A stretch of 61,597 nucleotides of DNA from an uncultured Ellagibacter sp. (GTDB lineage: Bacteria > Actinomycetota > Coriobacteriia > Coriobacteriales > Eggerthellaceae): NCBI GenBank assembly GCA_934663775.1, contig CAKUKU010000011.1:1-61597 (forward strand), in the 5' to 3' direction. This document shows, piece after piece, positions 1 through 61,597 of the stretch; within the stretch, counting starts at the first letter, position 1; each line of letters starts with the position of its first letter. Below the pieces are notes generated by a model. That model saw only the letters and a program-made list of their open reading frames with translations, searched no databases and was not told the origin of the DNA. The position numbers and the translations under genes are program-made.

Positions 1-264
1 GGCATCGCGAGCTCCGTCCTTGCGCTTGTCGGCAAGACCGCCGAGGGGCGCCGCTTCGCTGCAATCGGGGTCATCGTCGTCGCCGTGCTCGCCATCTTCG
101 CCACGCTCGATGCGGGAATCGGGCTTTGCGGGAACACGGCCATGCACTGCCATCAGACGGCCCTCGGGGTCCGCATCGCCTCGGTTGCGGCGGCGATCTG
201 CGCGATCGTTCAGCTCGTCAAAGCCGACCCGAACACCGTCAACATCCCCAAAATGAAGCTCTAA
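1..264 (+). CDS. DUF4418 family membrane protein (3' end only)
   Basis: The reading frame is open from the first base and ends in TAA, giving the last 87 residues; the start lies outside the window. Two hydrophobic helices are visible, around residues 20-40 and 58-72 of the fragment. Between them is the block GNTAMHCHQTA, which matches the conserved Cys/His motif (MxCHxTA) of the DUF4418 family. The protein is followed 18 bp later by an FtsX-type permease and then an ABC ATPase, the usual setting of DUF4418 genes, so it is probably the third membrane component of that transporter. Its biochemical role is unknown. Confidence 0.75.
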   Translation, partial: GIASSVLALVGKTAEGRRFAAIGVIVVAVLAIFATLDAGIGLCGNTAMHCHQTALGVRIASVAAAICAIVQLVKADPNTVNIPKMKL

Positions 265-282
265 TCGAACAACGGAGATCGC

Positions 283-1494
283 ATGAACCACCTAATAGCC
301 CATAGCCTGAAGATGCACAAGATTCAGACGGCATCGATCATCGTGTCGATCGCGCTGTCCGTCATGCTGATGACGACGTTCGGCCTCGTGTACGGCGGCG
401 TGCAGCAGGGCATCGAGACCTCGAAGGCACGCGGCGGCGCCGACGTCATGGCCGTGCCGACCGACGCGATGCAGTACATCGACGAAACGGAGCTGCTCTA
501 CACGGGCGCGCCCGCCCCCGTCTACATGGACGAGGGCATCGTCGACAAGATCGAATCCGTCGAAGGCGACATCAAAGTGTCTCCGCAGTTCTACGGGCAG
601 ACGCTCAACTCCGGATGCTGCTCGACAACCGGCGAGACGCGCCTGATCGGCATCGACCCGAGCACCGACTTCATCGTGAGCGCACTCACGAGCAAAGACG
701 CCATCTCCTCGCTCGACGAGCAAAGCGTCATCGTCGGCTCCGCCGTCGGCGGCGTGACAAACGACTCGCTCACTATCCGCGGCACGAAATATCACGCCGT
801 CGCTACGATGGCGGAAACGGGAACGGGCTTCGACTCGTCCATCGTCGCCAACATCGACGTCGTCCGAAACATCAGCCGCGGCCTCGAGGGATACGAGCAC
901 TACTGGAAAAAGAACGGCGACCCCTCAACGCTCATCTCCTGCGTGATGATTGACATCGTCGACGACGACCCCGCCACGCTCACCGCCGTGAAGGCGCGCA
1001 TCAGCCTTTCTGGCGAGGCAACCCCGCTCGTGCGCTCCGAGGTCGTCGACAAGTCGACGGCGCAGCTGCAGTCCGCGTTCTTCCTCTTGCTCGTCTCGGC
1101 GGCAATCATGGTCGTGATCACCCTGCTCCAGCTGTTCGCGCGCTTCTACTCGAGCGTTTGGGACAGAAAGAAGGAACTCGCGCTCTATCGCGCCGTCGGC
1201 GCAAGCAAAAGCGACCTGCGCAAGCTCATCCTCCTTGAAATCGAGGTGCTCGTGGGCGCGGGCCTCGTGTGCGGCGTCATCCTCGGCTTCGCCGCGCAAA
1301 GCGTGCTCCTCGGCGTCATGCAGGAGGGCCTCGCGTTCCCCTATATGCCGCTTAACGTGGGCTTGAGCATCGCCATCGTCGCAATCATCGTCGTGGCGAT
1401 CGAGCTTGTGAGCCTGCTTTCCATCATCGTTCCGCTGCGTCAAATCGAAAGACTCGACCCCTCCGCAGCGATGCAGCAAGGAGACATCGACTAA
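283..1494 (+). CDS. ABC transporter permease, FtsX/MacB type
   Basis: This 403-residue membrane protein has the FtsX layout: one N-terminal membrane helix (about residues 17-38), a large extracytoplasmic domain (about 40-265), then three C-terminal helices (about 266-290, 322-345 and 360-385). The junction carries the family motif around ELALYRAVGASKSDL. The outer domain has a paired-cysteine stretch, GCCSTTGETRLIG, typical of the subgroup found beside DUF4418 genes. The ATG has the upstream GGAG. The stop overlaps the start of the next gene by one base (TAATG), so the ATPase is translationally coupled. The substrate is not known; the architecture is that of mechanotransmission or macrolide/lipoprotein-type exporters. 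Confidence 0.88.
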   Translation: MNHLIAHSLKMHKIQTASIIVSIALSVMLMTTFGLVYGGVQQGIETSKARGGADVMAVPTDAMQYIDETELLYTGAPAPVYMDEGIVDKIESVEGDIKVSPQFYGQTLNSGCCSTTGETRLIGIDPSTDFIVSALTSKDAISSLDEQSVIVGSAVGGVTNDSLTIRGTKYHAVATMAETGTGFDSSIVANIDVVRNISRGLEGYEHYWKKNGDPSTLISCVMIDIVDDDPATLTAVKARISLSGEATPLVRSEVVDKSTAQLQSAFFLLLVSAAIMVVITLLQLFARFYSSVWDRKKELALYRAVGASKSDLRKLILLEIEVLVGAGLVCGVILGFAAQSVLLGVMQEGLAFPYMPLNVGLSIAIVAIIVVAIELVSLLSIIVPLRQIERLDPSAAMQQGDID

Positions 1495-2162
1495 TGGCGC
1501 TTCTCGAAATCACGCAGGTTTCCAAGTCCTTCGACGGCACCCCCATCATCGAGGACACCTCCATCACCGTGAATCCCGGCGACACCATCGCCCTCACCTC
1601 CCCCTCCGGCTCGGGCAAATCGACCATGCTCGCCATGGCTGGGCTTTTGCTCAAGCCCGACTCGGGATCCATTTGCACCGAAGACGGCACCGACGCGCTC
1701 GGCCTTCCCGACAAGGAAGCATCGAAGCTTCGGCAAAACCTGATTGGGTTCGTCTTCCAGAGCACGCAGCTTGTGGGATCGCTGCGCGCCATCGAGAACG
1801 TCACGGCGCCGGCGAGCTTCGCAAAGGAGAAACTCCCCTTTGACGTGCAGAAACGCGCGTGCGACCTGCTTGAGCGCTTCGGGCTGGCCGACCGCATGTA
1901 CCACTACCCGCACCAGTTGAGCGTCGGGCAGAAGCGACGCGTCGCCGTGGCACGGGCGATGCTTTTGAGCCCCAAGGTCCTCATCGCCGACGAACCCACC
2001 AACGACCTCGATATCGAATCTGCCGAAGAGGTGGAAAACGCGCTGTTCGAATATGCCGAAAAAGGCAACGCGCTTCTCTACGCCACGCATATCCCCAGCT
2101 TGGCAGCTCGCGCAAAAACGACGATGACGCTCCAGGGCAAGACGTTCAAGGTGAAGCGATAA
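1494..2162 (+). CDS. ABC transporter ATP-binding protein (LolD/MacB type)
   Basis: This 222-residue ATPase powers the adjacent FtsX-type permease. Walker A is SPSGSGKST (about residues 38-46), the signature is LSVGQKRRVAVARA and Walker B is VLIADEPTN. The signature has VGQ in place of the usual SGGQ, a variant also found in other transporters. The D-loop follows as DLDIES and a switch histidine is in YATHIPS. The length fits the short LolD/FtsE subfamily. The start overlaps the permease stop, so the DUF4418 gene, the permease and this gene form one operon. The roughly 100 bp that follow separate it from the convergent importer operon. Confidence 0.9.
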   Translation: MALLEITQVSKSFDGTPIIEDTSITVNPGDTIALTSPSGSGKSTMLAMAGLLLKPDSGSICTEDGTDALGLPDKEASKLRQNLIGFVFQSTQLVGSLRAIENVTAPASFAKEKLPFDVQKRACDLLERFGLADRMYHYPHQLSVGQKRRVAVARAMLLSPKVLIADEPTNDLDIESAEEVENALFEYAEKGNALLYATHIPSLAARAKTTMTLQGKTFKVKR

Positions 2163-2262
2163 GGATTCTAACCTTACGCGCCGCCGAAAGCGCACCCACG
2201 CGCGTCTTGCACCCCATGCGCAAGACGCCCCACGCACAAGAAACCCGCTTCCCCAAATAAAA

Positions 2263-2293
2263 GGAGGGTACCGGCTTCATGCCGATACCCTCC
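2263..2293 (-). terminator. Intrinsic terminator of the importer operon
   Basis: A 13-bp inverted repeat with one G-U/T-G mismatch (GGAGGGTACCGGC versus GCCGATACCCTCC) encloses a 5-nt loop. On the minus strand the hairpin is followed by TTTTATTT, so it ends transcription coming from the binding-protein gene at 2315-3466. There is no U-run on the plus side. Confidence 0.8.
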
Positions 2294-2314
2294 TCGCGTT
2301 CGCTATGCGAAGCC

Positions 2315-3466
2315 CTAGGCGTTCTTCACGTCCTCAGGGTTGGTGCCGAACGCGTCGCCGCGCGTCTTCACCTGCTCGCTCAGCTTCTTGGCCGCCGTCG
2401 CCTTTCCGACGTCGCCATGCCACTCGGCGATGCCGTCGGTAAGCTCCTGCAGGTACTCCTTGGCCTTCGCCTCGTCGGTGGGGCAATCGGTCAGGAAGCC
2501 GGCAACGCGAAGCTCGTCCCAACGCTCGTAGATCGAAGCCTTGAAGTCCTCCTCGTTGCCATGGCCATAGAGATAGTTGTTCGCGAGGCCCTTCTCGATG
2601 TTGGGGTACTTGCCAACCGTGTAGCCCTTCTCGATGGCCATCTCGACCGCCGCGTTCACGTCCTTGCGCAGGATGTCGTCGGCGTCGGCGAACGCCTTGG
2701 CCAGACGGTCGCCCGCCTCGGGGTGCTTCTCGAGCGTATGGCTGTTGCAGCAGACGAAGCAGCAGTAGTAGTCGGAGAGCTCCTGGGCGGAGATGAAGAA
2801 GAACTTAGCGCCCTCAGTGTCCTTCACCTGCGGGTAGAGCGTCGAATCGATGCCGATGATGGCGTCGACCTCGTGGTCCTTCAGCGCCTGGAGCAGAAGC
2901 GAGCCGTCGTAGACCGTCCAGTTGATGTCCTCGGAGCCCTTGCCGCCCGTGGCGCGTGAGTAAAGCGCGTTCGACTCGACGTAGGACGGGCCGCTCATGC
3001 CCGTGCAGCCAACCTTCTTGCCCTTCAGGTCGGCGGCGCTATCGATGCCGTTCCCCTCGAGCGTGATGCCCGACCAGCAGCCGGTGTGCATCGTGTCGAT
3101 CAGCTTCGCGTTCGCGCCCTGCAGCCAGGACAGGAAGAAGCCCGGCGTCCACAGGAAGAAGTCGATCTCGTCGTTGGCGAGAAGCTCGGAGGTGTCGGCC
3201 GTGATGGTGACGACATTCGGCTCGATGCCGTTGTCCTGGAAGCAGTTGTTCTCGATTGCGACGTAAACGGCGAGCTCGCAGCAGTTACCGCCCCAGTAAC
3301 CGATGGTCATGGGGATCTTGTCGCTCGAGGAATCGCCCTTCTTGGAGTCGTCGGTCTTCGCGCTCGTGTCATTCGAGCCGCAGCCGGCCATCGCCGCACC
3401 GGCGGCAACGACGGCGCTTGCAGCGGCCGCGCCCTTCACGAAAGAACGCCTTGTCAGTTTTTCCAT
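2315..3466 (-). CDS. Tat-exported, cysteine-rich substrate-binding lipoprotein (NitT/TauT-like ABC importer)
   Basis: The 383-residue protein starts at the ATG with AGGAAGG eight bases upstream. Its N-terminus has a twin-arginine motif (TRRSFVK, residues 5-11), an alanine-rich helix and a lipobox AMAGC with Cys29, so it should be exported folded and lipid-anchored. The mature part resembles NitT/TauT/SsuA periplasmic receptors (IGYWGG near the start, LKGKKVGCTG, and a DAIIGIDSTLYPQ region). Unusually it has about ten more cysteines, including Cys62-Cys63 at the usual ligand-pocket strand, NNC75, and a YYCCFVCCNSH block. Secreted receptors of this family seldom have so many cysteines. Tat export would let a metal or metalloid be bound before export, but the ligand is unknown. 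It is the last gene of a four-gene importer operon. Confidence 0.82.
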   Translation of the reverse strand: MEKLTRRSFVKGAAAASAVVAAGAAMAGCGSNDTSAKTDDSKKGDSSSDKIPMTIGYWGGNCCELAVYVAIENNCFQDNGIEPNVVTITADTSELLANDEIDFFLWTPGFFLSWLQGANAKLIDTMHTGCWSGITLEGNGIDSAADLKGKKVGCTGMSGPSYVESNALYSRATGGKGSEDINWTVYDGSLLLQALKDHEVDAIIGIDSTLYPQVKDTEGAKFFFISAQELSDYYCCFVCCNSHTLEKHPEAGDRLAKAFADADDILRKDVNAAVEMAIEKGYTVGKYPNIEKGLANNYLYGHGNEEDFKASIYERWDELRVAGFLTDCPTDEAKAKEYLQELTDGIAEWHGDVGKATAAKKLSEQVKTRGDAFGTNPEDVKNA

Positions 3467-3508
3467 TCGCATTCCTTCCCTTCCTTGTATCATTAAAACC
3501 TTATGTCC

Positions 3509-3526
3509 ACAGCCGTTATTGGCTGT
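3509..3526 (-). other. Hairpin between permease and binding-protein genes
   Basis: A perfect 6-bp inverted repeat, ACAGCC/GGCTGT, with a 6-nt loop lies in the 73-bp gap between the permease stop and the binding-protein start. There is no U-run, so it is more likely an mRNA-processing or stabilising hairpin that raises receptor expression than a terminator. Confidence 0.4.
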
Positions 3527-3539
3527 AGATACCTGCCTT

Positions 3540-4583
3540 CTACCAGCGCGCGAGTCCCTTCTGCCAACGCAAAAGCCAGTTCCTAAACGCGAACATGAGC
3601 GCGGTGAGCGTCGAGAAGATGACGATCATCACGCCGATAATCGCGAACACCTCACCGTAGTTGGCCATGACGCGGGTGTACTGGATTCGGAACATCAACC
3701 CGGAATTAACACCGCACAGCTCGGTTGCCGCCATGGCGCCGAACGAATGCGACAACGCCATGAACAGGGCGTTTGCAATAGCAGGAATGGAATTCGGCAG
3801 CATGACGTGAATCACCACGTACATCTTCGAGGCGCCGAGCGTTTCCGCTCGCTCGATAAGCCCGCGATCGATGGTCTTGATGGCGCTCGAGATCATGAGC
3901 GTGAGCGGGAACCACGACGCGAGCACGACCGCAGCGAGTGCGGCGATGTTGCTCGAGTGGAACGTCACAAAGAAGATGGGCATCCAGATGAGCGCGGGAA
4001 CCGGGCCGACGACCTTCAAAAGCGGGTTCACCCAGTAGTCGACCAGCCGCACGCAGCCGCATGCGACGCCCGAGACAAAGCCGAGCGTGATGCCGATGGC
4101 GAGGCCGGAGAACAGCGTGGTCATCGACGACGCCGCATCGCCCATGATGACGTCGATGTTCACGATAAGTTCGTGCATGATCTTGTCGGGCGAGGGGATG
4201 AAGGGCAGCTTCAAAATTCCCGTGCGGAGCGTCAGATAATCTTGCAGCGTGAAGAGCAGGAAGACGGCGCAGACGAACCACGAGACATGCGACACCTTCT
4301 CGCGCACCGGCCGCACGAACAGCGAGACCAGATACAGCACGGCATAGACAATCGCGCAGACGGCGAGCGTCGGCAGCCAGGTTTCCGCGTGGTACTGCAC
4401 CTTCATCGGATGCACCTGCGGGAGCAGGGAAAACTCCAGCGCCGAAATCGCCATGCCCAAAAACGGGACAAGCATCGTCAACGCGTCTTTTAAGGATGCG
4501 CGGCAGATGAGGGGCTTTTTCTTCTTGATGAAAAGCCGTTCCTCTTCCTTGCGCTGCTCTTCTTTCAAATCAACGTTCGCCAT
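3540..4583 (-). CDS. ABC transporter permease, NitT/TauT/SsuC type (second copy)
   Basis: This 347-residue inner-membrane permease has the binding-protein-dependent transport fold. The EAA-type coupling motif is visible near the C-terminal third (RAETLGASKMYVVIHVMLPNS). It is longer than the usual 250-270 residues because of an extra N-terminal region of about 90 residues with two or three added hydrophobic helices before the core. The chosen ATG lies 7 nt after an AGGTG; a GTG nine bases further upstream is possible. The gene begins 9 bp after the ATPase stop. It is partner to the homologous permease at 5372-6394, so the membrane channel is probably a heterodimer. Confidence 0.88.
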   Translation of the reverse strand: MANVDLKEEQRKEEERLFIKKKKPLICRASLKDALTMLVPFLGMAISALEFSLLPQVHPMKVQYHAETWLPTLAVCAIVYAVLYLVSLFVRPVREKVSHVSWFVCAVFLLFTLQDYLTLRTGILKLPFIPSPDKIMHELIVNIDVIMGDAASSMTTLFSGLAIGITLGFVSGVACGCVRLVDYWVNPLLKVVGPVPALIWMPIFFVTFHSSNIAALAAVVLASWFPLTLMISSAIKTIDRGLIERAETLGASKMYVVIHVMLPNSIPAIANALFMALSHSFGAMAATELCGVNSGLMFRIQYTRVMANYGEVFAIIGVMIVIFSTLTALMFAFRNWLLRWQKGLARW

Positions 4584-4592
4584 ACGGTGCAC

Positions 4593-5378
4593 CTAGTCGA
4601 ACTGGAGCATGTCCATGACCGCATGGCGGTACTCGATGAACTGCGGGGAGATGCGATCGCGTGGGTGGGGCATGTCGACCACGATCTCGCCGATGTTCGT
4701 GCCCGGGCGCGGACTGAGCACCACGATGCGGTCGGCCATGTAGACGGCCTCCTCGATGTCGTGCGTCACCATGAGGATGATCGGCTTGAAACGGTCGCGC
4801 ATCTTTAGGATCTCGTCCTGGATGACCGCGCGGGTGAACGCGTCAAGTGCGGAAAGCGGCTCATCGAGAAGGATGATGCCCGGGTCCTGCACGAGCGTTT
4901 GAGCGATCGCGACGCGCGCCGCCATGCCGCCCGAAATCTGGTGCGGGTAGGATTTCTCGAATCCCGAAAGGCCCATGAGGTCGATCATTTCCTGAACGCG
5001 ATGCCTCTGCTGCTTGTAGACGCCGCGCGCCTTCAGGCCGAAGGCGATGTTCTTCTCGACGGTAAGCCAGGGGTAGAGGTTCGTCTCCTGGAACACGAAG
5101 CCGCGGTTGTACGAGGGCCCCTTGATGGGCTCGCCGCCGTACTCGATGGTACCGCCCTGCGCTTTGTCCAGGCCGGCGACAAGGCGCAGAAACGTCGACT
5201 TGCCGCAGCCGGAGGGCCCGATGAGCGCGACGATCTCGCCGTGCTCCGCCTCGAGGTCGAAGTCATGAAGGGCGGTGAGCTCGCCCTTGTCGGCGTCGTC
5301 GAACACGCGCAGCACGTCTTTCGCGACGAGGCGCTTGTCGGCCTCGCGAACAGCGGTCGATTCCTTAGCGTCTACCAC
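4593..5378 (-). CDS. ABC transporter ATP-binding protein, NitT/TauT/SsuB type
   Basis: This 261-residue ATPase energises the importer. Walker A is GPSGCGKST, the Q-loop region is FVFQETNLYPWL, the signature is ISGGMAARVAIAQTL (a variant of LSGGQ) and Walker B is IILLDEPLSALD, followed by the switch VTHDIEEA. The start is a GTG seven bases inside the end of the upstream permease gene, with AGGAGG at a good distance, so the two genes are translationally coupled. Size and motifs match SsuB/TauB proteins. The order permease-ATPase-permease-receptor makes a full importer. Confidence 0.9.
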   Translation of the reverse strand: MVDAKESTAVREADKRLVAKDVLRVFDDADKGELTALHDFDLEAEHGEIVALIGPSGCGKSTFLRLVAGLDKAQGGTIEYGGEPIKGPSYNRGFVFQETNLYPWLTVEKNIAFGLKARGVYKQQRHRVQEMIDLMGLSGFEKSYPHQISGGMAARVAIAQTLVQDPGIILLDEPLSALDAFTRAVIQDEILKMRDRFKPIILMVTHDIEEAVYMADRIVVLSPRPGTNIGEIVVDMPHPRDRISPQFIEYRHAVMDMLQFD

Positions 5379-6394
5379 TGGACAACCTCCTTTGACCAGC
5401 TCATGGTGTGACGCTGGATAACGAACAGAATGGTGATGAGGACGAAGGCCATCGCGATGAAGATGATCGCGATGGTGTAGATGATGTCGTAGGCCATGTA
5501 GCTCTGCGCCCACGAGATGCGCCAGCCAAGGCCGCCGCTCACGCCCATGACCTCGGCGGTAACAAGCGAGGTAAGCGAGAAACAGAATGCCATGAACAGG
5601 CCCGTGAAGATGCTCGGCGCAGCGGCGGGATAGACCACATGGCGGATGATGTACCAGTTCGAAGCCCCGAGCGTCTGCGCGCGCTCGATGCTCGCGCGGC
5701 TGACCGAGCGAATGCCGCCGGCCAGGTTCACCGAAAGCGGGAACCATGTGGTCGATGCGATGACGATGAGCGCCGCGAAGTGGTTGGAAGGCGCTAAAAC
5801 GAGGGAGATCGTCACCCAGGCAACGCCCGGAACAGGGCCGATAATCTTGATGATGGGATTGAGCCAGTAGTTAGCATGCTTGCTGTACCCCATAGCCGAG
5901 CCCCAAAGAAATCCCAGGACGCCGCCCATGAAGACGCCCTCGAGATAGAGCGTCACGGAGTTGTACAGATCGCCCGCAATCCTGCCGTAATGCTCGAAAC
6001 AGTACGCAAGCATGCTTTCGAACGACGGGAAATACGGCAGCTCGAGGACACCCGACTTCAACGTGCACAGGTTGTAGATGCCCGTCGCCAGGTAGACGAA
6101 GATGATAAGACCCCACCATTTCAGAAAATGGCGGCGCGCATATTCGAACCAGACGCTCGCGACGATAAGCGCGGCGTACACCACGATCGACGCGCGAATG
6201 AAGATGGGATAGTAGACGGTCGTCTCGTCTGCGGGATACACGTCCTGTGCGGCGCCGTTCACGATCATCATGAGGACCATCGCGATGAGAGGGCAGATGA
6301 GCTTCGCTATCTCTTTCGGTTTCGCAAGCGAGAACTTGCCGAAAAACCACTCGGAGAAGCTCCTGTTGCTTTCTTTTGCCGCGTCGCGCGCCAT
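5372..6394 (-). CDS. ABC transporter permease, NitT/TauT/SsuC type (first copy)
   Basis: This 340-residue membrane protein opens the importer operon. The core permease domain is in the C-terminal two thirds, with a coupling motif around RAQTLGASNWYIIRHVVYPAA. As in its paralogue downstream, about 90 N-terminal residues with extra hydrophobic helices precede the core, an extension that seems specific to this pair. The ATG has AGGAAAGG upstream. It is transcribed from a compact AT-rich promoter region at about 6440-6481. Two unequal permeases with one ATPase and one Tat-exported receptor imply a dedicated importer rather than a generic sulfonate system. Confidence 0.88.
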   Translation of the reverse strand: MARDAAKESNRSFSEWFFGKFSLAKPKEIAKLICPLIAMVLMMIVNGAAQDVYPADETTVYYPIFIRASIVVYAALIVASVWFEYARRHFLKWWGLIIFVYLATGIYNLCTLKSGVLELPYFPSFESMLAYCFEHYGRIAGDLYNSVTLYLEGVFMGGVLGFLWGSAMGYSKHANYWLNPIIKIIGPVPGVAWVTISLVLAPSNHFAALIVIASTTWFPLSVNLAGGIRSVSRASIERAQTLGASNWYIIRHVVYPAAAPSIFTGLFMAFCFSLTSLVTAEVMGVSGGLGWRISWAQSYMAYDIIYTIAIIFIAMAFVLITILFVIQRHTMSWSKEVVQW

Positions 6395-6439
6395 GGATTC
6401 CTTTCCTCGTCATGTTGGTTCACAAAATAACTACGGTAG

Positions 6440-6481
6440 TTTATCTCACATAGTTGAGAATGTCCAATAGTTGATATTGGA
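6440..6481 (-). promoter_or_regulatory. Promoter with overlapping palindromes for the importer operon
   Basis: On the minus strand TTGGAC (6462-6467) and GATAAA (6440-6445) are spaced by 16 nt. A perfect 7-bp inverted repeat, TCCAATA-n5-TATTGGA (6463-6481), covers the -35 box, and a second one, TCTCA-n6-TGAGA (6444-6459), sits between the boxes. This is the layout of a repressor operator. It lies about 45-85 bp upstream of the first permease gene. Confidence 0.5.
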
Positions 6482-6538
6482 ATATATTTGAGATGATGGC
6501 GAACGGCGGCGGACGGCTCCTACGGTCGACCACAGCTG

Positions 6539-7558
6539 CTAGGAGCGCGAAATCATGTCGAGAAGCGCCTCGTCGGAGGGATTCTCGAAGCTATCGAGCC
6601 TCTTTCTCAGATCGCGAAGGGTGCGGCGCTCCGAGGAGAGCGATTCGGAGAGCTGCTTTCGACGGGCGCGCTCCAGCACGCCGGTCCCTTCGATCTCGCG
6701 CGCGATTCGCCCTGCCTTCTCCTGCGACTTCTCGACATCGCCTTGAAGGGACTCTATTTCGTTCACGTGGGCATGGAGATAAGCCCTGACCTGGTCGGGT
6801 CGATCCTGAGAGCGCAGAAACCCGCGGGAGGCGGCAACCCCGCGCGGGAAGGCGTCGGGAAAGCGGGAAACGAGCGCGTCGGCACCCTCAATCGAACGTA
6901 TGCCCATGCACCCCGAGAAAATGTCGTGTCCCAACGATTCCGCCGACTCGGGGATGCGCGCCTCAGCGAGCGCACGACAATTGCGAAACGCCTCGGCGCC
7001 GATCGCGCGGACCGTCGCCGGCAACATCGCCCGGGAAAGCGAGCCGCATCCCGCGAACGCCTCGGCGCCGAGCGACTCCAAGCGGGAAAACGCCGGCATC
7101 TCGCGCAAGCTGCCGCATCCGGAAAACGCGCTCGCCCCCACCTCGTAGACCTCATCACCCCCGTGCACGACTTCCAAGGAGGCGCATCGGGAAAACGTCG
7201 AGGGCGAAACCGCCATGAGCGCGCGCGGAAGCGCTACCTCGCGAAGGGAGGCGCACCCCGAAAAGGCACGTTCGCCGATTTCGAACACGGACTCGGGCAC
7301 AGCGATCTTGCGCAGCCCCGTGCAGTCCCGAAAGGCGGCCTTCCCGATCGACTCGAGCGTTCGCGGCAGCTCGATCGACTCGACTTCCCCATGGCCGCGA
7401 AATGCCTCGGGAAGAATCTGGGTCGTCCCATCGGGCACGACGACGTGCGCCGCATCGCGAGAATAGTAGCGTTCGAGCGTGAGGGAAAACCCGCAGCGCC
7501 CCTCATCTTCTAGGGGTGCGGGCACCGCGGGTTCGAATATATCGGCAAAAGGGTTCAT
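6539..7558 (-). CDS. BspA-type leucine-rich-repeat protein with C-terminal coiled coil
   Basis: The 339-residue protein has no signal peptide, so it is probably cytoplasmic. From about residue 55 it carries eight consecutive 23-residue units of the pattern AFxxCxxLxxIxLPxxLxxIGxx, the TpLRR/BspA repeat that forms a curved binding surface. The last 90 residues are highly charged and helical (EIESLQGDVEKSQEKAGR and onwards), consistent with a coiled coil. The start is the ATG 13 bp after the stop of the radical SAM gene at 7572-8585, so it sits at the end of that operon. Intracellular repeat proteins of this kind are usually protein-binding scaffolds; the partner is unknown. Confidence 0.8.
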   Translation of the reverse strand: MNPFADIFEPAVPAPLEDEGRCGFSLTLERYYSRDAAHVVVPDGTTQILPEAFRGHGEVESIELPRTLESIGKAAFRDCTGLRKIAVPESVFEIGERAFSGCASLREVALPRALMAVSPSTFSRCASLEVVHGGDEVYEVGASAFSGCGSLREMPAFSRLESLGAEAFAGCGSLSRAMLPATVRAIGAEAFRNCRALAEARIPESAESLGHDIFSGCMGIRSIEGADALVSRFPDAFPRGVAASRGFLRSQDRPDQVRAYLHAHVNEIESLQGDVEKSQEKAGRIAREIEGTGVLERARRKQLSESLSSERRTLRDLRKRLDSFENPSDEALLDMISRS

Positions 7559-7571
7559 CGAGTTCGAAATC

Positions 7572-8585
7572 CTAGAGCATCCAGCCCTTCGAGGGACCGT
7601 CGACGATTTCCCAACCAGACGCCAAAAACATTTTGCGCTGCTGTGCGAAGCTTGCACCGCGCCCGCCGTGCTCGGTGCGCTCGACGGTGTCACGCGGGTT
7701 CGTCCCCACTTCCGCCCAGGCGAGGTTCGCACCCGACGCCGCCGTCATCACCGTGTTCGCCGAGCAGTTGAGGCGCGGCTCGATTCCACTTGCCAAACGG
7801 TAGATTGCCACCATGTTCGCGTTCGAAACGTCCGTGCGCATGCCCAGGTCGTAGAGCTGCGTGCCGGGAACGGCAACGCGCTTGCCCACGCCCGCCGACA
7901 CGGGGTGCGTGCCGATGCAGCGGAAGGTCGCCTCGGTGATTTCCTCGGGCGTGTGCTCGGGGCCAACGGGTTCCACGCAGGTAGAGAGGCTCATGCCCGC
8001 CGCAGCCAGATTCGCGAACGTCTCCATGCGCGTCTCAACAGGGATTTCGGTATCGATGCCCTCGCGCATGCGAACGGCATGGTACGCACCGTTCGCGCCC
8101 GCCGCCTTGAGCGCCGTCGTGCGCTCGAGCGTCATGTCGTCGGTGTTCACCAGAAGCGGCATGTCGTCGCCGATTACCTCGCGCACGCTTCCCACCATGT
8201 CGACGAGTTTCTCGAAGCTGTAGCTCGCCGTGGTGAGCAAGAGCATGAGGTTCGCGCCGTCCTCCTTATAGATTTTGGCATACTCGAGCACGTCCTTTTT
8301 GTCGAGCTCGAACTTGCCCTTGCGCGAGGAATTGCACGACGCAAACGAGCAGAACTTGCAGTTCTTCGGGCAGATGGTGGAGTTGAGCCCGATCTGCGCG
8401 TGGATTTCGGCCTTGCCGTCGGCAGCGCGAAGGGAAAGCTCCTGGCCAGCCCAGCGGATATAGGCCGCTTCCTTCGAAGTTTCCTGCACCTGGTAGAGCT
8501 TGAGCGTTTCCGCCTCGGTGAGCCCCTTGCCCAAAAGGCCCCGCTCCACAATGTCGTAGATTTCCTCGTCGAATACCTGAGTCAT
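7572..8585 (-). CDS. Radical SAM enzyme, BioB/HydE/PylB-like (paralogue A)
   Basis: This 337-residue protein should bind a 4Fe-4S cluster and cleave S-adenosylmethionine. The cluster motif is CPKNCKFC (Cys72, Cys76, Cys79), in the CxxxCxxC spacing. It is followed by strands of a TIM barrel, and near the end by GANLAWAEVGTNPRD, a motif shared with the other paralogues here. The length and layout resemble biotin synthase and its relatives, but no BioB-specific 2Fe-2S ligand set can be confirmed by eye and no other biotin genes are present. The ATG has AAGGAGAGGG upstream. It is the second gene of an operon with paralogue B and the repeat protein. The substrate is unknown. Confidence 0.85.
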   Translation of the reverse strand: MTQVFDEEIYDIVERGLLGKGLTEAETLKLYQVQETSKEAAYIRWAGQELSLRAADGKAEIHAQIGLNSTICPKNCKFCSFASCNSSRKGKFELDKKDVLEYAKIYKEDGANLMLLLTTASYSFEKLVDMVGSVREVIGDDMPLLVNTDDMTLERTTALKAAGANGAYHAVRMREGIDTEIPVETRMETFANLAAAGMSLSTCVEPVGPEHTPEEITEATFRCIGTHPVSAGVGKRVAVPGTQLYDLGMRTDVSNANMVAIYRLASGIEPRLNCSANTVMTAASGANLAWAEVGTNPRDTVERTEHGGRGASFAQQRKMFLASGWEIVDGPSKGWML

Positions 8586-8654
8586 TTTCGTCCCTCTCCT
8601 TCTTGCGCGACCCGAGAGGGCCGCGGCGCCCAAAAGGGCGATCTCTGTGTTTCC

Positions 8655-9635
8655 TTACCAGTATTTCGAAGGCCCGAAGGGGACCGTCCATTCCTTGTTC
8701 TCGAATTCCATGCGGCTCTTCAAAAGGTCGGGGCCAAGACCACCGCGCTCGGTTTCGTTTTTGTCGTCGCGTGGGTTTGTCCCAACTTCGGCCCAGCTGT
8801 GGTTGCCGCTGCCGAAGGGCATCTTTCCCTCGGGCGTCAGAAGGCGGAGGATATTGCCGAACACACCGATCTTCGACCAGCTGTAGCGCGGCGCATCGAA
8901 CATCTTCGTGCCGGGAACGGCGATGAAGCCGCCCGCGAAGCCCGACTCGGGCTCGAGCGACACCTCGCGCTCAAGCGCGGCGACGATGTCCTCGGCCCGA
9001 AGCCCGGGACGGATAAGCTCGGTGCACGTGGAGACCTTAAGGCCCGCTTCATGCGCCGCCTCGATCGTCTTCACGCGCGCATCAACGCTCAAGTTGTTAA
9101 TCTCGCCCTCCCCCATGCGGATGGCATGGTAGACGCTCCCCGCACCTGCGGCCTTAAGCTCGCGCGCCATGGAGAGGTCGAAATCGCCCATGTTCGCCAT
9201 GATAGGAAAGTCGGGCAGCTCTTTGTGCGCGGCTTCGATGTAGCGCAGGAATTTCTCGAAGTCGTAGTCGACGGTGATCATGAGCGTGAGGACGTTCGCA
9301 CCGTTGTCGTAATAGTCGTGCGCGTAGTGGAGCATCGTCTCGAGAGGCATCTCATGACGGCCACTCGGACGCGCCTCGTTGCCAACGGCGAACGAGCAGA
9401 ACTCACAGTTGGCCGGGCAGGGATTCGCGTCCATGCCTATCTGCCCGTGCACCTCGGCGATGCCGTTCGCTGTTTTGAAATGACGCTCACGCGCGACGTA
9501 GTTCAAAATATGACCCTCAGGCGTGAAGGGCTCGACATCGCACAGGTAAACTGCGTCCTTATGCGTGAGCGTTTTGCCGTCCATACAGTAATCGGCGATG
9601 CGCAAGACCTCTTCGTCAACGCTTGGCAAAGGCAT
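8655..9635 (-). CDS. Radical SAM enzyme, BioB/HydE/PylB-like (paralogue B)
   Basis: This 326-residue protein carries CPANCEFCSF (Cys73, Cys77, Cys80) after the strand AEVHGQIGMDANP, the same arrangement as in paralogue A. The C-terminal hallmark SWAEVGTNPRDD is also shared. The ATG (MPLPSVDEEV) has GAGGGGG just upstream and lies about 30 nt downstream of the predicted transcription start. The gene shares its upstream region with the plus-strand gene at 9759. It is divergent in sequence from A, so the pair probably performs different steps rather than being a recent duplicate. The reaction is unknown. Confidence 0.85.
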   Translation of the reverse strand: MPLPSVDEEVLRIADYCMDGKTLTHKDAVYLCDVEPFTPEGHILNYVARERHFKTANGIAEVHGQIGMDANPCPANCEFCSFAVGNEARPSGRHEMPLETMLHYAHDYYDNGANVLTLMITVDYDFEKFLRYIEAAHKELPDFPIMANMGDFDLSMARELKAAGAGSVYHAIRMGEGEINNLSVDARVKTIEAAHEAGLKVSTCTELIRPGLRAEDIVAALEREVSLEPESGFAGGFIAVPGTKMFDAPRYSWSKIGVFGNILRLLTPEGKMPFGSGNHSWAEVGTNPRDDKNETERGGLGPDLLKSRMEFENKEWTVPFGPSKYW

Positions 9636-9672
9636 GGAAACCCCCTCGATTGATTCAAACCGTATTTGGTTG

Positions 9673-9701
9673 ATATTAAGACGGAATCCCATATTAGACA
9701 A
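9673..9701 (-). promoter_or_regulatory. Promoter of the radical SAM B-A-LRR operon
   Basis: On the minus strand TTGTCT (9696-9701) and TAATAT (9673-9678) are separated by 17 nt, a good match to a housekeeping promoter. The predicted start is about 30 nt before the ATG at 9635. Its -35 box overlaps the element shared with the 17.26-kb promoter. Confidence 0.6.
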
Positions 9702-9712
9702 TAGCCTATAGA
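9695..9712 (+). promoter_or_regulatory. Shared promoter element TAGACAATnnCCTATA (copy 1)
   Basis: The 16-mer TAGACAATAGCCTATA occurs here and, with only the two central bases changed, at 17263-17278. In both places the end of the element forms a -10 box (here TATAGA, 9707-9712) pointing towards a plus-strand gene, and a divergent minus-strand radical SAM operon starts on the other side. This suggests common control of both parts of the locus. Confidence 0.5.
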
Positions 9713-9758
9713 CAACAGAGGTATCATGTTGGCGAAAGGCGCTTGAAGGAGGATGCCC

Positions 9759-10703
9759 GTGCCGCACGATACGGCGATCGAAGCAGAAAAAGAGCTCTCC
9801 GCGCTCGTGGAAGCGGGCGATGAGCGCGCCGTGATCGACTGGCTCGAAGGCCCCCGGGCGGCGCTCGTCGAGTTCACCGGGCGTTGCCTCGGCGCGGCTG
9901 TCTCCTCGGGCATGGCGGATGCGTCCCTTCTTATGGGGCGACTCGGCTTCCATCTCGCCGTCACCGATGATAAGGCGGCAAAGCGAGCTATTGAACAGGC
10001 GAAAAGCATGCGCGGCTTGCTTGGTTTCCTGGAGGACTATCGCTATTGCAAAGCCCAGCGAAGCTACTATCTTCCCGTCGTGGAAAGCGACGCGTCACGA
10101 GGGCCTATCGAGCAGCTGCTCGCGCACGGGTTGCTTTCCGCAAACGACAAGGCCGAGCTGCTCTCGCTCGCCCTGCGAAGCGACAAGCCCAAGCTCGCGC
10201 GCGCCTTGGCCGCGGGGGGCGCGCGACTCTCCGACGGCATGCGCGACGACGTCCCGAAAGATTTGCGGAAAAGCAGAAGCGATCTCGCCGCGAGCGAGAA
10301 GGACCTCTGGGCGCGGCTCGCCACGCCGCAGCGCACCTTAGAAACGCTCTCGCTCATCTTCGAGCGCACAGAGGGGCACCCCTGTTCCATCCATCGCAGC
10401 TGGTGGGGATCGTATGGGCGCCAGTCGGAGTTCGCCCGCAAGCTCTCGGAGATCGCATGCCGCAGCTGCGCCGAGGCGTGCGACTGCACAGCGAGCCTGC
10501 TTGCGACGCTCGCCGCAGCCGGAACGAGCGCCCTTCCCGGTCTTTCCACTGTGCTCACCTGGGAAAACTTGAAACAATCCTGGCTTGATGACGCCCTCGC
10601 CGCCGCACAGGGGGCGAACAACGCGCAGGGAGCCGCGCTCATCATGCGCGCGGCGCAAAACGTTTCTTCCGCCGCAGACGAGCTCGACCTTCTGGAGTTC
10701 TAG
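9759..10703 (+). CDS. Hypothetical helical protein, possibly ankyrin-like
   Basis: I do not recognise the family. The protein is 314 residues from the GTG, which has AAGGAGG six bases upstream; the ATG two codons earlier touches the Shine-Dalgarno and is less likely. The sequence is soluble, alanine- and leucine-rich and predicted helical. One stretch, EQLLAHGLLSANDKAELL followed by ALAAGGARLSDG, looks like degenerate ankyrin repeats. There is a cluster of cysteines (CRSCAEACDC) near residues 238-247. It is followed by the VWA protein one base after its stop codon, and then by the MoxR ATPase, so the three genes form one operon and probably one complex. Confidence 0.6.
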   Translation: MPHDTAIEAEKELSALVEAGDERAVIDWLEGPRAALVEFTGRCLGAAVSSGMADASLLMGRLGFHLAVTDDKAAKRAIEQAKSMRGLLGFLEDYRYCKAQRSYYLPVVESDASRGPIEQLLAHGLLSANDKAELLSLALRSDKPKLARALAAGGARLSDGMRDDVPKDLRKSRSDLAASEKDLWARLATPQRTLETLSLIFERTEGHPCSIHRSWWGSYGRQSEFARKLSEIACRSCAEACDCTASLLATLAAAGTSALPGLSTVLTWENLKQSWLDDALAAAQGANNAQGAALIMRAAQNVSSAADELDLLEF

Positions 10704-10704
10704 C

Positions 10705-12039
10705 ATGGCCCGAAACGCGCATCCCTCCGAGTTGCTCGACGAGGCGGCGTCGCTCGCCGACAGCATGGTCGCACTGTGCCGCGATGACCTGCTCACGAGC
10801 ATCAAGTTCACGAACCGTCCGCTCGCGCGCCTGCCGCACCGCATCCAGATGGACCGCGGCGGATGCATGACCGATGGGCGCGAGGCGCTCTTCTCCCCCG
10901 CCTTCGCCCTGAACAACTTCAAGGGTGCGCGGCAGGTCATCACGCGCGCCTACCTGCATATGATCGTGCACTGCCTGTTGCGCCATCCCTTCCCACGCGC
11001 CGACATTGACCCGCTCACCTGGAGCGTTGCCTGCGATCTGTCGGTCGGCTGCGTTCTCGGCCAGCTGGAATGCGACGCAATCAGCTACAAAGACGACGAG
11101 CGCGACTGCCGCATCGCCGAATGGGCGCACCGCGTCGAGCAACCGACGGCGCAGGCGTTCTACGCGCTGCTTGTGCGCGAGGGCCTAAGCCAGGAAGAGC
11201 TTGCCAAGCTGGAAATCGCCATCGGCATGGACAGCCATGAGCTGTGGTTCGAAGATCCCGAGGGCCTTGAACCCGACCGATCGCAAACGGAAAGCGACAC
11301 GCAGCACGAGCTCGAGCAGCGATGGGAAGAAATCGCCACTGCGACGGAGATGGATATGCAGCGCGAGCACGACACCGCGCCGAGCACCCTCACAAGCCAG
11401 CTTCGCAATGTCCATGCAAGCACGATGAGCTTAGAAGAGCTGCTGCAGATCTACGCCGCGCCGCACGAGAGCATGACGCTCGACGACGAGGAGTTCGACT
11501 ACATCTACTACAGCTACGGTCTGCGCGAACTGGACGGGATCGCACTGGTAGAACCCCTGGAATACCGCGAGACACCCCAGATCAGGGACTTCTGCATCGC
11601 CATCGACACATCCGGCAGCTGCAGCGGGCCGCTTGTGGAGGCCTTCGCGTCGAAGGCGTGCGGAATGCTTTTGGAGAGCGCGTCGGTGGGCGACGAGACG
11701 CGCATCTGGATGGTGCAATGCGATTCGCAGGTGCAGGACACCCGCCTTTTGCGCACGCGCGACGACATGGTCGATTGGCTTTCCTCGCTCGAGCTCAAGG
11801 GCTTCGGGGGCACGGACTTCCGCCCCGTGTTCGAGCTGATGGATCGCATGACCGACGACGGCACGGTGGCAAACTGGGAAGCGCTCATCTACTTCACGGA
11901 CGGGCAGGGAACCTTCCCCGACCAGGCGCCGCCGTGGGATACAGCCTTCGTCTTTGTCGACGAGGCGGGCTCATGCCCCGCATGGGCAACAAGGGTACTA
12001 ACCTATTCCGACGAGCTTACGAGCGAAAGCGAGCGATAG
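10705..12039 (+). CDS. DUF2201-type protein: degenerate metallopeptidase domain plus VWA-like domain
   Basis: This 444-residue protein has the two-part layout of the DUF2201 family: an N-terminal putative metallopeptidase domain and a C-terminal von Willebrand A-like domain. The MIDAS metal site of the VWA part is intact (DTSGS, Asp301, Ser303, Ser305), with GFGGTDFRPVFE further on. In the N-terminal domain the expected HExxH is HMIVH, with a third histidine at position 94 (His85, His89, His94). The zinc ligands remain, but the catalytic glutamate is replaced by methionine. It starts one base after the upstream stop, with GGAG at the right distance, and abuts the MoxR gene. VWA and MoxR proteins normally act together as a metal- or cofactor-loading chaperone. 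Confidence 0.82.
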   Translation: MARNAHPSELLDEAASLADSMVALCRDDLLTSIKFTNRPLARLPHRIQMDRGGCMTDGREALFSPAFALNNFKGARQVITRAYLHMIVHCLLRHPFPRADIDPLTWSVACDLSVGCVLGQLECDAISYKDDERDCRIAEWAHRVEQPTAQAFYALLVREGLSQEELAKLEIAIGMDSHELWFEDPEGLEPDRSQTESDTQHELEQRWEEIATATEMDMQREHDTAPSTLTSQLRNVHASTMSLEELLQIYAAPHESMTLDDEEFDYIYYSYGLRELDGIALVEPLEYRETPQIRDFCIAIDTSGSCSGPLVEAFASKACGMLLESASVGDETRIWMVQCDSQVQDTRLLRTRDDMVDWLSSLELKGFGGTDFRPVFELMDRMTDDGTVANWEALIYFTDGQGTFPDQAPPWDTAFVFVDEAGSCPAWATRVLTYSDELTSESER

Positions 12040-13518
12040 ATGAACATCAAGCAGGCAAAAGAGCAGGTCAAAAAAACTTGCGTCGCGTACCTCACCAAAG
12101 ACGCCTTCGGCGAGTACGTGATGCCTATCGAGACGCAGCGCCCGATTTTCCTTCTGGGGGCGCCCGGCATCGGCAAGACCGCGATCATGGCGCAGGTGGC
12201 GGCGGAGCTCGACTTGGGACTTGTGGACTACTCCATGACGCACCACACACGCCAGTCGGCCATGGGCCTGCCGTTCATCACGAAACGCCGCTACGGCGAG
12301 CGCGACGTCGACATCTCGGAATACACGATGAGCGAGATCATCGCAAGCATCTACGAGAGCATCGAGAAAACGGGGCGCAGGGAGGGCATCCTGTTCCTCG
12401 ACGAGATCAACTGCGTAAGCGAGACGCTCATGCCTATGATGCTTCGGTTCCTGCAGAGCAAGATGCTCGGCAACCACCGCGTCCCCGACGGTTGGGTGGT
12501 CGTCAGCGCCGGCAACCCGCTCGAATACAACAAGAGCGCGCGCCAATTCGACGTCGTGACGATGGACCGCGTGAAGCGCATCGAGGTGGAGCCCGACCTT
12601 GCAGCATGGCGCGAGTACGCTGTGGCGTGCGGGGCTCATCCGGCAGTCGTTAGCTTCCTTGATATGCGCCCCGACTGTTTCTATCACATGGAGGCCAAGG
12701 GGCGAAGCCGCGAGTTCGTCACCGCGCGCGCCTGGATGGACCTCTCGAACATGATGCGCCTGTACGAGAAAAACGGCCTGGAAATCGACGACGAGCTGGT
12801 GGGCCAATACTTGCAGACGGCGTCGATCGCTTCGGATTTCTGCGTCTATCTGCGCCTTTTCAGCAGTTACAGCGCCGACTACCGCATCGAGGACATCCTT
12901 AGCGGGAACGCCGACGAGCCTTTGCGCGAGAAGGCGGCGCACGCCGGGTTCGACGAGCGAGCCGCCTTGGCCGGCCTTTTGATCGACGCGCTCGCCGCCC
13001 ATGCGGAAAGCGACGTCGAGCAGGAGCGCGAGCTTGCAGAGCTTCGAGCGGCACTCGTTCGCGCCAAAGGGGAATCCGACGCCGCGACCGCACTTTCCCA
13101 GGAAGCCAGCGAGCGCGCAGCTCGGCTCGAGGCGGACGCCGCGCGCTACCGAAACGATGCGCTTGCCCGTAGCGTCGAGCACGGCGCGATCGAGAGCCTA
13201 CGCGCATGGGCGGCACAGCTCGGCGGCGGAATGGACTTGAAAGGCATCGCCGCGAGCTTCAACGAGAGGCTCGGCGAGCACAAGCGGCAAGGGGTGATAA
13301 TCGAGGCCGAGCTCGCCTCCGCCCTCGACTTCATGGACGCAGCCTGGGGTGAAGGCAACGAGATGACGGTGGCGCTCAACGAGATGACCATGAACAAGAC
13401 GCTTTCCGCCTTCATCGCGAAGCACGGCTGCGACGCCTACTACGACCGCAGCGAGACGCTCATGCTCGACGCGCGCGCCGAGCGCCTCGCCGAGCGTCTG
13501 GCGCAACTCGAAGCGTAA
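12040..13518 (+). CDS. MoxR-type AAA+ ATPase with long helical C-terminus
   Basis: The 492-residue protein begins at the base after the VWA gene's stop. Walker A is GAPGIGKT (residues 40-47), Walker B is GILFLDEIN (about 116-124) and sensor 1 is SAGNP. The AAA core ends near residue 290. The remaining 200 residues are charged and heptad-like (ELAELRAALVRAKGESD and onwards), an extension not found in plain MoxR proteins and probably a coiled coil. MoxR ATPases remodel or activate metal enzymes together with VWA partners. Here the natural client would be a protein of the surrounding radical SAM locus, but that is inference from position only. Confidence 0.85.
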   Translation: MNIKQAKEQVKKTCVAYLTKDAFGEYVMPIETQRPIFLLGAPGIGKTAIMAQVAAELDLGLVDYSMTHHTRQSAMGLPFITKRRYGERDVDISEYTMSEIIASIYESIEKTGRREGILFLDEINCVSETLMPMMLRFLQSKMLGNHRVPDGWVVVSAGNPLEYNKSARQFDVVTMDRVKRIEVEPDLAAWREYAVACGAHPAVVSFLDMRPDCFYHMEAKGRSREFVTARAWMDLSNMMRLYEKNGLEIDDELVGQYLQTASIASDFCVYLRLFSSYSADYRIEDILSGNADEPLREKAAHAGFDERAALAGLLIDALAAHAESDVEQERELAELRAALVRAKGESDAATALSQEASERAARLEADAARYRNDALARSVEHGAIESLRAWAAQLGGGMDLKGIAASFNERLGEHKRQGVIIEAELASALDFMDAAWGEGNEMTVALNEMTMNKTLSAFIAKHGCDAYYDRSETLMLDARAERLAERLAQLEA

Positions 13519-13521
13519 AAA

Positions 13522-13556
13522 CGGCGGGGGCCTCCCATCTGGGACGACCCCCGCCG
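13522..13556 (-). terminator. Terminator between convergent operons
   Basis: A perfect 9-bp GC stem (CGGCGGGGG/CCCCCGCCG) with a 17-nt loop. On the minus strand it is followed by TTTTTACG, so it mainly ends the radical SAM C-D-E operon. The plus side has only a weak pyrimidine tract. Confidence 0.7.
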
Positions 13557-13615
13557 CCAACCTTCCCCTTTCGCGCCCCGCGCGTCGCACCCTGCGCCCT
13601 CGCGCATCGCGCCTC

Positions 13616-14680
13616 TTACTCGGAAAGCTTCGCTTCCATATATTCAGGAGTCAAATCGACATAGCTGCCGTCGCCCTTCATCAGACGACGAAATCCCGCC
13701 TGGTAGTAAAGCTCGCGCACCGCGGGAACGTCCAGGCCGCGGGCGGCGGAGGTGTCCTCGGCAGTGTCGCGCGGGTTGAAACCCGTCTCTGCGGTAACGC
13801 AGTTCGACCCGCTGACAAGGCTGATTAGGTTGGCCTCGTGATGGCCCATGTGAATAGCATGCGGACGATCGCACATGAGCAGCGTCTCGATTGCGTTCAT
13901 CTGAGCCATGCGCAGGTTGGTGATCTCGTTTTCCAGCCCCTCGTAGCGCGTGCCGGGAACGCTCGTGCGTTTCATGACGCCCGTGGTGTCGAGTCCGCCG
14001 AAGTCCTCATCGCGCTGGCGAATTTCCATCAACCGCGTCGCAATGTCCTCGACCGGCGTCTCCGCACCGACCGGCTCGCAGCATTCCTCCACCTTAAGGC
14101 CGGCAGCATGCGCAGCGTGGATGGTCTGCTCGCGGCGTTCGGGCGTGATCTTGGTGAGGCAACCCTCGCCCAGGCGCTTGACGTGATAGACGGCGGACAC
14201 GCCCGCATCCTTGAGCTTCCTAAAGAATTTTTCCGTCGTGTCGCCGATATTGGAAATAAGGCGCACGTCAGTGGGAATGGCTGCGCGCACGGCCTTCACG
14301 CACTCGAGGTAGTGATCCTCGTCGAACGTGTTCATCGTCATAAGGTAAAGCCCGTACAAGTCACCCCCCTTCGCGAACTCGACCGCACGGCGAACAACCT
14401 CGTCAACAGGCATAACGACGTGGTCGGTAAAGCAGGTGTGGCTCTTGCCGAAGCTGCAGAACTGGCAGTCCGCCTCGCACGGGTAGACTTCGATTCCGAT
14501 CTGCCCCCAGATAGTCGCCGCATTGCCCGTCTTCTCGCGCTGGATGCCATCGGCCGCGCCGCGGATAGCCGTTGCCTCCGGGCTCGCCTCGTCGCACTCC
14601 AGCATTTCCACAACCTCTTCGTAGGTAGGGGCCTTACCTTCCCACGCGCGGGAGATGATCTCTTCGATTTTTTTGTCCAT
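13616..14680 (-). CDS. Radical SAM enzyme, BioB-like (paralogue C)
   Basis: This 354-residue protein is one of three tandem copies with the same length and architecture. Cluster ligands are Cys68, Cys72 and Cys75 in YPCEADCQFCSF. The barrel contains SNIGDT, VYHVKRLGEG and CEPVGAET, and the end has NCVTAETGFNPRDTAEDTS. An extra cysteine pair (ECCEP) near residue 205 is conserved in all three. The ATG has GAGAGAGGGATGA upstream. It is the third gene of an E-D-C operon read on the minus strand, 113 bp after D, and it is the most divergent of the three. Paralogous radical SAM proteins in tandem suggest successive or substrate-varied steps of one pathway. Confidence 0.85.
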   Translation of the reverse strand: MDKKIEEIISRAWEGKAPTYEEVVEMLECDEASPEATAIRGAADGIQREKTGNAATIWGQIGIEVYPCEADCQFCSFGKSHTCFTDHVVMPVDEVVRRAVEFAKGGDLYGLYLMTMNTFDEDHYLECVKAVRAAIPTDVRLISNIGDTTEKFFRKLKDAGVSAVYHVKRLGEGCLTKITPERREQTIHAAHAAGLKVEECCEPVGAETPVEDIATRLMEIRQRDEDFGGLDTTGVMKRTSVPGTRYEGLENEITNLRMAQMNAIETLLMCDRPHAIHMGHHEANLISLVSGSNCVTAETGFNPRDTAEDTSAARGLDVPAVRELYYQAGFRRLMKGDGSYVDLTPEYMEAKLSE

Positions 14681-14793
14681 TCATCCCTCTCTCAGTGAAT
14701 AGCCGCCGGGCGGACACGCGCCCGCCCGATATTTCTAGACGCCAGTCTTTGCGCGGGCCTCGCACGAGCTTCACACGTCCGTGCCCGCATTCC

Positions 14794-15858
14794 CTACTTG
14801 GAAAGCTTCGCCTCCATGTATTCAGGCGTCAAATCAACGCGCGAGCCGTCCCCCCGCACGAGCATGCGGAATCCCGCCTGGTAGAACATCTGACGCACGG
14901 CAGGCACGTCGAGCCCACGCCCAGCGGAGGTGTCCTCGGCGGTGTCGCGCGGGTTGAAGCCCGTTTCCGCCCAGATGGTGTTCGCGCCGCTCATAAGGCT
15001 CACCGTGTTGGGCTCGTGCACGGCCATCCAGGGGAAGTCGTCCTGATCGACCATGACAAAAGTCTCGATCGCCCCGATGAGCGCGAGACGCATGTCGGTG
15101 ATCTCGTTGGCGAGGCCCTCGTAGCGCGTGCCGGGCACCGAGTTGCGCTTCATGACGCCCGCGCAATCGTGCAGCCCCATCTCGCGCCCGCGAGCCTGGA
15201 TTTCGAACAGGCGCGTGGCGATCGCCTCGTTGGACGTTTCGGCGCCGATGGGCTCACAGCAGTCCTGGATGGAAAGACCCGCTTCGTGAGCTGCGCGAAT
15301 GGTTGCCTCGCGACGGTCGGGCGAAATTTTCGTGAGCTCGCCTTCACCTAAGCGCTTCACATGGTAGATGGCATTTAGGCCCGCCGCCTTCAACTGCTCG
15401 AAGTATTCCCTGTCGGTGTCGCCGATGTTGGAGACCAGCCGCGTGCTCGCGGGGATGGCAGCGCGCACGGCGCGCACGCAATCGAGGAAGTACTGCTTGT
15501 CGAACGAGTGCATGGTCATCAAATAGAGCGCGTACAGATCGCCGCCCTTGGTGAACTCCTTCGCGCGCTTGACGACCTCGTCGATGGGCATGGTCACGTG
15601 CTCGGTGAAGCAGGTGTGGCTCTTGCCGAAGCTGCAGAATTGGCAGTCCGCCTCGCACGGGTACACGTCGACGCCGATCTGTCCGAGCAGCACGGCGGCG
15701 TTGCCCGTCTTCGCGCGCACGAGGTCGTTGGCCGCCCCGCGCACCGCCGTCGCCTCAGGCGAGGCCTCGTCGAGCGCGAGCAGCTCCATGACTTCCTCGT
15801 ACGTCGGCGCCTTCCCCTCCTGGGCGCGAGCGATGATCTCGGCGATCTCTCGTTTCAT
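14794..15858 (-). CDS. Radical SAM enzyme, BioB-like (paralogue D)
   Basis: This 354-residue middle copy has cluster ligands in YPCEADCQFCSFGKS, followed by HTCFTEHVTM, GDLYALYLMTM and DCCEPIGAET. The C-terminal block is TIWAETGFNPRDTAEDTS. The first 48 residues are nearly the same as in paralogue E because the two genes share an uninterrupted 142-bp identical stretch (see the repeat entries), while the rest has diverged. This is the pattern of gene conversion at the 5' end. The ATG is preceded by GAGGAC at a slightly long distance of about 11 nt, so translation may depend partly on the upstream gene. The substrate is unknown. Confidence 0.85.
   Translation of the reverse strand: MKREIAEIIARAQEGKAPTYEEVMELLALDEASPEATAVRGAANDLVRAKTGNAAVLLGQIGVDVYPCEADCQFCSFGKSHTCFTEHVTMPIDEVVKRAKEFTKGGDLYALYLMTMHSFDKQYFLDCVRAVRAAIPASTRLVSNIGDTDREYFEQLKAAGLNAIYHVKRLGEGELTKISPDRREATIRAAHEAGLSIQDCCEPIGAETSNEAIATRLFEIQARGREMGLHDCAGVMKRNSVPGTRYEGLANEITDMRLALIGAIETFVMVDQDDFPWMAVHEPNTVSLMSGANTIWAETGFNPRDTAEDTSAGRGLDVPAVRQMFYQAGFRMLVRGDGSRVDLTPEYMEAKLSK
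15697..15838 (-). repeat. 142-bp perfect direct repeat, copy in paralogue D
   Basis: This stretch is identical, base for base, to 16844-16985. It covers codons of residues about 7-54 in D. Silent positions are also identical although the flanks differ clearly, which indicates recent gene conversion or duplication. Confidence 0.9.
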
Positions 15859-15940
15859 TGCGTTGCCGTCCTCTCTCTTTCAAGCCCTCCCGCAAGGGCG
15901 ATTCCTCGACGGCGCCCTCATGTGGAAAGGCTTTCCGCTT

Positions 15941-17005
15941 CTACTCGGCGAGTTTCGCTTCCATATACTCGGGCGTGAGCTCGATGCGGGTTCCGTCGCC
16001 GCACACGAGGGTCTTGAATCCCGCCTGATAGAACATCTGGCGCACGGCGGGTACATCGAGCCCGTGGTTGCCGGCGGTGTCCTCGGCCGTGTCGCGCGGG
16101 TTGAAGCCCGTTTCCGCGCAAATGCTGTTGCCGCCGGAAAGCAAGCTCACGGAGTTGGGCTCATGGATGGCAAACCAGGGCATCTTCGACTGCTCGACCA
16201 TCACAAACACTTGGATCGCCCCGATGAGCGCAAGGCGCATATCGGTAATCTCGTTTTGCAGGCCCTCATAACGCGTGCCGGGCACCGAGTTGCGTTTCAT
16301 GACGCCCGAACCGTTGTAGACGCCGTAATCGTCGTCGCGCTGCTTGATTTCGAACAGGCGCGTGGCGATCGCCTCGTTGGGCGTCTCGGCACCGATGGGC
16401 TCACAGCAATCCTGAACTTGCAAGCCAGCCTCATGAGCTGCGGCGATGGTCGCCTCGCGGCGTTCAGGGGCGATCTTAGTGAGCTCTCCTTCGCCGATGC
16501 GCTTCACGTGGTACGCGCCGTCGAGACCAGCAGCTTTAAGCTTCTCGAAATACTCGACGTCGGTATCGCCGATATTGGAGAACAACATCGTTTGGGGCGG
16601 GATGGCAGAGCGAACGGCCTTCACGACCTCCAAGAAATAATCCTCATCGTAGCTGTTCATGCACATGAGCCACAGACCGTACAGATCACCGCCTTTGGTA
16701 AATTCCTTCGCACGCTTGACGACTTCCTCAACGGACATGGTCACATGCTCGGTGAAGCAGGTGGTCGATTTGGCGAACGAGCAGAATTGGCAGTCCGCCT
16801 CGCACGGGTACACGTCGATGCCGATTTGCCCCCACATCGCGCAGGCGTTGCCCGTCTTCGCGCGCACGAGGTCGTTGGCCGCCCCGCGCACCGCCGTCGC
16901 CTCAGGCGAGGCCTCGTCGAGCGCGAGCAGCTCCATGACTTCCTCGTACGTCGGCGCCTTCCCCTCCTGGGCGCGAGCGATGATCCCGGTGATTTTCTGA
17001 TCCAT
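15941..17005 (-). CDS. Radical SAM enzyme, BioB-like (paralogue E)
   Basis: This 354-residue protein is the first gene of the three-gene operon. Ligands are in YPCEADCQFCSFAKS. It shares HVKRIGEGELTKI, DCCEPIGAET and NSICAETGFNPRDTAEDT with its siblings. GGAGAGGG precedes the ATG, and a consensus -10 box (TATAAT, 17046-17051 on the minus strand) lies about 40 nt upstream. Differences from D cluster in the middle of the barrel and in the last third, where substrate contacts would lie in BioB-like enzymes; this fits related but distinct substrates. The stop of E and the start of D are 82 bp apart. Confidence 0.85.
   Translation of the reverse strand: MDQKITGIIARAQEGKAPTYEEVMELLALDEASPEATAVRGAANDLVRAKTGNACAMWGQIGIDVYPCEADCQFCSFAKSTTCFTEHVTMSVEEVVKRAKEFTKGGDLYGLWLMCMNSYDEDYFLEVVKAVRSAIPPQTMLFSNIGDTDVEYFEKLKAAGLDGAYHVKRIGEGELTKIAPERREATIAAAHEAGLQVQDCCEPIGAETPNEAIATRLFEIKQRDDDYGVYNGSGVMKRNSVPGTRYEGLQNEITDMRLALIGAIQVFVMVEQSKMPWFAIHEPNSVSLLSGGNSICAETGFNPRDTAEDTAGNHGLDVPAVRQMFYQAGFKTLVCGDGTRIELTPEYMEAKLAE
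16844..16985 (-). repeat. 142-bp perfect direct repeat, copy in paralogue E
   Basis: This is the partner of 15697-15838, at the same position within the homologous gene. The repeat spacing is 1147 bp. It would be a natural site for unequal crossing-over that fuses or deletes one of the paralogues. Confidence 0.9.
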
Positions 17006-17045
17006 GACCCTCTCCGATCGATAGAAGCACTACTGCAATTCGTCC

Positions 17046-17073
17046 ATTATAAGACTAGAACCACTATATGACA
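17046..17073 (-). promoter_or_regulatory. Promoter of the radical SAM E-D-C operon
   Basis: A consensus TATAAT lies on the minus strand at 17046-17051, about 40 nt before the start codon at 17005. A weak -35 candidate (TGTCAT, 17068-17073) is 16 nt further upstream. Confidence 0.5.
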
Positions 17074-17262
17074 GCGAACCTGGAGGAAGAAGGAGGATTT
17101 CGACTTCGATCAACTAGGGCACAAAAACCGACTTGTCCCGCAGAGCGCCGCTTTCAACCAAAAATAATTTGCGCGTCCACGAGGCACCGCTTGCATCGTT
17201 CGCACTCGTATCACTCGCGCCATTCGCCCTCGTATCACACGTACATGCGCGACACATATTAC
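17074..17262. other. Non-coding part of the 314-bp divergent intergenic region
   Basis: No gene is supported here. The stretch contains two copies of CTCGTATCAC about 25 bp apart (near 17209 and 17230) and is otherwise unremarkable. A 65-codon plus-strand frame (17068-17265) has unusual His/Ser-rich composition, no good ribosome binding site and no recognisable similarity. Confidence 0.4.
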
Positions 17263-17280
17263 TAGACAATGTCCTATACT
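17263..17280 (+). promoter_or_regulatory. Shared promoter element TAGACAATnnCCTATA (copy 2)
   Basis: TAGACAATGTCCTATA differs from the copy at 9695-9710 only at the two central bases. It ends in the -10 box TATACT (17275-17280), 40 nt before the ATG at 17320. It lies between the divergent E-D-C operon and the desulfurase-fusion operon. Confidence 0.55.
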
Positions 17281-17319
17281 TAGCACAATGTATCGTTACC
17301 CTAATCGGAGGACGAGTCA

Positions 17320-19719
17320 ATGAAACGAGCGAACAATCGATCCGAACACCAGCCCATGCGAGGGCCTGTGAGCCATCCCACCCCCAGCGAAGCCGAGCTC
17401 GCACGCACATGCGGGAAAACCATCGCCCTCGTGCTCGCAACCGATTTCGGGACAACGCCCCTCAAAGTCGCCTTCGAGAACGAAGACAAAAAACCCGTCG
17501 TATGCGGGAATCCAAAAGACGGCGAGGAGAAGACGCCCCGCCCCTTGCAGCGATTCGAGGGCACGACGACGACGTCAATCGCTGCGATGCGCGCGCTCGA
17601 GGCAAGGTTCGCGCGCGTTTATGTGCTCGCGGGAGGAACGCCCGAGGAGCGCGGAGCACTTGAAGCTGCGGTTTCGAACGACATCGCAGCCGCGGATGGC
17701 GGCGGCAATGAGGCCTGCCAGGAAGTTGGGCAAATCGACTTCATCCCCTTCGACGTCGATAAAGCCTACCGGGCAACCGTCGATGCGTGCGGGTTCACCT
17801 TGTACGACGTCCCCAAAGGCGTGCTCGATTACGCGGCGCGCGCGCTCGAGGACAACCCCAACGCCGACTCCGTCATGCTGCTTTCCTGCGATCAAGTTCG
17901 CATCACTGCAGGTCATCTCTTTGAAATCTGCAACATTTTCCGCAATAACCCCACTCGCGACGTCGTAGCATCATGGATTCAGTGGTACCGCCTCACGCCG
18001 ATGCTCATTTCGCGCAGCTTCTTAGAGGGGCTCGATGCGAGCGGGCTGTGCGACCCCGGCCCGAACGGCGTCGATCGCCCGTTGCCGCGCATCAACCTCA
18101 AAGACGTCGTCTTCGGGGAGGAAAAACTCGCACCAAACGCCATCGTGCCCGAAAAGCTGACTGCGTTCGAAAAGGGCCGCACGCTTTCCGCGCGCGAGGC
18201 GGTGCAGATTGCGCGAAAAGAGATGGGCGATATCGACCTGCGGGCCAAGGGAGCTTTCGGGAACCTTCAGTCGCTCAAACAGTCCTGCTCGCACGAAAGT
18301 GCCACTGGCACTTTCAGCTCGTGCGGAACTCGCTTTGTGAAGGCCCCCGAAAGCTCAGATACATCCCGAAAACGAGGCGCCAAGCGCTCCGCCGCCGACG
18401 AGGAGCTCATCGAGATCGCGCGCGACGTCGCGTCCCGCATGGACGCCTGGCGCGCGCAGCTTTCCCGCGACGAGCAAGCCAAGCTCACCTGGGCAGACTC
18501 CTGGGCATGGCGCAACCGTGAGGACTTCCCGCTGCTCAACGACCGCAAGCAGAAGAACACACTCGCCTACTTGGACTCCGCCGCCACGACGCAGCGCTGC
18601 TTCCGCGCGCTTCAGGCAGAAGCAAGCTTCAACGAGCACGAGAACGCCAATATCTACCGAGGCGGCTACGAGCTTTCCGCAAACGCAACGAAGCACTTCA
18701 ACGAGGCGCGCAAGGCGCTCGAAGACTTCATCGGAGCCGACCGCAGGCAAACCGTCTACACCATGAACTCGTCCGCCTCGTGCAACCTCGTGGTGCAATC
18801 GTGGGGCACGTTCAACGTGAGCGAGGGCGACACGATCGTCGTGGCGCTCTCGGAGCACCACTCCAACCAGCTGCCCTGGCTGATGCTCGCCCGCCGCACC
18901 GGCGCGAACCTGGAATACGTGCCGCTTCTGCCCGACGGCAGGATCGACCTTGACGCCTACGCGAAGCTGCTCGAGAAGCGGCCGAAGCTCGTGTGCGTCG
19001 CGCACGTTTCCAACACCTTCGGCATCGTGAACCCCGTTCGCGAAATGGCGAAACAGGCACATGCGGTCGGCGCCCGCTTCATGCTCGACGCCGCCCAGTC
19101 GCTTCCGCATGTCCCCTTCGACGTGAAGGAAATCGGATGCGACTTCGCCGCGTTCTCCGCCCACAAGATGTATGGACCCTCAGGAATCGGCGGGCTCTAC
19201 ATCTCCGCCGACGCGTTCAAGGAAATGGACCCCGTCGCATCCGGCGGCGGCGCCATCTCCCACGTCTCCACCGACTCGTATTACCTGCGCGAAGGCGCCG
19301 CGCAGTACGAGGTGGGCACGCCGCCCATCTCGCAGGCGATCGGATGGGCGGGTGCCGTCGAGTACCTTAATCGCCTCGGGATGGGCAACGTGCTCGCGCA
19401 CGCCGAGGCCATGACCGACTTCGCCGTCTTCGCGCTTCGCGGCATCGAAGGCATCACCATCTGGGGCGACCACACCAAAGCCGACGGTGCGGGCGGAATC
19501 GTCACGTTCTCGCTCCCCAACGTCACGCCAGCGCAGATCGGCACCGAATGCGGAGCGCTTGGCGTGGCGGTGCGCGCGGGCGGCCACTGCGCCCTGCCCA
19601 TCGCCGCGAGCATCGGCGTCGGCGGCACGGGCCGCGTAAGCTTCGCCGTGCACACCACCTGCGAGGATATCGAAGCGCTCGCCGTGGCGATGGAGATGTG
19701 CAGAAGGATGCACCGATGA
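17320..19719 (+). CDS. Fusion of a nucleotidyltransferase-like domain and a SufS/CsdA-type cysteine desulfurase
   Basis: The protein is 799 residues; GGAGGACGAG precedes the ATG. Residues about 410-799 are a complete class V, PLP-dependent cysteine desulfurase of the SufS group: AYLDSAATTQ at the start, SEHHSNQLPW, the PLP lysine Lys616 in SAHKMYGPSG, and the catalytic cysteine Cys757 in RAGGHCALP. Residues about 30-310 resemble the MocA/MobA-type nucleotidyltransferase fold (VMLLSCDQVRITAGHLF, then PMLISRSFLEGL). The usual glycine-rich nucleotide loop is replaced by VLATDFGTTPLKVAFE, so activity is doubtful. A linker of about 90 residues joins them. It could deliver sulfur to a cofactor or substrate of the adjacent methyltransferase and radical SAM enzymes. 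The desulfurase call is firm; the N-terminal call is tentative. Confidence 0.85.
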   Translation: MKRANNRSEHQPMRGPVSHPTPSEAELARTCGKTIALVLATDFGTTPLKVAFENEDKKPVVCGNPKDGEEKTPRPLQRFEGTTTTSIAAMRALEARFARVYVLAGGTPEERGALEAAVSNDIAAADGGGNEACQEVGQIDFIPFDVDKAYRATVDACGFTLYDVPKGVLDYAARALEDNPNADSVMLLSCDQVRITAGHLFEICNIFRNNPTRDVVASWIQWYRLTPMLISRSFLEGLDASGLCDPGPNGVDRPLPRINLKDVVFGEEKLAPNAIVPEKLTAFEKGRTLSAREAVQIARKEMGDIDLRAKGAFGNLQSLKQSCSHESATGTFSSCGTRFVKAPESSDTSRKRGAKRSAADEELIEIARDVASRMDAWRAQLSRDEQAKLTWADSWAWRNREDFPLLNDRKQKNTLAYLDSAATTQRCFRALQAEASFNEHENANIYRGGYELSANATKHFNEARKALEDFIGADRRQTVYTMNSSASCNLVVQSWGTFNVSEGDTIVVALSEHHSNQLPWLMLARRTGANLEYVPLLPDGRIDLDAYAKLLEKRPKLVCVAHVSNTFGIVNPVREMAKQAHAVGARFMLDAAQSLPHVPFDVKEIGCDFAAFSAHKMYGPSGIGGLYISADAFKEMDPVASGGGAISHVSTDSYYLREGAAQYEVGTPPISQAIGWAGAVEYLNRLGMGNVLAHAEAMTDFAVFALRGIEGITIWGDHTKADGAGGIVTFSLPNVTPAQIGTECGALGVAVRAGGHCALPIAASIGVGGTGRVSFAVHTTCEDIEALAVAMEMCRRMHR

Positions 19720-20684
19720 GGGATAATAAGTCACTTAACGATATCGTCGATGTCGCCGCGAAAGCGAAGACTGCAGAGATTGCCGAGCACTACGGGGAAG
19801 TCGCACGCCAGGCCACGCAGGCGGCAAGCAGAGCCGGGGCGGCGAGCAAAACCAAGGTCGCAAGCGGGGCTGGCATGGCGAGCAGGGCCGGAGCTGCAAG
19901 CGGATCCGAGGCGGTAAGCGGGTCGGCGGCAACGTGCGAATGCTGTGAGTCCGACCCTGCGCGTGCGGGCGAGGCGTTTTCCCTCTACGCAAGCGAAGTG
20001 CTCGCGGGCCTTCCCGAAGGCGCGCTCGCCGCGAGCCGCGGATGCGGCGACCCCGTGGCGAAAGCGAACCTGCAGCCCGGCGAGCGCGTTCTCGATTTGG
20101 GAAGCGGCGGCGGCATCGACGCGCTCATCGCCGCACGTCTCGTAGGTTCCGAAGGATACGTGTTCGGGCTTGACATGACGCCCGACATGGTGGCGCTCGC
20201 ACGCAGGAACGCAGAGGAGGCGGGCATCGGCAACGTCGAGTTCATCGAAGGCTCGATCGACGATATCCCCCTGCCCGACAATGCAGTCGACGTGGTTCTC
20301 TCGAACTGCGTCATCAACCTGTGCGAGAACAAACAGGCCGTGTTTGCCGAGGCAAAGCGCGTGCTCGCCCCCAGCGGACGCCTCGTCGTCTCCGACATCG
20401 TCGCATTCTCCAACATTCCCGAAGGCGCCGAAGAGGCCCTTGCGCACATCACCGGCTGCAGGCGAGGCATCACGCCGTGCGGTCGCTACCGCGAGATGAT
20501 GGCGGCATGCGGGTTCTCGCGATGCGACATCGAGCCTAAAACCGTCTACACCGAGAAGGTTCTGCGAGAGAAGGCCGAGCGCAAGGAGCGCACCGAGGCG
20601 CTCGAAACGGCGCTGCGCTTTGAGGTCGACTCGGTCTGCGGGAGCGCCATCATCCGCGGGCACGTCCCCGACCAGGAGCGATAA
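19716..20684 (+). CDS. ArsM/AS3MT-like SAM-dependent methyltransferase
   Basis: This 322-residue protein is coupled to the desulfurase fusion by an ATGA overlap. The Rossmann SAM site is VLDLGSGGGID, followed by GLDMTPDMVALAR, as in arsenite methyltransferases. Four cysteine positions typical of that family are present: a CECC cluster at 74-77, Cys110 in RGCGDPV, Cys198 in SNCVINL and Cys248 in ITGCRRG. The 50-residue distance from Cys198 to Cys248 equals that between Cys156 and Cys206 of human AS3MT, two arsenic ligands. An odd segment at about residues 32-73 is made almost only of Ala, Ser, Gly and a few charged residues. The natural substrate may be arsenite, an organoarsenical or another thiophilic compound. 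Confidence 0.82.
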   Translation: MRDNKSLNDIVDVAAKAKTAEIAEHYGEVARQATQAASRAGAASKTKVASGAGMASRAGAASGSEAVSGSAATCECCESDPARAGEAFSLYASEVLAGLPEGALAASRGCGDPVAKANLQPGERVLDLGSGGGIDALIAARLVGSEGYVFGLDMTPDMVALARRNAEEAGIGNVEFIEGSIDDIPLPDNAVDVVLSNCVINLCENKQAVFAEAKRVLAPSGRLVVSDIVAFSNIPEGAEEALAHITGCRRGITPCGRYREMMAACGFSRCDIEPKTVYTEKVLREKAERKERTEALETALRFEVDSVCGSAIIRGHVPDQER

Positions 20685-21661
20685 TGCTCGATACGCGAAT
20701 CGAGGCAATCGTCGACCAGGCCGTCTGCGGGCACGCGCCGTCTCGAGAAGAGATACTCCTCCTCATGGAACTCGATGCGGGAAGTGCCGAGGCGGCTTAC
20801 GTGCGTTGGGGAGCCGACGTGCTCGGCCGCCGCGCGTCGGGCGGCAAGGGGCAAATCTACGCGCAAATCGGCCTCGACGCCACGCCGTGTCCCGAGAATT
20901 GCGCTTTCTGTTCCCTCTCCGCACGCAACACCAATGCAACGGGACGCGCCGAGGTACCCGATGCTGAAATCGTCCGCTACGCGCGCGTCTTCGACGAGGC
21001 GGGCGTCCATATGATCTCGCTCATGGCGACCGCCGCATACGACTTCGAACATTTCCTACGCGTGGTGGCGGCAGTCCGCGACGCCGTCGGCGCCGACATG
21101 CCGCTCATGGCAAACATCGGCGACATTACGATTGACCAGGCGAAGCAACTGAAAGATTCCGGAGTTCAGGCCTTCTACCACGCCCATCGGCTCGGCGAGG
21201 GGGTAATCACCGGCATCGCCCCCGAAACGCGGCTCGCCACCATCGCGGCCGTGCGGGAGGCGGGGCTTGCGCTCATGTCCGCAGTCGAACCGGTGTATCG
21301 CGGCGTCCCTCACGAAGAAATCGCCGATCGCATGCTGGAAGTGATTTCTCAGAAACCTTACTGTTCGGGCGTGGGTGCGCTCACCGCCGTGCCCGGAACC
21401 GCAATGGCTCAGAAAGTCCCCTATACCCGCAGGCAGGCCGCGCATCTTGCCTGCACCATGCGACTTGCAGCGGGGGAATCCATCCCCTTCGGCACCGGCT
21501 GCGGCAACGTCGTCTGGGCCGATGCGGGCACAAACCCTCGCGGGCGCGACCTCTCCACCGATCCCGATTATCTTCGCCGCGATGTCGCCCGGCTGCGAAA
21601 AGAACTCACTCGCCAAGAATGGGAAGTGCCCGCGCGGCCGCTTTCCAAGTGGTCTGAATAG
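20684..21661 (+). CDS. Radical SAM enzyme, BioB-like (paralogue F)
   Basis: This 325-residue protein has its ATG overlapping the methyltransferase stop by one base, which puts it firmly in the same operon as the desulfurase fusion and the ArsM-like protein. Cluster ligands are Cys69, Cys73 and Cys76 in TPCPENCAFCSL. It shares QIGLDATPC, FYHAHRLGEG and VWADAGTNPRG with the minus-strand paralogues, and is closest in layout to paralogue A. The order sulfur-mobilising enzyme, methyltransferase, radical SAM enzyme is the strongest functional hint in the locus. A strong terminator follows 60 bp downstream. Confidence 0.87.
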   Translation: MLDTRIEAIVDQAVCGHAPSREEILLLMELDAGSAEAAYVRWGADVLGRRASGGKGQIYAQIGLDATPCPENCAFCSLSARNTNATGRAEVPDAEIVRYARVFDEAGVHMISLMATAAYDFEHFLRVVAAVRDAVGADMPLMANIGDITIDQAKQLKDSGVQAFYHAHRLGEGVITGIAPETRLATIAAVREAGLALMSAVEPVYRGVPHEEIADRMLEVISQKPYCSGVGALTAVPGTAMAQKVPYTRRQAAHLACTMRLAAGESIPFGTGCGNVVWADAGTNPRGRDLSTDPDYLRRDVARLRKELTRQEWEVPARPLSKWSE

Positions 21662-21722
21662 AAAGGGGGCGAACTCGCACGCACCCGAGTTTCCCGTGCA
21701 AGCGAAAGCGCCGCCAAATTGA

Positions 21723-21762
21723 AAAGGCCGGTTCGGCAGTCCCCACTGCCGAACCGGCCTTT
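21723..21762. terminator. Strong bidirectional terminator
   Basis: A perfect stem of at least 16 bp (AGGCCGGTTCGGCAGT with its complement) and a CCCC loop, flanked by AAAA and TTTCGTTT. It serves the plus-strand operon ending at 21661 and the minus-strand small gene at 21780. Confidence 0.88.
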
Positions 21763-21779
21763 CGTTTCGTGCAAATACG

Positions 21780-21938
21780 CTACTTGCTAGCGCCGGCCAA
21801 CGCCGGGAACAAACCCGCGCGAGCCTTTTCGTGCTCGGCGCTCTTCGGCATCGTCGCCTGCTGTACTGCCTGGGCATCTTTAGCGGCAACGCCATCGTAG
21901 TTGCGGGCTTCCATGATCTTGTCAATCGCTGCATCCAT
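21780..21938 (-). CDS. Small 52-residue protein, unknown
   Basis: The ATG has AAAGGGG seven bases upstream, and the gene is closed by the shared terminator on its 3' side, so it looks real. The sequence starts MDAAIDKIMEARNYDG, is charged and helical in the first two thirds, and ends LFPALAGASK. It has no cysteine, no membrane helix and no signal peptide. I do not recognise the family. It faces the desulfurase/methyltransferase/radical SAM operon tail to tail. A RiPP precursor is imaginable next to radical SAM enzymes, but the absence of Cys and of a Gly-rich core makes a small structural or regulatory protein at least as likely. Confidence 0.55.
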   Translation of the reverse strand: MDAAIDKIMEARNYDGVAAKDAQAVQQATMPKSAEHEKARAGLFPALAGASK

Positions 21939-22197
21939 CTTGTTCCCCTTTCGCACGAGGAATCGCAGCACCCCTATTTGCCGCAATCCCTTCCCCTAAA
22001 TAAGCACGTCCAGAATACCTTCTCTACTAGCATGATGCAACTATTTTTAGTTAGATTTTCACCGTTTGTCTAAGTTTTTTAGCCGCTCCCGAACTTATTT
22101 GCAAAATGACACTTGACAAGTAACACTATTCATGATTTGAGACTATCGCAGTCTCATTCCGAATGCTCCCAGACATCGCCAACCCAAGCAAAAAAAG
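21939..22197. other. AT-rich intergenic region with inverted repeat
   Basis: No gene is supported. It must hold the promoter of the 52-residue protein gene. A perfect 7-bp inverted repeat, TGAGACT-n5-AGTCTCA, lies at 22138-22156, with TTGACA at 22113-22118. Composition is clearly lower in GC than the neighbours. Confidence 0.5.
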
Positions 22198-22231
22198 AAA
22201 CCCCGCCGTCTCAGAAGAGACAACGGGGTTT
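22198..22231 (-). terminator. Terminator of rplM-rpsI
   Basis: AAACCCCG and CGGGGTTT enclose a second stem GTCTC/GAGAC with an AGAA loop. On the minus strand the hairpin is followed by CTTTTTTTGC. It lies 25 bp after the rpsI stop. Confidence 0.88.
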
Positions 22232-22256
22232 GCAACCGTATATGTTCCAGAAGAAA

Positions 22257-22649
22257 CTAGCGCTTCGAGAACTGCGGACGCTTACGAGCCTTCTTCAGGC
22301 CGTACTTCTTACGCTCGACCACGCGGGAGTCGCGGGTGAGGTAGCCGGCCTTCTTAAGCTCGGCGCGATAGTCGCCGGCGTCAAGCAGGGCGCGGGAGAT
22401 GCCGTGGCGCAGAGCGCCAGCCTGACCCGAGATGCCACCGCCGTTGATGCGGGCAATCACATCGAAGTGACCCATGGTATCGGTCACCTTGAACGGGGTC
22501 TTCGCGTAGTTCAGAAGAGCTTCGCGACCGAAGTACTCAGCACCCTCGCGACCGTTGATGGTCACCTTGCCCGTACCCGGGACGAGGCGCACGCGAGCAA
22601 CGGCGTTCTTACGACGGCCAGTGCCGTAATACAGAGCTTCACCTGCCAT
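22257..22649 (-). CDS. rpsI: Ribosomal protein uS9
   Basis: The 130-residue protein is full length for bacterial S9. It starts near [16 protein letters not shown], contains [19 protein letters not shown], and ends with the basic tail [12 protein letters not shown] whose last residues reach the P-site tRNA in the 30S subunit. It follows rplM with a 2-bp gap, the usual L13-S9 operon. The terminator lies just downstream. Confidence 0.98.
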
Positions 22650-22651
22650 GA

Positions 22652-23086
22652 TTAACCCTCCATCTTGATCTCGCGGGGCTTCTGAGCCATATGAGGATGC
22701 TCAGGGCCAGCGTACACCTTCAACTTCATGCCCTGGGCGCGACCCAGCGTGTTCTTCGGCAGCATGCCCTTGACAGCATGCTCGATGACGCGCTCGGGGT
22801 GCTTCTCCATGGCTTCGGTGAAGGTTTCGGACTTGAGACCACCGGGGAAACCGCTGTGGCGGTAATACTCTTTCGCTGCAGCCTTCGTGCCGGTAACGCG
22901 AATCTTGTCCGCGTTGATGATAATCACGAAGTCACCCGTGTCAACATGCGGGGTGTACTGCGGCTTGTGCTTGCCCTTGAGAATCTGTGCGGCCTTAGTG
23001 GCCACGCGGCCGAGAACCTGATCGGTTGCGTCGATCAGAAGCCATTCGCGCTCGACTTCGCCGGGCTTCGCATGATACGTCTTCAC
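22652..23086 (-). CDS. rplM: Ribosomal protein uL13
   Basis: The start is a GTG giving [15 protein letters not shown], with GGAGGAAG at a good distance; this matches the conserved beginning of L13, so a longer in-frame upstream extension is not used. The 144-residue protein contains [31 protein letters not shown] and the C-terminal [16 protein letters not shown]13 is an early-assembling 50S protein. It is co-transcribed with rpsI. Confidence 0.97.
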
Positions 23087-23514
23087 TTGCTTCCTCCAAT
23101 AGATACTCTGTTCCTTAGACGAGCCCGAAGGCCCTTCCAAGGGGCACTTGCGCGTTACCGCAAGCAGTGTTTGTTTTCAAAAGTGCAGGTCAGTCAGATG
23201 CCGGTTTCCTACGCCGACGCGCATACCTCAGGCCTGGACTCCGTTGGCACGACGCTTCTGCCTTTACTGCTTTCACGGGGCTTTTGAAAGCGAACTTTTG
23301 CAGTCTACCTGGCTTGGCGAGGGGAAGTCAAGTCGGAATCGTCTTATTCATGGCCATCTGCAGAAAGTCTTCGGAAATCGGCTGCGCTCGCACCGCAAGC
23401 GGCGCGCCCGCTTTCCCTGTTTCGAAGATAATGCATTATCGATGCTTCATATAACGTGGTGCACGAGTTCTTTGCTAGGATAACGACAGAATCACCCAAG
23501 CGAAAGGATGCGCC
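23087..23514. other. Divergent rplM/metA control region
   Basis: This 428-bp region has no supported gene. The rplM side contains several short hairpins on the minus strand (for example GCCCCTTGGAAGGGC near 23127-23141), consistent with a long structured leader, but it does not match an L13 leader family that I can name. The metA side holds the perfect 14-bp palindrome GATAATGCATTATC (23427-23440), a likely operator. No SAM riboswitch core was seen. Confidence 0.45.
23427..23440. promoter_or_regulatory. 14-bp perfect palindrome upstream of metA
   Basis: GATAATGCATTATC is perfectly self-complementary and lies 75 bp before the metA start, in an AT-rich patch. It has the form of a dimeric repressor site; the regulator is unknown. 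Confidence 0.45.
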
Positions 23515-24456
23515 ATGCCAATCAAGATTCCCGACTCTCTGCCGGCAACCGCGCAGCTTGAAAAAGAGAACATCTTCGTCATGACCGAGCACCGCGCGCT
23601 GCACCAGGACATTCGCCCCCTGCGAGTGCTGCTCTTAAACCTCATGCCCACCAAGATCACCACCGAAACGCAGATCCTGCGCAAGCTTTCCAACACCCCG
23701 CTGCAGATCGAGGTGGAGCTTCTCCGCACGAAAAGCCACGTGGCGAAAAACGTCTCCGAGGAGCACCTGGAAACCTTCTACGTCTCCTTCGACGACGTGA
23801 AAGACGAGCATTTCGATGGGCTCATCATCACGGGCGCGCCGGTTGAACTGCTCGACTTCCACGACGTGGACTATTGGGACGAGCTCACGCGCATCATGGA
23901 CTGGTCGAAGACGAACGTGCATTCCACCCTGCACATCTGTTGGGGCGCGCAGGCGGGCGTCTACTACCGCTACGGCGTGGAGAAATACGAGCTCGACGAG
24001 AAAACGACCGGCGTGTTCAACCATCGCGTCGTGAAGCCGTCTTCCCCCTGGGTGCGCGGCTTCGACGACCACTTCCGCGCGCCGCACTCGCGCTACACCA
24101 ACGTGCGCGCCGAAGATATCGAGGCGAACCCCGACTTGGAAATCATCGCGATTTCCGACGAGGCGGGCGTCTACATGGCGAAGAGCACCGACAGCCGCAA
24201 TTTCTTCGTGTTCGGCCACCCCGAGTACGACCGCGAAACGCTCAACGCGGAATACGAGCGAGATTCGAAGACCCACCCGAACGCGCCGCTGCCGAAGCAC
24301 TACTACCCCGACGACGACCCCTCGCGCCCCGCGGAATCGACCTGGCGCGCGCATGCGCAGCTGCTCTACACCAACTGGCTGAACTACTACGTGTACCAGA
24401 CGACGCCGTACGCGATCGACTCGATCGGGCACGAGGAGGCCTCGGATGGAGAATAG
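23515..24456 (+). CDS. metA: Homoserine O-acetyltransferase, MetA family
   Basis: This 313-residue enzyme activates homoserine in methionine synthesis. The catalytic cysteine is Cys142 in [10 protein letters not shown], and the His-Glu pair is in FGHPEYD. Residue 111 is Glu ([11 protein letters not shown]). In this family Glu111 is associated with acetyl-CoA use and Gly111 with succinyl-CoA use, so O-acetylhomoserine is the expected product despite the name often given to MetA. The ATG has GAAAGGA upstream. It is transcribed alone with a small overlapping gene, from a promoter region with a palindromic operator. Confidence 0.95.
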
Positions 24457-24646
24457 CGCGCCTGGGAGCAAGCAGGGCAAGCCGCGCAAGACCGCCGAGG
24501 AGCTTCTCGCCGAGGCGGCCCGCAAGCACGCCCCCGCGCATCGCGACCCCTGCATTCGCGCCGAGAACGAAGACGATGACGGCTACGACCCCTATTCCGA
24601 CCGTCGAGAGGCAAATCCCCTGTTCGAGCGCGACCCTTGGGCATGA
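24446..24646 (+). CDS. Small acidic/basic 66-residue protein, unknown
   Basis: The gene overlaps the metA end by 11 bases in another frame, with GAGGAGG nine bases before the ATG. The protein begins [16 protein letters not shown], has a short helix ([12 protein letters not shown]) and ends in [10 protein letters not shown]. It is hydrophilic and probably disordered. The position between the metA coding region and the shared terminator argues for real expression. I do not recognise the family. Confidence 0.5.
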
Positions 24647-24690
24647 TCGATCCCGGGTGCGGGTTATCGCAACAGCTTAGGATGTAACTT

Positions 24691-24730
24691 AAAACGCCGC
24701 TGAGACACGCAAGTGCCCAAGCGGCGTTTT
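24691..24730. terminator. Bidirectional terminator after metA
   Basis: AAAACGCCGCT and AGCGGCGTTTT form a perfect 11-bp stem with an 18-nt loop and a U-run on both sides. It lies between the metA unit and the convergent CmpB gene. Confidence 0.85.
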
Positions 24731-24782
24731 TCGCATTGACGCGCGGTGGTACGCGAGCGGGCTTCGCAAGCGGCCCCTTCGG

Positions 24783-26027
24783 TTAGAGCGAGCCCTCCGC
24801 CGACGGCCCACCCTGGGCGCGCGTGGCGCTGTCGGGGTTGATGGTCATGCTCTCGAAGCGGTTCGCCATGAAGTCGTTGTCGAAGTAGGTGGCGTAGAAC
24901 TCTTCGATGGGCGTTTCGGGGTCGTGCCCCGACAGCCGCTCGTACCAGCAGTCGAGCGACTGCAGCGTCATGATGGCGTTTACGATCATGAACGCCGCGG
25001 CGATCGCGGTCACGGTGTAGCGCAGCTTCCAGGGAATCAGATTCACGATGTCGAGCATCCTTGGCAGGAGCGCTTTGATCCACAGCACGCCGAGCATGCC
25101 CCACATCGCCATGAACATGCCGTTCGTGCGCCCGTCAATCGAGAGGAACGTTCCCGTGTAATCCCAGGCCACAGCACCAAAAGCAGTCTCCATGAACCAG
25201 CTCACGAAAAACTCGAACGCACCGCCGATCACGGCGCTCACCAGAAAGATCACGGGCAGGGGCTTGTCGTGGAAACGGTTGAGGGCGATGGTCATGAGCA
25301 CCGCGCCGACGCCGTAGATCGGCGAGAACGGTCCGAACAGCATGCCCGCGCGGTCCTGGTATTCGCCCGGCACGACGATGACGAAGTGGTACACCACCTC
25401 GATGATCAGGCCCAACACACTGCATACCACGAAGATCCAGAACACGTTGAAGAAGTTCAGCGCGATATAGCCGCGCCCCGTGGAATCGAGCCCGAGCGTG
25501 CCCTTCTCGACCTGGTCGCGCGTTTCCATGTCGCGCAGCTTGCGCTGTAACTCGCGCTCCTCGGAAAGCGAAGGATCGACGTAGCCCGACACGAAGAACA
25601 AAAACACGAGCAGCACGAGCGTCGGCACGATGTGGGCGTCGGTGCCGTTGAGCATGATGTTGCAGATGAACGCAACCGCTTCGAGTGCCATGAGCAGCTC
25701 GGCAGTGAGTGCGGCATAGCGGCGCTTATTGCGGAGAAGTCGCACGCCCAGCAGGATGAACAGCACCAGCATCGCCGCTTGGACAAGAACGAGAACCACC
25801 GTCACGGCAAAGGGCGTGAGCGCCTCCTCGGCAAGGCCGCCCGAGCGCAAAAACTGCACGATGACGAGCACCGCGAGCACACCGCTCGGGACGGAGGCGA
25901 CGCCGCCCACGATGCACAGCACGCCGAAGATTTTCAGCGGCAGGGGCATCTTCGGCTTCGCCGCACACGAGATGCCGTCAGCGCTAGCCTGCGCGATGCC
26001 GTCCGCCTTCTTTTCCCCGTGCGCCAT
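24783..26027 (-). CDS. Multispanning membrane protein with CmpB-type (PF06541) domain
   Basis: The 414-residue protein has about eleven predicted membrane helices. The N-terminal third has four hydrophobic segments and a charged cytoplasmic loop (residues about 140-165). The C-terminal two thirds match the 'putative ABC-transporter type IV' family: GLIIEVVYHFVIV, a GMLFGPFSPIYGVGAV block, and AFEFFVSWFMETAFG with AWDYTG. Despite the family name, no ATPase is encoded nearby and the function is unknown. The ATG has AAAAAGGAGC upstream. It is flanked by terminators or gaps and appears to be a single-gene unit. Confidence 0.78.
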   Translation of the reverse strand: MAHGEKKADGIAQASADGISCAAKPKMPLPLKIFGVLCIVGGVASVPSGVLAVLVIVQFLRSGGLAEEALTPFAVTVVLVLVQAAMLVLFILLGVRLLRNKRRYAALTAELLMALEAVAFICNIMLNGTDAHIVPTLVLLVFLFFVSGYVDPSLSEERELQRKLRDMETRDQVEKGTLGLDSTGRGYIALNFFNVFWIFVVCSVLGLIIEVVYHFVIVVPGEYQDRAGMLFGPFSPIYGVGAVLMTIALNRFHDKPLPVIFLVSAVIGGAFEFFVSWFMETAFGAVAWDYTGTFLSIDGRTNGMFMAMWGMLGVLWIKALLPRMLDIVNLIPWKLRYTVTAIAAAFMIVNAIMTLQSLDCWYERLSGHDPETPIEEFYATYFDNDFMANRFESMTINPDSATRAQGGPSAEGSL

Positions 26028-26102
26028 GATGCTCCTTTTTCAAATGCCGTCCGATTCAGCCAATAGCGTTATCTATTATACGGGACAATGGCGCCGCTTC
26101 GA

Positions 26103-26792
26103 CTATGAGCGGGCAACCATTCGAGCGATTTCGACGAACCCGTCGGGGTCGAGCTCGCGGAAGTCGCGCACGACGCGCTCCGCCGCAAAAGCGAGCGCCT
26201 CGTAGGTTCCTGACATATCGCAGTCATAGACCGCCAGTGTATGGTACCCCGCGCGCTTGAGCGTCCCGATCGCGTAGAGCGCGTCCTCCACGCCCCACGT
26301 CAGGGAAAGATCGGTGCCCATAAGGTGGCGAGCGCGGTCGTACACCGCGGGCTCGCGCTTCGGTTTCCCCACGTCATCGACGGAAACAACCGCATCAAAC
26401 AAGGGCAGGAAATTCGTGTGAGAAAGCCCCGCGAGCAGATAGGGCATAGGCGATGAGGACGCCACGGACAACCGCACCCCCCGCTCGAACAGGGCGCGGA
26501 CGAACGCAAGCGCGCCCGGGCGGGCCTTCGCGCGGGTCGAGTAGAACTCCATCATGTACTCGCCCACCATCCGCACGACGTCCTGGGACGATGTGCCCAG
26601 CCCGAACTTCTCGTGGAAGAACCTTCCCGCCTCGGGCGTGGTGAGCGTGGTCAGAAGCTCCTTATCGGCAGGCGAGAGTTCTCCACCCGCACGGCGGGCG
26701 AACTCGCTTTCCATCTCGCGCCACACGCCCATACTGTCGAGCAGCGTGCCGTCACAATCGAAGATGACGCCTATGGGGGCTTCGTTGAGCAC
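26103..26792 (-). CDS. HAD-superfamily hydrolase, phosphoglycolate phosphatase/beta-phosphoglucomutase-like
   Basis: The start is a GTG (VLNEAPIGV) with AAAGGA eight bases upstream; a longer upstream frame lacks a binding site. The 229-residue protein has motif I GVIFDCDGTLLDS, an alpha-helical cap, motif II (VASSSPMPYLL), motif III lysine in DVGKPKREP and motif IV around GVEDALYAIG. The substrate cannot be deduced; sugar phosphates or phosphoglycolate are typical. It lies 102 bp after the site-2 protease gene on the same strand and may be co-transcribed. Confidence 0.82.
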   Translation of the reverse strand: MLNEAPIGVIFDCDGTLLDSMGVWREMESEFARRAGGELSPADKELLTTLTTPEAGRFFHEKFGLGTSSQDVVRMVGEYMMEFYSTRAKARPGALAFVRALFERGVRLSVASSSPMPYLLAGLSHTNFLPLFDAVVSVDDVGKPKREPAVYDRARHLMGTDLSLTWGVEDALYAIGTLKRAGYHTLAVYDCDMSGTYEALAFAAERVVRDFRELDPDGFVEIARMVARS

Positions 26793-26894
26793 TCCGCGGT
26801 CCTTTCGCTCGTTTCTTTTCCTGAGCGAAAGCCTAACAACAAAGCAAGGTGCCCCGCGGCGCAAGCACGACCATTTTGGCGAGCGGCGCGCGGA

Positions 26895-28007
26895 CTAGCC
26901 CCAGTTACCGAAGATGAAGCGCTGCACGTCCTGGTTGACCATGATGCAGAAAAATCCGAGGAAAAGGATCATTCCCGCGGCGCTTAGGTAGCTCAGCGCG
27001 CGCATCGAGATGTTTTTGCGCGTGAGCTTTTGGAAGATCTCGATGACGAAACGGCCACCGTCGAGCGGGGGAATCGGCAGCAGGTTCATGATGCCGAGCG
27101 ACACCGACAGCATCGCCATGAAGAACACGAATTCGAGGAGACCTGCATCGGCGTAGGTTTTCGACATGACGGCGATACCGACCACCGAGGTCGAGTTCGA
27201 CACGACAGTGCTCGCCGTCTGCGGGTTGAACAGGCCCGCCACCATCTGCACCACCGCGCCGATGTAACCAATCCCGATTTCGATCGAGCGCAGGGGCGAC
27301 ACGGTGATATGCGACACCTCGCCCGTTTGCCCGTTCGTCACGTCGACGCCCACGATGGAGTACACCACCACGAAGACGAGCACGGCGAACAGAAGGTTCA
27401 CGGCGATTCCCGCAAGGAGGATCACCGTGCGCTTCCAGAAGGGAAGGCTTCGGTACTGCTGTTTGTATTCGCTTTCGAACAGCGCATGCGCGTCGTCGAT
27501 CAAGCGCGGTTGCCCCAGCTCATAGGAGAGCGGCGCCGGCTCGCCCGCTTCTTCAGCCTGCTTGATCTGCTTTTTGGTGGGGTGCGTCGCGGGCGCGCGG
27601 TAGGTGTTGAACTTGTCCTTTTTCGTAGGTGCCTGAAGGCTTCCCCACTCCACCAGCTCATCGAGCGCAGCGAGGGCGTCGTCGTCGGAAATGTCGCAAT
27701 CCTGCGCGATGTCTTCCATGTTTGCCGTGCCACGTCGATACGCTGCCGCAAGCACCGCTTCGAGATGAGGGCTCATCTCGCCCGGCTCCATGCCGCACAC
27801 TTTTGCGTAACCGCCTAAGGGGACACAGGTCACGCCAAACTTCGTGCCCCACTTAGTGAAGCCGATACCGGGGCCTGGAAACCCGATCATGAACTCCGTC
27901 ACGCGCACGCCGAAAGCGCGAGAGGCCAGATAATGCCCTCCTTCGTGGATGAGCACGAGGAAGCCGAGCAAAATCGACACGTAGAGAATCATGAGGACGA
28001 CATCCAT
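26895..28007 (-). CDS. rseP: Site-2 intramembrane zinc protease (M50/RseP family) with cytoplasmic insertion
   Basis: This 370-residue protein cleaves substrates inside the membrane, typically anti-sigma factors or signal peptides. The zinc motif HEGGH is at residues 21-25 in the first helix, and the third ligand is in PIPPLDGGR (about 312-319). The ATG has AAGGAG upstream. Between the first and second conserved helices is an insertion of about 100 residues (about 75-185) that looks like a winged helix (MEDIAQDCDISDDDALAALD). After the second helix only a short segment follows, so the PDZ domain usual in RseP is missing. In many bacteria this gene sits next to dxr; here a surface-protein gene separates them. 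Confidence 0.88.
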   Translation of the reverse strand: MDVVLMILYVSILLGFLVLIHEGGHYLASRAFGVRVTEFMIGFPGPGIGFTKWGTKFGVTCVPLGGYAKVCGMEPGEMSPHLEAVLAAAYRRGTANMEDIAQDCDISDDDALAALDELVEWGSLQAPTKKDKFNTYRAPATHPTKKQIKQAEEAGEPAPLSYELGQPRLIDDAHALFESEYKQQYRSLPFWKRTVILLAGIAVNLLFAVLVFVVVYSIVGVDVTNGQTGEVSHITVSPLRSIEIGIGYIGAVVQMVAGLFNPQTASTVVSNSTSVVGIAVMSKTYADAGLLEFVFFMAMLSVSLGIMNLLPIPPLDGGRFVIEIFQKLTRKNISMRALSYLSAAGMILFLGFFCIMVNQDVQRFIFGNWG

Positions 28008-28551
28008 GCAGGCGACTCCTTGGAAGGCGTAGGGACGAAAGAAAACGCGCCTTGAGTCCGAAGCGAACGCGAGGCGAATCATCGGCAGCAAACGTTGCCC
28101 GTCCATTATAGAAAAGCCCGCACGCCTTACGCCCTCAGCGCGAAAAACCTACAAGCGGGAGCCATCTTGTTGCCGAACCGTTGCCCGCGCGGGCGGGGAT
28201 TGCCGGGGGAATGCCAGGCGAAGGGCCCACGAGCGTGAGCGTGCTACGTGGGCGCGCGATCCGCATCGGCGCGTCGTGGGTAGGACGCCGGCGCGATTGC
28301 CGAGTTTCTGCAAGGTTTTCGCCGGAACCCTGCAAGGTTTTCGCGATTTCCCACCGAGTTCATGTCTGAAAAATGCGACTGCTCGGGCAGTTTTCGCCTG
28401 CGCGAGGTTCCCTCCATGGGGAATCCGAGCGAGCGTCCTGCAGATAGCAAGCGGGGAAACGGCAAGCCCTGCGCGTTCTTGTCGCAAGAATGCGACGCTA
28501 CCCTTAAAAAACCCCGGGCGCATTAAGCGCAATCCGCGAGAAAGGAGCATC
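28008..28551. other. 544-bp intergenic region with short repeats
   Basis: No gene is supported. It contains the 15-mer CTGCAAGGTTTTCGC twice, at 28308-28322 and 28330-28344, and the inverted repeat TTCTTG-n3-CAAGAA at 28476-28490. Short GC-rich hairpins are common. The promoter of the surface-protein gene should be in the last 100 bp. Confidence 0.5.
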
Positions 28552-28602
28552 ATGAACAGGCTATTCTTCGAAACAGGCGTGCGAGGAGGCCCCCATGGCT
28601 AG
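28552..28602 (+). CDS. 16-codon leader ORF overlapping the surface-protein start
   Basis: ATG at 28552 has a very good AAAGGAG six bases upstream and encodes MNRLFFETGVRGGPHG, ending in TAG at 28600-28602, inside the second codon region of the next gene. Its own sequence contains GAGGAGG, the ribosome binding site of the surface protein. Translation of the leader would therefore pass through that site and could couple or control synthesis of the large protein. Confidence 0.5.
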   Translation: MNRLFFETGVRGGPHG

Positions 28603-31600
28603 CACGCTCAAACCCACTTTCCCAGACGTACGGCGCAGGGCATGGCGTGTCTTTCTGGCATTCGCCCTCGCCGTCGGGCTCATTCCGGGGGCCGCCCTTG
28701 CCGCGCCCGAAACCGCGCGTGCCGAGGGCGGCACCTCCATCCAATACATCCCCGAGGACTCCTTCACGCCCGAAGGGTTCAACTGGGGCATCGGCTTCAC
28801 CGGAGTCGATGTGGTGCGCGGGTTCACCAAGGAAGCGAATATCAAGCAGTTCTATCCGCGGGACTACGACGAGCTTGCCCAGACGGGAGACTCGGGGTTC
28901 GCGGCGCGCATCGGCCGCACGACGCAAAAAGGAAGCTTCGCGCTTCGCTACACGGACGCGACTTACAAAAACGACCGGGTCGATGCCGTGGTCACGCTCG
29001 CGGACTGGAACTACGTCGAGCCCGTCATGTCCGATGGGACGTCGGGGTGGGACGAATATTGGGAACGCGACGCCTACGACACCTTCCAGCCCGGCGTGTT
29101 CGTGAACAACGCCTACCAGCGAACGGGCTCGCTCATCGAGAATTTGAACTTCTACACCGTGGGGCTGACCGACCTTAAGGTGAACGTAGAGTTCTTCTAC
29201 GCGGGAACGAACGACCCCTATGAAATCAAAGGGCACATGACCTGCATCGACCTCGACGTCGGGCAGAAATTCGGCTTCGGGGGCGCCATCACCTTAGCGC
29301 AGGTCGTCGCGGAAAACGACTTTCTGTTCATCGACGAGTCGCAAAACCTCGTCGCATCGCGCAACTACCCCTGCGGCGGCGTCGAGGACTCCGATGGGGC
29401 CATAAGCGCCGATCCGAACGATCCGCTCTACAAGCTTGGCCTGGTGGGAGCCTATTTCGACACGACAAGCTCCCGCAAAGGGCTCCCCATCGAGCTTTCC
29501 TTCGTATCGTCGTGGACGGGGGCCGACTCGACCGCGCAGTCGTTTTTCGCCATGACGAACGAGTTTCTCACCGCACCGAACCCTAACGACGACATCACCG
29601 AGAACGGCAAGCTCAAGGTGCGAAAGACCGCCGACAAGACCGAGGGCGTCTCAGTTGGGGATGTGGTTACCTACACCGTTGACGCTCCGGTGCACAAACG
29701 TGGCGTGACCTGCAGAAACGGCTATTCGTACACCGACTTCGAGATCGTCGACGTCCTCCCTGCCGAGATGCGCTACGTCGACGGCAGCGGGTATCTCGCC
29801 GACGGCGAAGGCGGACTCATCGAAGGCGCAGGAGAGGTGGTCTACGAGGGCCACGGCGACGCGGGCAACATTGAGAACACCGTGAAGTTCGAGTTCACGC
29901 GGGAATTCCTGGCAAACCGCATGCGCATGCAGGGCGAGACGTACCGCTTCGTGTTCAAGGCGACGCTCACCGAGTACCCCGCCGACGGTGCGCTCGCGGT
30001 CTCAAACAGGGCCTACGCCCATGTAAACAATAAAGGTGCCTATTTAAGCAACAGCGTCGAGACATCCCTTGTGCCGCCGAAGCTCAAGGTAGAGAAAACC
30101 GCCGACGCCTACGAGTACGAGGTGGGGGACGTCATCCACTTCGCCTCATCGTTCACGCAGACCGAGAAGAATGCCCAGTGCCGTGAGGCCGTCTTCTCCG
30201 ACAATCTCCCCGAGAGTTTGCAGCTTATCCCGGAAACGGTACAGGCGACGGGAATCAAGAACCTTCCCGACCCGAGCATCGAGGGCAACCGCTGGAGCTA
30301 TTCGCTCGACAAGTTCAGCTACGGCGATACGCTCGACGTGACATTCGACGCCATCGCGACCCAATCGGGCAACGGCGTCGAGCAAGTGAACATCGCCGCA
30401 GCTCATGCAAACAATTGCATGGACGCGAATGACCCCGCCGAGGTCTGGACGAACACAGCGAAACTGTCCGTTGAAAAAACCGCCGACTACTACGAGCACT
30501 ACATCGGGGCGTCCGACCAGGATGCGGGGGCGGTCGTCTACACGGTCGTCGTAGAGAACACAAAGGACGGCACCATTGCGAACAACCTGGTCATAAGCGA
30601 CGAGAGCCTGCCCGAGGGACTCAAGGTCGGGCGGACAAACGCGGGCGATCTGATGGTCGATGTCGAAGGCGTCCCCGAAAGCGTCGCCTATCCGGTAGGT
30701 GCCGAAGATTCCATCCACGCGCAAACTGACTCCCGCGACGTCACCTGCTCGACGAAGCCCGCGGGCACGGGTTTCACGACCGTTATCAACCACCTTCCCG
30801 CGCACACGCCCGTGACCATCACCTACACCTGCTATCCCGAAGACTCCATCGCGGGGTGGGAAGTTGAGAACACGGCCACGGTGCGCGCGGACAATGCGCT
30901 GCCCGAGCGGGACAGCGCGCTCATCTGGGTGAACCAGCCGGTCTTACAGGTGGAGAAAACCTCGTCGCTCGATGCCTACACCGTGGGCGATTTCGTGACC
31001 TACCACGTGAAGGTGACGAGCAACACACCGGGGACGCTCGGGCGCAACCTGGTCATATCCGATCTTTTGCGAACGAAAGGGGTCGAATTGCAGCGAGACA
31101 GCATCAAGGTTTGGGATTCCGAGGGCAACGACATCACCGATAGCTGTACCATCCACACCAACCGCAACAAACCCACGTTCATCGTCGAGACGAACCGCAA
31201 CATCGTAAACGAGGCGCCCGAGCGAACGTTCTACCGCTTCGGGGAGCAAACGGAGCAGGGAAAAAACCCGCTCGGCGAGGACGGCGAGACCGCCGTGTTC
31301 GTCGACTACACCGTAGCCATCGCCGATGCCGCACTCGCGGGGTCGACCGTCGAGAACACCGCGCTCGCCGTGACCGACGAGCCCAACACGAAGACGACCG
31401 ACGATGATTCGGTTGCAGTTAAGGGGGCAAAGCTTCAGGTTACGAAAGAATCCGACGCAAGCCGTTACGAGGTGGAAAACGAAGCCCGCTACTCGATCGC
31501 CGTCACCCAAACGCGCGAGGACGCGATAGCGCACGGCATCTCCGTCGAGGACGCCTTCGAAGACGACGCCCTCGCGGCAATCGACACCTCGTCCGTCGTC

Positions 31601-33241
31601 GTCACAGGGCCGGACGGCAAAGTCATCGACGACCCCGACATCGTCTGGAAGAAGAACGACGAGGGCGCTGTCTGCGGCTTTTCCCTTAAGACGGACGTCG
31701 CCCTGCGCGATGAGGAAGCGCTCACCGTCACGTATTCGGCAACGCTGCCCATCGCGTCCGATCACGTCGTGAATCGCGTGCAGGCCAAAGCGAAAGACGC
31801 CGCCGGCTCGTCCGCCGCAAACGACGTCGCAGTCATCGAACCGCAGGCGGACGCCTCGCTCGTCAAGGAGACAAACACGAAGACCGCCCAGGTCGGGGAC
31901 GCGTTCATCTATACGCTGACGGCGCATGCGACAGATGGGGCCATCCGCGACGCAGTCATCTCCGACAACAGTCTGCCCGAAGGAATAGAAATCGATTTCA
32001 ATAGCCTCGCGGCGAGTGTGAACGGGAAAGCCCTCGAAAGCCCCCTTGTGCGCCAAAAGGGCAACACGTTCTCGATCGCGCTCGGCACGCTTGAGAAGGG
32101 CGATGTCGCGGCGACATCCTTCACGGCGAAGGTGGTCGATGAGAGCCTCGCCGGCCGCAGAATCGTCAACAACGCGACGCTCGCCTCGCCCTCGCTCGAC
32201 GGCGAACGCATGGCCCAGGCGATCGTAGACGTCATCGCTCCCAAAACAGAGCAAAAGGCATCTGCCGCCATCGAGAAGACTGCATCGGCGGAATCCGCTC
32301 GCATCGGGGAGCCCGTTTCGTATTCCATTTCGGCCGAAATCGGCGAGATGGACCTCGAGGATGTTCGCATTGCGGACGAAGGGCTGCCCGAAGGGGCCTC
32401 CATCGACTACGCCACACTCGTCGTGACAATCGACGGCAAGCGGATTGAATCCGCCTTCGCGAGCAAGGATGCGCAGTCGTTCGTCTTGAAACTCGGCAAG
32501 GTGAGCGCGCGCGCAAAGGCGTCGATCGACTACGAAGCGACGCTTGAGAACGAAGCTCTTGCGGGATCGAGCGTCGAGAACACAGCGACGATCGAATCGC
32601 CCACGCTGCCCGACAAGCCGCACGACACGGCACGCGTCGTCGCGATCGACAGTCCCGCGCCGAAAGTCGATGTCGAGCTCGTGAAAACCATCGATAAGGA
32701 AGCCGCGGCCGTTGGCGAGCAGGTCATCTTCACCATTGAGGCGACCGCAATCGGCGGCACCGTCGAAAACGCGCTGGTCACCGACTCAAAGATGCCAGCT
32801 GGCGTGCCCATCGACTTCGACAGCATTCAAGTCGCAGTCGACGGCAAGCCGATCGAAGCCGCCCTCGACAGCGACGGCAACGCCTTCTCCGCGTTCATCG
32901 GAATGCTGCAAAAGGGCAGCACCGCGACGATCACCTTCGCCGCCCGCATCGAAGACGAGGCGCTCGCGGGGACAAAGTTCTCGAACAGGGCAACGCTCAC
33001 CTCGCCGAGCCTTGAGGACGCGCGCGTCGCGCACGCCATCGTGAACGTCACCGAAAACGACGACCCCGGCAACAACCCCGTAAACACGGGGGCGGAAACG
33101 GGAGGAAAGGCGAAACTCGGGAAGACGGGTGATGAGCTCATGGGCCTCGCACTCAAGGCCCTCCCCGCCCTTCTAGTCGCAACGGCGGCGCTCGGCATCG
33201 GGGCTCTCGCGTTGCGCGAAAGAAGAGCAAGGAAGCGTTAG
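28595..33241 (+). CDS. Large surface protein with eight DUF11-like repeats and variant sorting signal
   Basis: The 1548-residue protein has a Sec signal peptide (RRRAWRVFLAFALAVGLI, cleavage near ALA-APE at about residue 37). A unique N-terminal domain follows to about residue 338. Eight repeats then begin at about residues 339, 495, 622, 783, 946, 1086, 1223 and 1358, each opening with a KxxKTAD-like strand and a YxVGDxVxYT motif, as in DUF11 domains. The last three are most alike. The end is LGKTG (1508-1512), a hydrophobic helix and RERRARKR, the plan of a cell-wall sorting signal with Gly instead of Pro. It is probably a stalk-like adhesin anchored by sortase. A terminator follows directly. 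Confidence 0.85.
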   Translation: MASTLKPTFPDVRRRAWRVFLAFALAVGLIPGAALAAPETARAEGGTSIQYIPEDSFTPEGFNWGIGFTGVDVVRGFTKEANIKQFYPRDYDELAQTGDSGFAARIGRTTQKGSFALRYTDATYKNDRVDAVVTLADWNYVEPVMSDGTSGWDEYWERDAYDTFQPGVFVNNAYQRTGSLIENLNFYTVGLTDLKVNVEFFYAGTNDPYEIKGHMTCIDLDVGQKFGFGGAITLAQVVAENDFLFIDESQNLVASRNYPCGGVEDSDGAISADPNDPLYKLGLVGAYFDTTSSRKGLPIELSFVSSWTGADSTAQSFFAMTNEFLTAPNPNDDITENGKLKVRKTADKTEGVSVGDVVTYTVDAPVHKRGVTCRNGYSYTDFEIVDVLPAEMRYVDGSGYLADGEGGLIEGAGEVVYEGHGDAGNIENTVKFEFTREFLANRMRMQGETYRFVFKATLTEYPADGALAVSNRAYAHVNNKGAYLSNSVETSLVPPKLKVEKTADAYEYEVGDVIHFASSFTQTEKNAQCREAVFSDNLPESLQLIPETVQATGIKNLPDPSIEGNRWSYSLDKFSYGDTLDVTFDAIATQSGNGVEQVNIAAAHANNCMDANDPAEVWTNTAKLSVEKTADYYEHYIGASDQDAGAVVYTVVVENTKDGTIANNLVISDESLPEGLKVGRTNAGDLMVDVEGVPESVAYPVGAEDSIHAQTDSRDVTCSTKPAGTGFTTVINHLPAHTPVTITYTCYPEDSIAGWEVENTATVRADNALPERDSALIWVNQPVLQVEKTSSLDAYTVGDFVTYHVKVTSNTPGTLGRNLVISDLLRTKGVELQRDSIKVWDSEGNDITDSCTIHTNRNKPTFIVETNRNIVNEAPERTFYRFGEQTEQGKNPLGEDGETAVFVDYTVAIADAALAGSTVENTALAVTDEPNTKTTDDDSVAVKGAKLQVTKESDASRYEVENEARYSIAVTQTREDAIAHGISVEDAFEDDALAAIDTSSVVVTGPDGKVIDDPDIVWKKNDEGAVCGFSLKTDVALRDEEALTVTYSATLPIASDHVVNRVQAKAKDAAGSSAANDVAVIEPQADASLVKETNTKTAQVGDAFIYTLTAHATDGAIRDAVISDNSLPEGIEIDFNSLAASVNGKALESPLVRQKGNTFSIALGTLEKGDVAATSFTAKVVDESLAGRRIVNNATLASPSLDGERMAQAIVDVIAPKTEQKASAAIEKTASAESARIGEPVSYSISAEIGEMDLEDVRIADEGLPEGASIDYATLVVTIDGKRIESAFASKDAQSFVLKLGKVSARAKASIDYEATLENEALAGSSVENTATIESPTLPDKPHDTARVVAIDSPAPKVDVELVKTIDKEAAAVGEQVIFTIEATAIGGTVENALVTDSKMPAGVPIDFDSIQVAVDGKPIEAALDSDGNAFSAFIGMLQKGSTATITFAARIEDEALAGTKFSNRATLTSPSLEDARVAHAIVNVTENDDPGNNPVNTGAETGGKAKLGKTGDELMGLALKALPALLVATAALGIGALALRERRARKR

Positions 33242-33246
33242 TGCAA

Positions 33247-33280
33247 AAGGAGGCTGGCGAAAATACGTCAGCCTCCTTAT
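33247..33280 (+). terminator. Terminator of the surface-protein gene
   Basis: AAGGAGGCTG pairs with CAGCCTCCTT across a 12-nt loop, followed by ATTAAG. The hairpin starts six bases after the stop codon. Confidence 0.72.
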
Positions 33281-33349
33281 TAAGTGCGCGTCAGAGAGTC
33301 GCGCCCGCGAAGCCAACCCGCCCGCTTCGCGGGCAGGAAAGCCACAGCG

Positions 33350-34573
33350 TTAGCGAACGCATTCCTCGGCTCTCGCGCGAGCCCAGGCGTCAATCGCCTG
33401 AAGCTGCTCTAGGCTCTCGACCTTCTGCACGCCCTGCGACTCGTGCTCGCCCATCACGACCTCGACGCATTCGGCGATTCCCAGGTAGCTGCCCCTCTCG
33501 GCGAGGAAGGCCGCCACAGCGACCTCGTTCGCCGCGCTCATCACACAGGGAAGGGTCCCGCCCACCGAGCCCGCGTGTCGAGCGAGCGCCAGGCAGCGAA
33601 ACGTCTCCTCGTCAGGCGCGGCGAACTCAAGCGAGCCGAGCGTCCGGAAATCAAGCGGCTCCACCGGAGCCTCCCAGCGATCGGGGTACGAAAGCGCGAA
33701 CTGGATGGGGATACGCATATCGGTGGTGCCCAGATGCGCCTTCACGCTTCCGTCCGCATACTCGACCATGGAATGGATGGCGCTTTGCGGCTGCACGACC
33801 ACCTCAATCTTGCCATAGGGCATGTTGAACAAATGATGCGCCTCGATTACCTCGAGTCCCTTGTTCATGAGCGTGGAAGAATCAATCGAAATCTTGGCAC
33901 CCATATGCCACGTGGGATGCTTCAGCGCTTGAGCGGGCGTTATGTCGCGTAAATCATCTCGTGTGCGCCCGCGGAACGGCCCGCCCGACGCGGTGACCCA
34001 CAGCTTTGAGACCTCATGTTCATTTTCGCCGAGCAGGCATTGGTAAATCGCGCCGTGCTCCGAGTCGATCGGCATGAGCGCACCCGCCGGCCCCACTGCA
34101 GGGGCCGCGCCCGATGCTCTGCGCGCCGCATCGGCCTGCGCCGCAAGCGGCATGATCAGATCCCCGCCGACGACGAGACTCTCCTTATTCGCGAGCGCCA
34201 ATACCTTGCCCGCCCGAAGCGTCTCGTAGCTGGCACGCAGACCCGCGGCACCCACAAGCGCGTTCACCACCACGTCCGCCTCGGGTAGGCGAACCAGCTC
34301 GACCACGGCATCCATGCCGAACCCGAGCGACCCGTCCTCTCCGAACGTCCGCGTGAAGGCTGCCAGGTCGGAGGCGATGTCGCTTGCGGCGACCGCATCG
34401 CTTCCCACGGCAAGATGCCCGACGCCGAGCTCCTTCGCCTGCGCAAGCATCTCACGCGCCCGCGTGTTCACGGCAAGGCCCACGATTTCGAGCTTATCGG
34501 AATGCTGCCGCACCACGTCCAGCGTTTGCGTGCCGATCGAACCCGTCGACCCCAAAACAACGATACGCCTCAT
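33350..34573 (-). CDS. dxr: 1-deoxy-D-xylulose 5-phosphate reductoisomerase
   Basis: This 407-residue enzyme converts DXP to 2-C-methyl-D-erythritol 4-phosphate, the first committed step of the MEP isoprenoid pathway. It has the NADPH site VLGSTGSIGTQTLDVV at the start, LANKESLVVGG, the metal and substrate motif PIDSEHGAIYQ, TASGGPFRG, and the flexible-loop region HPTWHMGAKISIDSSTLMNKGLE. AGAAAGG precedes the ATG. It ends a run with cdsA and uppS on the same strand, linking isoprenoid precursor, undecaprenyl diphosphate and phospholipid synthesis. Confidence 0.97.
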   Translation of the reverse strand: MRRIVVLGSTGSIGTQTLDVVRQHSDKLEIVGLAVNTRAREMLAQAKELGVGHLAVGSDAVAASDIASDLAAFTRTFGEDGSLGFGMDAVVELVRLPEADVVVNALVGAAGLRASYETLRAGKVLALANKESLVVGGDLIMPLAAQADAARRASGAAPAVGPAGALMPIDSEHGAIYQCLLGENEHEVSKLWVTASGGPFRGRTRDDLRDITPAQALKHPTWHMGAKISIDSSTLMNKGLEVIEAHHLFNMPYGKIEVVVQPQSAIHSMVEYADGSVKAHLGTTDMRIPIQFALSYPDRWEAPVEPLDFRTLGSLEFAAPDEETFRCLALARHAGSVGGTLPCVMSAANEVAVAAFLAERGSYLGIAECVEVVMGEHESQGVQKVESLEQLQAIDAWARARAEECVR

Positions 34574-34600
34574 GAAAGCACCTTTCTTGAAAAGCGACGT

Positions 34601-35593
34601 CTAAAAGTTAAAGGGAATTGCCCCAGAGAACGCGAGGAGGATAGCCGAGGATGCGGCGACCAGAAACAGCGAGTCACACCGATCGAGAAGTCCGCCGTGA
34701 CCAGGCATGATGGTTCCGGAATCCTTGAAGCCCGAATTGCGCTTGATGCGGCTTTCGGCCAAATCGCCCAAAACGCCCATAAGCCCGCAGACAAGACCGA
34801 ACCCGAATGCCTCGGGCAAGCTCAGCTCCAAGCCGGGGATAAGCGTGAACAGCCCCCAGATGACCATCGAGCCCAAAATACCTGCGAAAAAGCCCTCCCA
34901 GCTCTTCTTCGGGCTGACGCGCGGCGCCATCTTGTGTTTGCCGATCTTGCTTCCCACCAAGTAGGCGAACGAGTCGTTTGCCCAGATGCTCATGAAGATG
35001 CCGATGACGAGCACGCCGCCCCACGGATGAGGCAGCGCCGTGCGCACCACCACGATGCCCGAAAGCAGAAGCCCCGTGTAGGCCGCGCCGAAAAAGCTCA
35101 CGCCCACGTCGGGGATGCGCGCGCGCAGCCAGAACACATACCACACGATGAGCGACAGCAGAAACGCAATGCTCACGTACAACGCACCGACGACGCCCAG
35201 GAAATACACGCTTATGGGATAGAACACCGCGGCGATGACGCCGAGCATCTCGTTAGGAAGCTTCGCATCTGCGCGCAGCATGTAGTAAAACTCGCCGGCG
35301 CAGATTCCCGCCGTCGCGCAGAGGAACACAAGCGTCGAGATGTCGCTCGCCAAGATGCACACGACGCACAAGGTGACGTAAATCGCGCCCGTGCGAAAGC
35401 GAACCTGCAGGTCAGTTGCGTTCTTCAACTTCTGCGGCGTCTTTTTATATGCGAAGTCCTTGATGCGCGCCTTGCGGGTCGGCCCGGCGTTTTCCGCATC
35501 GGTGGACTTCGCCGCCTTCAGGTTCGCCTTGCGCTCGGCGGAGCGCTTCCACTCCTCTGCGGCGTCGCGCGTGCCGGAATCCCTGCGAGCCAC
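34601..35593 (-). CDS. cdsA: Phosphatidate cytidylyltransferase
   Basis: The protein is 330 residues from a GTG start one base after the uppS stop. The first 75 residues are charged and cytoplasmic, longer than in E. coli CdsA. Eight hydrophobic helices follow. The C-terminal signature S-x8-K-R-x4-K-D-x-G-x-x-x-P-G-H-G-G is recognisable as ESRIKRNSGFKDSGTIMPGH, with the metal-binding aspartate. The enzyme makes CDP-diacylglycerol at the inner membrane. The start could also lie at a downstream codon, since the Shine-Dalgarno is weak and coupling to uppS is likely. Confidence 0.94.
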   Translation of the reverse strand: MARRDSGTRDAAEEWKRSAERKANLKAAKSTDAENAGPTRKARIKDFAYKKTPQKLKNATDLQVRFRTGAIYVTLCVVCILASDISTLVFLCATAGICAGEFYYMLRADAKLPNEMLGVIAAVFYPISVYFLGVVGALYVSIAFLLSLIVWYVFWLRARIPDVGVSFFGAAYTGLLLSGIVVVRTALPHPWGGVLVIGIFMSIWANDSFAYLVGSKIGKHKMAPRVSPKKSWEGFFAGILGSMVIWGLFTLIPGLELSLPEAFGFGLVCGLMGVLGDLAESRIKRNSGFKDSGTIMPGHGGLLDRCDSLFLVAASSAILLAFSGAIPFNF

Positions 35594-35594
35594 G

Positions 35595-36374
35595 CTATTT
35601 CACCGCCCCGAAGCGGCGATCGCGACCCTGAAACTCGAGCAGACAGCGCAAAAACTCGTAGCGGTTGAAATCGGGCCAGAGCACGTCGGTCACGACGAAC
35701 TCGGCATAGGCCACCTGCCACAACAGGAAATTCGACAGGCGAACCTCGCCGCTTGTGCGAATGACCAAATCGGGATCGGGCATGTCGGCGGTGTACAGGC
35801 CCCTCTCGAATTCCTCAACGGAAACCGATTGCGGAGCAAGCCCTGCCCCGGCCCGCTCCGCCGCCTCCTGCACGCAACGGTCAACCGCACGCAAGATTTC
35901 CTGGCGCGAACCGTAGTTCACTGCGACGACCAGCGTCATGCCCGCGTTGCCCTTAGTCTTCTCCCATGCCTCCTCGAACGCCTCGCGCGTCTCCTCGGGC
36001 AGAAGGGACAGATCCCCGATTGTCTTCACGCGAACGTGTTCCTCGTGAAGGCCGTCCACCTCCGCGAGCATGGTCTTCGCGAACAAGTCCATAAGGCCGA
36101 CGACCTCTTCTTGCGGCCGCTTCCAGTTCTCGGTGGAAAACGAGTAGATAGTCAGGTAGCGAACGCCAAGATCGCTTGCGCAGCGAATGGTTTCGCGCAC
36201 CGCCTCGATTCCCGCCTTGTGACCCTTCAGGCGATTGAGCGCGCGCTTTTTCGCCCAGCGCCCGTTGCCGTCCATGATGACGGCGATGTGCTCGGGAATG
36301 CGCGCGACATCAAGCGCTTCGGGGTCAAGCCCCGAAGGAGGACTGGGGAAGATGTAATCGAGCGGTTTATTCAA
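35595..36374 (-). CDS. uppS: Isoprenyl transferase (undecaprenyl diphosphate synthase)
   Basis: This 259-residue enzyme extends farnesyl diphosphate with cis-isoprene units to the cell-wall lipid carrier. It has the IAVIMDGNGRWAKKR block with the catalytic Asp, TIYSFSTENWKRP, and DLVIRTSGEVRLSNFLLWQ near the C-terminus. The start is a TTG with GAGG seven bases upstream; no better in-frame codon precedes the conserved block. It is translated just ahead of cdsA. The dispersed structured repeat lies immediately upstream, in the gap after frr. Confidence 0.95.
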   Translation of the reverse strand: MNKPLDYIFPSPPSGLDPEALDVARIPEHIAVIMDGNGRWAKKRALNRLKGHKAGIEAVRETIRCASDLGVRYLTIYSFSTENWKRPQEEVVGLMDLFAKTMLAEVDGLHEEHVRVKTIGDLSLLPEETREAFEEAWEKTKGNAGMTLVVAVNYGSRQEILRAVDRCVQEAAERAGAGLAPQSVSVEEFERGLYTADMPDPDLVIRTSGEVRLSNFLLWQVAYAEFVVTDVLWPDFNRYEFLRCLLEFQGRDRRFGAVK

Positions 36375-36462
36375 AAAGACCTCGAATCCAAGGGGAAATC
36401 AAGCCAGCAGGCAAAAGCCGAAGCCATCTCGCATCAACGCCAACGAGCGGTTTTGCAGCGAG

Positions 36463-36590
36463 TGCGGATGGCGTGAAAAGATTTCGACGCATACTTAAAC
36501 ATATGCGAGAAATCTCTAGAGCGTCAGCTGCGCCGCCACAAAGCCGCGCAGCGTCGAGCGGCTTCGGCGGTCGAAAAGACCGCCGAAACC
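36463..36590 (-). repeat. Dispersed structured repeat, copy 1 (between frr and uppS)
   Basis: The element contains a two-part hairpin: outer stem AGATTTC/GAAATCT (36479-36485, 36509-36515) and inner stem CGCATA/TATGCG (36488-36493, 36502-36507). It continues with a CAGCTGCGCC and GCAGCGTCG region, and a perfect 10-bp stem TTCGGCGGTC/GACCGCCGAA (36563-36587) adjoining the frr stop. A second copy at 59348-59440 has the same layout with compensatory stem changes. No protein is encoded. Confidence 0.7.
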
Positions 36591-37151
36591 CTAAACTTCC
36601 ATGACCTCCGCTTCCTTCTTCTTGAAGGATTCGTCGACCTCGGCGATGAACTTGTCGGTCAGCTTCTGGATGGCTGCCTCGGCGCGGCGCTGCTCGTCTT
36701 CGGGCAGGCCGTCTTCCTTGATGCACTTCTCGACCGCAGTATTCGCCTCGCGGCGGACGTTGCGGATGGCGACGCGCGCCTCCTCAGAGTAGGCCTTGCA
36801 CTGCTTGACGAGCTCGCGGCGGCGCTCCTCGGTGAGCGCCGGGAACGGCAGGCGAATGACCGAGCCGTCGTTGGAGGGCGTGACGCCCAGATCGCTTTCG
36901 AGGATGGCCTTCTCGATGGCGCGCAGCGTCGACTTGTCCCACGGCTCGATGACGAGCATGTGGGCGTCGGGCGTTTTCACACCGGCCATCTGGTTCACAG
37001 GCGTGGGCACGCCGTAGTAGTCGACCTTGATGCGGTCGAGCGACATCGCGTTCGCGCGGCCCGTGCGCACCGATGAGAAGTTCTCGTGCAGTGCATTGAG
37101 CGCCTTGCCCATGCGATCTTCGGCAGACGCCTTGATGTCGTTGATGCTCAT
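36591..37151 (-). CDS. frr: Ribosome recycling factor
   Basis: The 186-residue protein splits post-termination ribosomes with EF-G. The start is the ATG after AAAGGAGC (MSINDIKASAEDRMGKAL); the frame continues upstream without a binding site. SSVRTGRANAMSLDRIKVDYYG and LPFPALTEERRRELVKQ are the family blocks. The length is typical. It follows pyrH by 84 bp on the same strand, the normal order. Confidence 0.97.
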   Translation of the reverse strand: MSINDIKASAEDRMGKALNALHENFSSVRTGRANAMSLDRIKVDYYGVPTPVNQMAGVKTPDAHMLVIEPWDKSTLRAIEKAILESDLGVTPSNDGSVIRLPFPALTEERRRELVKQCKAYSEEARVAIRNVRREANTAVEKCIKEDGLPEDEQRRAEAAIQKLTDKFIAEVDESFKKKEAEVMEV

Positions 37152-37235
37152 CTTTGAGCTCCTTTCGTCCCCTTTATACAGCGTTTTCGCTGGCCAAACG
37201 TGTGCGAACCCCTGCGCTCGCACACGGTGTCGAAA

Positions 37236-37952
37236 CTATTCCACCGTGGTTCCCACCGCTTCGCCCTTAAGCGCGCGCGAGATGTTTCCCTTCACTGTCA
37301 GATCGAACACGATCATAGGAACCTTATTGTCCATGCAAAGCGAGGTCGCCGTGGAGTCCATCACGTGGAGGCCCTTGTTCAGCACCTCCATGTAGCTGAT
37401 GGTATCGAAGCGCTTCGCGTCTGGGTTGACCTTGGGATCGGAGTCGTAGACACCGTCGACCTTCGTGGCTTTCATGAGGCAGTCGACGTCGAGCTCGCAT
37501 GCGCGCAGCGCCGCGGTGGTGTCGGTCGTGAAGTACGGATTGCCCGTGCCCGCCGCCAGAATGACGACGCGGCCCTTCTCCATATGGCGGATGGCGCGGC
37601 GCCTGATGTAGGGCTCGGAAACCTCCTGCATGTTGATGGCGCTCTGCACGCGGGAAAACACGCCGTGGCGCTCGAAGGAATCCTGCAGGGCAAGCGCGTT
37701 CATGACCGTGGCGAGCATGCCGATATAGTCGGCCTGCGCGCGGTCCATGCCCTCCGTCGCTCCCGAGACGCCGCGGAAGATGTTGCCGCCGCCCACGACG
37801 ATGGCGAGCTGCACGCCGTCGTGCACGATTTCCGCGATCTCATCGGCCAGGTCGTCGACCACCTTCGGATCGATTCCGTAACCCAAATCGCCGGCGAGCG
37901 CCTCGCCGGAAAGCTTCAGAAGCACGCGCTTGTACTGGTATTCGTTCGCCAT
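37236..37952 (-). CDS. pyrH: UMP kinase
   Basis: This 238-residue hexameric kinase phosphorylates UMP to UDP. It has [15 protein letters not shown] at the start, [26 protein letters not shown] and [17 protein letters not shown]. The ATG has AAAAGGGG upstream. In many bacteria rpsB and tsf precede it; here no further gene of that set lies upstream, since the HtrA gene ends about 200 bp away. Confidence 0.97.
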
Positions 37953-38068
37953 CGATACCCCTTTTTTCTGCGTTGGCCTATCCATTTGGAACAATATTAC
38001 CCGAATCGATGCCCCGCTAAAACCTCGGAGCCGTAACTGCACGCCTTTTTCGTCTCCGAAGACGCGAA

Positions 38069-38100
38069 AGGCCGTGCGGGATGCGCATTCCGCACGGCCT
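38069..38100 (-). terminator. Hairpin terminator after the HtrA gene
   Basis: An 11-bp perfect stem, AGGCCGTGCGG/CCGCACGGCCT, with a 10-nt loop, lies 55 bp after the htrA stop. The U-tract on the minus side is short (CTTTCG), so efficiency is uncertain. Confidence 0.6.
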
Positions 38101-38154
38101 GAAACCGCGGATATGGTCGCCCTCGGCTTACCTTAGGCGTTGGTGCTTGAAGCC

Positions 38155-39711
38155 CTACGCCGCCTGGGCGCTGGTGCCTGCGCTTGCGCTCGTGCCGCTC
38201 GAGTTGGAGCCGCCGCCGAATCCGTACTGGCGCAGCAATTCCTCAAGCGACCCGCCGTTCGAGCTGTTGCCCTGCGAGGTGCCCGAGTTAGAGCTCGCCT
38301 GGGAGTTTTCGTCGGACCCCAGCGTCACCTGCACGTCTTGGCTCTGGCCGTCGCGATTGATCGTGACGGTGACCGTATCGCCCGGGTTCTTCGAGCGCAC
38401 GTCGAGCATGAGGTCGCTTGCGGAGGTGACCTTCTTGCCGTCGAACGCGGTCACGATGTCGCCCACCTTGATGCCCGCGGACTCCGCGCCCGAACCGCTG
38501 CTCACCGCGGCGATGTAGGCGCCCTCGTCGACTGAGAGGCCGTAGCGCTTCGCCGTCTGCGAGTTGATCGTGGAAAGCGACACGCCCATCTGCGCATGCG
38601 TCGGAGTCTTGCCCTCAATGATCTGCTGGGCGAGGTTCACGGCGTAATTCACGGGAATCGCGAACCCGACGCCCGAGTAATTGCCCGAATAGGACGTGAT
38701 CAGCGTGTTGATGCCAATGAGCTTGCCGTCCTTGTCGACGAGCGCGCCGCCGGAGTTGCCGGGGTTGATGGCGGCATCGGTCTGGATCATGTTGGTGTAG
38801 ACCGTGGTCGTGTTCGACTGCTGCTGGCTGTACTGGTTGGAGCTCGAGGAATTGTCCATGATCTGCGAGCGGTTCGTCGCCGACACGATGCCCGTCGCAA
38901 CCGATTGCTCAAGGCCGAAGGGGCTGCCGATCGACATGACCCACTCGCCCACCGTGAGGTTATCCGAGTCGCCGAGGTCCATAGGCGTCAAGCCCGACGC
39001 ATCCTTTGCCTTGATGACCGCGATGTCGGAGCTTGGGTCGGATCCTACGATGTCGGCGTCGTACTCGTTACCCTCAATGGTCACCTTCAGGGCGTCGGAC
39101 CCTTCGATCACGTGGTAGTTCGTTATGATGTAGCCGTCGGAGGAAAGCACGACACCGCTGCCGAGGGACGTCTCGGTCAGGGAATTGCCCGTGCTGTAGC
39201 CATAGTAGCCGCTCTGCTGGTTGGTGTACACGTCAATCGCCACCACGGAGGGAAGACATTTTTGGGACACGCTTTCGGCAAGCGTCGCGTTCTCGTCGGC
39301 GCTACCGGAGGTCGAGGTGGAAGACGTGCCGCCAAGCACCGTGGTCGAACCCGAGGGGGAACCGCTCGTCGCCGTGTTGACGACGCCCGCACCGCCGATC
39401 ACGAGCACGCACGCAAGCGCCGCACCCGCGAACGCGATACCGAACGTCTTCGCGCCCGAATGGCTCTTCTTGGGCTTCGCGGGCTGCGGCTGCGCGCCGT
39501 TACCGCCCGTCGGCTGCGCATACGGGGAGCCGAAGCCGGCAGGGTCCGTAGCGTTCGCGTGCGCTTGGCCGCCCGGACCCGCGCCCTGGTAGTGGTAGTA
39601 GGAATTCGGCGGGGTCGGGGACGCACCCGAAGCCTGCCCATAGGGCTGCTGGCCGTTGCCGTACGGCTGCTGCCCATTGCCACCTTGCTCGTTTTCGTTG
39701 AAATCGCTCAT
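38155..39711 (-). CDS. HtrA/DegP-type serine protease with PDZ domain
   Basis: The 518-residue protein starts at the ATG after GGAGCAG. A disordered N-terminal tail, rich in Gly, Gln, Pro and Tyr with NGQQPYG repeated, is followed by one membrane anchor (about residues 87-112). The trypsin-like domain has the triad His in ITNYHVIEG, Asp in SDIAVIKA and Ser in NPGNSGGALVD. One PDZ domain is near the end (AGIKVGDIVTAFDG), then a Ser/Gly-rich tail. Proteins of this plan sit outside the membrane and degrade misfolded exported proteins. It is transcribed as a single gene. Confidence 0.93.
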   Translation of the reverse strand: MSDFNENEQGGNGQQPYGNGQQPYGQASGASPTPPNSYYHYQGAGPGGQAHANATDPAGFGSPYAQPTGGNGAQPQPAKPKKSHSGAKTFGIAFAGAALACVLVIGGAGVVNTATSGSPSGSTTVLGGTSSTSTSGSADENATLAESVSQKCLPSVVAIDVYTNQQSGYYGYSTGNSLTETSLGSGVVLSSDGYIITNYHVIEGSDALKVTIEGNEYDADIVGSDPSSDIAVIKAKDASGLTPMDLGDSDNLTVGEWVMSIGSPFGLEQSVATGIVSATNRSQIMDNSSSSNQYSQQQSNTTTVYTNMIQTDAAINPGNSGGALVDKDGKLIGINTLITSYSGNYSGVGFAIPVNYAVNLAQQIIEGKTPTHAQMGVSLSTINSQTAKRYGLSVDEGAYIAAVSSGSGAESAGIKVGDIVTAFDGKKVTSASDLMLDVRSKNPGDTVTVTINRDGQSQDVQVTLGSDENSQASSNSGTSQGNSSNGGSLEELLRQYGFGGGSNSSGTSASAGTSAQAA

Positions 39712-39879
39712 GTCATCTGCTCCTTCGCCCTTGCAGGGTTGTCGAGCAGACCTTATCACGCCATCCTGAAGACCACCTGAAACGACCCACTTTGTGGCTT
39801 AATCGTCACCAATGCGCCACATGCCGCACATACGCCCTAAGCACGCGCGATATGCGGCCCGAGGCTCGCGACCTTTCAG

Positions 39880-40764
39880 CTACAAGTACTCGGGGTTGGG
39901 CGAGACTCCCAGCTCGCCCGCGATGCGGCGCAGCTCGTCGTCGGTCACCTCGAAGGGGAAGGCGCCGCCCACGCACATCGCGCAGGAATCGCGGTAGATC
40001 TGCGCGGCCTTCACAATGACGTGCGCAAGCCCGAACGCCGCGTCGAACGCGGCGCCCGCGACCATGAGCCCATGATGTGCCCAGACGACCGCGTCGTGCG
40101 ACTCCATCTCATGCGCCGTCGCGCAGGCGAGCTCGCGACCTCCCGGCGTCATCACGCCGACCGCGCCGACGCCTTCGGGGAACACCATGATGCACTCGGT
40201 CATCGTCTTCCATAGCGCGCGCGTGGTCTCGCGCGACGTCGGCGCCACCGCGTTGCCGAGCGCGATCACGCTCGCAGGATGGCAATGGTAGAGCACGCGT
40301 GCTGCGCTGCCGCGGGCTTTCTTCACCGCGTGCATCATGAAATGCGCGGCGAACTCGCTTGTGGGGCGCCCCGCCTCGCCCAGGCCCCACACGACGCGAT
40401 ACGAGGCGCCCGCGGGGTCGATCTCCACGATGCCGATGTTGCCCACCGGGTCGAGCGGGATGTTGCGCATGAACGACCCCGTCCCCGTGACCAGGAAAAA
40501 CTCGCCGCCGAGCATGCCCGACTGCACGCCGATCGGCGCCCAGGGATGCTCATCGACGTAGAAGTACGGCCGGCACGCGGTCACCTCCTCGGGCGTCAAG
40601 CGATACGAGGCGTTGCCACCGTTGCGCTCGTGCCACCCTTGCTCCCAACCATCGGCGCACATGCGCACGAACGCCTTCACGAAGGGGCGCTGTTCAACCG
40701 ACACCGACGACACGGTGCTCTTCACCTTGGAAACGCCCTGGTCGAACAAGCTCGACAGCTCCAT
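39880..40764 (-). CDS. Class II aldolase, rhamnulose-1-phosphate aldolase-like
   Basis: The 294-residue protein belongs to the class II aldolase/adducin fold. GWHERNGGNASYRL is close to the GWDERNGGN block of RhaD, and the zinc ligands appear as HCHPAS and in AHHGLMVAG. The catalytic Glu region EIDPAG and the late FPEGVGAVGV are also RhaD-like. RhaD splits rhamnulose 1-phosphate into dihydroxyacetone phosphate and lactaldehyde, but no rhamnose isomerase or kinase is nearby, so the sugar is uncertain and no symbol is given. The stop of the ABC ATPase gene lies just downstream of the start on the same strand (14-bp gap), which suggests a joint operon with the amino-acid importer. Confidence 0.8.
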   Translation of the reverse strand: MELSSLFDQGVSKVKSTVSSVSVEQRPFVKAFVRMCADGWEQGWHERNGGNASYRLTPEEVTACRPYFYVDEHPWAPIGVQSGMLGGEFFLVTGTGSFMRNIPLDPVGNIGIVEIDPAGASYRVVWGLGEAGRPTSEFAAHFMMHAVKKARGSAARVLYHCHPASVIALGNAVAPTSRETTRALWKTMTECIMVFPEGVGAVGVMTPGGRELACATAHEMESHDAVVWAHHGLMVAGAAFDAAFGLAHVIVKAAQIYRDSCAMCVGGAFPFEVTDDELRRIAGELGVSPNPEYL

Positions 40765-40778
40765 TGCAGCCTCCTGGT

Positions 40779-41555
40779 CTAGCCCTGCTGGTACTGGCTC
40801 AAAAACGCGCGCGTGCGCTCCTGCTGCGGATTGTTGATCACGTCCATCGCACGGCCTTCCTCGACGACGCGCCCCTCGTCCATGAACACGATGCGGTCGG
40901 CCACGTCGCGAGCGAAGGTCATCTCGTGCGTCACGATGACCATCGTCATGTGCTCGGCGGCCAAGTCGCGGATGACTTTCAGCACGTCGCGCGTGAGCTC
41001 GGGGTCGAGCGCGCTCGTCGGCTCGTCGAAAAAGAGCACCTCGGGGTTCAGCGCGAGCGCACGGGCGATGGCGACGCGCTGCTGCTGGCCGCCGGAAAGC
41101 TCGCAGGGGACCATGTCCTCCTTGCCCGCGAGCCCCATCTTCGCAAGCAGCTCGCGCCCGCGCTCGAGCGCCTCGGCGCGCGGGCGCTTCTGCACGCTTA
41201 TGGGCGCGTCCGTGACGTTTTTGATCACCGAGTAGTGCGGGAACAGGTTGAAATTCTGAAACACCAGGCCAAAGCGCGATTTCGCCTTCGCGAGCACATC
41301 TTTTCCGCCGTAGACCGCGCGCCCCGCCCCGTTATCCGTCGCCACGGGCAGATTCCCATAGGCAAGCGACCCCCCGTCGAGCGTCTCGAGCAGCGTCATG
41401 CAGCGCAGAAGCGTCGACTTGCCGCCTCCCGACGGGCCGATAATCGCCACGACCTCGCCTTCGCGGACTTCAAGCGAAATGTCCTTGAGCACCGGCGTGT
41501 CACCGAAACTTTTCTTGCCGTGCTCGAGCTTCACGAGCACCGTATCTTCAGGCAT
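40779..41555 (-). CDS. Polar amino-acid ABC transporter ATP-binding protein
   Basis: This 258-residue ATPase has Walker A GPSGGGKST, a Q-loop in VFQNFNLFPHYSV, signature LSGGQQQRVAIARAL and Walker B VLFFDEPTSALDPE. These, and FNLFPH, are typical of GlnQ/HisP proteins. The start is the ATG with GAGG eight bases upstream; a TTG two codons earlier is less likely. It works with the adjoining permease and binding protein. The operon order is receptor, permease, ATPase, aldolase. Confidence 0.93.
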   Translation of the reverse strand: MPEDTVLVKLEHGKKSFGDTPVLKDISLEVREGEVVAIIGPSGGGKSTLLRCMTLLETLDGGSLAYGNLPVATDNGAGRAVYGGKDVLAKAKSRFGLVFQNFNLFPHYSVIKNVTDAPISVQKRPRAEALERGRELLAKMGLAGKEDMVPCELSGGQQQRVAIARALALNPEVLFFDEPTSALDPELTRDVLKVIRDLAAEHMTMVIVTHEMTFARDVADRIVFMDEGRVVEEGRAMDVINNPQQERTRAFLSQYQQG

Positions 41556-41579
41556 TGCCAAACCTCACCTTCCCCACGG

Positions 41580-42233
41580 CTAGTCGTGGTAGTATCCGAG
41601 CTTCTTCTCGATGCGGCCGATGACCACTTCCACGACGAAGTTGAAGACCCAATAGAACACTGCCGCGAACACGAAGGGCAGCATGCTCACCTGCGAGGCG
41701 ACGAGCGCCTTCGCCGTAGAGAACATCTCCGCCACGCCGATGGCGAACGCGAGCGAGGTGTCTTTCACCAGCGTGATGACCTCGTTGCCCATTGCCGGGA
41801 GAATCCTCTTGATGACCTGGGGTAGCACGATCTTCATGAACGTTTGGAAGCGCGAGTAGCCTAACACCTCGGCAGCCTCGTACTGCCCGCGCGGGATGGA
41901 TTGGATGCCGCTGCGGTAGATTTCGGCGAAGTAGGCCGCGTAGTTGACGATGAACGCGATGATCGTCGCCGAGAACTTCGACTCCATGGACAGGGGAATC
42001 CCGAAGATATAGTAGGGAGCGAAGTAAATGAAGAACATCTGCAGCATAAGCGGCGTTCCGCGCATGACGGAAATGTAGAACTTCATGATCCAGGCGATCG
42101 GCTTCACGCGGCTCATGCGCGCGAGCGCCACCACCACGCCAAGCGGCAGTGACCCCAAAAGCGTCAGGAAGAAAATCTGCAAGGTGACGATGAACCCTTG
42201 CCCGAGCATGGAAAGCATGGTTCCAATTTCCAC
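41580..42233 (-). CDS. Polar amino-acid ABC transporter permease
   Basis: This 217-residue membrane protein starts at a GTG after AAAGAGG (VEIGTMLSMLGQGF). It has the HisM/GlnP features: ISVMRGTPLMLQMFF, a RSGIQSIPRGQYEAAEVLG coupling motif, VLPQVIKRILPAMGNE and VKDTSLAFAIGVAEMF. Only one permease gene is present, so the channel is probably a homodimer. The gap to the ATPase gene is 24 bp. Confidence 0.94.
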   Translation of the reverse strand: MEIGTMLSMLGQGFIVTLQIFFLTLLGSLPLGVVVALARMSRVKPIAWIMKFYISVMRGTPLMLQMFFIYFAPYYIFGIPLSMESKFSATIIAFIVNYAAYFAEIYRSGIQSIPRGQYEAAEVLGYSRFQTFMKIVLPQVIKRILPAMGNEVITLVKDTSLAFAIGVAEMFSTAKALVASQVSMLPFVFAAVFYWVFNFVVEVVIGRIEKKLGYYHD

Positions 42234-42259
42234 GGCAGCCTCTTTCTTGTTGCAACGCG

Positions 42260-42289
42260 AATCGCGGACAGGTTGCCCTGCCCGCGATT
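42260..42289 (-). other. Hairpin between binding-protein and permease genes
   Basis: AATCGCGG and CCGCGATT enclose a second stem CAGG/CCTG with a TTGC-type loop. There is no U-run, so partial attenuation or protection of the receptor mRNA is more likely than full termination. Confidence 0.5.
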
Positions 42290-42336
42290 TCACCTTCCTA
42301 CGGGAAAACCCGCAGGCGAACTATCTTATTTCCCGC

Positions 42337-43176
42337 CTACTTGAGAATCCAGTTCGTGTAGGACAGGCCGTACTCCGAATACTTCTCGCACAGCTTCTTG
42401 ACCGCGCCGTCCGCATTCATCTCCTTGAGCGTCTTGGTGATCGTGTCAGCGAGCTCGGTGTCGCCCTTCTTCACGCCGACCGCGTAGTGCTCGGTGGAGA
42501 GGTCCTCGGGAAGCTGGACGTACGCATCGGGCTTGGCGCTCATCTGGTACTGCGCGATGGAGAGGTCGCAGGCCACAGCGTCGACGGCGCCGGACTCAAG
42601 CTGCATGAAGGCGGTGTTGTACTCGCCGATGGTCTCAAGCGAGGCGAAGGTTGCCTTAAGGTCGGCCTTGGTCGCCTCGTCGCCCGCGAGCACGTCGTAG
42701 GCGGCCGAGTCGGTCTGGGTGATGACGTTCTTGCCGGCAAGATCGGCGAGGCTCTCGATGCCGCTGCCCTTCTTCACGACGATGACCTGGGCGTTCAGCA
42801 TGTAGGGATCGGAGAAGGTGTAGTCATTCTCGCGGCCTTCCATGGTGAAGCCGTTCCAGATGCAGGTGATGGCGCCGGAGTTCAAAAGCGTGTCCTTCGC
42901 ATCCCAGTCGATGGGCTCGAGCTTGATGTCCCAGCCATTGCGGCTGGCAACCTCGGCGGCGAGGTCGAGGTCGAAGCCGGTGAAGTTGCCGTCGTCGCCG
43001 ACGAAACCGTAGGGCGGATATGCCTGGTCGAAGCCGACGACGAGCGTCGTCTTGCCCTTGTCGGACGATGCGTCCTTCTTATCGTTCGAGGCGGCATTCG
43101 ACGAACAGCCCGCGAGCAGGCACGCCGACAGCGCGAGTGCGCACGCCGCCGCGATCATCACCTTCAGTTTCTTCAT
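42337..43176 (-). CDS. Amino-acid ABC transporter substrate-binding lipoprotein
   Basis: This 279-codon gene starts at the ATG after AGGAAGGGA. The signal peptide ends in a lipobox LLAGC, so the receptor is a membrane-anchored lipoprotein. The mature protein matches SBP family 3: VGFDQAYPPYGFVGDDG, FTGFDLDLAAEVASR, the NGFTMEGRENDYTFSDPY motif and VIVVKKGSGI. The exact amino acid cannot be told. It is the first gene of the importer operon and follows a promoter with an inverted repeat. Confidence 0.94.
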   Translation of the reverse strand: MKKLKVMIAAACALALSACLLAGCSSNAASNDKKDASSDKGKTTLVVGFDQAYPPYGFVGDDGNFTGFDLDLAAEVASRNGWDIKLEPIDWDAKDTLLNSGAITCIWNGFTMEGRENDYTFSDPYMLNAQVIVVKKGSGIESLADLAGKNVITQTDSAAYDVLAGDEATKADLKATFASLETIGEYNTAFMQLESGAVDAVACDLSIAQYQMSAKPDAYVQLPEDLSTEHYAVGVKKGDTELADTITKTLKEMNADGAVKKLCEKYSEYGLSYTNWILK

Positions 43177-43251
43177 GGGGATCCCTTCCTCTTCCCTTCG
43201 CACCTACTCGTCCCGCACGCGCGAAGTCTACTCCCTGTCTGTGCTTTTGCA

Positions 43252-43281
43252 CTATACTGCGCTAAAGCGTCGTCAGTATAG
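43252..43281 (-). promoter_or_regulatory. Promoter with CTATACTG/CAGTATAG inverted repeat
   Basis: CTATACTG (43252-43259) and CAGTATAG (43274-43281) form a perfect 8-bp inverted repeat 14 nt apart. Each arm contains a -10 box (TATACT), and the one on the minus strand has an extended TGC before it, about 95 nt before the receptor gene. A repressor bound to both arms would cover the start region. Confidence 0.55.
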
Positions 43282-43358
43282 CACAGCCGAAGGCGCTTTA
43301 CGCAAGCGGTTGGAAAAACGCAATTACGGGCGCGCAGGAGCGTCCTCGCCGATAGACG

Positions 43359-44528
43359 TTACCGATTGGTCGACTTCAAGCGCGAGAGCAGGCTTCCACG
43401 CGCGGGCGGATCGGGAATGTGGATGAGCCGCGGCTCGAAATCGAAAAGCTCGGAGGTGGACACGACGTCCGACACCGTGATGCACTTCTGCAGACACGTG
43501 TCCGCGCACAGGTTGCACTGCACGCAGTCCATCAGCTGAAACTCGAAGTAGCTGCCCACACCCGACGCCGGCTTCTCCTCGCTTTTCGAAAGCGCGCCCG
43601 TCGGGCAGAACACGGTGCACATGCCGCACGCGCGGCACTTCGACTCGTCGATCGACACGCTGCCGAAAAGGCGCGTGGTGATTTCGGGCACGACGGAATG
43701 CCCAATCGCGTCCATCGCGTCGAGCATGTTCATGCGGCGCGACTGCTCAAACTGCGGCAAGGTGCCCTCTTCGGTGGGGTGCAAAAGCTCGCGCAGGTTG
43801 AGTTCCCGCTTTTGCTGCTTGCCGAGCGTCTCGTCGAGCGCCTTTTCCGTCGCAACCTTCACGGCGTCTTTGGCCATGTCGCCCGCCTGGGAGAAAAACC
43901 CGCGGCGCGCCGCAGCAAACGACTTGCGCCCGCTCGTCTCAATCGCCTCGGGCGGAAACTGCGAGGAGCGGCGCACGCGCACGGGCGATCCTTGCGCCGC
44001 GAGCAGGGAGGTCGCCGACTCCACCGTCGACGTAATGCCCTCGGTCACACGACCGAACTTGCATGTTTCGCACGTGCCGTCGACGAGCACCACGTCACCC
44101 ACGCCGTGCGCGGCAAGCTGCAGAAGAAGGCTTTCCTCCATGCGCGCCAGGCAGGGGACGGAAACGTACTTGTCGGGGTCGCCCTCGCGGCGCGCCGCCA
44201 TGCGGGCGCACGCGAACACGGCCGTATCGCCGCCGAGCGCGCGCACCGCTGATGCTGCGGCGCTTGCGAGCTCTCCATCGGCGGGCTCGACGGGAACGAG
44301 CGCTTCGGTGGGGCAGACGACCGTGCATGCCCCGCAGGAAATGCAAGCCTCGGCGTTGATCTTCACGCTGTTGTCAGCCACGACGATCGCGTCCGCTATG
44401 CAGGCGTCGATGCACTTGCGGCACGTCGAGTGGCGGTTTCGCACGGCCACGCAGCGCTTTTCCACCGCGAAAACCGACTTGCCCCCGAGTGCCTCGGCCA
44501 CATCGGCAATATCCGAAAGATTAGGCAT
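43359..44528 (-). CDS. Polyferredoxin-like protein with four 4Fe-4S motifs
   Basis: The 389-residue soluble protein has two ferredoxin-type motifs near the N-terminus (Cys36-x2-Cys39-x3-Cys43 with Cys26, and CISCGACTVVCPTEA) and two near the C-terminus (CRACGMCTVFCPTGA and CVQCNLCADTCLQKC). The central 200 residues include a GTCETCKFGRV segment with further cysteines and a SGRKSFAAARR basic stretch. It should transfer electrons, perhaps for a molybdoenzyme, as the MobB-MobA gene precedes it by 85 bp on the same strand. No export signal is seen. The Shine-Dalgarno is weak. Confidence 0.8.
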   Translation of the reverse strand: MPNLSDIADVAEALGGKSVFAVEKRCVAVRNRHSTCRKCIDACIADAIVVADNSVKINAEACISCGACTVVCPTEALVPVEPADGELASAAASAVRALGGDTAVFACARMAARREGDPDKYVSVPCLARMEESLLLQLAAHGVGDVVLVDGTCETCKFGRVTEGITSTVESATSLLAAQGSPVRVRRSSQFPPEAIETSGRKSFAAARRGFFSQAGDMAKDAVKVATEKALDETLGKQQKRELNLRELLHPTEEGTLPQFEQSRRMNMLDAMDAIGHSVVPEITTRLFGSVSIDESKCRACGMCTVFCPTGALSKSEEKPASGVGSYFEFQLMDCVQCNLCADTCLQKCITVSDVVSTSELFDFEPRLIHIPDPPARGSLLSRLKSTNR

Positions 44529-44583
44529 CTGAAGATCAACCGCCTTTCCCGCTTCTCACCGCGAGGAGCGAAAAGCCCCCCTG

Positions 44584-44603
44584 ACGGGAGACGCCGCTCC
44601 CGT
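44584..44603 (-). other. Small hairpin between mobBA and the polyferredoxin gene
   Basis: ACGGGAG/CTCCCGT form a 7-bp stem with a 6-nt loop, followed on the minus strand by a G-rich stretch and CTTTTCG. It could be a weak terminator or attenuator. Confidence 0.4.
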
Positions 44604-44613
44604 TAAGGAGACG

Positions 44614-45960
44614 CTATTCCCCTAGCACCATATCCTCGAGCGCATGCAGCTCGTCGGGCGTGTTCGCGTTGATGAAGCAGCCGCCCATCGGCTCCGCCTC
44701 GAGCACCTTGCTCTGCGGGAACTCGTGCACGTACACGGCCTCGTCGTCGAAGAACGACTGCGCGCGCTTCTCGCCGCGATCGAGCGCGCGGCGCACGGCG
44801 GGCAGGCAGTTCATACGGCGATACATCGCGTGGAAGGGCTCGAATCCGTGCTTGTTCACGGGAACCACCACGTCGGCGCCCGTCTCGTTCATGCAGAGCG
44901 CCTCGGCGGCGACAAGCGAACTCGACGCGAACACCATGTCGCAGGCGACCACGGCAACGTAGGGGTTGCGCGCGGCCTGAAGCGCGGTGTAGAGTCCCGG
45001 CAGCGCACCGCGGCTTGAGAACATGTCGCACGCGAACTGGATGTTGAGCTGCGGAAACTCGCGATGGAGAAACGCCAGATTGTCGGGCTCGTTGGTCGTG
45101 ATGACCAAATCGTCCGCCACGGGGCTTAAACGCTCGACCAGCCGACAGATGAGCGGACGTCCCAAAAACGGGACAGTCGCTTTGCTGCGGCCCATGCGTC
45201 GGCTCTCGCCGCCCGCCTGGATGACAACCGTCACACGCGGGCGCACGAAGTGTTCTTCCACGAAGTCGGCGAGCGCGGCGGTGTCGTTGACGTCGATGGC
45301 GGGGATGCCGTAGCGCGCCGCCGCCTCGATGGCGCAGGGGATGTCGGTCACGACCGCGACCGTGCCCGCGCTCGGCATCTTGCGCGCGAGATCGGGATGC
45401 ACGCCACCCTCGCCGCCCGCTTTGGCCGCATCGGGCACGTCGTCGCGAAGGCGCGCGTCGAGCGCGGCCTCCGCGCCCTCGATACGCTCGCCCTTGGGGG
45501 TGTAGAGGCTCTTCGCAATCTGCGTGAAATCGGTTCCAAGCGCCCAACCGCGCTCGGCGCCGAGCGCGAACGCCTCGGCGACGCGGCAGTCGGCCTCGTT
45601 TCCCGAGCGCATGAGTTCGATGGTGGGCAGCCCGCTTTTGCGGTAGCCCTCGACAATGACGATGTCGTGGCCCGGCATGCTGCGCACGATGTCCGCGCAC
45701 TCGGCCTCGCCCTCGATCGTCTTCATGCGGGCAAGCTGCCCCGGGGCTGAGATCACGGTCTCGGAAGCGCCCGCCTCGCGATGGCGATAGGAGTCTTTCC
45801 CGGGATAATCAATCTCGAAGCCCTTGTGGCCGTGGTGTTTCACGCTCCCCACGTCGTGCCCGCGAGCGACGAGCTCCTCGATAAGCTTCACGATGAGGGT
45901 CGTTTTCCCCGAATTATGTCGTCCGACAATTGCGACCGCCGGACTCGGCACGTTGACCAT
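44614..45960 (-). CDS. MobB-MobA fusion: molybdopterin-guanine dinucleotide biosynthesis
   Basis: This 448-residue protein joins two enzymes of molybdenum-cofactor maturation. Residues about 5-165 are MobB, a GTP-binding adapter (VGRHNSGKTTLIVKLI, GSVKHHGHKGFEID). Residues about 235-448 are MobA, which links GTP to molybdopterin: IQAGGESRRMGRSKATVPF, VVACDMVFAS and FEPFHAMYRR. A spacer of about 65 residues links them. The ATG has GGGAG upstream. MGD is needed by DMSO-reductase-family enzymes, abundant in Eggerthellaceae, but none is encoded in this window. Confidence 0.92.
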   Translation of the reverse strand: MVNVPSPAVAIVGRHNSGKTTLIVKLIEELVARGHDVGSVKHHGHKGFEIDYPGKDSYRHREAGASETVISAPGQLARMKTIEGEAECADIVRSMPGHDIVIVEGYRKSGLPTIELMRSGNEADCRVAEAFALGAERGWALGTDFTQIAKSLYTPKGERIEGAEAALDARLRDDVPDAAKAGGEGGVHPDLARKMPSAGTVAVVTDIPCAIEAAARYGIPAIDVNDTAALADFVEEHFVRPRVTVVIQAGGESRRMGRSKATVPFLGRPLICRLVERLSPVADDLVITTNEPDNLAFLHREFPQLNIQFACDMFSSRGALPGLYTALQAARNPYVAVVACDMVFASSSLVAAEALCMNETGADVVVPVNKHGFEPFHAMYRRMNCLPAVRRALDRGEKRAQSFFDDEAVYVHEFPQSKVLEAEPMGGCFINANTPDELHALEDMVLGE

Positions 45961-45994
45961 TGCAAAAATCTCCCGTCTTGTTACGTAAGGCGAA

Positions 45995-46003
45995 AGTATA
46001 GCA
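45995..46003 (-). promoter_or_regulatory. Extended -10 promoter of the mobBA unit
   Basis: TGCTATACT on the minus strand, 35 nt before the mobBA start codon. The same nonamer occurs at 46199-46207 (plus) and 43274-43282 (minus, in the importer promoter), which suggests a favoured promoter form in this organism. Confidence 0.5.
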
Positions 46004-46198
46004 CTGGGAAGGTAGCAATAAAGCTCGGGCGCGCCGTAGGATGACCTTATAAGACAAGGCTCAACCCCTGCGTTCCATTTTCACCTCATACGGGTAGTCC
46101 CGCGAAGCGCTTCCGCGATGATTTTGCAGGCATGAAAAGCGAGAACGCGACAAGGGGGAGGCAAGGGTGAAAAGATTTGCGCGCGCAGGCGGGTTTGA

Positions 46199-46207
46199 TG
46201 CTATACT
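46199..46207 (+). promoter_or_regulatory. Extended -10 promoter of a candidate small RNA
   Basis: TGCTATACT with TTGCGC about 19 nt upstream, pointing into a 120-bp stretch that has no gene and ends in a terminator. Confidence 0.5.
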
Positions 46208-46212
46208 ACGTA

Positions 46213-46330
46213 GCGATCTACTACGCATTTCAGACTTCGGCAACAGCGAGAATCCTGTTTTTGGAGGGGACAGGTTCCTCATTGTTGGACGAAGCAAATA
46301 AAGGCTCGCATTTCGCGGGCCTTTATTTTT
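46213..46330 (+). ncRNA. Candidate structured small RNA
   Basis: The stretch between the promoter and a strong terminator folds into one long interrupted hairpin: CTTCG/CGAAG (46235-46239, 46290-46294), CAACA/TGTTG (46241-46245, 46283-46287), GAG/CTC and CCTGT/ACAGG (46254-46258, 46270-46274), with a TTTTTGGAGGGG-type loop. The terminator is AAATAAAGGC/GCCTTTATTT (46296-46328) followed by TTTT. No coding frame with a binding site fits. The extended bulged rod resembles 6S-type RNAs in outline, but I cannot assign a family. The terminator may also serve recR on the other strand. Confidence 0.45.
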
Positions 46331-46371
46331 TCCTCACTTGCTGGGAAGGGCTTTGGGGTCCGCAAGCGCCC

Positions 46372-46968
46372 CTACAGCTCGCGCCTCGCCTCGAGCGCGC
46401 GGCCGAGCGTCACCTCGTCGGCGAATTCCAGATCGCCTCCGACGGGCAAGCCGCTCGCGAGCCTCGTCACCTTCACGCCCAAAGGCTTGATCAGCCGCGC
46501 GAGATACGACGCCGTCGTCTCCCCCTCAACGTTGGGGTTGGTCGCGAGCACCACTTCCCGCACGTCTTCGCTGCCCAGGCGCGCCATGAGCTCCGCCACG
46601 TGCAAGTCGTCGGGGCCTATGCCCTCAAGGGGCGATAGCGCACCACCGAGCACGTGGTACACGCCGCCGAAAACGCCCGTGCGCTCGATGGGCGGGATGT
46701 CGCGCGGCTCGCTGACCACGCAGATGATGCCGGCGTCGCGCTTGGTCGACGCGCAGATGTCGCACAGGTCGCCCTCCGCGTAGTTGAAGCACCGCGAGCA
46801 GAAGCGCACGGTGTCCTTCACCTCGACGATCGACTCCGCCAAGCGCAGCGCCGTCGCGCGGTCGGTGTTCAAGATCCAGTACGCCATGCGCTGCGCCGAT
46901 TTCGGCCCGACGCCGGGAAGGCGCTCAAGCTCGTCGAGCAGCTTTTGAATCGCGGGTGCGGAATTCAC
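46372..46968 (-). CDS. recR: Recombination protein RecR
   Basis: This 198-residue protein acts with RecF and RecO in loading RecA at gaps. It has the helix-hairpin-helix LERLPGVGPKSAQRMAYW, a four-cysteine zinc finger (CSRCFNYAEGDLCDIC), and a Toprim domain with VVSEPRDIPPIERTG and LATNPNVEGE. The start is a GTG nine bases after the ybaB stop. The order dnaX-ybaB-recR is the usual one. Confidence 0.97.
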   Translation of the reverse strand: MNSAPAIQKLLDELERLPGVGPKSAQRMAYWILNTDRATALRLAESIVEVKDTVRFCSRCFNYAEGDLCDICASTKRDAGIICVVSEPRDIPPIERTGVFGGVYHVLGGALSPLEGIGPDDLHVAELMARLGSEDVREVVLATNPNVEGETTASYLARLIKPLGVKVTRLASGLPVGGDLEFADEVTLGRALEARREL

Positions 46969-46977
46969 CGTTGGCGC

Positions 46978-47322
46978 CTACATCAAGCCGGGAATGCTCA
47001 TGCCGCCGGTCGCCGCGCTCATGCGGGCAGCCGCCATGTCGGAAACGCCGCGAAGCGCCTCGTTGACCGCAGCGAGCACCATGTCCTCGAGCATCTCGAC
47101 GTCCTCAGGGTCGACCGCCTCAGGGTCGATCGCGATGGACTGGATCGTGTTGTCGCCGAGCGCCGTGACCTTCACCATGCCGCCGCCGGCCGTGGCCTCG
47201 AACGACATCGTCTGCACTTCCTCCTGCGCCTTCGCAAGCTCGGCCTGCATCTTCTGCGCTTGCTTCATCATGGCGCCCATATTGCCCATGCCGCCGCCGG
47301 GGAATCCGCCTCGTTTCGCCAT
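46978..47322 (-). CDS. YbaB/EbfC nucleoid-associated protein
   Basis: The 114-residue protein starts at the ATG after GGAGGAAAA. After a Gly/Met-rich beginning (MAKRGGFPGGGMGNMG) comes the conserved helix MKQAQKMQAELAKAQEE and then the strands GGGMVKVTALGDNTIQSIAID. YbaB dimers bind DNA in a tweezer-like way. It lies between dnaX and recR, as in most bacteria. Confidence 0.95.
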   Translation of the reverse strand: MAKRGGFPGGGMGNMGAMMKQAQKMQAELAKAQEEVQTMSFEATAGGGMVKVTALGDNTIQSIAIDPEAVDPEDVEMLEDMVLAAVNEALRGVSDMAAARMSAATGGMSIPGLM

Positions 47323-47411
47323 TTTTCCTCCTACAATCGTGTTTTCGCTGTATTGACAAGCCCGCGCGAAAAGGGTTCTCACACGAACAAGGACATGCCT
47401 TGCGCGTCGGG

Positions 47412-49973
<2,562 letters not shown>

Positions 49974-50001
49974 ACGCCCTCGCTTATCTGTCGCCCAACT
50001 C

Positions 50002-50670
50002 TTACGCCTCGTGCGCGCCCTTCTTGCGCGAAGAGAGCGCCGCCTTGACCGCCCCGATGATCGCCGGCGCCACCGACACGGCGACGATGCCCAGAACAAT
50101 CACCTCGAAGTGGTCCTGCACAAAGGGAATTCCCCCGAAGAAGTATCCCACCAAAACGAACAAGCTCACCCAAGAAATGCCGCCAATCGCATTGAACAAG
50201 GTGAACTTGCCGAAGTTCATGTGGCCGGTGCCGGCGATGAACGGCGCAAACGTGCGGAAAAACGGCATGAAACGCGTGATTACGATGGTCAGCCCGCCGT
50301 ATTTCTCGAAGAAGTGATCGAGCTTCGCCATGCGCTCGGGCGTGAGCGCCTTGATCTTGCCCGAGTCGATGATGCGCTTGCCGAAGAAGCGCGCGATCCA
50401 GTAGTTCGAAGTGTTTCCCAAGATGGCGGCAGCGTAGAACACGAGCAGTGTCGCCCACAAGTGCAGCCCGCCCCCGTCGGCCGAGAACACGCCCGCCGCG
50501 AACAGGAGCGAGTCGCCCGGCAGAAACGGGAAGAACACGAGCCCCGTCTCGATGAAGACGATCAGGAACAGCGGGGTGTAGACCCATGCCGCGCCGAGCG
50601 TCACGATCCAACCCGCGATCGCCCCGCGAGGGTCGGAGAGGAGGCTCACGAAGAAGTTGATGATATCCAT
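50002..50670 (-). CDS. DedA family membrane protein
   Basis: The 222-residue protein has five or six hydrophobic segments. It carries the DedA/SNARE-associated blocks: ETGLVFFPFLPGDSLLFAAG, GNTSNYWIARFFGKR, the arginine motif TRFMPFFRTFAPFIAGTGHM and NAIGGISWVSLFVLVGYFFG. Members move undecaprenyl phosphate or other lipids across the membrane, or support pH homeostasis. GGGTGCT precedes the ATG. It lies just upstream of dnaX, with a 28-bp gap, and downstream of the SRP RNA gene. Confidence 0.92.
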   Translation of the reverse strand: MDIINFFVSLLSDPRGAIAGWIVTLGAAWVYTPLFLIVFIETGLVFFPFLPGDSLLFAAGVFSADGGGLHLWATLLVFYAAAILGNTSNYWIARFFGKRIIDSGKIKALTPERMAKLDHFFEKYGGLTIVITRFMPFFRTFAPFIAGTGHMNFGKFTLFNAIGGISWVSLFVLVGYFFGGIPFVQDHFEVIVLGIVAVSVAPAIIGAVKAALSSRKKGAHEA

Positions 50671-50732
50671 AGCACCCTAAATAAAAGAAGTCGATACAGC
50701 AAACGAGCGGCACATGGCCGCCCGTAGATTAT

Positions 50733-50841
50733 GAGCATCCTGGATAGGACAGGGCGCTCGTCAGAGGCCCCTTATGGCTGCTTCCTCCCGGACCTGACCA
50801 GGTTCGGAACATGTCGCCGCCCCGCCCTATCCAAAATGCTC
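50733..50841 (-). ncRNA. ffs: Signal recognition particle RNA, short bacterial type
   Basis: On the minus strand the domain IV hallmark GGTCAGGTCCGGGAGGAAGC is followed by AGCC. Its tetraloop-closing stem and the symmetric internal loop needed for Ffh binding are present. The long closing stem pairs GGATAGGGCG with CGCCCTGTCCTATCC, and can be extended by GAGCAT/ATGCTC at the very ends. The core is about 91 nt (50742-50832). The end points are approximate. There is no Alu domain, as in most non-Bacillus bacteria. Confidence 0.95.
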
Positions 50842-51037
50842 GTGGTAGAACGCATTGAAGTATACGTGAGAGAAGCCCGCTTTACACTTCCGTAACCAAA
50901 TGAACACACCGCCTACCGCACTTACCGCCCTCCGATGGAGAATTTCCACGCCCACTGCACAGATGGCGGGCTCAGGCGGGCACGTTGCTCTCAGCAAGCG
51001 CTTCGCCTTCCCCACTTTCACAAGCGAGGCCGTCGCC

Positions 51038-51718
51038 CTAGAGCAAGTCGTCTGACGCCACGTCTTTCACGATGCCGTCAAGACCGCTGTGCACGATTGC
51101 GTGCGTCATCTGGGCGATGTCCTCGAGAGGAATCTCGGAGTCCTCCATGATCCAGCGGCGGATGACCGCCACAAGCCCCGCGCTGAAGTACGCGACGCAG
51201 AAATCGAGATACGGCCCCAGCTTCTTCAGGCCAAGCGTGTCCTGCTCGATAAGCGATGCAGTAAGCGACGATTCCAGTTTCTTCAGCACGAGCTCGTAGG
51301 GCACATGCGACGCAATGCGCTTCACGCTTTTCAAATCGGGCGCGAGCCCCAACGAGAGCTTCTCGAACAAGGTGACGACGTTGTTGCCGTCGCCGCTGTT
51401 CTTAAGCGAGTCCAAACAGGTCGAGACAATGCGGTCCGCTTCCTCCTGCACGATTTCGTCCGTCAGCTCATCAATCGATTGATAATGCAGGTAGAACGTC
51501 TTGCGATCGATGTCGGCCTCGCGCGCGATCGCGGTGATGGTGATTTTCTGATACTCCGTGTCCTGCATGAGGCGCAGAAACGCCTTGCGAATCGCCCTTC
51601 GCGTGCGCACGACGCGGCGATCGGGAATCGTCCGAGCATCGCCCGCGCCCGATTCACGGCAAGCGTCCCCCGTATCCGAGCAGCTGTCGTGCGAATTCTT
51701 CTTCTCCGTGTCGCCCAT
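51038..51718 (-). CDS. TetR/AcrR family regulator
   Basis: The 226-residue protein starts at the ATG after GGGGGAG (MGDTEKKNSHDSC). After a polar tail of about 40 residues, the helix-turn-helix is ITITAIAREADIDRKTFYLHY, the typical TetR form. The C-terminal ligand domain is helical. It is divergent from the radical SAM gene at 51879 across a 160-bp region with two inverted repeats, so it probably represses that gene and itself. The inducer is unknown. Confidence 0.88.
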   Translation of the reverse strand: MGDTEKKNSHDSCSDTGDACRESGAGDARTIPDRRVVRTRRAIRKAFLRLMQDTEYQKITITAIAREADIDRKTFYLHYQSIDELTDEIVQEEADRIVSTCLDSLKNSGDGNNVVTLFEKLSLGLAPDLKSVKRIASHVPYELVLKKLESSLTASLIEQDTLGLKKLGPYLDFCVAYFSAGLVAVIRRWIMEDSEIPLEDIAQMTHAIVHSGLDGIVKDVASDDLL

Positions 51719-51878
51719 GGCGAGCTCCCCCTCGCGAAACTGGTCAAACATTTTGCTTTTGCACGTTTTACCACAAACGTTGCTTATTTGTCACTTGTAT
51801 TTCAATTTCACCGCCCTACAATCACCCAAAGAGAGTTATTCCACATTTGTTGAATAATTACAGGGGAGGTACACCACC
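51719..51878. promoter_or_regulatory. Divergent tetR/radical SAM control region
   Basis: The AT-rich gap contains TTATTC-n10-GAATAA (51836-51857) close to the radical SAM start and an ACAAA-n8-ATTTGT repeat near 51773-51791 on the tetR side. Both have the dyad form of TetR operators. Exact promoter boxes are not clear. Confidence 0.45.
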
Positions 51879-53315
51879 ATGAAAGCAACCGACCAGATCA
51901 AGCGGGCCGCCCTCAACAAAATTATCGACTACCTGCTTGAAGATCCCAAGCGAAACGTCGCGAAGATCATGGACATGATTGACAAAGTCGCACCCGACGA
52001 CGTGTTCCCAACCCAGCGTGCGGCCTTTCACCAGGCAATCGATGACGAATCGAATTGGTACCAACTTATCATGAAGATTCTGAACGACACGAATCCCCGG
52101 GTCAGGGATCGCCTCATCAAGACGTTCGTCGTTGACGCGAACATGCTCGCCTGGCCGAAGCAGGAAGCGATGCGCGACAAGTACCACTGCAACATCCCCT
52201 GGGCCATCCTGCTCGACCCGACGAGCGCCTGCAACCTGCGCTGCACCGGATGCTGGGCAGCGGAATACGGCCACAAGCAAAACCTCACCTACGAGGAAAT
52301 CGACTCCATCATCAACCAGGGCGTCAAGCTGGGAACCCACGTCTACATCTACACCGGCGGCGAGCCGCTCGTCCGCAAGCACGACCTCATCAACCTGTGC
52401 GAAGCGCATCCCGATTGCGCGTTCCTGTCGTTCACCAATGCGACGCTCATCGACGAGGAGTTCGTGGAAGACATGATCCGCGTCGCAAACTTCGTGCCCG
52501 CCATCAGCGTGGAAGGCTTCGAGGAGGCAACGGATGCCCGCCGCGGCGAGGGAACGTATGCCAAGGTGTCCCACGCCATGGAGCTTTTGCGCGAAAACGG
52601 CCTGCCCTTCGGCGTATCGTGCTGCTACACCAGCGCCAACGCAAGCTCCATCGCCAGCGAGGAGTTCTTCGACTGGCTCATCGAGAAGGGGGCGCTTTTC
52701 GCGTGGATCTTCACCTACATGCCCGTCGGCGTCGGCTCACCCACCTCGCTTATGGTGCACGCCGACCAGCGCGAGCACCTCTATCACTTCGTCCGCGAGA
52801 TGCGCGAGAAGAAGCCCCTGTTCACGCTTGACTTCCAGAATGACGGCGAGTTCGTTGGCGGCTGCATCGCCGGCGGGCGCCGCTACCTGCACATCAACGC
52901 TGCAGGTGACGTGGAGCCGTGCGTATTCGCGCATTACGCGAACGTCAATATCCGGGAGACGAGCCTTCTCGACGCGCTGCGATCCCCTCTGTTCATGCAG
53001 TATTACGAGGGCCAGCCCTTCAACGACAACCTGCTCAAGCCCTGCCCGATTCTGGAAAACGAGGGACTGCTCGCCGACATGGTGAAGCGCGCCGACGCGC
53101 ATTCCACCGACCTTCAAGAGAAGGAAAGCGCGGAGAGCCTCTGCGCGAAATGCCACGACTCCATCGCAGAATGGACGCCCGTCGCCGACCGCATTTGGAA
53201 CGACGAGAGCGACCCGCTGTTCAACAAGCGCATGAACGACCCCACGCAGGGCATGGCCAACACCGACATGCACAAACTCGTCGCGCAAGGCCGCCGAAAG
53301 ATGCCCACTCGGTAA
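51879..53315 (+). CDS. Radical SAM/SPASM-type enzyme under TetR control
   Basis: The 478-residue protein starts at the ATG after GGGGAGG. A helical N-terminal domain of about 105 residues is followed by the cluster motif CNLRCTGCW (Cys118, Cys122, Cys125) and the SAM-binding YTGGEPL. The C-terminal part has cysteines in GGCIAGGRRYLHINAAGDVEPC and in KPCPILEN and CAKCHD, the arrangement of a SPASM-like auxiliary cluster domain. SPASM enzymes modify peptides, proteins or small molecules. No peptide precursor is recognised beside it. Similar TetR-paired genes may respond to lipophilic or fatty-acid-like signals, but this is a guess. Confidence 0.85.
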   Translation: MKATDQIKRAALNKIIDYLLEDPKRNVAKIMDMIDKVAPDDVFPTQRAAFHQAIDDESNWYQLIMKILNDTNPRVRDRLIKTFVVDANMLAWPKQEAMRDKYHCNIPWAILLDPTSACNLRCTGCWAAEYGHKQNLTYEEIDSIINQGVKLGTHVYIYTGGEPLVRKHDLINLCEAHPDCAFLSFTNATLIDEEFVEDMIRVANFVPAISVEGFEEATDARRGEGTYAKVSHAMELLRENGLPFGVSCCYTSANASSIASEEFFDWLIEKGALFAWIFTYMPVGVGSPTSLMVHADQREHLYHFVREMREKKPLFTLDFQNDGEFVGGCIAGGRRYLHINAAGDVEPCVFAHYANVNIRETSLLDALRSPLFMQYYEGQPFNDNLLKPCPILENEGLLADMVKRADAHSTDLQEKESAESLCAKCHDSIAEWTPVADRIWNDESDPLFNKRMNDPTQGMANTDMHKLVAQGRRKMPTR

Positions 53316-53696
53316 ATCTGCAAGCAAACGCTTGACTCGAGCAACCCGCGCGCAGGCTCACGCGTTCCAAGTGCCGCCAAGCAACCCGCGCAAACCCCGC
53401 GCAGTGCGGAGATGTGAGCCTGCAGCGCGAATCGGACTCTCGAAAGTCGTTCAAAAGGCATTTCAAATGCTCGAGGCGCGAAAAGTGGTCGCAAATCCGC
53501 GTTATGCGCATACAGCAACGCCCCCTCGAGCTTGCATATCGTGTTCGAAGGGGCGTTGCTCTACATTTTCATGCTTTTTGTTGATTAACGCATATCCGAA
53601 ATGGAGCCTCAGGCTGCTTCGGGCGGCTGCGATGTCGCACATCGCCGATTCGTGACCACTTTTTCGCGTTCTCCGATTTGAAACCGCCCACAAGCC
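53316..53696. other. Intergenic region with terminator and inverted repeat pair
   Basis: No gene is supported in these 381 bp. Two related stretches in opposite orientation (about 53476-53512, with GCGCGAAAAGTGGTCGCAAA, and about 53625-53668 on the minus strand, with CGCGAAAAAGTGGTCACGAA) flank the terminator at 53514-53560. Both belong to a repeat-like sequence of unknown role. Confidence 0.5.
53514..53560 (+). terminator. Terminator after the radical SAM gene
   Basis: AGCAACGCCCC and GGGGCGTTGCT form a perfect 11-bp stem with a 25-nt partly paired loop, followed by CTACATTTTCATGCTTTTTG on the plus strand. Confidence 0.7.
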
Positions 53697-55457
53697 CTAT
53701 TCTCCCAGAGACCTCACATGCGCACTCGATTGCTCGAGCTGCTCTTTGGCGGAGCGGATTGCCGCGATATCCGATTCCTCCAGCTTCTCGGACTTCTTCG
53801 AAAGCAGCTTGCGGAGAGCATTCGCATCGGCTTTGACCTGCTTTTTCTCTTCCTTTTCCAGCTGCTTGCCAGATTTTGCGAGCGCCGCGTCCACCTCTTG
53901 GACCAGGCGCGCCGCCTCCGCATGCACCTCCATCGCATCGCGGCGCGTCGCGTCCTGCGCCGCGTAGGTTTCCGCATCGCGAATGGCGCGATCGATTTCC
54001 TCGTCGGACATGCGGCCCGACTCGTCGATCGTGATCGACTGCTCCTTGCCCGTCCCCTTGTCCTTCGCGGAAACCGTAAGGATGCCGTTCGCGTCGATGT
54101 CGAACGTCACCTCGATCTGGGGAACGCCCGCGGGGGCGCGCTTGATGCCCTTCAGTCGGAACTTGCCGATCGATTTGTTGTCGCGCGCCATCGGGCGCTC
54201 GCCCTGAAGCACGTTGATTTCCACGCTCGTCTGGAACGCCGCCGCCGTCGTGAAGATCTGCGAGTAGTGCACGGGAAGCGTGGTGTTGCGCTCAACGATA
54301 CGCGTCGCCACGCCGCCGACGGTTTCAAGGGAAAGGGAAAGCGGCGTCACGTCGAGCAGCAGGATGGAATTCGCCTTCACGAGGCCCGTCGATGAGCCCG
54401 CAAGCGTCGCCCCTTGGATTGCCGCACCCACGGCGACGCATTCGTCGGGGTTGATCGACGACGAAGGCTCCTTTCCCGTAAGGGAGCGAACCTTATCCTG
54501 AACCGCCGGGATGCGGGTCGACCCACCGACGAGCAGCACGCTTCCCAACTCGGAGGCGGCGATGCCCGCATCGTTGAGCGCCTGAGACACGGGGCCTTCG
54601 GTGCGCTCGACCAAGTCGGCGGTCATGCGGTTGAACTCCGAGCGCGTGACCTGGGTCTCCAGATGGAGCGGGCCGGATGCGCCCTGCGCCAAGAACGGCA
54701 GGTTCACGCGCGCCGTCTCCATGGAGGAAAGCTCCTCTTTGGCCTGACGGGCCGCCTCGCGCACGCGCTGCGCCGCCGCGGCATCGCGGCTCGCGTCGAC
54801 ACCCGTCTCGCGCTTGAACGCGTCGAAGAGATAGTTCGCGACGCGCTCGTCGAAGTCGTCGCCGCCGAGATGGTTGTCGCCCGCCGTCGCGAGCACCTCG
54901 ATCACGCCCTCGCCGATCTCGATAATCGACACGTCGAACGTGCCGCCGCCCAAGTCGTAGACCATCACCTTCTGCGGATCACCGTTGTCGAGCCCGTATG
55001 CGAGCGCCGCGCTCGTCGGCTCGTTGATGATGCGCAGCACGTCGAGCCCCGCGATGCGGCCCGCGTCCTTCGTCGCCTGGCGCTGCATATCGTTGAAGTA
55101 GGCGGGGACGGTGATGACGGCCTGCGTCACCTCCTGGCCGAGGAACGCCTCAGCGTCGCGGCGCAGCTTGCGGAGGATCATCGCGGAGATTTCCTGCGGT
55201 GTGAAGCGCTTACCGTCGATGCTCGCACGCCAGTCAGTTCCCATATGGCGCTTCACCGAGGAGATAGTGCGATCGGGGTTGATTGCCGCTTGACGGCATG
55301 CCGTCGCACCGACGAGACGCTCGCCGTCTTTGGTGAACGCGACGACGCTCGGCGTTGTTCGCGAGCCTTCCGCGTTGTGGATGATGGCCGGCTTGCCGCC
55401 CTCCACCACCGCGGCGCAACTGTTCGTCGTGCCCAAGTCAATCCCGATAGTTGCCAT
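53697..55457 (-). CDS. dnaK: Hsp70 chaperone, DnaK type (short form)
   Basis: The 586-residue protein starts at the ATG after GGAAGGAG. The ATPase domain has [38 protein letters not shown] and [12 protein letters not shown]. The substrate-binding domain has the [14 protein letters not shown] linker-strand block. The C-terminal lid is short, and the acidic EEVD-like tail of typical DnaK is missing; it ends [10 protein letters not shown]. No grpE follows, and the J-domain gene upstream is not a classic DnaJ. It could be the cell's main DnaK or a specialised paralogue; the genome would have to be searched. Confidence 0.9.
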
Positions 55458-55552
55458 ATCAGTCTCCTTCCGAGAGAACGAGTTGAATCTCCCTAGCCGC
55501 ACCAACGCCAGAAAGCGAGGCGCGTCGCGTCAGCCGACGGGCCACGAGCGCC

Positions 55553-56398
55553 CTAAAATCCCATGAACCCGTAGCGCATGAACTGCTGCAGGCACAGCTG
55601 GAGCATGCAGCAACCGCAGCACAGCGTCGTGGGGTCGATTGCCGAGATGGTGAATCCCCGCGCCTGCTGCTCCTGCGTGTAGGTTTGCCCCGCGTTTTGG
55701 AACTTGCGGTACGCGCGCTGGTAGTCAGGATTGTTCGGGTCCATACGAACAGCTCGGCGAATCTGATCGAGCGCCATCACCGTGTTTCCCGCCCCATTGT
55801 TGGCGAGCGCGGAAAGGTAATACCAGCGAGCGCTTCGCCCACCGCTCGTGACCTGCGCCAAGATATCCGCAGCGCGCTTGCATTGCGCCGCATCCCCCGA
55901 GTTGATCAGGTCGATCGCTGCGCGGAATTCCGCCGGGTCGCTTGCGTTCGCCTCGGGGTGAATCGACCCGGATGCAGCACCCGCGCCGTAGCCGAACAGG
56001 TCGTCGAAATCGAAACCGAAGCCGCCCGTCCAACCGTACGGGCCGCCCGAGGTATAGGGATTGCCCTGCTGCTGGCCTCCGCCGTAGCCTCCGTACGGGC
56101 CACCGCCGTAGCCACCAGAAGACCCCGCCCCCGAATACCCGCCGTAGCCGGACCCGCCTTGCGTCGAAGACGCACTGCCCGGCGCCGCAGAAGCTCTGCG
56201 GTCGGCAGCTGCGTACTTCTCAGGGTTCATGATGCGGTCGTAGGCTTCGTTGACCTCGTTCATCCGTTCGGCGGCATTCGGGTCGTTCGGGTTCAAGTCG
56301 GGATGATTCTCGCGCGCCTTTCTGCGATAGGCCTTCTTCACCTCGTCTTGCGAAGCATCTCGCGACACGCCAAGCACGCTATACGGGTCCATTGCCAT
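55553..56398 (-). CDS. J-domain protein with Gly-rich linker and cysteine-rich tail
   Basis: The 281-residue protein has an N-terminal J domain with the HPD motif (His32-Asp34 in ENHPDLNPND), followed by a Gly/Tyr/Ser-rich linker (about 75-135). There is no DnaJ zinc-finger domain. The second half is helical with TPR-like spacing (ALANNGAGNTVMALDQIRRAVRMDP). The end is hydrophobic and cysteine-rich (CCGCCMLQLCLQQF), perhaps a membrane or metal site. It precedes dnaK by 95 bp and should stimulate its ATPase and deliver special clients. Confidence 0.85.
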   Translation of the reverse strand: MAMDPYSVLGVSRDASQDEVKKAYRRKARENHPDLNPNDPNAAERMNEVNEAYDRIMNPEKYAAADRRASAAPGSASSTQGGSGYGGYSGAGSSGGYGGGPYGGYGGGQQQGNPYTSGGPYGWTGGFGFDFDDLFGYGAGAASGSIHPEANASDPAEFRAAIDLINSGDAAQCKRAADILAQVTSGGRSARWYYLSALANNGAGNTVMALDQIRRAVRMDPNNPDYQRAYRKFQNAGQTYTQEQQARGFTISAIDPTTLCCGCCMLQLCLQQFMRYGFMGF

Positions 56399-56406
56399 TG
56401 CATTCC

Positions 56407-57279
56407 CTATTCACCATCGTCTTCGCCGGCAGCCTTTGCCTCCGGCGTCGTATCCTCTTCGTCGTTTTGGGCGTCATCGCCGAACTTCCCGCAACACTGC
56501 CCCCACAACCCCGCGTAAAGCACGTTACGGAGAATATGAATGTCCTGCTCAAACGGCAATCGCTCGAATGCGCCCGCCGCTTGGGCGACAACTCCCCGCA
56601 AAGCCTCCAGGGCATCGCTCGGCTCAACACCTGCGGCGACAAGCGGATTATAGCTGCCCGATTTCGCGTCCTCGGCGTAATCTATGACGGCGTCCATAAG
56701 GTACACGAACTTGCCAAGCCATGCGCCCATGCGCGAAAGCTCGCCCGTCCAAAAGTCATTGCGGTACGAGAACACGTGCCCCAGTATCGCGCCGAAGCGG
56801 TTCGCGGCGGCGTCGAGGGACGCATCGCCGCAACGCTCGATGTTGCGAATGTCCGCCATCCCCGACTCGATGGCCTGCGCCATCTCGGGTCGCCGCGCCG
56901 ACGCCTCGCGATACGCGCGCGAAAGCGCCTGGGCCATCGCGCGCCGCGAGACCTTGCGATCGTCATGCCAGTCGTCCATGAGTTTGTGGTAGGCCAAAAG
57001 CACCGTCGCATCGGCCGCATACTCCGTGCACTCGCTCGTGGCGAACGGCTGCGCCTTCGCGGGATGCGCCCCGCATCGCGCGCTGCCTTTTTCCTCGACA
57101 GGTTCGTAAAGCGAGTTCAGCAGAAGCGCCAGAAACGTCATGTCGTAGGTGAGCGTAAGGCGGCAGAGCTGCCCGTTTTGGTCCTTCAATGAACGACAGA
57201 CGCCGCAGTACACCTCGCGGTAGCGGGCAACTTCCTCTTCGGAAAGCTGCTTTTCATCTGCCATGATGTAGCCGAACAT
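56407..57279 (-). CDS. DUF5685 family protein
   Basis: The 290-residue protein begins MFGYIMADEKQLSEEE and soon has YCGVCRSLKD and the RLTLTYDMTFLALLL block, characteristic of DUF5685. Further cysteines (CGAH, CTEY) follow, and YHKLMDDWHDDRKV may contribute a metal site or a diiron-like helix pair. It is mostly helical and soluble, with an acidic tail. The function is unknown. It is the second gene of a four-gene run with the zinc-ribbon protein, J-domain protein and DnaK (gaps of 7, 8 and 95 bp), which suggests a chaperone client or adaptor. Confidence 0.78.
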   Translation of the reverse strand: MFGYIMADEKQLSEEEVARYREVYCGVCRSLKDQNGQLCRLTLTYDMTFLALLLNSLYEPVEEKGSARCGAHPAKAQPFATSECTEYAADATVLLAYHKLMDDWHDDRKVSRRAMAQALSRAYREASARRPEMAQAIESGMADIRNIERCGDASLDAAANRFGAILGHVFSYRNDFWTGELSRMGAWLGKFVYLMDAVIDYAEDAKSGSYNPLVAAGVEPSDALEALRGVVAQAAGAFERLPFEQDIHILRNVLYAGLWGQCCGKFGDDAQNDEEDTTPEAKAAGEDDGE

Positions 57280-57286
57280 AGGGTCC

Positions 57287-57703
57287 TTACGACTTCTTCA
57301 GCGTCTCGGTCTTGCACTTCGGGCACACGACGCGCAGCGTCCCCTTCCCACGCGGCACCGAAAGCTCCTGTCCGCAACCTTTGCACTTGAAGTACAGCGT
57401 CGTTTCGCGGTTCGCCCATTTCTTGCGCCCGAGAGCCAACGCTCGGCGGGGCTTCTCGGTCACGCGGAGGAAGGCCTCGTTCTCGCGATCGCGCGCCGCG
57501 ATGTTTTTGGAATACGTGCGGAACAGCGCATATGCCAAAAACGCCATCGCCGCCCAGCTGAACAGCCCCATATGCGGCAGCACCGACAGGATAAGGCACA
57601 CGATACCCGCCACGACCAGCGTATTCGACAGCGAATCGGCGCCGCGGCGACCCTGCATGGCGCCTGCGAGCTTCCACTGCATCCTCTCGAGAAAACCCTT
57701 CAT
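57287..57703 (-). CDS. Membrane protein with C-terminal zinc ribbon
   Basis: The 138-residue protein has two closely spaced hydrophobic segments (about residues 28-66) and a charged middle. The C-terminal zinc ribbon is CKGCGQELSVPRGKG followed by CPKCKTE. AAGAGG lies rather close to the chosen ATG (MKGFLERMQWK). Such proteins are common in Actinobacteria as uncharacterised membrane-bound ribbons. It is the first gene of the operon leading to the DUF5685, J-domain and hsp70 genes. Confidence 0.75.
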   Translation of the reverse strand: MKGFLERMQWKLAGAMQGRRGADSLSNTLVVAGIVCLILSVLPHMGLFSWAAMAFLAYALFRTYSKNIAARDRENEAFLRVTEKPRRALALGRKKWANRETTLYFKCKGCGQELSVPRGKGTLRVVCPKCKTETLKKS

Positions 57704-57905
57704 AACCTCTTGCTCGCTTTCGTTTCTAAAAACCAAGCGCCCGCATCTCACGAAGCGAGCGCCCAGCGTCCCAAACGGGAGTTAGCCACCGTTTGGGGTC
57801 GTATGACATTTCCCATAGTACGCAACGGATGTGCAGACGATGCGCACATCGCCTTCCGTCAACAAACCGTCATCGAACGCGCGGCGGATGCGCACAATCG
57901 GCGCC

Positions 57906-59198
57906 CTACACCACCTGGAAGAGGAAGAACTTCAGGTAATCAGTTTCGGGGACGCCCCAGAGAATCGGGTGATCGGGCGCCTGTTGGCGTTCCTCGATCT
58001 GCCGCAGCTGCACGCCGGCGTCCTGCGCGGCGTAGGACACGACGCGGCGGAAGCGCTCCGTGTCCATGAAGTGGCTGCAGCTGCACGTTGCGAGATAGCC
58101 GCCGCGCGGCAGCAGTTTCATCGCACGATAGTTGATTTCCTTGTAGCCGCGCGCCGCCGAGTCGATGGTCTTGCGGCTTTTCGTGAACGCCGGCGGGTCG
58201 AGGACGATGAAGTCGTAGGTGCGATCGTGCGCCGCCTCAAGTTGAGGTAACAGGTCGAAAACGTTCGCCGCCGTGAAGTCCATCTTGCCGTCAAGTTCAT
58301 TGAGCTGGGCATTCTTACGCGCTTGAGCGACAGCAAGCTCGGAGATATCGACCGCATTCACGTACTCAGCCCCACCGTAGGCGGCATTCAAGGCAAAGCT
58401 GCCCGTGTGCGTGAAGCAATCAAGAACGCGTCTTCCCGCCGCGAGCTGCGCGACGGCACGCCGATTGTACTTCTGGTCGAGGAAGAAGCCCGTCTTCTGG
58501 CCGTTTTCGAAATCAACCTCGTAGCGCACGCCGTTTTCCTCGATTTGCGTTGCCGTGGGCCCGAAGGCCTCCGTCCCCGGCGCCCCGGGGGCAAGAGGGT
58601 CAAGGCTTCCCGCCTCGCCCGCATTCCCACCTGCAAACCATCCCGTCGTCTGGGAAAGGCCCTCGAGGGTGCGGGTCGAGGCGTCGTTTCGCTCGTAGAG
58701 TCCGCGAATGGCGATGCCGTCCTCGGCAAGCGCCTCCAGAAGCGCCGGGAAGATGACGGGCTTCAAACGCTCCATCCCTACCGAAAGCGTCTCGGCTACG
58801 AGGACGTCCTCGAAACGGTCGACGACAAGGCCAGGGAATCCGTCCGCCTCCGAAAAGATCACGCGGCACGCGCTCGCATCGGCGCCCATCACCGTCTTGC
58901 GGTAGCTCCACGCCCACTGCACTTTGCGCTTCCAGAACGCGCCGTCGAAGCGATCATTCGCATTTCGGGTGATGAGCCGGATGCGAATCTTGCTTTTCAG
59001 GGACAAAAGCCCCGACCCCAGATATGTCCCCTTGCGGCTCACCACATCGACAATCGACCCGTTCGGCACGTCCGCTGCGCCCGGGGTGGGTTCAAGCGAG
59101 ACGACTTCCGCCTCGTACACCCACGGATGCCCCTTGCTCAAAGCATGCTCACCCTTCGGCGTGACGGTGGCCCGAGCATAAGGCCGCTGAGTTTTCAT
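57906..59198 (-). CDS. Class I rRNA large-subunit methyltransferase, RlmI family
   Basis: The 430-residue protein has an N-terminal PUA domain (KGHPWVYEAEVVSLEP), a middle EEHEE domain and a C-terminal Rossmann domain with RRVLDCFTHTGSFALNAA and catalytic motif IVLDPPAFTKS. RlmI methylates C1962 of 23S rRNA at carbon 5; this protein has an insertion of about 30 residues in the middle (WFAGGNAGEAGSLDPLAPG), so exact specificity is unproven. The ATG has GAAAGGA upstream. It follows aspS at a distance of 356 bp that holds the dispersed repeat. Confidence 0.9.
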   Translation of the reverse strand: MKTQRPYARATVTPKGEHALSKGHPWVYEAEVVSLEPTPGAADVPNGSIVDVVSRKGTYLGSGLLSLKSKIRIRLITRNANDRFDGAFWKRKVQWAWSYRKTVMGADASACRVIFSEADGFPGLVVDRFEDVLVAETLSVGMERLKPVIFPALLEALAEDGIAIRGLYERNDASTRTLEGLSQTTGWFAGGNAGEAGSLDPLAPGAPGTEAFGPTATQIEENGVRYEVDFENGQKTGFFLDQKYNRRAVAQLAAGRRVLDCFTHTGSFALNAAYGGAEYVNAVDISELAVAQARKNAQLNELDGKMDFTAANVFDLLPQLEAAHDRTYDFIVLDPPAFTKSRKTIDSAARGYKEINYRAMKLLPRGGYLATCSCSHFMDTERFRRVVSYAAQDAGVQLRQIEERQQAPDHPILWGVPETDYLKFFLFQVV

Positions 59199-59347
59199 AA
59201 GGGTCCTTTCAAATGATGGGAAAAGGCGTCAAGAGAACGCCCCATCCGCCCTAAAGCCAGCGAGAGTAAGGCGCTATCCCATTAATACGAGCAGAACGCC
59301 TGCCTCCTTTCGCCCCAAAGTCAGCGAGAGCCCGGCTGACGAGCGCA

Positions 59348-59524
59348 GATGGCGCGAAAAGATTGCGAAGCGTACCTTGGGTACGTGAGCAATCTTTGGA
59401 ACGCCAGCTGTGCCGTCCGCCGGGCTCGCAGCGTCGGCGGTACGGGTTTGCCGCAAGGCAAAGCCGAACCCGCAAATCTTTGGAACGCCAGCTGTGCCGT
59501 CAGCCGGGCTCGCAGCGTCGACGG
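59348..59524 (-). repeat. Dispersed structured repeat, copy 2 plus a 50-bp partial duplicate
   Basis: The hairpin has outer stem AAAGATTGC/GCAATCTTT (59358-59366, 59389-59397) and inner stem CGTACC/GGTACG (59371-59376, 59380-59385). The following 50 bp (59391-59440) recur at 59475-59524 with only two mismatches. The same element lies at 36463-36590. No gene is encoded in 59199-59554. Confidence 0.75.
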
Positions 59525-59554
59525 TTTCCGATTTGCCGTCAGGTGAATCGGAAA

Positions 59555-61342
59555 TTACAAAAGCCTCAGGTTGACTTCCTTCAACTGTCGGCCAGTAACC
59601 TCGTTCGGCGCACCCGTCATCGGGTCGGATGCGCTTGAAGTCTTCGGGAAGGCGATGACGTCGCGGATGGATTGCTTGCCGGCGAGAAGCATGACCAGAC
59701 GGTCAAGGCCAAGGGCGATGCCGCCATGCGGCGGAGCTCCCAGCTCAAGCGCGTGAATCAGGTGACCGAACTTCTCTTCCATCTGATCATCTTCCACGCC
59801 AAGACGACGAAGCACGCGCTTCTGCAGCTCTGCATTATGGATACGGATAGAACCACCGCCCATCTCGAAACCGTCCATGACGATGTCGTAGCTATAGCTC
59901 GAGCAGGCAAGCGGATCGGACTCGATCTTGTCCCAATCCTCTTCAGGAATCATCGTGAACGGATGATGTTCGGCGGCGTACTTCTTCTCGTCCGCGTCGT
60001 AGCGGAACATCGGGAAGTCGACGACCCAGAGAAGAGCATGACCGTTGCGCTCGATACCGAGAGCATCGGCCATATGCAGGCGCAACGCAGAGAGCACGGC
60101 GCTTGCCGTATCGAAGGTGTCGGCCGCGAAGAGAAGCAGGTCGCCCGGCTTAACGTCGGCCGCTTCCTTGATGGCCTCGTGAACTTCATCGCCGAGGAAC
60201 TTGATTATGGGGCTTTTGCCCTTAAGATCGGTGTCGGCATCGGTGTAGGCAATCCACGCCATGCCCTTCGCGCCGTTAGCAGCCGCAATGTCGCCGAGCT
60301 TCTCGATCTCGCCGCGCGACCAATTGCCAGCACCCTTCGCGTTGATGCACTTCACGACGCCGCCATTTTCCGCAGCACCCGTGAACACCTTGAAATTGCA
60401 GTCCTTGATAAGGTCGGTCAGATCGACGAGCTCCATGCCGAAGCGGACATCGGGGCGGTCGCAACCGAAACGCTCCATCGCCTCTTTCCAGGGCATACGC
60501 TGAAGCGGAAACTCATGCTCGACGCCCGCAGCGCCTAGAACCTCCTGAAAAACGCCCTCCATAAGGTCCATGACGTCGGTTTCCTCAACGAAGGACATCT
60601 CAATGTCGACCTGAGTGAACTCGGGCTGACGATCAGCGCGCAAATCCTCATCGCGGAAGCAGCGCGCGACCTGGTAGTAACGCTCGATGCCACCGACCAT
60701 GAGCATCTGCTTGAACTGCTGCGGCGACTGCGGAAGCGCATAGAACTTGCCCGGATTCGGACGGGACGGCACCAGGTAATCGCGCGCACCCTCAGGCGTG
60801 GAGTTCGCAAGAATCGGCGTTTCAACCTCAATGAACCCGCGCTCGTTCAATGCCTGGCGCATCGCCTGGGCAACCTTATGGCGAAGCAGGAGGTTCGCAT
60901 ACATCTCAGGACGACGAAGGTCGAGATAACGCCACTTCATACGAGTGGTCTCGTCCGTCTCGATGCCGTCTTCGATGGAGAACGGCGGGGTGACGGAGGT
61001 ATTCAGAACTTTGACGGAATTCGCAAGAACCTCTATCTCGCCTGTTGCCATGTTCGGATTCTCGGCACCCTCGCCGCGCGCACGCACGCGACCGGAAACC
61101 TTAAGCACGTACTCGCGGCCGAGATGTTCCGCAATATGGAACTCCTCCTCGGTCACGCAATCGGGATCGACGACGATTTGCGTATAGCCCTCGCGATCGC
61201 GAAGATCGCAGAAAATCAGCCCACCATGGTCGCGATTGTGCCAAGCCCAGCCAGTCAGCACGACCTCGCGGCCAACGTCGCTCTTGCGCAGCTCGCCGCA
61301 CGTGGCAGTGTGCATGCAAAATTCGTTCTTATAGTCCGTCAT
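59555..61342 (-). CDS. aspS: Aspartyl-tRNA synthetase, bacterial type
   Basis: This 595-residue class II synthetase has an N-terminal OB-fold anticodon domain (residues about 15-120), motif 1 around [22 protein letters not shown], motif 2 [20 protein letters not shown], a GAD insertion domain (about 290-430) and motif 3 [13 protein letters not shown]. The GAD domain marks the bacterial type. The ATG has AAGGAGC upstream. Whether it is discriminating or also charges tRNA-Asn cannot be settled here. It is transcribed from a promoter about 65 nt upstream. Confidence 0.97.
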
Positions 61343-61404
61343 TGAAAAAGCTCCTTGAAGTGCGCTCTGAACCCGTCAAGCGGGTATGTAACTCAAACTG
61401 GATT

Positions 61405-61435
61405 ATTGTACTTCACAAAAGAAAGAAGAGCGCAA
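61405..61435 (-). promoter_or_regulatory. Probable aspS promoter
   Basis: TACAAT (61405-61410, minus strand) with TTGCGC (61430-61435) 19 nt upstream, in the only AT-rich patch before aspS. The start would be about 55 nt before the ATG. Confidence 0.4.
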
Positions 61436-61522
61436 GAAGCAAGTTGTTTTCATCGGAAATGCCCGACAGCAAGCGCAAACGGATAGCGAAGCCCCGGGGC
61501 CCTCCCGAGCGCAAAGCGAGAA

Positions 61523-61561
61523 AGGGCCGCAACCCCGGGTCGCCCCCGGGGCCGCGGCCCT
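61523..61561 (-). terminator. GC-rich hairpin, probable terminator of an upstream minus-strand gene
   Basis: AGGGCCGC/GCGGCCCT encloses CCCCGGG/CCCGGGG with a short loop. On the minus strand it is followed by TTTCTCGCTTT. No gene is seen between it and the window end. Confidence 0.5.
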
Positions 61562-61597
61562 GCGCGATCGAAAGAAAAAGCGCCGCCCATGAGCGGA

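Follow-up and report, generated by a model that had tools for sequence, protein, structure and literature searches.

Six radical SAM proteins encoded close together in an uncultured Ellagibacter sp. are best read as belonging to an enlarged, previously undescribed organoarsenical (arsenosugar-type) pathway. In the window, that is, the whole 61.6-kb stretch of DNA that was analysed, they are part of a gene set that is reasonably likely to represent such a pathway in an Eggerthellaceae-like anaerobe, the enlargement being a BioB-fold family of radical SAM enzymes that has so far had no name. The cluster probably serves to make, import or remodel an organoarsenic compound, since relatives of its radical SAM proteins adjoin known arsenosugar genes in bacteria that are only distantly related. 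The analysis directly established the parts of the locus, the fold of the class A protein in a predicted structure, the arsenic-type cysteines of the methyltransferase, a motif shared by two upstream regions, and the recurring linkage between the radical SAM family and ArsS and ArsM elsewhere.

Organization of the gene set

The gene set spans approximately 21.7 kb (positions 1-21661) and contains an ABC importer, an FtsX/ABC exporter, VWA/MoxR genes, a MobA-like/SufS-like fusion, an ArsM-type methyltransferase and the six radical SAM genes. It is wider than the 14 kb radical SAM stretch of the initial annotation, from which the DUF4418-like end, the FtsX and ABC proteins, the substrate-binding protein, permeases and ATPase of the importer, the LRR_5 protein, the 316-aa protein, and the VWA and MoxR proteins were absent. 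At the edge of the window, a DUF4418-like membrane protein runs off the sequence, leaving only its C-terminal end (1-264, plus strand), for which the frame 1 translation ends with ...GLCGNTAMHCH...KMKL and a stop. This piece is assigned only by resemblance to DUF4418 (PF14387) relatives scored in two related loci (L030 and L134), and the family is present in 14 locus groups. It is followed on the same strand by an FtsX-like permease of a MacB-type exporter (283-1494; PF02687, 50.3 bits) and its partner exporter ATPase (1494-2162; PF00005, 94 bits). FtsX-like permeases are found near the radical SAM genes in 12 of 60 loci.

The importer is encoded on the minus strand. Its NMT1/THI5/SsuA-like substrate-binding protein (2315-3493), with a probable TAT signal, matches PF09084 (56.6 bits) and TIGR01409 (20.7 bits) and scores below the cut-off of TIGR01728 (49.4 versus 163.5 bits); the nearest solved chains are those of THI5 (E 9e-6). 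Two permeases (3540-4592 and 5372-6394, both PF00528) lie on either side of a NitT/TauT-type ATPase (4593-5408), for which the best model is SaoA (NF040729; 230.3 bits, below the cut-off of 360). The adjacent minus-strand gene encodes a BspA-type leucine-rich repeat protein (6539-7732; PF13306), relatives of which are present near radical SAM genes in six other loci.

Three plus-strand genes encode a 316-aa protein (9753-10703) without an assigned family and with no Pfam match at E ≤ 1e-3, a VWA/DUF2201 protein (10585-12039; PF09967 and PF13203) whose real start is likely near 10705, and a MoxR-like AAA ATPase (12040-13518; PF00004 and PF07728, with PF20030 below its cut-off). The 316-aa protein is a partner of the VWA/MoxR pair, and relatives of all three occur in the same gene order in locus L092.

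The motif TAGACAATNNCCTATA occurs twice on the plus strand, between the start of radical SAM gene B and the 316-aa gene (9695-9710) and upstream of the fusion gene (17263-17278), compared with 0.03 matches expected in the window, and is a possible shared regulatory site. The genes for the fusion protein (17320-19719), the methyltransferase (19716-20684) and radical SAM protein F (20684-21661) follow on the plus strand. The most likely methyltransferase start is the ATG at 19716, which overlaps the fusion-gene stop codon (ATGA), and the last base of the methyltransferase's own stop codon is the first base of gene F. These junctions indicate that the three genes form a coupled unit. Molybdenum-type genes are located further along the window, at 40.8-46.0 kb.

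The radical SAM proteins and their partners

All six proteins reported as radical SAM enzymes of 325-354 aa within 14 kb were confirmed to carry both a CxxxCxxC motif and a C-terminal NPR block (G[TF]NPR[DG]). They fall into four classes, namely A, B, F and a triplicated C-D-E. Class A (7572-8588, minus strand, 338 aa) and class B (8655-9641, minus strand, 328 aa; CPANCEFC, GTNPRD) probably start at ATG codons one or two codons further in, and class F, encoded on the plus strand, is 325 aa long (CPENCAFC, GTNPRG). Proteins C (13616-14680), D (14794-15858) and E (15941-17005) are 354-aa paralogues from the minus strand, of which C and D share CEADCQFC and GFNPRD, and the nearest relative of E adjoins ArsS in L092. 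D and E share 79-80% of their residues, and neither exceeds 69% identity with C, which points to a local triplication; A-E are 32-36% identical to F. The CxxxCxxC motif is also present in 65 of 65 aligned rows, and PF04055 scores above its gathering score in B (43 bits), C and D and less than one bit under it in A, E and F. Based on this motif and domain, the six proteins are assigned to the radical SAM superfamily. Their profile matched at least 224 proteins at E ≤ 1e-3 (the 7999 candidates with the most shared words were scored, and 120 matches were listed), and copies of B, F and the first part of the fusion with 98-99% identity exist in other data. Thus, the set is not a product of chance.

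The initial description of these proteins as BioB-like holds for the fold, but they are not biotin synthases. The class A model is predicted to form a full (β/α)8 radical SAM barrel of the BioB/HydE/PylB fold, with V. parvula BioB as its nearest structure, and among curated families A, B, C, D and F come closest to BioB, while E is equally close to BioB and CofH. Scores against the BioB model TIGR00433 were only 27.7-59.1 bits (45 for B and 59 for F, the highest listed) versus a cut-off of 225. In the profile alignment, read by eye, the positions of C97, C128 and C188 (E. coli BioB numbering), which we take to be the auxiliary-cluster cysteines, are occupied by other residues, and biotin synthase identity was rejected on both grounds. 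The only further widely kept cysteine, C204 of A, is shifted by two residues; it is found in 51 of 65 rows, and F has Ala in its place. Several family members among the matches listed are named 'biotin synthase' in the source database although the family lacks the auxiliary-cluster cysteines, a distinction that can aid annotation.

The proposal of an ArsM-like methyltransferase was borne out. Arsenite methyltransferase models score best for this protein, with NF008823 giving 249.2 bits when the first five residues are omitted, just under the cut-off of 263; relatives in L093 and L127 score 256 and 320. Its cysteines in GCG, SNC and GC align with the solved arsenite methyltransferases 5evj and 4kw7, and the As(III)-binding triad, which we take to be Cys72, 174 and 224 of CmArsM, is kept in all 11 radical SAM-linked ArsM-type rows compared, including that of the window. 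By these residues, the protein is classified as an ArsM-type methyltransferase with three As(III)-binding cysteines. ArsM-like folds are also able to act on other substrates.

The fusion protein joins a MobA/MocA-like nucleotidyltransferase (residues ~1-300) to a SufS-type cysteine desulfurase (~400-797). The desulfurase domain does not reach the TIGR01979 cut-off (415.9 versus 475 bits) and has the catalytic GGHC cysteine and the AHK PLP lysine kept across the fusion family. For the N-terminal domain PF12804 is below its cut-off, and a Foldseek search with residues 1-400 (model pLDDT 82.5) retrieved Rv0371c (2we9, E 2.3e-7; target TM 0.59-0.68, rmsd 5-8 Å), presumably a MocA-like protein, and MobA (1h4d, E 3.1e-5). 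This domain is predicted to have the MobA/MocA nucleotidyltransferase fold. The usual glycine-rich nucleotide loop of MobA is LAxGxSxRMG..K; an alignment read by eye places LATDFGTTPLKV where this loop is expected, and a CDQVR stretch is kept. In three relatives the fusion is joined further to a methyltransferase.

According to the initial annotation, BioB-type enzymes need cysteine-derived sulfur. Sulfur chemistry, in which the fusion would feed a BioB/LipA-type sulfur insertion leading to a sulfur metabolite and the methyltransferase would act on a thiol, is an unlikely reading of the locus. It agrees with the proximity to BioB among curated families and structures, the kept desulfurase residues and the rhodanese-like proteins near some relatives, but the auxiliary-cluster positions are not cysteines and C204 is Ala in F, the very enzyme coupled to the fusion. 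Moreover, the eight Negativicutes stretches read did not reveal a SufS-like gene, and the fusion is near only 6 of 60 radical SAM loci (any SufS-like protein, 15 of 60), so that the sulfur argument was not sustained.

We consider it very unlikely that these genes serve cofactor or vitamin salvage, with a THI5/NMT1-type importer for a pyrimidine or nucleoside, the radical SAM enzymes, nucleotidyltransferase, desulfurase and MoxR/VWA proteins remaking a cofactor, and the ArsM-like enzyme in a new job. The THI5-like binding protein and the MocA/MobA-like domain would fit this proposal, as would the molybdenum-type genes of the window, a nucleoside hydrolase in one relative (L092) and, in another (L134), an amidohydrolase of the deoxyadenosine-deaminase kind that is under all cut-offs; MoxR/VWA pairs serve metal-cofactor insertion. 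However, the nucleotidyltransferase domain is without the usual MobA loop, and salvage does not account for the linkage to ArsS and ArsM that is seen in Coriobacteriia and Negativicutes.

Linkage to ArsS and ArsM in other genomes

Among 350 Negativicutes genomes, 10 carry the radical SAM family, 18 carry ArsS above cut-off and eight carry both (Fisher 3.6e-10). The matched stretches are at most 9 kb apart in seven of these eight (88-115 bases in five) and unlinked in the other (G477). In Negativicutes, and in a few other Bacillota as well, family members adjoin ArsS. One such locus, L126 (genome G417), also has an arsenosugar ArsM above cut-off (529, cut-off 400), combined with a radical SAM gene, a NitT/TauT-type importer and ArsS (411, cut-off 300) in approximately 10 kb.

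In Coriobacteriia (296 genomes), ArsS was detected at E ≤ 1e-50 in 14 of 16 radical SAM carriers versus 36 of 280 others, and above cut-off in 12 and 21 of these, respectively; only three of the 14 genomes with both have them within 15 kb. Relatives of classes A, C/D/E and F occur in this class near ArsS or ArsM-ArsS fusions. In a close relative (G001), approximately 27 kb of a single contig encode the FtsX/ABC proteins, an importer, F, A and a nucleotidyltransferase-desulfurase-methyltransferase triple fusion, followed by ArsS and an ArsM-ArsS fusion. Another contig (G011, L092/L093) has F, the fusion, a relative of E, ArsS, the 316-aa protein, VWA, MoxR, a methyltransferase, an exporter and an importer. 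In at least eight genomes, a family member and ArsS share a contig and are no more than about 10 kb apart, and ArsS neighbours are spread over several separate clades of the radical SAM tree. As a weak control, true BioB above cut-off is present in 10 of 43 carrier genomes, three of which also have ArsS, never on the same contig (0/3). Independent scatter of the radical SAM genes in relatives was not seen. The linkage in Negativicutes and Coriobacteriia strengthens the arsenic reading, and this part of the initial proposal stood, together with the ArsM-type triad.

The window itself has no ArsS-like ORF of at least 80 aa, and beyond the methyltransferase no arsenic gene was found among its 30 larger proteins scored. 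In the class of Desulfosporosinus, 17 of 18 carriers are without ArsS. Many family members, at 18 loci from Deltaproteobacteria, Desulfoluna, archaea, some Bacillota and a Gordonibacter, have no above-threshold ArsS, ArsM-type or TIGR04282/TIGR04283 neighbour in the available DNA. Such members, and the presence of two importer types near the radical SAM genes (NMT1-type binding proteins in 15 and Pot-type importer parts in 10 of 60 loci), could suggest a general importer accessory shuffled beside ArsS by chance. This is scarcely credible given the separate clades with ArsS neighbours and the chance of the seven-of-eight linkage, which under a uniform model is ~4e-15.

It is also quite improbable that import, methylation, the radical step and export concern an organometal or metalloid other than arsenic (selenium, tellurium or mercury), in a manner comparable with the SAO system. 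The SaoA match of the importer ATPase, a weak SaoX match of a binding protein in L054 (66 bits), both below cut-off, the in-frame TGA in many ArsS copies, and the CobW-like GTPases and DMSO/selenate-family molybdoenzyme (below cut-off) near some relatives are consistent with such a system. Against it, the linked genes above cut-off are ArsS and, in L126, arsenosugar ArsM, the methyltransferase cysteines match arsenite methyltransferases, and no SAO model reaches its cut-off.

Proposed pathway and comparison with known systems

In the organoarsenical pathway that we favour, the importer would bring in an organic substrate, either an organoarsenical or an arsenic acceptor, and the ArsM-type enzyme would methylate trivalent arsenic. 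Each BioB-fold enzyme would use one [4Fe-4S] cluster and SAM to generate a 5'-deoxyadenosyl radical, which would abstract a hydrogen from the substrate, whether imported or arsenic-bearing, so that a bond in the arsenic-carrying carbon skeleton is made, rearranged or cut. The MobA-like/desulfurase protein may provide nucleotide activation of the substrate, sulfur, or both, with the sulfur destined for the many Fe-S clusters or a thio-arsenical, and the FtsX/ABC pair would export the product.

More tentatively, the BioB-fold radical SAM family may form a second organoarsenic class of its own that extends over several phyla. Its members would follow or replace ArsS in acting on arsenosugar-like or acceptor molecules that have been imported, and would form, move or cleave a carbon-arsenic or sugar bond. 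TIGR04283-TIGR04282-radical SAM operons could then be an ArsS-free branch, 'arsenosugar' in these two families being a database name rather than a tested function. If so, the six copies in one cluster would endow anaerobes of the gut and rumen with an entire organoarsenic metabolism that is still unexplored. A further enzyme family travelling with ArsS and ArsM, with its own importers, would open organoarsenic metabolism in anaerobes to direct test and would bear on the fate of arsenic in food and water in anaerobic bacteria.

The class A model is 15-19% identical to the full TIM-barrel enzymes BioB, HydE and PylB in structural alignments, and the window proteins differ from these enzymes by scores far under curated cut-offs and by the lack of the BioB auxiliary-cluster cysteines. 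Like the arsinothricin cluster arsQML, in which the radical SAM gene arsL adjoins arsM, the locus has a radical SAM gene next to an ArsM gene. In the available part of that report, ArsL has 428 aa with CX3CX2C at 194-201 and arsQ encodes a GntP-type efflux permease (PMC8552651), whereas the window proteins are 325-354 aa long, have the motif around residues 65-80 and are accompanied by an ABC importer and the desulfurase fusion. The curated-model search gave no ArsL-named match for the six proteins, and its library may have no ArsL model. The Sec-assisted organometallic (SAO) system, as far as the excerpted source describes it (PMC13188914), is similar in pairing an ABC importer of the NitT/TauT type with metalloid-related partners; all scores against SAO models stayed below cut-off. 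The arsenosugar pathway (ArsM and ArsS, TIGR04167) resembles the locus in the ArsM-type methyltransferase with As(III)-binding cysteines and in the ArsS genes near family members in other genomes, but ArsS is absent from this window, where none of the six radical SAM proteins matched TIGR04167 (cut-off 300) at E ≤ 1e-3. The portions of the arsenosugar and radical SAM literature consulted hold no description of such a gene set. Relative to the arsenosugar pathway, the window adds six BioB-fold radical SAM enzymes, an ABC importer, a MobA-like/desulfurase fusion, VWA/MoxR proteins and an FtsX exporter.

Radical SAM classes and the methyltransferase operon

The initial annotation had described six proteins of 325-354 residues with CxxxCxxC and G[TF]NPR[DG] motifs, and these are indeed encoded at 7572-9641 (minus strand), 13616-17005 (minus strand) and 20684-21661 (plus strand). 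An alignment of these BioB-fold radical SAM proteins (A to F) revealed 44 invariant columns common to all six along their entire length, and four classes can be distinguished: A, B, F and C/D/E. Proteins D and E share 79-80% identity, with C at most 69% identical to either; judged from the sequences, C/D/E is a local triplication. FastTree trees of the family, which comprises the relatives of these six proteins, gave long-branch warnings, and the placement of class B is unsure. Assignment as BioB or other sulfur-inserting enzymes was rejected, because the scores fall below the BioB cut-offs and the auxiliary-cluster cysteines are not conserved. LipS1 and LipS2 are a further pair annotated as biotin synthases. 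A diverged F-class protein at L101:2229, a Coriobacteriia locus, has an N-terminal extension within an open frame of 569 aa, and the arsenosugar radical SAM enzyme ArsS is encoded about 4 kb away.

The gene for F is coupled via overlaps to a fusion gene (17320-19719, plus strand) and an ArsM-type methyltransferase gene, which most likely starts at 19716, judging by an overlapping ATGA. Among the models scored, those for arsenite methyltransferases match the methyltransferase best (249 bits against a cut-off of 263). The cysteines in its GCG, SNC and GC motifs line up with counterparts in two arsenite methyltransferases of solved structure. In an alignment of 26 rows, all three cysteines are kept in 11 of 11 ArsM-type rows linked to a radical SAM gene (the window, L001, L003, L008, L015, L019, L026, L030, L093, L096 at 13249, and L105). 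Outside this count are P0216, which comes without genomic context and has lost the third cysteine, P0214 (same as L001), six ArsM-ArsS fusions with all three cysteines, four relatives of 364-375 aa without the first and third, and three remote methyltransferases (L051, L052, L060).

Residues 1-400 of the fusion are predicted to form a MocA/MobA-like nucleotidyltransferase (model pLDDT 82.5), in which the glycine-rich loop is replaced; the MocA-like Rv0371c is a structural relative of this part. The other half of the protein is a desulfurase of SufS type that retains its catalytic residues. In P0214 (L001), P0216 and L105 the desulfurase is additionally fused to a methyltransferase, which argues that the two share one task.

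Surrounding genes in the window and in relatives

On the left side, the window encodes the C-terminal end of a protein resembling DUF4418 (1-264), an FtsX/ABC-type exporter (283-2162) and an ABC importer, whose substrate-binding protein (2315-3493) is accompanied by permeases and an ATPase up to 6394. The candidate gene u226 (2279-2959, plus strand) was rejected, since it is antisense to the substrate-binding protein gene and the DUF4418-like reading was found at 1-264 instead. The radical SAM groups are separated by genes for a protein of 316 aa, a VWA/DUF2201 protein and an ATPase of the MoxR type. These left-side and intervening genes are members of the radical SAM set.

Neighbours were counted from profile matches in 60 public loci of 3-21 kb, and because these lengths differ, a missing neighbour carries little weight. 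Near the radical SAM gene, 15 of the 60 loci contain an NMT1-type substrate-binding protein, 12 an FtsX protein and ten parts of a different, Pot-type importer. A SufS-like protein is present in 15 (with the nucleotidyltransferase domain in six), a three-cysteine ArsM-type methyltransferase in seven and ArsS in five. A single contig of genome G011 (adjoining stretches L092 and L093) has the following order: F, fusion, an E relative, ArsS, DJ-1, 316-aa protein, VWA, MoxR, two further genes, radical SAM, methyltransferase, LRR_5 (a leucine-rich repeat protein), FtsX, ABC, permease, ATPase, permease and substrate-binding protein. Thus, the VWA and MoxR genes, pairs of which serve metal-cofactor insertion, are part of the set in at least one other genome; the other loci, 3-21 kb long, did not show them.

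The motif TAGACAATNNCCTATA has two copies in the window versus 0.03 expected, each preceding one of the two gene groups that run rightward out of the divergent gaps; an exact search of 110 other loci gave no match. Elsewhere, the window contains molybdenum-type genes (40779-45960), which code for an ABC-type ATPase with a permease, a ferredoxin-like protein and a MobB-MobA fusion. At 28595-33241 it encodes a protein of 1548 aa in which antigen I/II C2, DUF11 and Cna-B-like domains are recognized.

Linkage to ArsS and related operons

A concealed ArsS (TIGR04167) was considered for the window and rejected, as no ArsS-like open frame of 80 aa or more was found there. Across 43 carrier genomes, which contain a family member, ArsS is over the cut-off in 21, joined matches included. 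In seven it shares a contig with a family member at a distance of no more than about 10 kb: G001, G002, G004 (where the contig end truncates ArsS and the score stays below the cut-off), G005, G011 (in two places, one scoring 294.5 bits), G017 (in two places) and G038. Since these 43 had been selected for carrying the radical SAM gene, class samples were drawn, with the best 6-7 candidates scored per genome, so that copy numbers are lower bounds. The class labels rest on one locus each: L012 (Ellagibacter) for Coriobacteriia, L054 (Selenomonadales bacterium) for Negativicutes and L042 (Desulfosporosinus) for the class of G030. The nearest relatives of the window point to an Eggerthellaceae-like source.

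In Coriobacteriia, 16 of 296 genomes carry the radical SAM gene (five from the first scan: G002, G009, G010, G021, G037), 50 carry ArsS at E<=1e-50 (33 over the cut-off) and 14 carry both (12 over the cut-off), with the two lying within 15 kb in three of the 14 (G002, G244, G271). For Negativicutes the numbers are ten (G038 from the first scan), 18 and eight of 350, and linkage within 9 kb was found in seven of the eight, G477 being the exception. The Negativicutes gaps, taken like all others in these genomes between matched stretches and not gene ends, are 88 bases (G038), 105 (G388, G413), 111 (G465), 115 (G421), 2.9 kb (G417) and 8.4 kb (G449). The class of G030 has 18 carriers among 82 genomes, one with ArsS (G686, 57 bases away). 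The chance figures treat placement as uniform and the genomes as independent of one another, a generous premise. The distance between an ArsM-ArsS fusion and a family member is about 9 kb in G001, 3 kb in G017 and 14 kb in G244; in G002 and G011 it is roughly 20 kb or larger. In the tree, ArsS neighbours occur for classes A, C/D/E and F and a Negativicutes clade; class B is tied to arsenic only via the window. The view that ArsM and the radical SAM genes met in a lone coincidence was rejected, because their linkage repeats in other lineages.

Many ArsS copies contain a single in-frame TGA, the pattern expected of selenoproteins (in G001, G008-G011 and G037 as well as in further genomes among the 296 Coriobacteriia). 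A DJ-1/PfpI-family protein recurs by radical SAM and ArsS genes in Coriobacteriia (L091:2511, L092:12749, L097:540, L101:4062, L105:13566). CobW/HypB-like GTPases (L091:9242, L100:3363, L107:3035, L094:8159, L028:4300, L046:6992, L047:1724) accompany operons of an ArsM-like methyltransferase and ArsM-ArsS fusions, with relatives near radical SAM family genes in one bacterium of the Clostridia and one archaeon.

In the Desulfosporosinus class, the neighbourhoods covered were 12 stretches from 12 genomes plus G030 (L042) and G024 (L032), out of 18 carriers. The order TIGR04283-TIGR04282-radical SAM was found in five of the 12 loci and in L042, and other orders in L041, L044 and L045. Of these assignments, those scored against the NCBI models are both glycosyltransferase families in L042 and TIGR04283 in L041 and L045; genome searches gave TIGR04283 in G029, G030, G032 and G033. 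The NCBI names of both families include "arsenosugar biosynthesis", which is a label, not proof.

On one strand of L126, an arsenosugar ArsM scoring 529 bits against a cut-off of 400 is succeeded by a TorD-like protein, a ferredoxin-like protein and a DMSO/selenate-family molybdoenzyme, and then by radical SAM, ATPase, permease, substrate-binding protein and ArsS. Such molybdoenzymes (under the cut-off) lie beside ArsM and radical SAM genes at L126:6910, with the TorD-like chaperone, and L127:12360, and are possibly reductases of an arsine oxide. Near the Negativicutes radical SAM/ArsS operon, L131:8517-9350 encodes a plasmid-initiator (Rep3 WH1/WH2) protein; such proteins have 276-328 aa, with similar ones recognized by eye at L054:6322, L126:14255 and L128:16432. 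The L131 protein has a Pfam match, and the L054 protein has none at 1e-5. The Rep3-domain protein may have a regulatory function or bear witness to mobility.

A putative organoarsenic pathway

In the proposed route, the ArsM-type enzyme would methylate arsenic. In relatives, ArsS adds an adenosyl group, as PMC12159101 reports. A nucleoside hydrolase (PF01156) in L092 and a deoxyadenosine-deaminase-like amidohydrolase in L134 (under all cut-offs), one sighting each, would be suited to take off or alter the base of such an adenosylated product. The six radical SAM proteins would abstract hydrogen by a 5'-deoxyadenosyl radical, as their fold class implies. Since an importer adjoins the radical SAM gene in many loci, the radical SAM substrate may be taken up, wholly or in part, from the surroundings, and the presence of two unrelated kinds of importer points to a pair of related substrates.

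Taken this broadly, an organoarsenic pathway is moderately probable. Against it stand the lack of ArsS in the window, the usual separation of the radical SAM gene from ArsS in Coriobacteriia (the class to which the window belongs), the extension of the family beyond arsenic, the database-derived "arsenosugar" naming of the two glycosyltransferase families, and co-occurrence statistics that ignore kinship. The bolder reading, that the family represents a second organoarsenic radical SAM class, is put forward tentatively as the less probable of the two. The gene combination was not found in an open-licence collection of 5.39 million papers, a scope outside which most subscription journals fall, and the folds themselves are known ones.
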